DNA of 17,896 bases, from assembly GCA_902766655.1 (NCBI GenBank), contig CACXEL010000040.1, forward strand, positions 1 to 17,896, given 5' to 3'. Under the pieces are notes generated by a model. That model was not told the origin of the DNA and made no database searches. It saw nothing but the letters and a program-made list of their open reading frames with translations. Position numbers and translations under genes: made by a program. Origin of the DNA: an uncultured Lachnospiraceae bacterium (GTDB lineage: Bacteria; Bacillota; Clostridia; Lachnospirales; Lachnospiraceae). This document shows positions 1 through 17,896 of this stretch, in pieces (the stretch's first letter is position 1; the number at the start of each line of letters is the position of its first letter).

Positions 1-83
1 GCTGCCATGCACTCCGCCGAGATCTTTTTATCCGGTGTGAGCAGTGTCCCGTCCATATCAAAAGCGATCGCTCTGTAGCCCAT
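1..83 (-). CDS. HAD-superfamily (Cof-type) phosphatase, N-terminal fragment
   Basis: Only the first 27 codons lie in the window; the gene runs off the left edge. The protein starts MGYRAIAFDMDGTLLTPDKK, which carries HAD motif I, DxDGTLL. In this superfamily the first Asp is the phosphoryl-accepting nucleophile and the second acts in acid/base catalysis. The LLTPDKKIS continuation is typical of Cof/YbiV-type sugar-phosphate and nucleotide phosphatases. An AGGAGG-like site (GGAGG, about 93-97 on this strand) sits 7 bases before the ATG at 83. The gene is divergent from the UbiD operon. Its own upstream region shows no copy of the shared palindrome at a promoter facing this way, so it is probably unrelated to the rest of the cluster. 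The exact substrate cannot be inferred. Confidence 0.85.
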   Translation of the reverse strand, partial: MGYRAIAFDMDGTLLTPDKKISAECMA

Positions 84-226
84 CTTTGGTCCTCCGTAGA
101 TCTGCTGCATTTCTGCGGTATCCTGTATCCGCCCCTGTCTGCCTGCGCCGTTCCTGATCATTCTTAACTGTATTAACATTCTTTATTGTATCACAGGCGG
201 CATTCATCCAGTTTGAAAAATATCGA

Positions 227-255
227 TTGATTCCTCTCCGTCCCTGTGGTAGAAT
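227..255 (+). promoter_or_regulatory. Sigma-A promoter of the UbiD operon
   Basis: A -35 box TTGATT (227-232), a 17-bp spacer and a -10 box TAGAAT (250-255) put the predicted start near 262. The perfect palindrome at 259-273 covers that start site, which fits repression. Confidence 0.65.
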
Positions 256-258
256 ATT

Positions 259-273
259 ACTAACGCAGTTAGT
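259..273. promoter_or_regulatory. Shared palindromic operator, copy 1 (UbiD operon)
   Basis: ACTAACGCAGTTAGT is a perfect palindrome around a 3-base centre. It is identical to the copy at 9309-9323 and lies on the predicted transcription start of the UbiD operon. Confidence 0.75.
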
Positions 274-321
274 TATAGTCAGCGGTTTTGCAAAAGCCAG
301 GAATCAGTAAAGGAGGCTGTC

Positions 322-1803
322 ATGAATCACCCTGTCAATGATCTCAGAAGCGCGCTGGATTATCTCCGGAGCATCCCCGGACAGCTCATCGAAACAGATG
401 TAGAAGCGGATCCTGCAGCCGAACTCTCCGGAGTGTACCGCTATGTAGGTGCCGGAGGAACGGTGAAGCGTCCGACCACTGTTAATGGTCCTGCCATGCT
501 CTTCAACAATATCAAAGGACATCCCGGCGCCAGGGTCGCCATCGGACTGATGGCAAGCCGTGAACGAGTGGCGAAACTGTTCGGATGCCGAAAAGAGGAG
601 CTCGGTCATCTGGTCCGGAGCTGTGCCGCAAATCCCGTCGATCCTGTTGTCATCAGTGGTCCTGCGCCGGTCCAGGAAGTAGTTCATCGCGCGGAGGATC
701 CCGGCTTTGACCTGTTCCGTCTGATTCCCGCGCCCACCAACACTCCGCTGGACGCAGGTCCCTACATCACTCTCGGTATGTGCTACGCCACACATCCCGA
801 CACCGGTCTCTCCGACGTAACGATCCACCGGATGTGCATTCAGTCGAAGAATACCCTCTCCATCTTTCTGCAGCCCGGGTCACGGCACATCGGTGCCATG
901 GCGGAACGGGCCACAGAGCTGGGAAAGTCGCTGCCCATTTCCATTTCCATCGGAGTGGATCCGGCTATCTCCGTCACCTCGTGCTTTGAACCGCCCACAA
1001 CGCCCCTCGGCTTCAATGAGCTCTCCATTGCGGGCGCTCTTCGGAAGAAAGCCGTGGAACTGGTCCCCTGCGTTTCCGTGAAAGAAAACGCCATCGCGAA
1101 CGCGGAATATGTGATCGAAGGCGAGATCCTTCCGGGCAGCAACAACACAGTCGAGGACCAGAACAGCCATACCGGTTATGCCATGCCGGAGTTTCCCGGC
1201 TACAACGGCGCTGCAAGCCATGTGTGCTGGCTCATCAAGGTAAAAGCAGTGACGCACCGGAAAGATCCCATCATGCAGACCTGCATCGGTCCCAGCGAGG
1301 AACATGTCAGCATGGCTGGTATCCCTACGGAAGCCTCCATCCTGAATCTGCTGGAAAAAGCCCTTCCCGGAAAGGTGAAGAACGTCTATGCCCACCGCTC
1401 CGGCGGCGGCAAATATATGGCGGTTCTCCAGTGCGTAAAATCCGTTCCCACAGACGAAGGAAAGCAGCGTCAGGCTGCGCTCCTTGCCTTCTCCGCCTTC
1501 CCGGAGCTCAAGCATGTGGTTCTGGTGGACGACGACGTGGACATCTTCGACTCCGACGATGTCCTCTGGGCTTTGAACACCCGCTTCCAGGGCGACCGGG
1601 ACATCATCACTATCCCCGGCGTCCGCTGCCACCCACTGGATCCAAGCGCCCGGCCGGAATACAGTGCTTCTATTCTGGACACCGGCATCTCCTGCAAGAC
1701 CATCTTCGATGCGACGGTACCCTTCAGCCTGAAGGACCGCTTCGTCCGTTCTCCCTTCCTTGAAGTGGATCCTGACAAGTGGATCCCCGGATTCGGAAAG
1801 TGA
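322..1803 (+). CDS. UbiD-family prenylated-FMN-dependent (de)carboxylase
   Basis: This 493-residue protein has the length and layout of the UbiD family. These are cytoplasmic enzymes that reversibly decarboxylate alpha,beta-unsaturated or aromatic acids using prenyl-FMN. The prFMN/metal-binding stretch is visible at about 164-190 (SDVTIHR, then RHIG), and R170 is the likely equivalent of the catalytic Arg. The metal-ligand region GFNELSIAGALR (230-241) and a Glu-rich catalytic stretch around 262-268 (AEYVIEGE) follow. The start is the ATG at 322, 6 bases after AAAGGAGG. The gene is first in an operon with its own cofactor genes, UbiX and an LpdD-like protein, 20 bases upstream of UbiX. It is controlled by a promoter with a perfect palindromic operator. 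It resembles hydroxyarylic-acid decarboxylase C subunits by operon layout, but the substrate could equally be an unsaturated di- or tricarboxylate given the neighbouring transporters and PrpD. Confidence 0.92.
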   Translation: MNHPVNDLRSALDYLRSIPGQLIETDVEADPAAELSGVYRYVGAGGTVKRPTTVNGPAMLFNNIKGHPGARVAIGLMASRERVAKLFGCRKEELGHLVRSCAANPVDPVVISGPAPVQEVVHRAEDPGFDLFRLIPAPTNTPLDAGPYITLGMCYATHPDTGLSDVTIHRMCIQSKNTLSIFLQPGSRHIGAMAERATELGKSLPISISIGVDPAISVTSCFEPPTTPLGFNELSIAGALRKKAVELVPCVSVKENAIANAEYVIEGEILPGSNNTVEDQNSHTGYAMPEFPGYNGAASHVCWLIKVKAVTHRKDPIMQTCIGPSEEHVSMAGIPTEASILNLLEKALPGKVKNVYAHRSGGGKYMAVLQCVKSVPTDEGKQRQAALLAFSAFPELKHVVLVDDDVDIFDSDDVLWALNTRFQGDRDIITIPGVRCHPLDPSARPEYSASILDTGISCKTIFDATVPFSLKDRFVRSPFLEVDPDKWIPGFGK

Positions 1804-1823
1804 ACAGATTACCGGAGGATACT

Positions 1824-2393
1824 ATGAAAAAACGGCTCATCATCGGCGCGACCGGCGCCAGCGGGCTCCCACTGACCATAGAATGCCTGAAGATCCTTAA
1901 GAAGGCGGAAGATGTCTCCGCCTGCCTGATCATGAGCGACAGTGCCTGGATCACGCTGAAGCAGGAAACAGACCTTTCCTCCGAAGAACTATTCTCCCTT
2001 GCCGACGAGGTCTATGATCCCCGCGATATCGGCGCAGGTCCTGCCAGCGGCACCTTTCGCACCGCGGGAATGCTGGTGGTTCCCTGCAGCATGAAGACTC
2101 TGGCCGGCATTCACTCCGGATACGCGGATACCCTTCTGCTCCGTGCGGCAGATGTCACCATAAAAGAGCAGCGCCCCCTGGTACTTGCTGTCCGGGAGAG
2201 CCCTCTTTCTCCCATCCACCTGAGGAACATGCAGGAACTCTCCATGATCCCGGGCGTACGCATCATCCCGCCGATGATGACCTGGTACACCCGGCCGAAG
2301 TCCGTGGAGGAGATGACACACCACATGGCCGCAAAACTTCTGGAGCCCTTTGGGATCGAATCGGAAAACTATCATCGCTGGCAGGGCATATGA
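1824..2393 (+). CDS. UbiX-type flavin prenyltransferase (prenyl-FMN synthase)
   Basis: This 189-residue protein matches the UbiX/Pad1 family, which transfers a dimethylallyl group to reduced FMN to make the cofactor used by UbiD enzymes. It has the N-terminal flavin-binding GATGASG (8-14), PCSMKTLAGI (87-96) with the family's Ser/Lys pair, and KEQRPLVLAVRESP (114-127), the family's phosphate/prenyl-binding arm. The length is normal for the family. An in-frame ATG exists at 1779 inside the end of UbiD, but ACCGGAGGATACT directly before the ATG at 1824 decides the start. The gene lies 20 bases after UbiD, so the two are translated from one message and the maker of the cofactor is made with its user. 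Confidence 0.93.
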   Translation: MKKRLIIGATGASGLPLTIECLKILKKAEDVSACLIMSDSAWITLKQETDLSSEELFSLADEVYDPRDIGAGPASGTFRTAGMLVVPCSMKTLAGIHSGYADTLLLRAADVTIKEQRPLVLAVRESPLSPIHLRNMQELSMIPGVRIIPPMMTWYTRPKSVEEMTHHMAAKLLEPFGIESENYHRWQGI

Positions 2394-2448
2394 ACTGCTG
2401 ATAATTCTGAATGCCCGCTTCTGTATGCCCCCGGAAAGGAGGCCCCCT

Positions 2449-2820
2449 TTGAAGACTTACTGCATCCCCCTCTCTTTCTCTTCGCTTCTGGTGGAGGCAG
2501 CCCCCATCGGCCAGGACCTGCTGCTCACTGTCCGCGGCGGGGACGCTCCCCACATCGGATGTGTCGTCCTTACGGAGCCCCGTCTGTCCCTGACGGGCAG
2601 CGGCTCCGTAAGCTGCACTTCCTCCGTGCTTTCCGTCACCGGCCACAAGGATGAATTTCTCTGCCGCACGCTTGCCGAAAAAGCCGCGGTGCAGTACAAC
2701 ACAAGAGTTGTATGCACCGGCGGCTTTCATATCGATTCTGTATTGCAGGCGCAGCTGGATGAGATCCTGGCTGCGGTGCGGGAATTCCGCTTCCCTGAAA
2801 AAGAACAGCTCTTCACGTGA
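2449..2820 (+). CDS. LpdD-like prenyl-flavin chaperone/decarboxylase accessory protein
   Basis: This small protein (123 residues) is third in the UbiD-UbiX operon. It contains GQDLLLTVRGG (21-31) followed by DAPHIGCVVL (32-41), the GG-x-PHIG signature of the D subunit of bacterial gallate/hydroxybenzoate decarboxylases (LpdD, BsdD/VdcD). These have been described as accessory proteins linked to prenyl-FMN enzymes. I place the start at TTG 2449 because AAAGGAGG (2436-2443) precedes it by 5 bases. The in-frame ATG at 2350 overlaps the UbiX end and has no ribosome site. The gap to UbiX is 55 bases. The gene ends 11 bases from the end of the oppositely oriented DAK2 gene. The LpdD assignment rests on motif and context and is likely but not certain. 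Confidence 0.8.
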   Translation: MKTYCIPLSFSSLLVEAAPIGQDLLLTVRGGDAPHIGCVVLTEPRLSLTGSGSVSCTSSVLSVTGHKDEFLCRTLAEKAAVQYNTRVVCTGGFHIDSVLQAQLDEILAAVREFRFPEKEQLFT

Positions 2821-2831
2821 CAAAGATATTC

Positions 2832-4088
2832 TTAACTGACTCTGCGGACCGCAAACCGGGTCATGTAGCCGGAAGACAGGACTCCGCAGGCTGCTGCTGC
2901 GATCATTTCTGCCGGATCCGCGGCGGAAGCTGCGCACCTTATCACGTTGCTCTCCTCCCGGATCCATATGCTTCCAGCATACTGCTTAAGTATTCCGGCC
3001 GCATGTTCCGCAAGATCCCGCTCCCTCACTCCCTTGAGGATCTCAAATTCAACACTGTAGATCGACTGCAGGTCTGCCTCCTCCATCTTTTTTTTGTCTT
3101 CTTTCGTTTTTTCCGAAAAACTGACTTTAAAATCAGCAGAATGACTTATCCCGTACAGTTTCTCCACCACTCCGGCGGAAAACGCAGCCCGGACGGCTCC
3201 TGCGGGATCGTCTGTGCTGAATTTCGCTTCGATCGTGTTTCTTTCCATAAAAACAGTCAGGCGATCCGCCGCGGGATCCAGTTTTTTCCTCATTTCCTCC
3301 AGAGATCCGCTGTCCGAAAAAGAAACATTCACGACGTAAGTTACAACCGGAAGCGACCCGTCTGTCCTCCGCACCTTACCTTTGTCGAACACATAAGGTT
3401 CTTCGACATCCATCTCTTCCGGCGCAGGTTCCGGTGTCATTTCCTTTCCCAGAAAAACGTCTGTCATGCCCTCCAGAAACGACACAAATCCCAGAGCGCC
3501 TGCATCGACCACGTCGTTTTCCCTTAAAATATCCATTTCATATTTCGTCTGGACAAGCGCCCGCCCGGCAGCCGCGAGGACAGTCTCCCACATCCGGAAC
3601 TCTGTATCTTCAGTATCGCTCCCTCCCTGTTTCAGATCTTCCAGAAACTTCTTTCCGGCCCTCACAGCCTTTTTCGCGACCGTCAGCATCGTGCCTTCCT
3701 CCGGCTGGAAAACAGCCCGGTAAGCGGCGTCAACGCCATCAGAAAGCGCGTTTATCAATTCTTTTGCAAAAACACGGTCCCTGAAAGGCACATCGGAGGA
3801 AATCCGCACCGCTGCCCCTCGCATCATGGCTGCAAAAATCGCACCGGAATTACCCCGGGATGCCCGCAGCATATACTTTGCAGTGTCCTCTATGACCTCG
3901 GCGGGAGTACAGTTCTCTTCCATCCGCAGAAGATGCTGTTTTGCCATCCCCAGGGTCAGGGTGAGATTCGCACCGGTGTCCCCGTCCGCCACCGGAAAAA
4001 GATTGATCCGATTCATTTCCCCGCTTCTTCCGGCGACCCGGTTCGCGCCGCTGATGAAGGCGTCCCTCAGCATTTTTCCCGTGACCAT
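2832..4088 (-). CDS. DAK2/DhaL-domain protein, FakA (YloV)-like, shortened
   Basis: The N-terminal half is a DhaL-type nucleotide-binding domain. NLFPVADGDTGAN (29-41) carries the Mg-ATP-binding Asp pair D35/D37, RGNSGAI follows near residue 93, and DAGALGF near 195. FakA proteins phosphorylate fatty acids held by a DegV-type FakB partner, and DhaK/L kinases act on dihydroxyacetone. No FakB/DegV or DhaK partner is visible here. At 418 residues it is shorter than the usual FakA length of about 550. The acidic stretch PEPAPEEMDVEEP near 216-230 looks like a linker to a divergent C-terminal half. The gene is co-transcribed behind PrpD with a 36-base gap. The ATG at 4088 is kept although the nearest GGAAGGAG is about 14 bases away, longer than usual, because no better in-frame start exists before an in-frame stop. 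The substrate is unknown. Confidence 0.75.
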   Translation of the reverse strand: MVTGKMLRDAFISGANRVAGRSGEMNRINLFPVADGDTGANLTLTLGMAKQHLLRMEENCTPAEVIEDTAKYMLRASRGNSGAIFAAMMRGAAVRISSDVPFRDRVFAKELINALSDGVDAAYRAVFQPEEGTMLTVAKKAVRAGKKFLEDLKQGGSDTEDTEFRMWETVLAAAGRALVQTKYEMDILRENDVVDAGALGFVSFLEGMTDVFLGKEMTPEPAPEEMDVEEPYVFDKGKVRRTDGSLPVVTYVVNVSFSDSGSLEEMRKKLDPAADRLTVFMERNTIEAKFSTDDPAGAVRAAFSAGVVEKLYGISHSADFKVSFSEKTKEDKKKMEEADLQSIYSVEFEILKGVRERDLAEHAAGILKQYAGSIWIREESNVIRCAASAADPAEMIAAAACGVLSSGYMTRFAVRRVS

Positions 4089-4124
4089 ATATTTCCCGGC
4101 ATCTCCTTCCTGGATACTCCCTGT

Positions 4125-5489
4125 TTACCAGTTTAACAGAGGAAGAAAGGTATTGAGATCTGTCTCCTGCTCAAAAGAAGCGCAGCGGTCCATTACTTCC
4201 CGGATCTTTTCATCTGACAGAAGCCCTTTTGCCCCAGTGACAAATTTGTTTACCAGTTCATCAAAACCCACCGGGTTCTGCGGAGATCCCTTCAGGTCAT
4301 AGCACTCTTCTCCGTACTCCGTGCCGTCCTTCATGATGAGCTTTACCACAGCCCCTCTTCGCCTCGGGTACAGCGCGTCTACTTCCGGATCCATGGTAAC
4401 AGTCACTTTGCCGGAGACCTCCAGGTACTTCGGATCCGTATACATCTCCTCTGTCAGATGCCGTACCGCTACGCCGCGGTCGATGAGTGCCGCCGCCACG
4501 CCGTAGGCAATGCTGAACTTCGCGTCGCCCGGGTTTTTCGGCTCTTTGATTTTTCCTGTAAGGTCGTAAGCCACGTGATGGGTTCCGACTTCGACGCGTT
4601 CCACCTCTCTGTAATCGATGTCATGGGCCCGGGCTTCATTCAGCACCGCCTCAATGGCCGGCTGGGAATGACGGCAGGTCGGGTAGAACTTGGAATAAGT
4701 CTCCGTGATCTGGAACGGCCTTCCCAGATCTTTTCCCGCCTCGTCCGGGTCGATCTTTTTTGACATTGCCTGAAAGAGTCCCGTTTTTCCTTCAAAGACG
4801 GTCGCTGTTCCTTCAAGCCCTTCTCTCGCCACATACGCGCAGCTGATGCCGTTCATGGCGGCATTTCCCACCATGACACACTTGGACTGCTGTCCGGATA
4901 CCGTGGCTTCCATGAGCCCTGCGGCCTGAAGGCCGCTCATTCCCAGTCCTGCAGTCAGCTGCTCCGCAGAAAGCTTCATCAGCTTTCCGGCCACCGCCAT
5001 CGCGCCGATGGTATCACAGGTGGCAGATGGATGGAATCCATGATCGATGAGTTCAGGGGCCTGGGCGACCGCCAGACGGTACACAGTCTCATAGCCCAGA
5101 ACGATAGCTGTGAGTACTTCCCTTCCGCTGCTGCCGAGTTCTGCTCCCATTACCAGCGCCGTCGGGATCACCACGGCTCCCGCGTGGACTCCGGCGAACT
5201 TGTGGCCGTCATCCAGTTCGATCGCATGAGCGAATGTAGCGTCCAGCATGGCAGCCCGGGCTGCCGGGAAGCCCCACGGACAGTCCGGGCCAATGGGCTT
5301 GTGCGCGCCCGTTCCCAGAAAAGAGACCGCCCTTTCAAGCTGTTCCGCATAGGCCCATCCGGAACGGCCGGCAATCATGGCTCCGATGGTGTCCAGAAGC
5401 CGTTCCTTCGCTACCGAAATGATCTCCTGCGGGATATCCTCATAGTCCGTCTCGTAAATCAGATTTGCAAACTGTCTTGTAAGTTCCAT
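4125..5489 (-). CDS. MmgE/PrpD-family protein (dehydratase/isomerase/decarboxylase superfamily)
   Basis: This 454-residue protein has the usual family length. Members include 2-methylcitrate dehydratase PrpD, cis-aconitate decarboxylase and iminodisuccinate epimerase, so family membership points to a di- or tricarboxylate substrate. Visible hallmarks are LLDTIGAMIAG (31-41), AIELDDGHKF (89-98) with D93/D94/H96, H102 in VHAGAVVIPTAL, YSKFYPTCRHSQPAIEA in the middle and AKFSIAYGVAAAL late in the protein. The start is the ATG at 5489, preceded by TTGGAGGGGACT. A longer form starting at 5525 would begin within the promoter -10 box and is rejected. It is first in an operon with the DAK2 gene. Its promoter is nearly consensus and carries two overlapping operator copies. 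Which family reaction applies cannot be told from sequence alone. Confidence 0.9.
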   Translation of the reverse strand: MELTRQFANLIYETDYEDIPQEIISVAKERLLDTIGAMIAGRSGWAYAEQLERAVSFLGTGAHKPIGPDCPWGFPAARAAMLDATFAHAIELDDGHKFAGVHAGAVVIPTALVMGAELGSSGREVLTAIVLGYETVYRLAVAQAPELIDHGFHPSATCDTIGAMAVAGKLMKLSAEQLTAGLGMSGLQAAGLMEATVSGQQSKCVMVGNAAMNGISCAYVAREGLEGTATVFEGKTGLFQAMSKKIDPDEAGKDLGRPFQITETYSKFYPTCRHSQPAIEAVLNEARAHDIDYREVERVEVGTHHVAYDLTGKIKEPKNPGDAKFSIAYGVAAALIDRGVAVRHLTEEMYTDPKYLEVSGKVTVTMDPEVDALYPRRRGAVVKLIMKDGTEYGEECYDLKGSPQNPVGFDELVNKFVTGAKGLLSDEKIREVMDRCASFEQETDLNTFLPLLNW

Positions 5490-5504
5490 AGTCCCCTCCA
5501 AATT

Positions 5505-5519
5505 ACTAACACCGTTCAC
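5505..5519. promoter_or_regulatory. Shared operator, copy 2a (PrpD operon)
   Basis: ACTAACACCGTTCAC has one perfect and one degenerate half. It lies at and just after the predicted transcription start and overlaps copy 2b by two bases, forming a tandem. Confidence 0.55.
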
Positions 5520-5532
5520 TAACATTGTAAGT
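5518..5532. promoter_or_regulatory. Shared operator, copy 2b (PrpD operon)
   Basis: ACTAACATTGTAAGT has one mismatch in the right half. It covers the -10 box TACAAT (5529-5524) of the PrpD promoter. Confidence 0.6.
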
Positions 5533-5552
5533 TATTGGAGGGTGTCCGTCAA
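5524..5552 (-). promoter_or_regulatory. Sigma-A promoter of the PrpD-DAK2 operon
   Basis: Reading the minus strand, -35 TTGACG (5552-5547), a 17-bp spacer and -10 TACAAT (5529-5524) are near consensus. The predicted start near 5517 leaves a leader of about 28 bases to the ATG at 5489. Confidence 0.8.
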
Positions 5553-5600
5553 GAATAATTGTCCCCGTGCCCGGATCGATTTTTCTCTCCCATCAGCAGA

Positions 5601-6182
5601 TCACAGCCTGACAGTTCTGCCTTCCTTTCTGGCAGCGGCTTTTTTCGGCCGCACAGCAGCATAGCCCACAGATACGCTGCCGAAGATATCCTCGTCCTCT
5701 CTCAATCCCAGACGTCCGAAGATCTCCCGTACTGCCGGCACCTCCGTCAGCCAGTGAGGCTGGTTGGACCAGCAGGCGCCCAGTCCCAGTGCCTCCGCGG
5801 CGATCAGGATGTTCTCAAGCCCCACGGCGCAGTTCGCCATGCTGTTGGAGTGCTTCCTGGGTGCGACAGCGGAGATCAGGGTCGGAGCATGGAAAATGAA
5901 ATGATAGTTTTCCGTCATTGCCCGGCGGATTCCTTTTGCCATCATCTCTCCTTCCACGACAGGCCTTGACCGCAGTTCATCCCGGATCACAAGGTTCAGT
6001 TCCTCCAGCACTTCCGGATCCTGTATCACCAGAAACCTGCTGTTCTGGAGATTTCCTCCGGTAGGAGCGTACAGCGCACAGGTCAGAAGCGTTTCCAGTT
6101 CTTCTTCCGTGATCTGCTTCGGCTCATAGGCACGGATGCTCCGCCTTGACAGAATATCTTTCACAGTCTGATTCTCGATCAT
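5601..6182 (-). CDS. Nitroreductase-family FMN oxidoreductase
   Basis: This 193-residue protein shows the FMN-binding start SRRSIRAY (12-19) and APTGGNLQNSRFLVI (39-53), which binds FMN phosphate and shapes the active site. A late GLGACWSNQ stretch is the usual flavin-contact loop. Members reduce nitro groups, quinones, enones or flavins with NAD(P)H, and the physiological substrate here is unknown. The start is the ATG at 6182, with GGAGGGGAG about 9-16 bases upstream. An in-frame extension to 6275 runs through the terminator hairpin and is rejected. No operator copy or clear promoter is seen before it, so it may depend on read-through past the terminator at 6207-6260 from the selenoprotein gene. 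An FMN reductase feeding reduced FMN to UbiX is one possible role (inference). Confidence 0.85.
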   Translation of the reverse strand: MIENQTVKDILSRRSIRAYEPKQITEEELETLLTCALYAPTGGNLQNSRFLVIQDPEVLEELNLVIRDELRSRPVVEGEMMAKGIRRAMTENYHFIFHAPTLISAVAPRKHSNSMANCAVGLENILIAAEALGLGACWSNQPHWLTEVPAVREIFGRLGLREDEDIFGSVSVGYAAVRPKKAAARKEGRTVRL

Positions 6183-6206
6183 AGGTACTTTCTCCCCTCC
6201 ACTCTG

Positions 6207-6260
6207 AAAAAAGCATAAAACCGTGTCCCGGCGCCAGAATCGTATCTGACGCCGGGACAC
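6207..6260 (-). terminator. Intrinsic terminator after the UGSC selenoprotein gene
   Basis: On the minus strand an 11-bp GC-rich stem (GTGTCCCGGCG, 6223-6233, with CGCCGGGACAC, 6250-6260) is extended by CAGA/TCTG. It is followed by a T-rich stretch TTTTATGCTTTTTT. It begins 16 bases past the stop at 6277 and precedes the nitroreductase gene, so it may act as partial attenuation. Confidence 0.8.
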
Positions 6261-6276
6261 CGCTGTTATGCACATT

Positions 6277-8046
6277 TTATTTTCTGTTCTTCAGCATCTC
6301 CTCCCAGTTTTCCGGGAGTTCGATCTTCTTTGTGGTAGGCCAGCCCATGAAACCGTTCTGAGCGCCGATGATCATGTGATCCCGGGCCGGGTCGCCGCTG
6401 ACCACCAGGATGACGTCGTCCGGAGACGCCAGCATCCGTACAAAGCGCTGATCTCCGTCATCCGTGTAATTGCCGTCCTTGTCATAGAACGCAAGGGCGC
6501 CGTCCTTCGTTACTTCGAATTTACCATATTCTTCCTTCGTGCCCAGGAATTCCGGCCAGTTGCCGGCATCCACACCGATCTTGAACCTCTCGGTGAGACG
6601 TCCTCCCAGATTCGACAGGCGGAAGCGCGCATGCTCGAACAGGTGCTGCTTCACGTCCTCCTTCGTAAAGCCCTCCCGGATCAGGGAATCCACAATGGTG
6701 GGTGTGAGCACGATAAGCGGCATGACGTGCTGTCCGCGGAAGAAGAACTGGATGAACATGTGGTTGTCCGCCATACGGAGTTCGATGCTGCGGAGAATAC
6801 CCGCCGCAGTGGGCCAGCCGACCTCGATGCCCTGCGTCCTTTCGGTGCATGTCATGATAGTGACAGTGCTGTCCTCTTCTCTGAAGCCCCGGTCCACACG
6901 GAACGGCTTCCAGCCGATCTGGTGTATGTACTCATCATTCTCGGCGAGAATGATACGGAAGTTGTCGCCAAAGCAGCCCTTGTCGGTCTTATGCGGTATG
7001 AATCCCGCAACATTGCGGAGATACATTCTCCAGAAACGGCCGATGCTGGTGTTTGCCTGAAAACCCGGACGCAGAGCGCCCTGGGTGCAGTTGAACTTCA
7101 GGTCTTCGACGATCTTTCCGCTGACTATGGTCATGACCTCCGTCGCGGGGGTGTGTCCCAGGTTTTCCTGGGCAAAATACGGATCGCACATCGCCTCGGT
7201 CAGCGCCAGGAGCACAGGCATATATTCCGGGCGGCAGCCGGACATGACGCCGTTTACAGCGACACTCCAGACTGTTGCCTTTGTATTGTTCGGTTTCAGG
7301 ATTCCGAGGACCTCCTCCGGATCCCGTTTTGTAAACTTCATGAACTCGTCAACGCGGTCCAAAGTCGGCGGCACGACCGGAAGTCCCTCGGACCACTCCT
7401 TTTTCAGGAAGTACTCCTGCACTTCGTCAAAAGTACCGGCAAAGACGATATCCCTCGGCTTCGGATCTTTTTTCTTCTTCGCGTCCTTCGGCTGTACGGT
7501 CAGGCCCTTGATCACCTGGTCAAGCATGCCTTCCACCGCATTCCGGTATACCTGTTCATTCGGTGTGGTATTGACGTGTCCCGGATGTGTGGCGTAGGGA
7601 AGGTTCGGGAAGCCCTCTCCGGCAGCAGTGAAGCTGCCCGCCGTCTTGAATCCGTCACAGCAAAGTGTCACTGTGGGGATCCCCAGTTTTTCGACCAGAA
7701 TACTTGCACGCGTCACGGCGGCGATACAGGACCCTCAGCAGCCCACCCCGCATATGACAGCATCGACGCCGAAATCCTTCAGCTTCTGCGGAAGCTCCGC
7801 CAGGACCTGCCGCTCATTCGCGCCGTGGATCTCGCCGAATTCTTTCCAGCTGATCAGCTTGATCCCCGGATATCTCTTCGGCAGCTCGGCTTCAAAGGCA
7901 TCAAACATGATGTCACCTTTAAAGACCCAGTCCCACAGCTCTGCCACGACTTTGCCTTCCAGCGTGTCGAGGCGTTTCGCCAGCTTCATGCCAACAGCAG
8001 TGCTGGGAGTGGATGGCCATACAACTTCAAAGTTTTCTCCACCCAT
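6277..8046 (-). CDS. UGSC-family selenoprotein (Sec encoded by in-frame TGA)
   Basis: The minus strand reads as one 589-residue protein if TGA at 7737-7735 is selenocysteine, residue 104. Around it the protein reads VDAVICGVGC-U-GSCIAAV, the C-U-G-S-C motif that names the UGSC (seleno)protein family. The frame is open on both sides, and the third paralog (15514-17247) has Cys at this exact position. The start is the ATG at 8046, with AAGGAGG 7 bases upstream; an upstream in-frame TTG at 8079 has no ribosome site. Two parts are visible: the UGSC domain (about 1-190, with AELWDWVFKGD and ISWKEFGEIHGA) and, after a Lys-rich linker (near 195-212), a domain of about 370 residues with PVVPPT and NGVMSGCRPEYMPVLLA. 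The UxxC arrangement resembles the redox motif of glycine-reductase GrdB, suggesting a thiol/selenol reductase. The true reaction is unknown. It has its own promoter with an operator. The adjacent reductase and selB fit a working Sec protein. Confidence 0.88.
7706..7722 (-). promoter_or_regulatory. Candidate bacterial SECIS hairpin
   Basis: Downstream of UGA the mRNA segment GCCGCCGUGACGCGUGC can fold into a 5-bp stem with one bulged U and a six-base loop CGUGAC. Its G-U falls 22-23 bases from the U of UGA. A bulged U and a G-U in the apical loop recall the E. coli fdhF element, though here the bulge is on the 3' side. It was judged by eye only. Confidence 0.3.
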
Positions 8047-8075
8047 GGCTCTTTCCTCCTTTTCTTTTTTCAATG

Positions 8076-8111
8076 GCAATGATAGCCGGTTAGCTATAGG
8101 GCTATCATTGC
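8076..8111 (-). promoter_or_regulatory. Long inverted repeat in the selenoprotein 5' leader
   Basis: A perfect 12-bp inverted repeat, GCAATGATAGCC (8076-8087) and GGCTATCATTGC (8100-8111), has a 12-base loop. It lies between the predicted start (about 8128) and the ribosome binding site. A competing pairing, GTTAGC (8089-8094) with GCTAAC (8110-8115), shares bases with it and with the operator. No T-tract follows, so it is not a typical terminator. It could be a leader regulator or a second protein site. Confidence 0.55.
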
Positions 8112-8124
8112 TAACTATGTTAGT
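8110..8124. promoter_or_regulatory. Shared operator, copy 3 (selenoprotein gene)
   Basis: GCTAACTATGTTAGT differs from the perfect palindrome only at the first base. It lies immediately downstream of the predicted start near 8128. Confidence 0.7.
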
Positions 8125-8135
8125 AATATGCTTTT

Positions 8136-8164
8136 ATTATACAGTCTGCCATTCCTTATTTCAA
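8136..8164 (-). promoter_or_regulatory. Sigma-A promoter of the UGSC selenoprotein gene
   Basis: Minus-strand -35 TTGAAA (8164-8159), a 17-bp spacer and a perfect -10 TATAAT (8141-8136). The leader is about 80 bases long and contains the operator and a strong hairpin. Confidence 0.8.
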
Positions 8165-8225
8165 GTGTTTGAAAATTCATTATAAATTCTTCCGATTTAT
8201 AGGCTGTCACGATATGACCGGCAGT

Positions 8226-8270
8226 CAGAGAAGCGCGGACAGCGTCTGACCCGCTGTCCGCGCTTCTCTG
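8226..8270 (-). terminator. Terminator hairpin after the thioredoxin-reductase-like gene
   Basis: A perfect 19-bp inverted repeat (8226-8244 with 8252-8270) surrounds a 7-base loop, 45 bases past the stop at 8315. The T-tract is weak, so termination may rely on hairpin strength. It separates this gene from the selenoprotein promoter. Confidence 0.65.
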
Positions 8271-8314
8271 TTATGGAGGCTTTATACAATGGACTGGTAT
8301 CCGAAATGTGACTC

Positions 8315-9238
8315 TCAGGCCAGCGTATTGATATAGCGGCCCAGATTCATGGCGGCTGTCGCGCCGTCACCTGCTCCGGTCACGATCTGCTGAACAGAAT
8401 TCTGGCGGATATCGCCCGCCGCATAGATGCCGTCGATGGCGGTCTTCAGATTCATGTCCACCGGCACCTGCCCGTTCGGCAGAAGCTCCAGCGTATCCTT
8501 CAGGAAAGCGGTGTTCGGGATGTTGCCGATTCGGATGTATCCACCCTGCACATCCAACGTCTTCACTTCTCCGGTCGCCCTGTCCTGGATCTCTACGCCC
8601 TCTACCCAGTCGGTACCAAGGATCTTATTCGTCTGGTAATTGCACAGGACTTCGATATTTCCCGTTTCCTCCGCCCTGTCCAGCATGATCTGGGAAGCTT
8701 TCGGCTTCTCCATGAATTCCACTACGGTGACCTTGCACCCCAGTTTTTCAAGAAGAAGAGCCTCCGTCAGTCCGGAATCGCCTGCGCCGGCAACAAAGAC
8801 CGGTTTTCCTGCGCTGATGGCGCCATCACAGGTCGCGCAGTAGTAAACGCCCTTGTTCGCAAGTTCCTTCTCACCCGGTACGTTCAGCAGTCTCGGGTGG
8901 CAGCCGGTCGCAACGATCACGCCCTTACAGGTGTATGTCTCGTCTTCAGTTTCCACGATCTTGTAATTTCCTTTGTCGACGATCCTTGTGACCTCGCCGC
9001 TCTCCATCTCCACGCCAAAGCTGGAAGCCTGCTCCATCATCGCACTGGCCAGCTCCGGTCCCTGAATGCCTTCACCGAAGCCCGGGTAGTTCTCGATCAG
9101 CTGACGGCTCATCATTTCGCCGCCCATGGCGCCCTTTTCCATAATGCAGGTCTCAAAGCCCGCACGCGCGCAGTAGATGCCTGCAGCCAGCCCCGCGACA
9201 CCTGAGCCGATGATGATAACGTCATAATCTGTATACAT
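8315..9238 (-). CDS. Thioredoxin-reductase-like flavoprotein with altered pyridine-nucleotide motif
   Basis: This 307-residue protein has the full layout of low-Mr thioredoxin reductases. It has an FAD-binding GSGVAG (11-16), the redox-active CATC (134-137) followed by D138, a second Rossmann motif GAGDSG (151-156) and the C-terminal FAD motif GIYAAGDIR. Canonical NADPH enzymes have HRR-x3-R after the second motif. Here the aligned stretch reads VVEFMEKPKAS (172-182), so the phosphate-binding arginines are missing. That is compatible with NADH, or with a ferredoxin-type electron source as known in some clostridial flavoenzymes (inference). The start ATG at 9238 follows AAAGGAGG by 6 bases. 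The gene has its own promoter with two operator copies and is next to the UGSC selenoprotein. In glycine-reductase clusters such a reductase supplies electrons to the selenoproteins, and the same role is plausible here. Confidence 0.9.
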   Translation of the reverse strand: MYTDYDVIIIGSGVAGLAAGIYCARAGFETCIMEKGAMGGEMMSRQLIENYPGFGEGIQGPELASAMMEQASSFGVEMESGEVTRIVDKGNYKIVETEDETYTCKGVIVATGCHPRLLNVPGEKELANKGVYYCATCDGAISAGKPVFVAGAGDSGLTEALLLEKLGCKVTVVEFMEKPKASQIMLDRAEETGNIEVLCNYQTNKILGTDWVEGVEIQDRATGEVKTLDVQGGYIRIGNIPNTAFLKDTLELLPNGQVPVDMNLKTAIDGIYAAGDIRQNSVQQIVTGAGDGATAAMNLGRYINTLA

Positions 9239-9282
9239 GAGAGCCTCCTTTTGTTTGATCCGGTTTGTTATATTCTATAATA

Positions 9283-9297
9283 GCTAACATTGTTTGT
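9283..9297. promoter_or_regulatory. Shared operator, copy 4a (reductase gene)
   Basis: GCTAACATTGTTTGT lies over the predicted transcription start (about 9295) and downstream of copy 4b. Confidence 0.6.
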
Positions 9298-9301
9298 CTA
9301 T

Positions 9302-9330
9302 ATATTATACTAACGCAGTTAGTATGTCAA
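9302..9330 (-). promoter_or_regulatory. Sigma-A promoter of the reductase gene
   Basis: Minus-strand -35 TTGACA (9330-9325) is followed by a 17-bp spacer and TAATAT (9307-9302). An overlapping TATAAT would give a 15-bp spacer. Operator 4b fills the spacer. Confidence 0.75.
9309..9323. promoter_or_regulatory. Shared operator, copy 4b (reductase gene)
   Basis: ACTAACGCAGTTAGT is a perfect palindrome, extended to 19 bp by flanking AT/AT. It lies between the -35 and -10 boxes, where a bound protein would block RNA polymerase. Confidence 0.75.
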
Positions 9331-9401
9331 GTTTCAGTTTCTCTTTTTTTGATACTTACTGAAAGCATAATATATCCATGTCGTTCATCACGGAATTAAA
9401 T

Positions 9402-9457
9402 AAAAAAAACAGGAGCTGCCGCCCTGGGTGACATACCAGTCACTCAGTGCGGCAGCT
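9402..9457 (-). terminator. Intrinsic terminator of the UGSC2-transporter operon
   Basis: On the minus strand AGCTGCCGC (9457-9449) pairs with GCGGCAGCT (9422-9414), with an inner GTGAC/GTCAC stem. Four bases later eight T's follow (9409-9402). It is 40 bases past the stop at 9497. Confidence 0.88.
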
Positions 9458-9496
9458 TACAGCATTCAGTATGAGATTATACTGTCCGTGGTCTTC

Positions 9497-10942
9497 TCAG
9501 ATCAGCCCCATTCCGGAGAACACCATGGAAAGCAGCGGGACCAGAGTGAAGCCCATGACCAGTGTCAGAGCAGTCAGCTTCCAGTTGCCCTTGATGGCGT
9601 CCGAGAAGGTGAAGTGACCGGTTCCGAAAGTGTACTGCCAGGTTCCTTCAATAGGGAAGATATAGTTGACACCCGCCTGCAGACCGACGACGAACATGGC
9701 TGCCGCAACGGGAAGACCCGCACCGTAAAGGACCGGTCCGATGACAGCCGCAGAAAGCGCGCCGTTGGCAGAACCCTGCGGAACCAGGCAGTGGACCAGA
9801 AACGCTGCGATGGTGCCCATGACAAAGACCATGATGGTGCTCCAGCCTTCCGGATTCGCGAAGATCTTGTTGACGACCCACTCGCCTGCGCCGGTCTTTG
9901 CCATGCCGGTCGCCATCGGGAAGATGCACAGCATGGTGACGACGACCATTGCGGAGAAGTTTTTCTTGTAATCCTTAGCGGAAAGGAGGTTGATGCCCGG
10001 CATCATCATGATAAACATGCCTGCCATGGCTACGGTAGCGGTATCCAGCTTTTTGACCCAGTTGCTGGCAAAGAACAGAATGACCATGATCGCGGTGCAG
10101 AGGATATACCACCAGTCCTTGGTCTGAAGCTTCTCAGGAATGGAATCGAACAGCTTGTTGATATTATCTTCCTGCTCTTTGGTGAAGGGCTCCGGCTTAA
10201 AATATCTCGGGAGCGCCCAGGCCGCAAAGATGGTGCTGATCAGGCCGATCGGGACGCCAAACAGGGCCCATTGGAGGAAGGTCATGGGGATGCCGGCTAC
10301 GGTCTCCGCCAGGTCCATGACAGCGATGTTGACAGAGTTGGAGCAGGGCAGGAACAGGCCGCCGGTCATTGCGCCGGTGGTGATGGCAAGCATCATGCCG
10401 CCCGCAAGCCGGGAAGTTCCAGGCTCCGGATCGCCGATGGCGTGAACAACGGACATGACAACAGCCAGAACGACGATCTGGGCAGCGCCGTCAGAGACGA
10501 AAATGGAGATAATAGCCGCGAGCCAGAGGACGGAGCTGATCATCTTTGCAGAACTCCCCTTGGACATACGGAAAAGACCTCTCAGAATGATGGCTGCCAG
10601 ATTCGTATTCTGCAGTGCCGCACCGATTCCGAAGCCGGCCATGCAGAAGTACACGGTCGATGAGCATGCAGCCTGCTGGATCTCCTTCCATTTCATAACG
10701 CCGGTGTACTTCATGACAATGATGATCATAAAGCAGGCGGCTGCCATTGGCATCGCCTCGGAGATCAGAAGAATGACCGTGCCCACGACAATACCAAGCA
10801 TGACCCAGCCTTCCACGGCCAGTCCTTCCGGTGCAGGTGTCATCAGCGTAAATGCCACAACAAGCGCTGCCACGGCGATCATTGCGAGCCGGAATGCCGG
10901 ATTCTTTTTGACAGATGTTTTCTGTGCTGCTGCAGTACTCAT
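9497..10942 (-). CDS. SLC13/DASS-type carboxylate transporter
   Basis: This 481-residue, strongly hydrophobic protein has about 11-12 predicted membrane segments, the size of divalent-anion:sodium symporters. These transport succinate, citrate, tartrate and similar anions. Two duplicated substrate/sodium loops are visible: GGLFLPCSNSVNI in the first half and VPQGSANGALSA in the second. They match in position the SNT motifs of VcINDY but with altered residues. The short N-terminal tail MSTAAAQKTSVKKN is cytoplasmic-looking. The start ATG at 10942 is preceded by AGAAGGGGG. It lies 61 bases after UGSC2 with no promoter or operator between, so both come from the promoter near 12712-12741. Substrate specificity cannot be read. 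The co-regulated UbiD and PrpD suggest an organic acid. Confidence 0.85.
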   Translation of the reverse strand: MSTAAAQKTSVKKNPAFRLAMIAVAALVVAFTLMTPAPEGLAVEGWVMLGIVVGTVILLISEAMPMAAACFMIIIVMKYTGVMKWKEIQQAACSSTVYFCMAGFGIGAALQNTNLAAIILRGLFRMSKGSSAKMISSVLWLAAIISIFVSDGAAQIVVLAVVMSVVHAIGDPEPGTSRLAGGMMLAITTGAMTGGLFLPCSNSVNIAVMDLAETVAGIPMTFLQWALFGVPIGLISTIFAAWALPRYFKPEPFTKEQEDNINKLFDSIPEKLQTKDWWYILCTAIMVILFFASNWVKKLDTATVAMAGMFIMMMPGINLLSAKDYKKNFSAMVVVTMLCIFPMATGMAKTGAGEWVVNKIFANPEGWSTIMVFVMGTIAAFLVHCLVPQGSANGALSAAVIGPVLYGAGLPVAAAMFVVGLQAGVNYIFPIEGTWQYTFGTGHFTFSDAIKGNWKLTALTLVMGFTLVPLLSMVFSGMGLI

Positions 10943-11003
10943 AAAAAAACCCCCTTCTGATAAATTATATACTGGTTTTGAACCCTTAGACTACGGACTG
11001 CTG

Positions 11004-12671
11004 TCAGATGTCTATTCTCTGGGATACGGGATATCCCATAAAACCGTTCTGTGCGCAGATCAGGACATGATCCCTCCCCGGATCTCCACTGATGAGAAGC
11101 TGAAAGGCGTCCGGTCCGAAGACCATCTGCACCTTCCGGTCCAGATCTTTTGTTGTTCCGATCTGTTCCGGCCAGTTTCCCGCTTCGATCCCCTGATAAA
11201 AGCGGGTTATGGCGGCGGTCCCGAGCTGCCGGAGACTTACCCTGGCATGCTCATAAAAATGCTGCTTCACCATCTCTTTTGTATAGCCGGCATTCACCAG
11301 GATCTTCACCACTGCCGGAGGCAGGATCACGACCGGTCTGGTATCCATCCCGCGGAAGAAGAACTCAATGAAAAGATTGTTGTCCTCCATCCTTTTTTCT
11401 ATGTTCTCCAGCACCTTTTCAGCCGTGTCCGCTCCCACCTGGATCGCCTGCGTTTTTTCCGTGCAGGAGGTGATCGTGACAACGCTGTCCTCTCTGGAGA
11501 ATCCTCTGTCCTCCGCAAGAGTCGGCCATCCGACAGAAACAGCGTAATCCTCATTTTCCGCGACGACTACACGGAAGCTGTCGCCGAAACAGCTCTTGTC
11601 CGCTTTGTGGGGGACAAAGGTCGCCACATTGTGCAGATACAGTCTCCAGAAGCGGCCGATGCTGGTGTTTGCCATGAATCCCGGCCGCATGACCCCCTGG
11701 GTGTAATTGAAACCGAGCTTTTTGATCACCGGCCCGTTAACGATGATCATCTCCTCCATTCCCGGAGAATGTCCCAGATGTTCATGCTGGAATTCCGGCT
11801 TCAGCAGCGCTTTGACTATTGCAGTAAGTACAGGCATATATTCCGGTCTGCAGCCGGCCATCACGCCGTTCACCGCAATGTTCCAGGGTGTCACTTCCCG
11901 CTGGTCCGGCTGAATGATCCCGAGGATCCTGTCCTCCGGTTCATTCGAATATTTCAGGAATGCCTCGATCTTTTCGATGGTCGGCGGAACCAGCGGAAGT
12001 GCGTCGCTCCATTCATGTTCGTAGAAATACTCGTTCACCTCTTCAAAGCTGCCGCGGAAAATGATCTCTCTTTTCTCTGGCTCGCGCACGTTTTCCGCTG
12101 CGGGCGGCTGAACTGTCAGCGCCTTCACCACCTCGTCCGTCATGACTGTTCTTACAGTCTCCCTGACTTCTTCATCGGTGCACAGGAGCGGATGTCCGGG
12201 GAACACAGTAAAAGGCAGATTGGACATCCCGAGTCCCCCCGCGGCAGCTTTTCCATTGGACACAAAAGCTTCTGTCATAATAGAAGCCGTCGGCAGACCA
12301 AGCTTTTCCACCAGGACGCTGGTCCTGACATCTGCAGCAGCTCCGCTGGCGCCGCCCCCGACGCCCACAATGGCGCAGTCCGCGCCGCAGGCCTTCAGCT
12401 TTTCCGGCAATGCTTTTAAGACTTCCCTCTCATCAGCTCCGTGGATCTCCCCGAACTCCTTCCAGCTTATAAAGCGGATCCCCGGATACCGTCGGGATAG
12501 TTCCTCTTCAAAAGCCTGAAACATGACATCTCCCTTGAACGTCCATGACCAGAGCTCTGCGACTGTTTTACCTGTCAGGCTCATAAGCCTGCGAGCAGGA
12601 AGCTGTTCCTGGATGCTCTTCTTCCCTCCGGGCCAGACTACAGGATAAACCCCTTTTCTTTCTTCATCCAT
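11004..12671 (-). CDS. UGSC-family paralog lacking Sec and Cys in the motif
   Basis: This 555-residue protein aligns along its whole length with the selenoprotein at 6277-8046. Matching blocks include KGDVMFQAFEEEL, RYPGIRFISWKEFGEIHGA (61-79), NGVMAGCRPEYMPVL, ANTSIGRFWR and PHKADKSCFGD. At the active-site position, however, C-U-G-S-C is replaced by G106-G107-A108-S109-G110, so all three redox residues are gone. Two Cys (95 and 99) lie just before the motif. It is open throughout with normal codon use and a good ribosome site (AAAGGAG before the ATG at 12671), so it does not look like a decaying gene. A binding, scaffold or regulatory partner of the other UGSC proteins, or an enzyme working through the C-terminal domain only, are options. 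It is first in an operon with an SLC13 transporter. Confidence 0.85.
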   Translation of the reverse strand: MDEERKGVYPVVWPGGKKSIQEQLPARRLMSLTGKTVAELWSWTFKGDVMFQAFEEELSRRYPGIRFISWKEFGEIHGADEREVLKALPEKLKACGADCAIVGVGGGASGAAADVRTSVLVEKLGLPTASIMTEAFVSNGKAAAGGLGMSNLPFTVFPGHPLLCTDEEVRETVRTVMTDEVVKALTVQPPAAENVREPEKREIIFRGSFEEVNEYFYEHEWSDALPLVPPTIEKIEAFLKYSNEPEDRILGIIQPDQREVTPWNIAVNGVMAGCRPEYMPVLTAIVKALLKPEFQHEHLGHSPGMEEMIIVNGPVIKKLGFNYTQGVMRPGFMANTSIGRFWRLYLHNVATFVPHKADKSCFGDSFRVVVAENEDYAVSVGWPTLAEDRGFSREDSVVTITSCTEKTQAIQVGADTAEKVLENIEKRMEDNNLFIEFFFRGMDTRPVVILPPAVVKILVNAGYTKEMVKQHFYEHARVSLRQLGTAAITRFYQGIEAGNWPEQIGTTKDLDRKVQMVFGPDAFQLLISGDPGRDHVLICAQNGFMGYPVSQRIDI

Positions 12672-12686
12672 GGCGCTCCTTTGATA

Positions 12687-12701
12687 ACTAATTGCGTTAG
12701 T
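12687..12701. promoter_or_regulatory. Shared operator, copy 5 (UGSC2-transporter operon)
   Basis: ACTAATTGCGTTAGT has one mismatch in the left half. It sits just downstream of the predicted start (about 12705) and ends 15 bases before the ATG. Confidence 0.7.
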
Positions 12702-12711
12702 TTACGGTTTT

Positions 12712-12741
12712 ATTATATGCCCACAGGAGATGTATTTCCAA
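12712..12741 (-). promoter_or_regulatory. Sigma-A promoter of the UGSC2-transporter operon
   Basis: Minus-strand TTGGAA (12741-12736), an 18-bp spacer and perfect -10 TATAAT (12717-12712). Confidence 0.65.
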
Positions 12742-12825
12742 TTGATTGTTGTTTTCCTATAGATGCTTATATAGTCATCTGTCTATCATTTTTCAAACAA
12801 CCATCAACAGACTGCCCCTGATTCC

Positions 12826-12854
12826 TTGACACGATCCGAAAAATCTACTATACT
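12826..12854 (+). promoter_or_regulatory. Sigma-A promoter of the LysR gene
   Basis: TTGACA (12826-12831), a 17-bp spacer and TATACT (12849-12854) are near consensus. The operator overlaps the -10 box and the start near 12861. Confidence 0.8.
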
Positions 12855-12866
12855 AACATTGTTAGC
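12852..12866. promoter_or_regulatory. Shared operator, copy 6 (LysR gene)
   Basis: ACTAACATTGTTAGC differs from the palindrome only in the last base. It covers the end of the -10 box and the start site of the LysR gene, which makes that gene a member of the same regulon. Confidence 0.72.
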
Positions 12867-12907
12867 ATATGTTCCGCTCCATACTTCCCCTGGGGTCAGG
12901 AGGTTCC

Positions 12908-13786
12908 ATGGATATTTCCGCATTAAAATATTTCATTGTCGTCGCCCAGACTGAACATATGAACCGGGCCGCCGCGCAGCTGCATATCACACAGCCGTCC
13001 CTCTCCACATGCATCCGCCGCCTTGAGGCGGATATCGGTTTCCGGCTCTTTGACCGGAACGGAAGAAACATTCAGCTGAACGAATACGGGAAGGTTTTTC
13101 TGAATGCCTGCCTCCAGATCGAAGACTCTTTAAACAGTGCCCTTTCCGAGATGGACCGCATCCGCACCAGCGCCGTCAGCTATTTAAGGCTTTGCTGTTC
13201 TAACTCTGCAACAAACTCCTTTATTATTGACCAGCTTCTTGCCAGGGGACTGCACCTTCAGGTCAGTGAAGTTTCCGAAAACTGGGAGCATATGCTGCTG
13301 GGCTCCAAGGCAGACCTGGTGATCACCATGGGACACTCTGTGACCGAAGGGATCTCCCATAGTATTCTGCATTTCCGCAGGCTTGTCCCCGTGGTACACA
13401 AGTCCCATCCTCTCGCCGCCCTGAAGAATATCAGTCTGAACGAGCTTCAACGGCATGCCTTCTGCTCAACAGCCTCATCGCACTCCATGATCAGCATCAT
13501 ACGGGCGCAATGTCCCGAACTGAATTTCCATCCCCGCATCGCTTTCCTCGGCAGAAATTCTTCCGACATGCTGAAAGCTATTCAGTCCGGTGTCTACGTT
13601 GGAATCATGGTCCAGCGGAATCTTCCTGCGGATCCGGATCTGGTGATGCTTGACGTGGATGATTTTCATGTCTTTCTTCCCATTTTTCTTTACTGGAGAA
13701 GTACGGACACCGACAACAGTGTACAGACAGCTGTGCGGCAGGAGATCCAGGATTACTATCAGGCCCTGGAAAAGGAATCTCCCTGA
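12908..13786 (+). CDS. LysR-family transcriptional regulator
   Basis: This 292-residue protein has a normal LysR layout. It has an N-terminal winged helix-turn-helix (about 1-60; MDISALKYFIVVAQTEHMNR, then AAAQLHITQPSLSTCIRRLE, GFRLFDRNGRNIQLNEYG), a linker helix and a periplasmic-binding-protein-like effector domain (about 90-292). The start is the ATG at 12908, with CAGGAGG five bases upstream; an earlier in-frame ATG at 12869 lies only about eight bases from the predicted start and lacks a ribosome site. It is divergent from the UGSC2-transporter operon, as LysR genes often are from their targets. It carries a copy of the shared operator on its own promoter. It may bind these operators, but their placement on start sites looks like repression, less typical of LysR. 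The effector is unknown. Confidence 0.92.
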   Translation: MDISALKYFIVVAQTEHMNRAAAQLHITQPSLSTCIRRLEADIGFRLFDRNGRNIQLNEYGKVFLNACLQIEDSLNSALSEMDRIRTSAVSYLRLCCSNSATNSFIIDQLLARGLHLQVSEVSENWEHMLLGSKADLVITMGHSVTEGISHSILHFRRLVPVVHKSHPLAALKNISLNELQRHAFCSTASSHSMISIIRAQCPELNFHPRIAFLGRNSSDMLKAIQSGVYVGIMVQRNLPADPDLVMLDVDDFHVFLPIFLYWRSTDTDNSVQTAVRQEIQDYYQALEKESP

Positions 13787-13821
13787 AGCGCTGCTTTCTC
13801 ATCCTTCCTTTTCGACATATA

Positions 13822-13858
13822 AAAAGCGCGGACCCTTTCCTGGATCCGCGTCTTTCAT
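13822..13858. terminator. Bidirectional terminator between LysR and the second permease
   Basis: A hairpin (AAAGCGCGGA against TCCGCG-T-CTTT with one bulge) lies between the two converging stops. On the minus strand it is followed by TTTTTATAT, and on the plus strand by a weaker TTTCATTT. It probably serves both genes. Confidence 0.75.
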
Positions 13859-13917
13859 TTACTATTCTTCTGCTGCTACACTACGCCTGGTCTGGGATTA
13901 TGCGGTGCTTTTCGGGA

Positions 13918-15258
13918 TCAGACAGGCCAGATGCTGCAGAAACCCACCAGAGCCATGGCAGCTCCGATCAGCGCCATCACGATCCCGAGGATCAGCTGCC
14001 CCCTGATCAGATAATCGTTGAATTCTTCCGGAGCAAGCCCGATAAACTGAGATCCTGCTGTGGAAAAAGGTGAAATGGGCGTTGCCAGCGCACCGATCTG
14101 TGCGGCAGCATAAAGTGTTACCGGGTTCAGGCCGGTCGCCGATGAAAGAGCCGGCACCATGGGAAACATCAGCGGAAGCACTACGCCTGTTCCACTTGAA
14201 AACACGCTCAGGAATGCGGCAATCAGAAGGAATACCGGCGGGAGGAGGAACCTGGGGAAGGACGACCCTTGAAAGAATGCCACTACCAGATCCTCAAGTC
14301 CTGCTTCTTTCGCAAGTTCCATCAGGAACGCGACACCAGATACGATCATGACCGTGTTCATGGGAATTCTCTGCAGAACCTTTTTCGGATTTGCCAGCTT
14401 CATGGTCGATGCGATCATGGAGAAAATAATGAGGATCGCATGGGGTTTGCAGAGATTCACAAAGGTTCTGGCGAAAGAACCCTTTGGGAATTTGACCAGT
14501 GTATTCAGGATATTCGGTACTACCATCAGGAAGAAACAGGTAAAGATGAGCACAAGGGTCTTCTTTTGAATATCATTAAAGGGCTCCGGCTTTTTCTGCA
14601 GCGCCTCGATCTTTACTCCCTTTCCAAGCTCGCTGCCATCTTTCTTCTTCAGATGGAAATAGAAGTAGATCATGGCGACCTGAACGATCTTGCTGAGAAC
14701 AAAAAGCCCATAGGTGTGGAAGTATGTGGCAAATCCAAGCTCTTCCCCGGCACTTTCCTGAACAAGTCCATACAGAACGACACCGGTTCCGGTAAAAGGA
14801 TTCATGGTACCGCTGTTATAGCCGCAGTCTATGGCAAAGACAAGAAGCAGCGGATCCATTCCGATCTGCTGGCAGATCGCGTATCCGACAGGTGCCAGAA
14901 GGACGATGGTTCCCGGTCCTGCGCCGAGATAGCCCATGATCATGGCGATGACCGCAAAAACCGCAGGAACCATCACCACTTTATCCCGAAACAGATACAG
15001 CATCTTTGACCCCAGAAGATTCAATGTGCCGTTCTCCCGGGCAAACCCGTAAAACAGAGCTCCTCCGATCAGGAAAAAGACCCAGTTGTCCGGCCAGTAA
15101 CCATAGACGTTGGCAACGCTTTTTCCCATAAACAGGACGCCGATCAGGAAGGCTCCAGTCATGGCAGTGATACCGAGGTTTACACCTTTTGTGAATGAAA
15201 GCACGATCGCAATAGCCACTGCCAGAAAACACAGGAGTATTATGGTATTGTTGCTCAT
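13918..15258 (-). CDS. Organic-anion permease of the ion-transporter superfamily (MatC/SLC13-like)
   Basis: This 446-residue protein has about 11-12 hydrophobic segments and ion-transporter-type re-entrant motifs: GAGPGTIVLLAPVGYAI in the first half and SSGTGVVLPLMFPMVP in the second. The late ALATPISPFSTAG is also typical. The family includes dicarboxylate/malonate-type carriers (MatC) and citrate transporters. It is clearly different from the transporter at 9497-10942, so the window holds two permeases from different subfamilies. The start is the ATG at 15258, preceded by GGAGGG at 6 bases. A longer form starting at 15321 would begin inside the operator. It has its own promoter with an operator just downstream of the predicted start, and converges on LysR. 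Substrate unknown; a carboxylate is the best guess from family and context. Confidence 0.82.
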   Translation of the reverse strand: MSNNTIILLCFLAVAIAIVLSFTKGVNLGITAMTGAFLIGVLFMGKSVANVYGYWPDNWVFFLIGGALFYGFARENGTLNLLGSKMLYLFRDKVVMVPAVFAVIAMIMGYLGAGPGTIVLLAPVGYAICQQIGMDPLLLVFAIDCGYNSGTMNPFTGTGVVLYGLVQESAGEELGFATYFHTYGLFVLSKIVQVAMIYFYFHLKKKDGSELGKGVKIEALQKKPEPFNDIQKKTLVLIFTCFFLMVVPNILNTLVKFPKGSFARTFVNLCKPHAILIIFSMIASTMKLANPKKVLQRIPMNTVMIVSGVAFLMELAKEAGLEDLVVAFFQGSSFPRFLLPPVFLLIAAFLSVFSSGTGVVLPLMFPMVPALSSATGLNPVTLYAAAQIGALATPISPFSTAGSQFIGLAPEEFNDYLIRGQLILGIVMALIGAAMALVGFCSIWPV

Positions 15259-15313
15259 AAGATTCCCTCCGTTGATTCTTTGCGCAGGCGGCATATTCGC
15301 TTCCCGCCCATGC

Positions 15314-15328
15314 ACTAACACCGTTTGT
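15314..15328. promoter_or_regulatory. Shared operator, copy 7 (second permease)
   Basis: ACTAACACCGTTTGT has one mismatch in the right half and lies at about +2 to +16 of the predicted transcript. Confidence 0.65.
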
Positions 15329-15336
15329 TATTCTGA

Positions 15337-15365
15337 ATTATAAACTATCGCTGTTCGTCTTTCAA
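15337..15365 (-). promoter_or_regulatory. Sigma-A promoter of the second permease
   Basis: Minus-strand -35 TTGAAA (15365-15360), a 17-bp spacer and perfect -10 TATAAT (15342-15337). It is the same -35/-10 pair as the selenoprotein promoter. Confidence 0.82.
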
Positions 15366-15454
15366 TAAATACCCTGCATTTATTAATAGTTTTTTGTCAT
15401 CGGTTTCCTTTCTCTCCGGCAGACTGATAGTTCAGAAGCTATTAATACCAGCAC

Positions 15455-15503
15455 AAATAATCCCTGCAGAGGGTTTCAGCCAATCCATCTGCAGGGATTA
15501 TTT
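15455..15503 (-). terminator. Terminator after the third UGSC gene
   Basis: A perfect 16-bp inverted repeat (AAATAATCCCTGCAGA with TCTGCAGGGATTATTT) surrounds a 17-base loop, 11 bases past the stop at 15514. The A/T ends of the stem give a T-rich 3' end on the minus strand. Confidence 0.8.
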
Positions 15504-15513
15504 TCCGTTAATG

Positions 15514-17247
15514 TTATTTCTTTTTTGCCTCAACGAGTTTTTCTTCCCAGTTCGCCGGCAGCCGGACTTCGGCGCTGGTGAGTTTCGCCATGGCAAGATT
15601 TGACCGGAAGAACTGACTTCGGTTTCTCGTCAGGTCTCCGACTACGATCACAAGAATATTCATCGCCTTTCCGAACAGCGGCACCATCCTCTTCGGATCG
15701 TCCGATTCATGCCACTCCGGCCCGAGATTGCCCTTCTCCACCTCTTCCTTCAGACTGTAGGGATGCCAGTGATTGAAGCGGGATGCATTCAGCTCGAAAT
15801 ACTCCGCCGTTACCTTTGTGTGCTCCAGAATGTATTTCGCGATAGTCTCCTTTGTATAGCCAGCGTCCGCAAGGCGCTTCGCCACCACCGGACTCAGGAA
15901 AAGCACATGATTCTCATGGTAGTCGCGCATGGTCTGATAGGGCTCGATCATTCTGGCGGCCCAGTCCACCATATAGTCAAGATGCTGCTCCGCGGTCGCT
16001 CCATTTGTCTGCATCGGATCACTGGCAATACGACCGGAGACGATGGACACCACATTGGATCCCTTCGGGAAACCCTGCAGCTCCGCGACTGTCTTGAATC
16101 CGAGTTCATCACAGACTTCGTCATTCTCCGGAATGACAGGACGGAACATCTGTCCGTGGGAAGCCATATCGGTGGATCCAAGCTGGAACCCGGCGATGTT
16201 TTTCAGCATCAGGTGGAAAGCGCGGCTCAGTGTCACGTTCGGCAGTGTATCCGCCCTCTGGTGTCCGATCTTGTAATTGAATTCCAGCTCATTGCGGATC
16301 GGTCCGTTCAGCATGATCATCGGCTCCCAGCCGGGAGTCGCGCCATAGTCCTTGATGGAAAACTCCGGTTTCACCATAATATCTGCCATTGCAAGAAGGA
16401 CAGGCATATACTCCGGACGGCAGCCAGCCATAACGCCGTTCACTGCAGCTTTCCAGACTGTGCAGACATTCTTGGAAGGCTCGACGATGCCGATCTCTTC
16501 CTCAGGATCCCTGTCTGTATACTTTAAGAACTCCTCGACCCGTTCCACAGTCGGCGGCACCACAGGCAGACCATCCGCCCATTTTCTGTCATAAAAGAAC
16601 TTCTGGACTTCTTCCCACGTGCCTTCGAATACGGTTTCCCTGGGATCCGGTCCTTTCTTTTTCATTTTCTTCACGGTGCTCTTCACGGGCTTTGTCAGCG
16701 CATCGATAATGCGGGGCATCAGGACCTCATGAATGTTCTCCCGCACCTTTTCCATGGAATCCATCGCGATGGGATTCGGGTACTCGATCATGCGGGCGTC
16801 CGGGAAACCGGCGCCCTTGGCGTTGGCTTTCGCCATGGTCGGGAATCCCTTACAGAGAATGCCGACTGCCGGGATACCGCAGTTTTCTACCAGGACCACG
16901 CCTCTGGCGACCGCCGGGGAGCAGGTGCCGCAGCAGCCGTTTCCGACGATAACTGCATCCACCTTCTCTTCCTTCAGCATGTCCGGAATGGCTTTCATGA
17001 CCGCAGCGGCCTTTTCCGGATCCGGATTATGGAAGTTTCCGAAATGCTGGTAAGGGATGATCTTAATATCGGGATAGCGCGCTTTCAGTTCCTCCTCAAT
17101 GACCGGGAATGTATCGTCGCCGCGGAAGGACCAGTTCCAGAGCTCCGCTACTGTTTTTCCGTTCAGATCCGGAAGAGAAGGCGCGACATCTTTATACTTT
17201 GAAGCAGGTGTTCCTACAGGATAGACAACTTTGAATATCTCACTCAC
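15514..17247 (-). CDS. UGSC-family paralog with Cys in place of Sec
   Basis: This 577-residue protein has the same two-part layout as the selenoprotein. The UGSC domain includes AELWNWSFRGD (35-45) and the motif C105-C106-G107-T108-C109, in which Cys106 stands exactly where the selenoprotein has Sec. After a Lys-rich linker (KKMKKKGPDPRE) comes the shared C-terminal domain with PVVPPT, NGVMAGCRPEYMPVLLA and a late HWHPYSLKEE stretch. The C-terminal half diverges more from UGSC1 and UGSC2 than those two do from each other. The start is GTG at 17247, with AAAGGAG 9 bases before it. It probably performs a related thiol reaction on a different substrate, or works under low selenium. It is monocistronic between its promoter (17305-17333) and the terminator at 15455-15503, and selB ends 122 bases upstream. 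Confidence 0.87.
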   Translation of the reverse strand: MSEIFKVVYPVGTPASKYKDVAPSLPDLNGKTVAELWNWSFRGDDTFPVIEEELKARYPDIKIIPYQHFGNFHNPDPEKAAAVMKAIPDMLKEEKVDAVIVGNGCCGTCSPAVARGVVLVENCGIPAVGILCKGFPTMAKANAKGAGFPDARMIEYPNPIAMDSMEKVRENIHEVLMPRIIDALTKPVKSTVKKMKKKGPDPRETVFEGTWEEVQKFFYDRKWADGLPVVPPTVERVEEFLKYTDRDPEEEIGIVEPSKNVCTVWKAAVNGVMAGCRPEYMPVLLAMADIMVKPEFSIKDYGATPGWEPMIMLNGPIRNELEFNYKIGHQRADTLPNVTLSRAFHLMLKNIAGFQLGSTDMASHGQMFRPVIPENDEVCDELGFKTVAELQGFPKGSNVVSIVSGRIASDPMQTNGATAEQHLDYMVDWAARMIEPYQTMRDYHENHVLFLSPVVAKRLADAGYTKETIAKYILEHTKVTAEYFELNASRFNHWHPYSLKEEVEKGNLGPEWHESDDPKRMVPLFGKAMNILVIVVGDLTRNRSQFFRSNLAMAKLTSAEVRLPANWEEKLVEAKKK

Positions 17248-17304
17248 GGTTTATTTCTCCTTTCCGGGAACCGTCATAAAGAACAGCGGGCTTTATCTGT
17301 TATC

Positions 17305-17333
17305 AGTTTACTAACACTGATAGTTTTTGTCAA
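17305..17333 (-). promoter_or_regulatory. Sigma-A promoter of the third UGSC gene
   Basis: Minus-strand -35 TTGACA (17333-17328), a 17-bp spacer and TAAACT (17310-17305). A second palindrome, TATCAGT-N8-ACTGATA (17301-17322), overlaps it and the operator. Confidence 0.75.
17310..17324. promoter_or_regulatory. Shared operator, copy 8 (third UGSC gene)
   Basis: ACTAACACTGATAGT has one mismatch in the right half and fills most of the spacer between the -35 and -10 boxes. Confidence 0.62.
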
Positions 17334-17348
17334 ATTGATATCTATTTC

Positions 17349-17376
17349 TGATTGATAGCCAGAAGGCTATCAATCA
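17349..17376 (-). terminator. Inverted repeat at the end of selB, probable terminator
   Basis: A perfect 12-bp stem (TGATTGATAGCC with GGCTATCAATCA) around a 4-base loop overlaps the selB stop codon at 17372-17370. No clear T-tract follows, so termination is probable rather than certain. Its core TGATAGCC/GGCTATCA is also found in the selenoprotein leader hairpin. Confidence 0.5.
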
Positions 17377-17896
17377 ATCGCTGCCCGTTTTTCTTCCGAT
17401 TCCAGTTTCCCGGTAAGACGCCTGACCGGATCTCCTGCTTCCCCTTCCAGCTTTGTATACTTCCTTCCGTCATAAGCTTCCAGGAGCATCTGCGAATATT
17501 TTCTGGAGGTGCCGAGAAGATCCCTGAACTCGGCAAGAGTGATCTGCCCCTCTGTAATGATTCGTTCCTTCAGTACCTGAAGTGCTCTGTTCCAGGCTTC
17601 CTTTCCCATGTAATAATTCTGGTTCACCTTGACCAGCACGCCCTGCTTCTGAAGATCCGCAAGTATCTGTTTCACCAGCTTTTTGTCCCTGTATTTTGCG
17701 TAAAGTTCATCGTTCACCGGGACATTGACACCCGCGGCCCGGTAGATTTCCGCGATCTCAGCCTGTATTCTCAGGTGCTCTCCTTCCACAGAGGAGGCGA
17801 ATCCTTCAAGGCATACAGCACTGCCTTCCGCCGCCAGCACCTTTCTTTTCAGCAGCTCTGCGACAAGAAGCTCCTGCACCGCAGCTTCCGCGCCGA
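17370..17896 (-). CDS. selB: Selenocysteine-specific elongation factor SelB, C-terminal part
   Basis: The reading frame enters from the right edge and ends at TGA 17372-17370, giving 175 residues. The last third contains ITLAEFRDLLGTSRKYSQML, the signature of the fourth winged-helix domain of SelB, which binds the SECIS hairpin. The preceding part (AELLKRK, KQILADLQKQGVLVKVNQNYYM) matches the earlier winged helices. SelB brings Sec-tRNA to the ribosome at UGA codons. Its presence directly beside a UGSC selenoprotein cluster supports reading TGA at 7737-7735 as Sec. The GTPase domains lie outside the window. A GTG near 17879 is internal, not a start. The C-terminal RRLTGKLESEEKRAAID tail is a little longer than usual. 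Confidence 0.9.
   Translation of the reverse strand, partial: GAEAAVQELLVAELLKRKVLAAEGSAVCLEGFASSVEGEHLRIQAEIAEIYRAAGVNVPVNDELYAKYRDKKLVKQILADLQKQGVLVKVNQNYYMGKEAWNRALQVLKERIITEGQITLAEFRDLLGTSRKYSQMLLEAYDGRKYTKLEGEAGDPVRRLTGKLESEEKRAAID

Follow-up and report, generated by a model that had tools for sequence, protein, structure and literature searches.

The question raised by this locus is which protein, if any, ties a UbiD-type decarboxylase, an MmgE/PrpD family protein, a selenoprotein, a reductase and acid carriers into one regulon through a palindrome common to their promoters. The locus is a stretch of 17,896 nucleotides, hereafter the window, from an uncultured Lachnospiraceae bacterium (contig C40 of bin G000, which is 76% complete with 4% contamination). 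The answer that we favour, with a probability of roughly 85%, is that the palindrome would be the operator of a TetR-family repressor encoded elsewhere in the bin (contig C45), controlling promoters of the window together with promoters on C45, C338 and C139.

The palindrome and its rarity

A preliminary description of the window had listed ten copies of RCTAAC-N3-GTTAGY, all placed in promoter regions. Direct inspection found a copy of the palindrome at each of the ten positions, but the consensus as worded is fitted exactly by four of them (259, 8110, 9309 and 12852), with one mismatch by five (5518, 9283, 12687, 15314 and 17310) and with two by the copy at 5505. An extra copy with two mismatches, absent from that list, lies at 15344 and pairs with 15314. 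When start codons are assigned from ribosome-binding sites, none of the 11 sites falls within a coding region; non-coding DNA makes up 10.75% of the window. At least one site is present in each of the eight recognisable promoters, as had been claimed. In all eight, the operator centres fall between -21 and +12 of the predicted transcription starts. A weight matrix derived solely from operators of TetR homologues in other species (28 distinct ones) ranked exactly these 11 sites on top of the window (20.3 to 11.9 bits), the next place reaching 6.7 bits.

The palindrome is not equally frequent elsewhere in the genome. Within the 2,857,589 bases of the bin, all four exact sites are located in the window, as are nine of the 15 sites with at most one mismatch and 11 of the 44 with at most two. 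In the rest of the genus (41 genomes), each genome has 0 to 4 sites when one mismatch is allowed (34 in total, one of them exact), and fifteen further genomes hold 0 to 11 each. Because other genomes also hold this many, isolated one-mismatch matches mean little; crowding into 17.9 kb is the exceptional feature of the motif. The counts for the bin, the genus and the matrix place site density far above chance and bear out the proposal of one regulon, of which the scan revealed more members on other contigs. Three further one-mismatch sites of the bin were inspected by eye and judged to be chance matches: C134:73 lies past the 3' terminus of an integrase-like gene, no promoter was seen at C232:1058, and C314:2613 shares bases with another palindrome ahead of an FeoB-like gene. 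An exact-string search of 5.39 million open papers with six operator variants gave no match, which does not prove the operator unpublished.

Genes and candidate operator sites of the window

The candidate TetR operator at 259..273 (exact, 19.0 bits, centre about +4) belongs to the promoter of a forward-strand operon encoding a UbiD-type decarboxylase (322..1803), a UbiX-type flavin prenyltransferase (1824..2393, above the PRK06029 and ubiX_pad cut-offs) and a PF21758 protein (2350..2820, counted from the first in-frame start codon, although translation may begin at a later one). The same genes stand in the same order in hydroxyarylic acid (vanillate/gallate-type) decarboxylase operons. Unlike the enzyme of those operons, the UbiD-type protein scores 440.3 bits, below the cut-off of 650, against the model of its nearest named family (NF041204; VdcC, hydroxyarylic acid decarboxylase subunit C), and at that score it may be called a UbiD-type decarboxylase at most. 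The UGSC, MmgE/PrpD and CoA-transferase genes that surround it here are not known to belong to those operons.

On the reverse strand, an MmgE/PrpD family protein (4125..5489; domain match, start by ribosome-binding site) is served by two candidate TetR operators, one downstream of its promoter (5505..5519, two mismatches, 11.9 bits, centre about +5) and one over the -10 element (5518..5532, one mismatch, 15.2 bits, centre about -8). A DAK2-domain protein (2832..4088, reverse strand, domain match) follows 36 bp downstream and probably belongs to the same operon. It is possibly the gene earlier called HAD: HAD and nitroreductase genes had been described as devoid of the operator, which is true of the nitroreductase, while no HAD gene was found in the window. 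The nitroreductase-family gene (5601..6182, reverse strand, domain match) is preceded by a strong terminator-like hairpin (6260-6223), and its membership in the regulon is doubtful.

Three predicted UGSC-family proteins, all on the reverse strand, match PF24696 at 91.7-118.7 bits (cut-off 25) and NF041046 at 45-68 bits, under its cut-off of 125. The first is a selenoprotein (6277..8046) with an in-frame TGA in a GC-U-GSC context and a candidate TetR operator at its promoter (8110..8124, exact, 14.5 bits, centre about +12). A SECIS stem was sought in 51 bases following the UGA, but these form a less stable fold than the majority of their shuffled versions (z +1.97). Paralogue 2 (11004..12671), in which the alignment places neither Cys nor Sec at the UGSC motif, forms an operon with a DASS-type carrier (9497..10942, reverse strand, PF00939) under the candidate TetR operator at 12687..12701 (one mismatch, 14.5 bits, centre about +11). 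Paralogue 3 (15514..17247) is a Cys form (GC-C-GTC); its candidate TetR operator, in the -35/-10 spacer (17310..17324, one mismatch, 19.7 bits, centre about -19), is identical to C338:1348 in the bin. A UGSC structure model, built from three sequences only, had a mean pLDDT of 60 and found no match in the PDB at E<=0.001.

A thioredoxin-disulfide-reductase-like protein (8315..9238, reverse strand; 320 bits, cut-off 343) has two candidate TetR operators 26 bp apart in a common promoter, at 9283..9297 (one mismatch, 15.2 bits, centre about +5) and in the -35/-10 spacer at 9309..9323 (exact, 19.0 bits, centre about -21). In the same way, the promoter of a MatC/CitMHS-type carrier (13918..15258, reverse strand; domain match, start by ribosome-binding site) contains candidate TetR operators 30 bp apart, at 15314..15328 (one mismatch, 19.7 bits, centre about +9) and in the spacer at 15344..15358 (two mismatches, 15.2 bits, centre about -21). 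Finally, a LysR-type regulator (12908..13786, forward strand; domain match, start by ribosome-binding site) has its candidate TetR operator over the -10 element (12852..12866, exact, 20.3 bits, centre about -2).

Such positions suggest repression. Several sites follow closely on the predicted transcription start, and the palindrome could instead work at the RNA level by folding into a small hairpin close to the ribosome-binding site. However, the sites at 9309, 15344 and 17310 are in the -35/-10 spacer and would be left out of transcripts from those promoters, and an Rfam scan of the window returned nothing at gathering scores; a role as RNA is given almost no chance.

A TetR-family protein as candidate reader

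The favoured repressor is a TetR-family protein of 207 aa encoded on the reverse strand of C45 (C45:5899-6519), in the same bin but outside the window. It matches PF00440 (TetR_N) at 36.9 bits (cut-off 24) and PF13305 at 52.5 bits (cut-off 26.8); a search of the literature on the PF13305 name gave nothing related by title. The site at its own promoter (C45:6586) is weak, with two mismatches and 4.8 bits, and a stronger pair of sites, C45:5765/5790, is found 25 bp apart in the promoter of the next operon.

Homologues were collected with two peptide patterns, one of which covers the recognition helix. Of 424 loci, 80 were kept, and L076, which has 97 upstream bases and no site, was set aside, leaving 79. 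RCTAAY-N3-RTTAGY with at most one mismatch was present within 200 bases upstream of 75 of these 79, compared with five motif sites in the 979,073 bases of flanking DNA, and it occurs in 18 of 20 clusters of homologues at 70% identity. In the fifteen further genomes, nine of ten exact sites belonged to the TetR gene's own promoter, matched by sequence. Tandem operators of the relatives are spaced by 24-25 bp in 36 of the 48 cases measured, which matches the pairs at 9283/9309 (26) and on C45 (25). The family search gave a less uniform picture: of seven non-self homologues, only three carried a site with no more than one mismatch, another carried a variant, and the remaining three lacked a site. 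The operator is tied to the TetR gene across Clostridia and not to the pathway of the window.

The closest homologue (L064, 47%) has the same recognition residues as the C45 protein and an upstream region without a site; in favour of the model, it adjoins a 63-residue remnant of UGSC-3 (68% identical) and an ABC operon like that of C139. Points against the TetR model include the weak own-gene site, the siteless L064, the three family homologues without a site and the lack of a clear operator in G928, a genome of another family that has much of the gene set.

The LysR protein and a second motif

The LysR protein of the window had been put forward as the first candidate for gel shift, and it is the only transcription regulator recognised there. 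The palindrome is present in the promoter of its own gene, as LysR autoregulation would have it, and the protein could in principle bind the palindrome and control both the regulon and its own gene. This is very improbable. In other genomes the palindrome is coupled to TetR genes, and TetR and motif both occur in three genomes of the family search (G076, G273 and G253), while no LysR homologue at E<=1e-35 was found outside G000 among 299 family genomes drawn in the same way, with up to eight candidates scored per genome. The LysR orthologue in G928 shows 51% identity and an almost unchanged helix-turn-helix, but no clear palindrome is present on its contigs. The TetR protein outside the window is by far the better-fitting reader.

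LysR proteins usually anchor near -65. No RCTAAC site of the window lies near that position, and another dyad, TGATAG-N8-CTATCA, is found there instead and is common to G928. The exact copy at 17353..17372, a candidate LysR box, is centred at -64.5 of the UGSC-3 promoter; a copy with one mismatch lies upstream of the MatC promoter (15425..15444, centre -104.5) and one with two mismatches between lysR and UGSC-2 (12769..12788, centres -82.5 and -73.5). In G928 the dyad occurs at -63.5 and -58.5 relative to predicted starts, the former being an exact copy in the orthologous UGSC-3 promoter. The LysR recognition site is described in one account as an imperfect dyad with T-N11-A (PMC8407307). At that distance RCTAAC-N3-GTTAGY has C and G rather than T and A, and TGATAG-N8-CTATCA departs from it too, with 12 bases between its symmetrical T and A. 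The latter is nevertheless the better candidate for a LysR box.

Extent and origin of the proposed regulon

The earlier claim of a single regulon within the cluster holds as to its unity but not its confinement, since the sites reach C45, C139 and C338. The proposal of one pathway is strengthened by G928, in which relatives of genes from C40, C45, C139 and C338, including many of those that share the operator in G000, are interleaved on two contigs. Conservation of the palindrome upstream of orthologues was not observed: in 47.7 kb of G928, the sole relative close enough for this comparison, no place reaches 10 bits. The sole non-coding candidate is weak (9.3 bits, C194:12225) and lies between enoyl-CoA-hydratase-like and LysR-like genes, and no perfect palindrome with 6-base arms recurred between 19 upstream regions.

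UGSC-3 is 71% identical to G928:C272:18008-19723. Counting G000, its homologues were found in 2 of 391 genomes of the class at E<=1e-40 and in 16 of 398 of the phylum at E<=1e-30, and PF24696 in 4 of 299 family genomes. Thirteen plasmid records contained homologues at E<=1e-20, with 26.6-33.3% identity among the ten listed.

G000 is also the only one of 42 genus genomes with a UGSC-3 homologue at E<=1e-20, which could mean that C40, C45, C139 and C338 were mis-binned, or are not all from one organism, and that the C45 TetR protein may not act on the window. In composition these contigs differ from most others sampled: their GC content is 0.537-0.555, whereas the fifteen other contigs of the bin used for comparison have a median of 0.585 (range 0.528-0.611), and their tetranucleotide correlation is 0.62-0.76 among themselves against 0.30-0.66 with those fifteen. 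However, the same values indicate that the four resemble one another most, with slightly overlapping ranges. Because of this mutual likeness and of the grouping of their genes in G928, they are probably of one source, and mis-binning as a group would alter the host, not the regulon. We consider a failure of the TetR reading on these grounds unlikely.

Comparison with known repressors

The tetO half-site is the same as that of the candidate operator of the C45 TetR protein except at ±3. Both are 15-bp palindromes of identical spacing, both occur as tandem operators in the core promoter, and Arg28 is kept. In TetR, Arg28 and Gln38 are described as hydrogen-bonding G+2 and A+3 of the operator (PMC7102968). 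Unlike TetR, the C45 protein has Ala in place of Gln at 38, a PF13305 C-terminal domain and many promoters instead of one divergent pair; by eye, no tetracycline-resistance gene was recognised among the C45 frames. Where relatives combine Arg28 with Ala38, 116 of 120 half-sites read AC at -3/-2, as CTAAC does, whereas with Asn28 or Leu28 the count of half-sites having C at -2 is 0 of 14 and 0 of 8. The Arg28/Ala38 class with sites amounts to three clusters at 70% identity, and this agreement between residues and bases is not phylogenetically independent.

AmtR of Corynebacterium glutamicum, a TetR-type repressor, is described as controlling a large metabolic regulon, and shares with the present system the type of protein, the many operons and a CTAT-type palindrome; its half-sites are one base further apart and, according to the same source, it is not autoregulated (PMC2723105). 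Local TetR genes found in Clostridia, in many cases with a MATE-like gene next in line, have the same operator, the same tandem spacing and a similar recognition helix, but their operator is mostly at their own promoter, as opposed to about a dozen promoters in G000.

Proposed mechanism

From the sites observed, where they lie, how rare they are and how they accompany the TetR group in other genomes, we infer a model in which the C45 TetR protein would bind the palindrome as a dimer. When free of effector, it would occupy the -35/-10 spacer or the -10/+1 region and block RNA polymerase. Its targets would be the eight promoters of the window, the CoA-transferase operon on C45 and, through the weak site, its own gene, together with an esterase/lactonase promoter (C338) and a peptide-ABC-transporter promoter (C139). 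Release would be brought about by a small molecule; the substrate, an acid intermediate or a CoA intermediate are the probable choices. The LysR gene of the window would itself be a target, and its product most likely a second, pathway-specific activator acting through TGATAG-N8-CTATCA at about -64. The pathway would act on an organic acid, perhaps a hydroxyaryl one, through its uptake, the cleavage of esters, activation with CoA, decarboxylation and thiol/selenol redox. In evolutionary terms, we give even odds to the following reading: a TetR self-switch, which in other gut Clostridia seems to control mostly its own gene and often an efflux-type neighbour, would here have become master repressor for a catabolic regulon, with about a dozen promoters on four contigs, over an older and conserved LysR activator system.

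Significance

UGSC selenoproteins are reported as numerous in metagenomes and functionally uncharacterised (PMC2398784, PMC13188914). A common operator, along with another genome that contains many of these genes, now gives a testable list of pathway partners for them, and the inducer of the regulator would reveal the substrate of the pathway. In parallel, the motif and the TetR group, with its 80 loci, provide a natural series for relating residues 28 and 38 of TetR to operator positions ±2 and ±3. If the master-repressor reading is true, the UGSC selenoprotein family would gain a regulated metabolic context that includes esterases, CoA-transferases, a UbiD-type decarboxylase, MmgE/PrpD, a thioredoxin-reductase-like protein and acid carriers.

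The operator in the window and in the bin

The palindrome RCTAAC-N3-GTTAGY was found at all ten places given in the preliminary description, but the consensus stated there is exact in four, with one mismatch in five and two mismatches in one. An additional copy was observed at 15344. Placement in promoter regions was borne out: with start codons set by ribosome-binding sites, 11/11 copies are non-coding in a window with 10.75% non-coding DNA. Eight promoters carry them, namely those of ubiD-ubiX-PF21758, mmgE/prpD(-DAK2), the selenoprotein gene UGSC-Sec (6277-8046), a thioredoxin-reductase-like gene, UGSC-2 (11004-12671)/DASS, lysR (12908..13786, plus strand), a MatC-type carrier and UGSC-3 (15514-17247). 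Relative to transcription starts predicted as the -10 hexamer plus 7 bases, three operator centres lie in the -35/-10 spacer (-19 to -21) and eight from -8 to +12.

The motif was also confirmed to stand above chance, as 4/4 exact sites and 9/15 sites at ≤1 mismatch of the whole bin G000 (2.86 Mb, 484 contigs, 76% complete) fall within the window. The other 41 genomes of the genus contain 0 to 4 sites each at ≤1 mismatch (34 in total, one exact) and fifteen further genomes 0 to 11, the maximum being in an Acetobacterium. A weight matrix was built from 28 distinct operators of TetR homologues of other species, none from G000. It gave 20.3 to 11.9 bits for the 11 window sites and 6.7 bits for the next-best place. 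Places of ≥10 bits per 17.9 kb amounted to 0.11 in the flanks of TetR relatives and to 0.70 in sampled G000 contigs, the latter biased upwards because contigs fetched for two-mismatch hits were included and one stretch was counted twice.

Outside the window, operators were accepted at C45:5765/5790 and C45:6586, at C338:1348, between lactonase and carboxylesterase genes and before a TATAAT, and at C139:5349, before genes for an extracellular solute-binding protein (PF00496) and ABC components. These three contigs and the window are closer in composition to each other than to most of fifteen other contigs compared, so they probably come from a single source, which may have been acquired or mis-binned. 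In contig C314 of the bin, the match at 2613 was attributed to chance because another palindrome, CGATGATAGCTATCATCG, is present there, before a FeoB-like gene. In contig C77, GCGAACNNNGTTCGC occurs twice, at 6464 and 6552 (88 bp apart), near amino-acid-kinase-like and dehydrogenase-like frames read by eye, and is perhaps the site of another regulator.

A TetR-family protein as candidate repressor

We consider it highly probable (about 0.85) that the operators are repressed by a 207-aa TetR-family protein encoded at C45:5899-6519 (minus strand), one of 10 TetR_N matches in G000. The half-site differs from that of tetO at ±3 only. The gene is flanked by sites on both sides: C45:6586, a weak site, lies inside the -35/-10 spacer of its own promoter, and the pair C45:5765/5790, spaced by 25 bp, in the promoter of the CoA-transferase operon that follows.

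A contig scan for relatives was performed, of which the best 80 of 424 were kept; similar DNA-binding domains are over-represented among them, since one of the two peptide patterns spans the recognition helix. Five of the 80 loci are identical to loci of an earlier family search. Locus L076, with just 97 bases upstream and no site there, was set aside. Among the remaining 79, RCTAAY-N3-RTTAGY was found within 200 bp upstream at ≤1 mismatch in 75 and exactly in 71, and the stricter RCTAAC-N3-GTTAGY exactly in 40, against 5 sites in the 979,073 bases of flanks (6 counting that of L081). Four loci have no site within 200 bp: L064, L123, L081, where a run of N lies upstream and a site is present at about -209, and L134, whose match begins inside the protein. 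After clustering at 70% identity, 18/20 clusters have a site; the spacing between neighbouring copies, measured 48 times, is 24 or 25 bp in 36. In the fifteen further genomes, 9/10 exact sites are the TetR gene's own promoter, matched by sequence. Some results speak against the assignment. The family search gave, among seven non-self homologues, a site at ≤1 mismatch in three, a variant palindrome in one and none in three, although for one of these (L045) the upstream region is limited to 100 bases; the site of the C45 TetR gene itself is weak, and L064, the nearest homologue of the 80, lacks one.

The gene next to TetR in relatives is MATE-transporter-like in 7/11 cases read by eye; by tblastn, a relative of the C338 MATE proteins lies ≤2.5 kb away at 12 of the 80 best loci of 424.

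Residues were placed by alignment on the LYNH motif, in the usual TetR numbering, which is consistent with a table in PMC2723105. The pair found in the C45 protein is Arg28/Ala38. Where relatives share it, 116/120 half-sites read AC at -3/-2 (the AC of CTAAC); C at -2 is found in 0/14 half-sites with Asn28 and 0/8 with Leu28. Arg28/Thr38 relatives are mixed (24 AC, 30 AT), and the single Gln28/Lys38 locus has CTACT in 3/4 half-sites. PMC7102968 describes direct base hydrogen bonds in TetR from two side chains only, Arg28 and Gln38, to G+2 and A+3. The pattern agrees with the TetR structure, though the Arg28/Ala38 proteins that have sites fall into just three clusters; the group also includes L064, the nearest homologue (47%) among the best 80 of 424, which has no upstream site. 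At L041/L083 (genome G176), the operator beside the Gln28/Lys38 relative is a tandem of the variant CTACT-N3-AGTAG, with one half-site altered in one of the copies; specificity may have changed naturally here.

LysR and a second palindrome

The LysR orthologue of G928, a genome of another family in the phylum, has a helix-turn-helix nearly identical to that of the window protein. The expectation that RCTAAC-N3-GTTAGY would be conserved upstream of orthologues failed there: the 47.7 kb analysed contain no clear operator, and ≥7 bits are reached at just two places, one of 8.4 inside a UGSC gene (C272:6259-7962) and one of 9.3 at C194:12225, between an enoyl-CoA-hydratase-like gene and another LysR-like gene, which may be a degenerate operator.

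TGATAG-N8-CTATCA is a better candidate for the LysR box than the RCTAAC motif, and it is somewhat more likely than not that LysR acts at it. It is exact in the UGSC-3 promoters of both genomes (-64.5 in the window, -63.5 in G928) and has one mismatch in the G928 lysR promoter, at -58.5; G928 has a third copy at C272:16949, within a frame and with two mismatches. The window contains six copies at ≤2 mismatches vs 0.41 expected, and 0/200 shuffles reached six: 6855 is coding, 8080 and 8088 overlap in the UGSC-Sec leader and three lie upstream of promoters. The background of 48 in 1.39 Mb of other fetched loci is an upper bound because that set contains some stretches of the window itself. The symmetrical T and A are separated by 12 bases, not 11.

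The UGSC-Sec leader (8050-8110, minus strand) also contains a strong 11-bp hairpin between operator and ribosome-binding site (-14.6 kcal/mol, z -3.0), which overlaps the two weak copies of the second motif.

Gene neighbourhoods and the pathway

The three UGSC paralogues of the cluster differ at the UGSC motif, with Sec (in-frame TGA) in UGSC-Sec, Cys in UGSC-3 and neither in UGSC-2. This suggests that one is a redox-active selenoprotein and one a Cys form, and that the third lacks the redox residue. At the contig end (17370-17894), the C-terminal part of SelB (SelB-wing_3) adjoins this cluster.

Two G928 contigs, C194 and C272, encode relatives of UGSC-3 (71% identical), the C45 MaoC-like protein (73%), the thioredoxin-reductase-like protein (62%) and LysR (51%), two C139-like ABC sets (ATPases 47-52%, permeases 33-36%), C338-like esterase (42%), MATE (35%) and lactonase (33%), a distant MmgE/PrpD (24%), a TGA-containing UGSC and one more UGSC. 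The comparison covered the window frames other than UGSC-2, UGSC-Sec and PF21758, for which longer antisense frames had been taken. No relative of UbiD, UbiX, the CoA-transferases or either window carrier was found on these two contigs at E≤1e-8. At L064, the TetR gene adjoins a C139-like ABC operon and a 63-residue remnant of the UGSC-3 C-terminus (68% identical); the remnant (7514-7702) is encoded on the opposite strand, between the TetR homologue and an aminotransferase-like gene.

Many genes joined by the operator in G000 are therefore also joined by neighbourhood elsewhere, in line with the proposal that they serve one pathway. Judged from protein families, this pathway could tentatively serve to break down an organic acid, free or bound as an ester and perhaps of the hydroxyaryl kind, and would involve selenol/thiol redox chemistry at one step.
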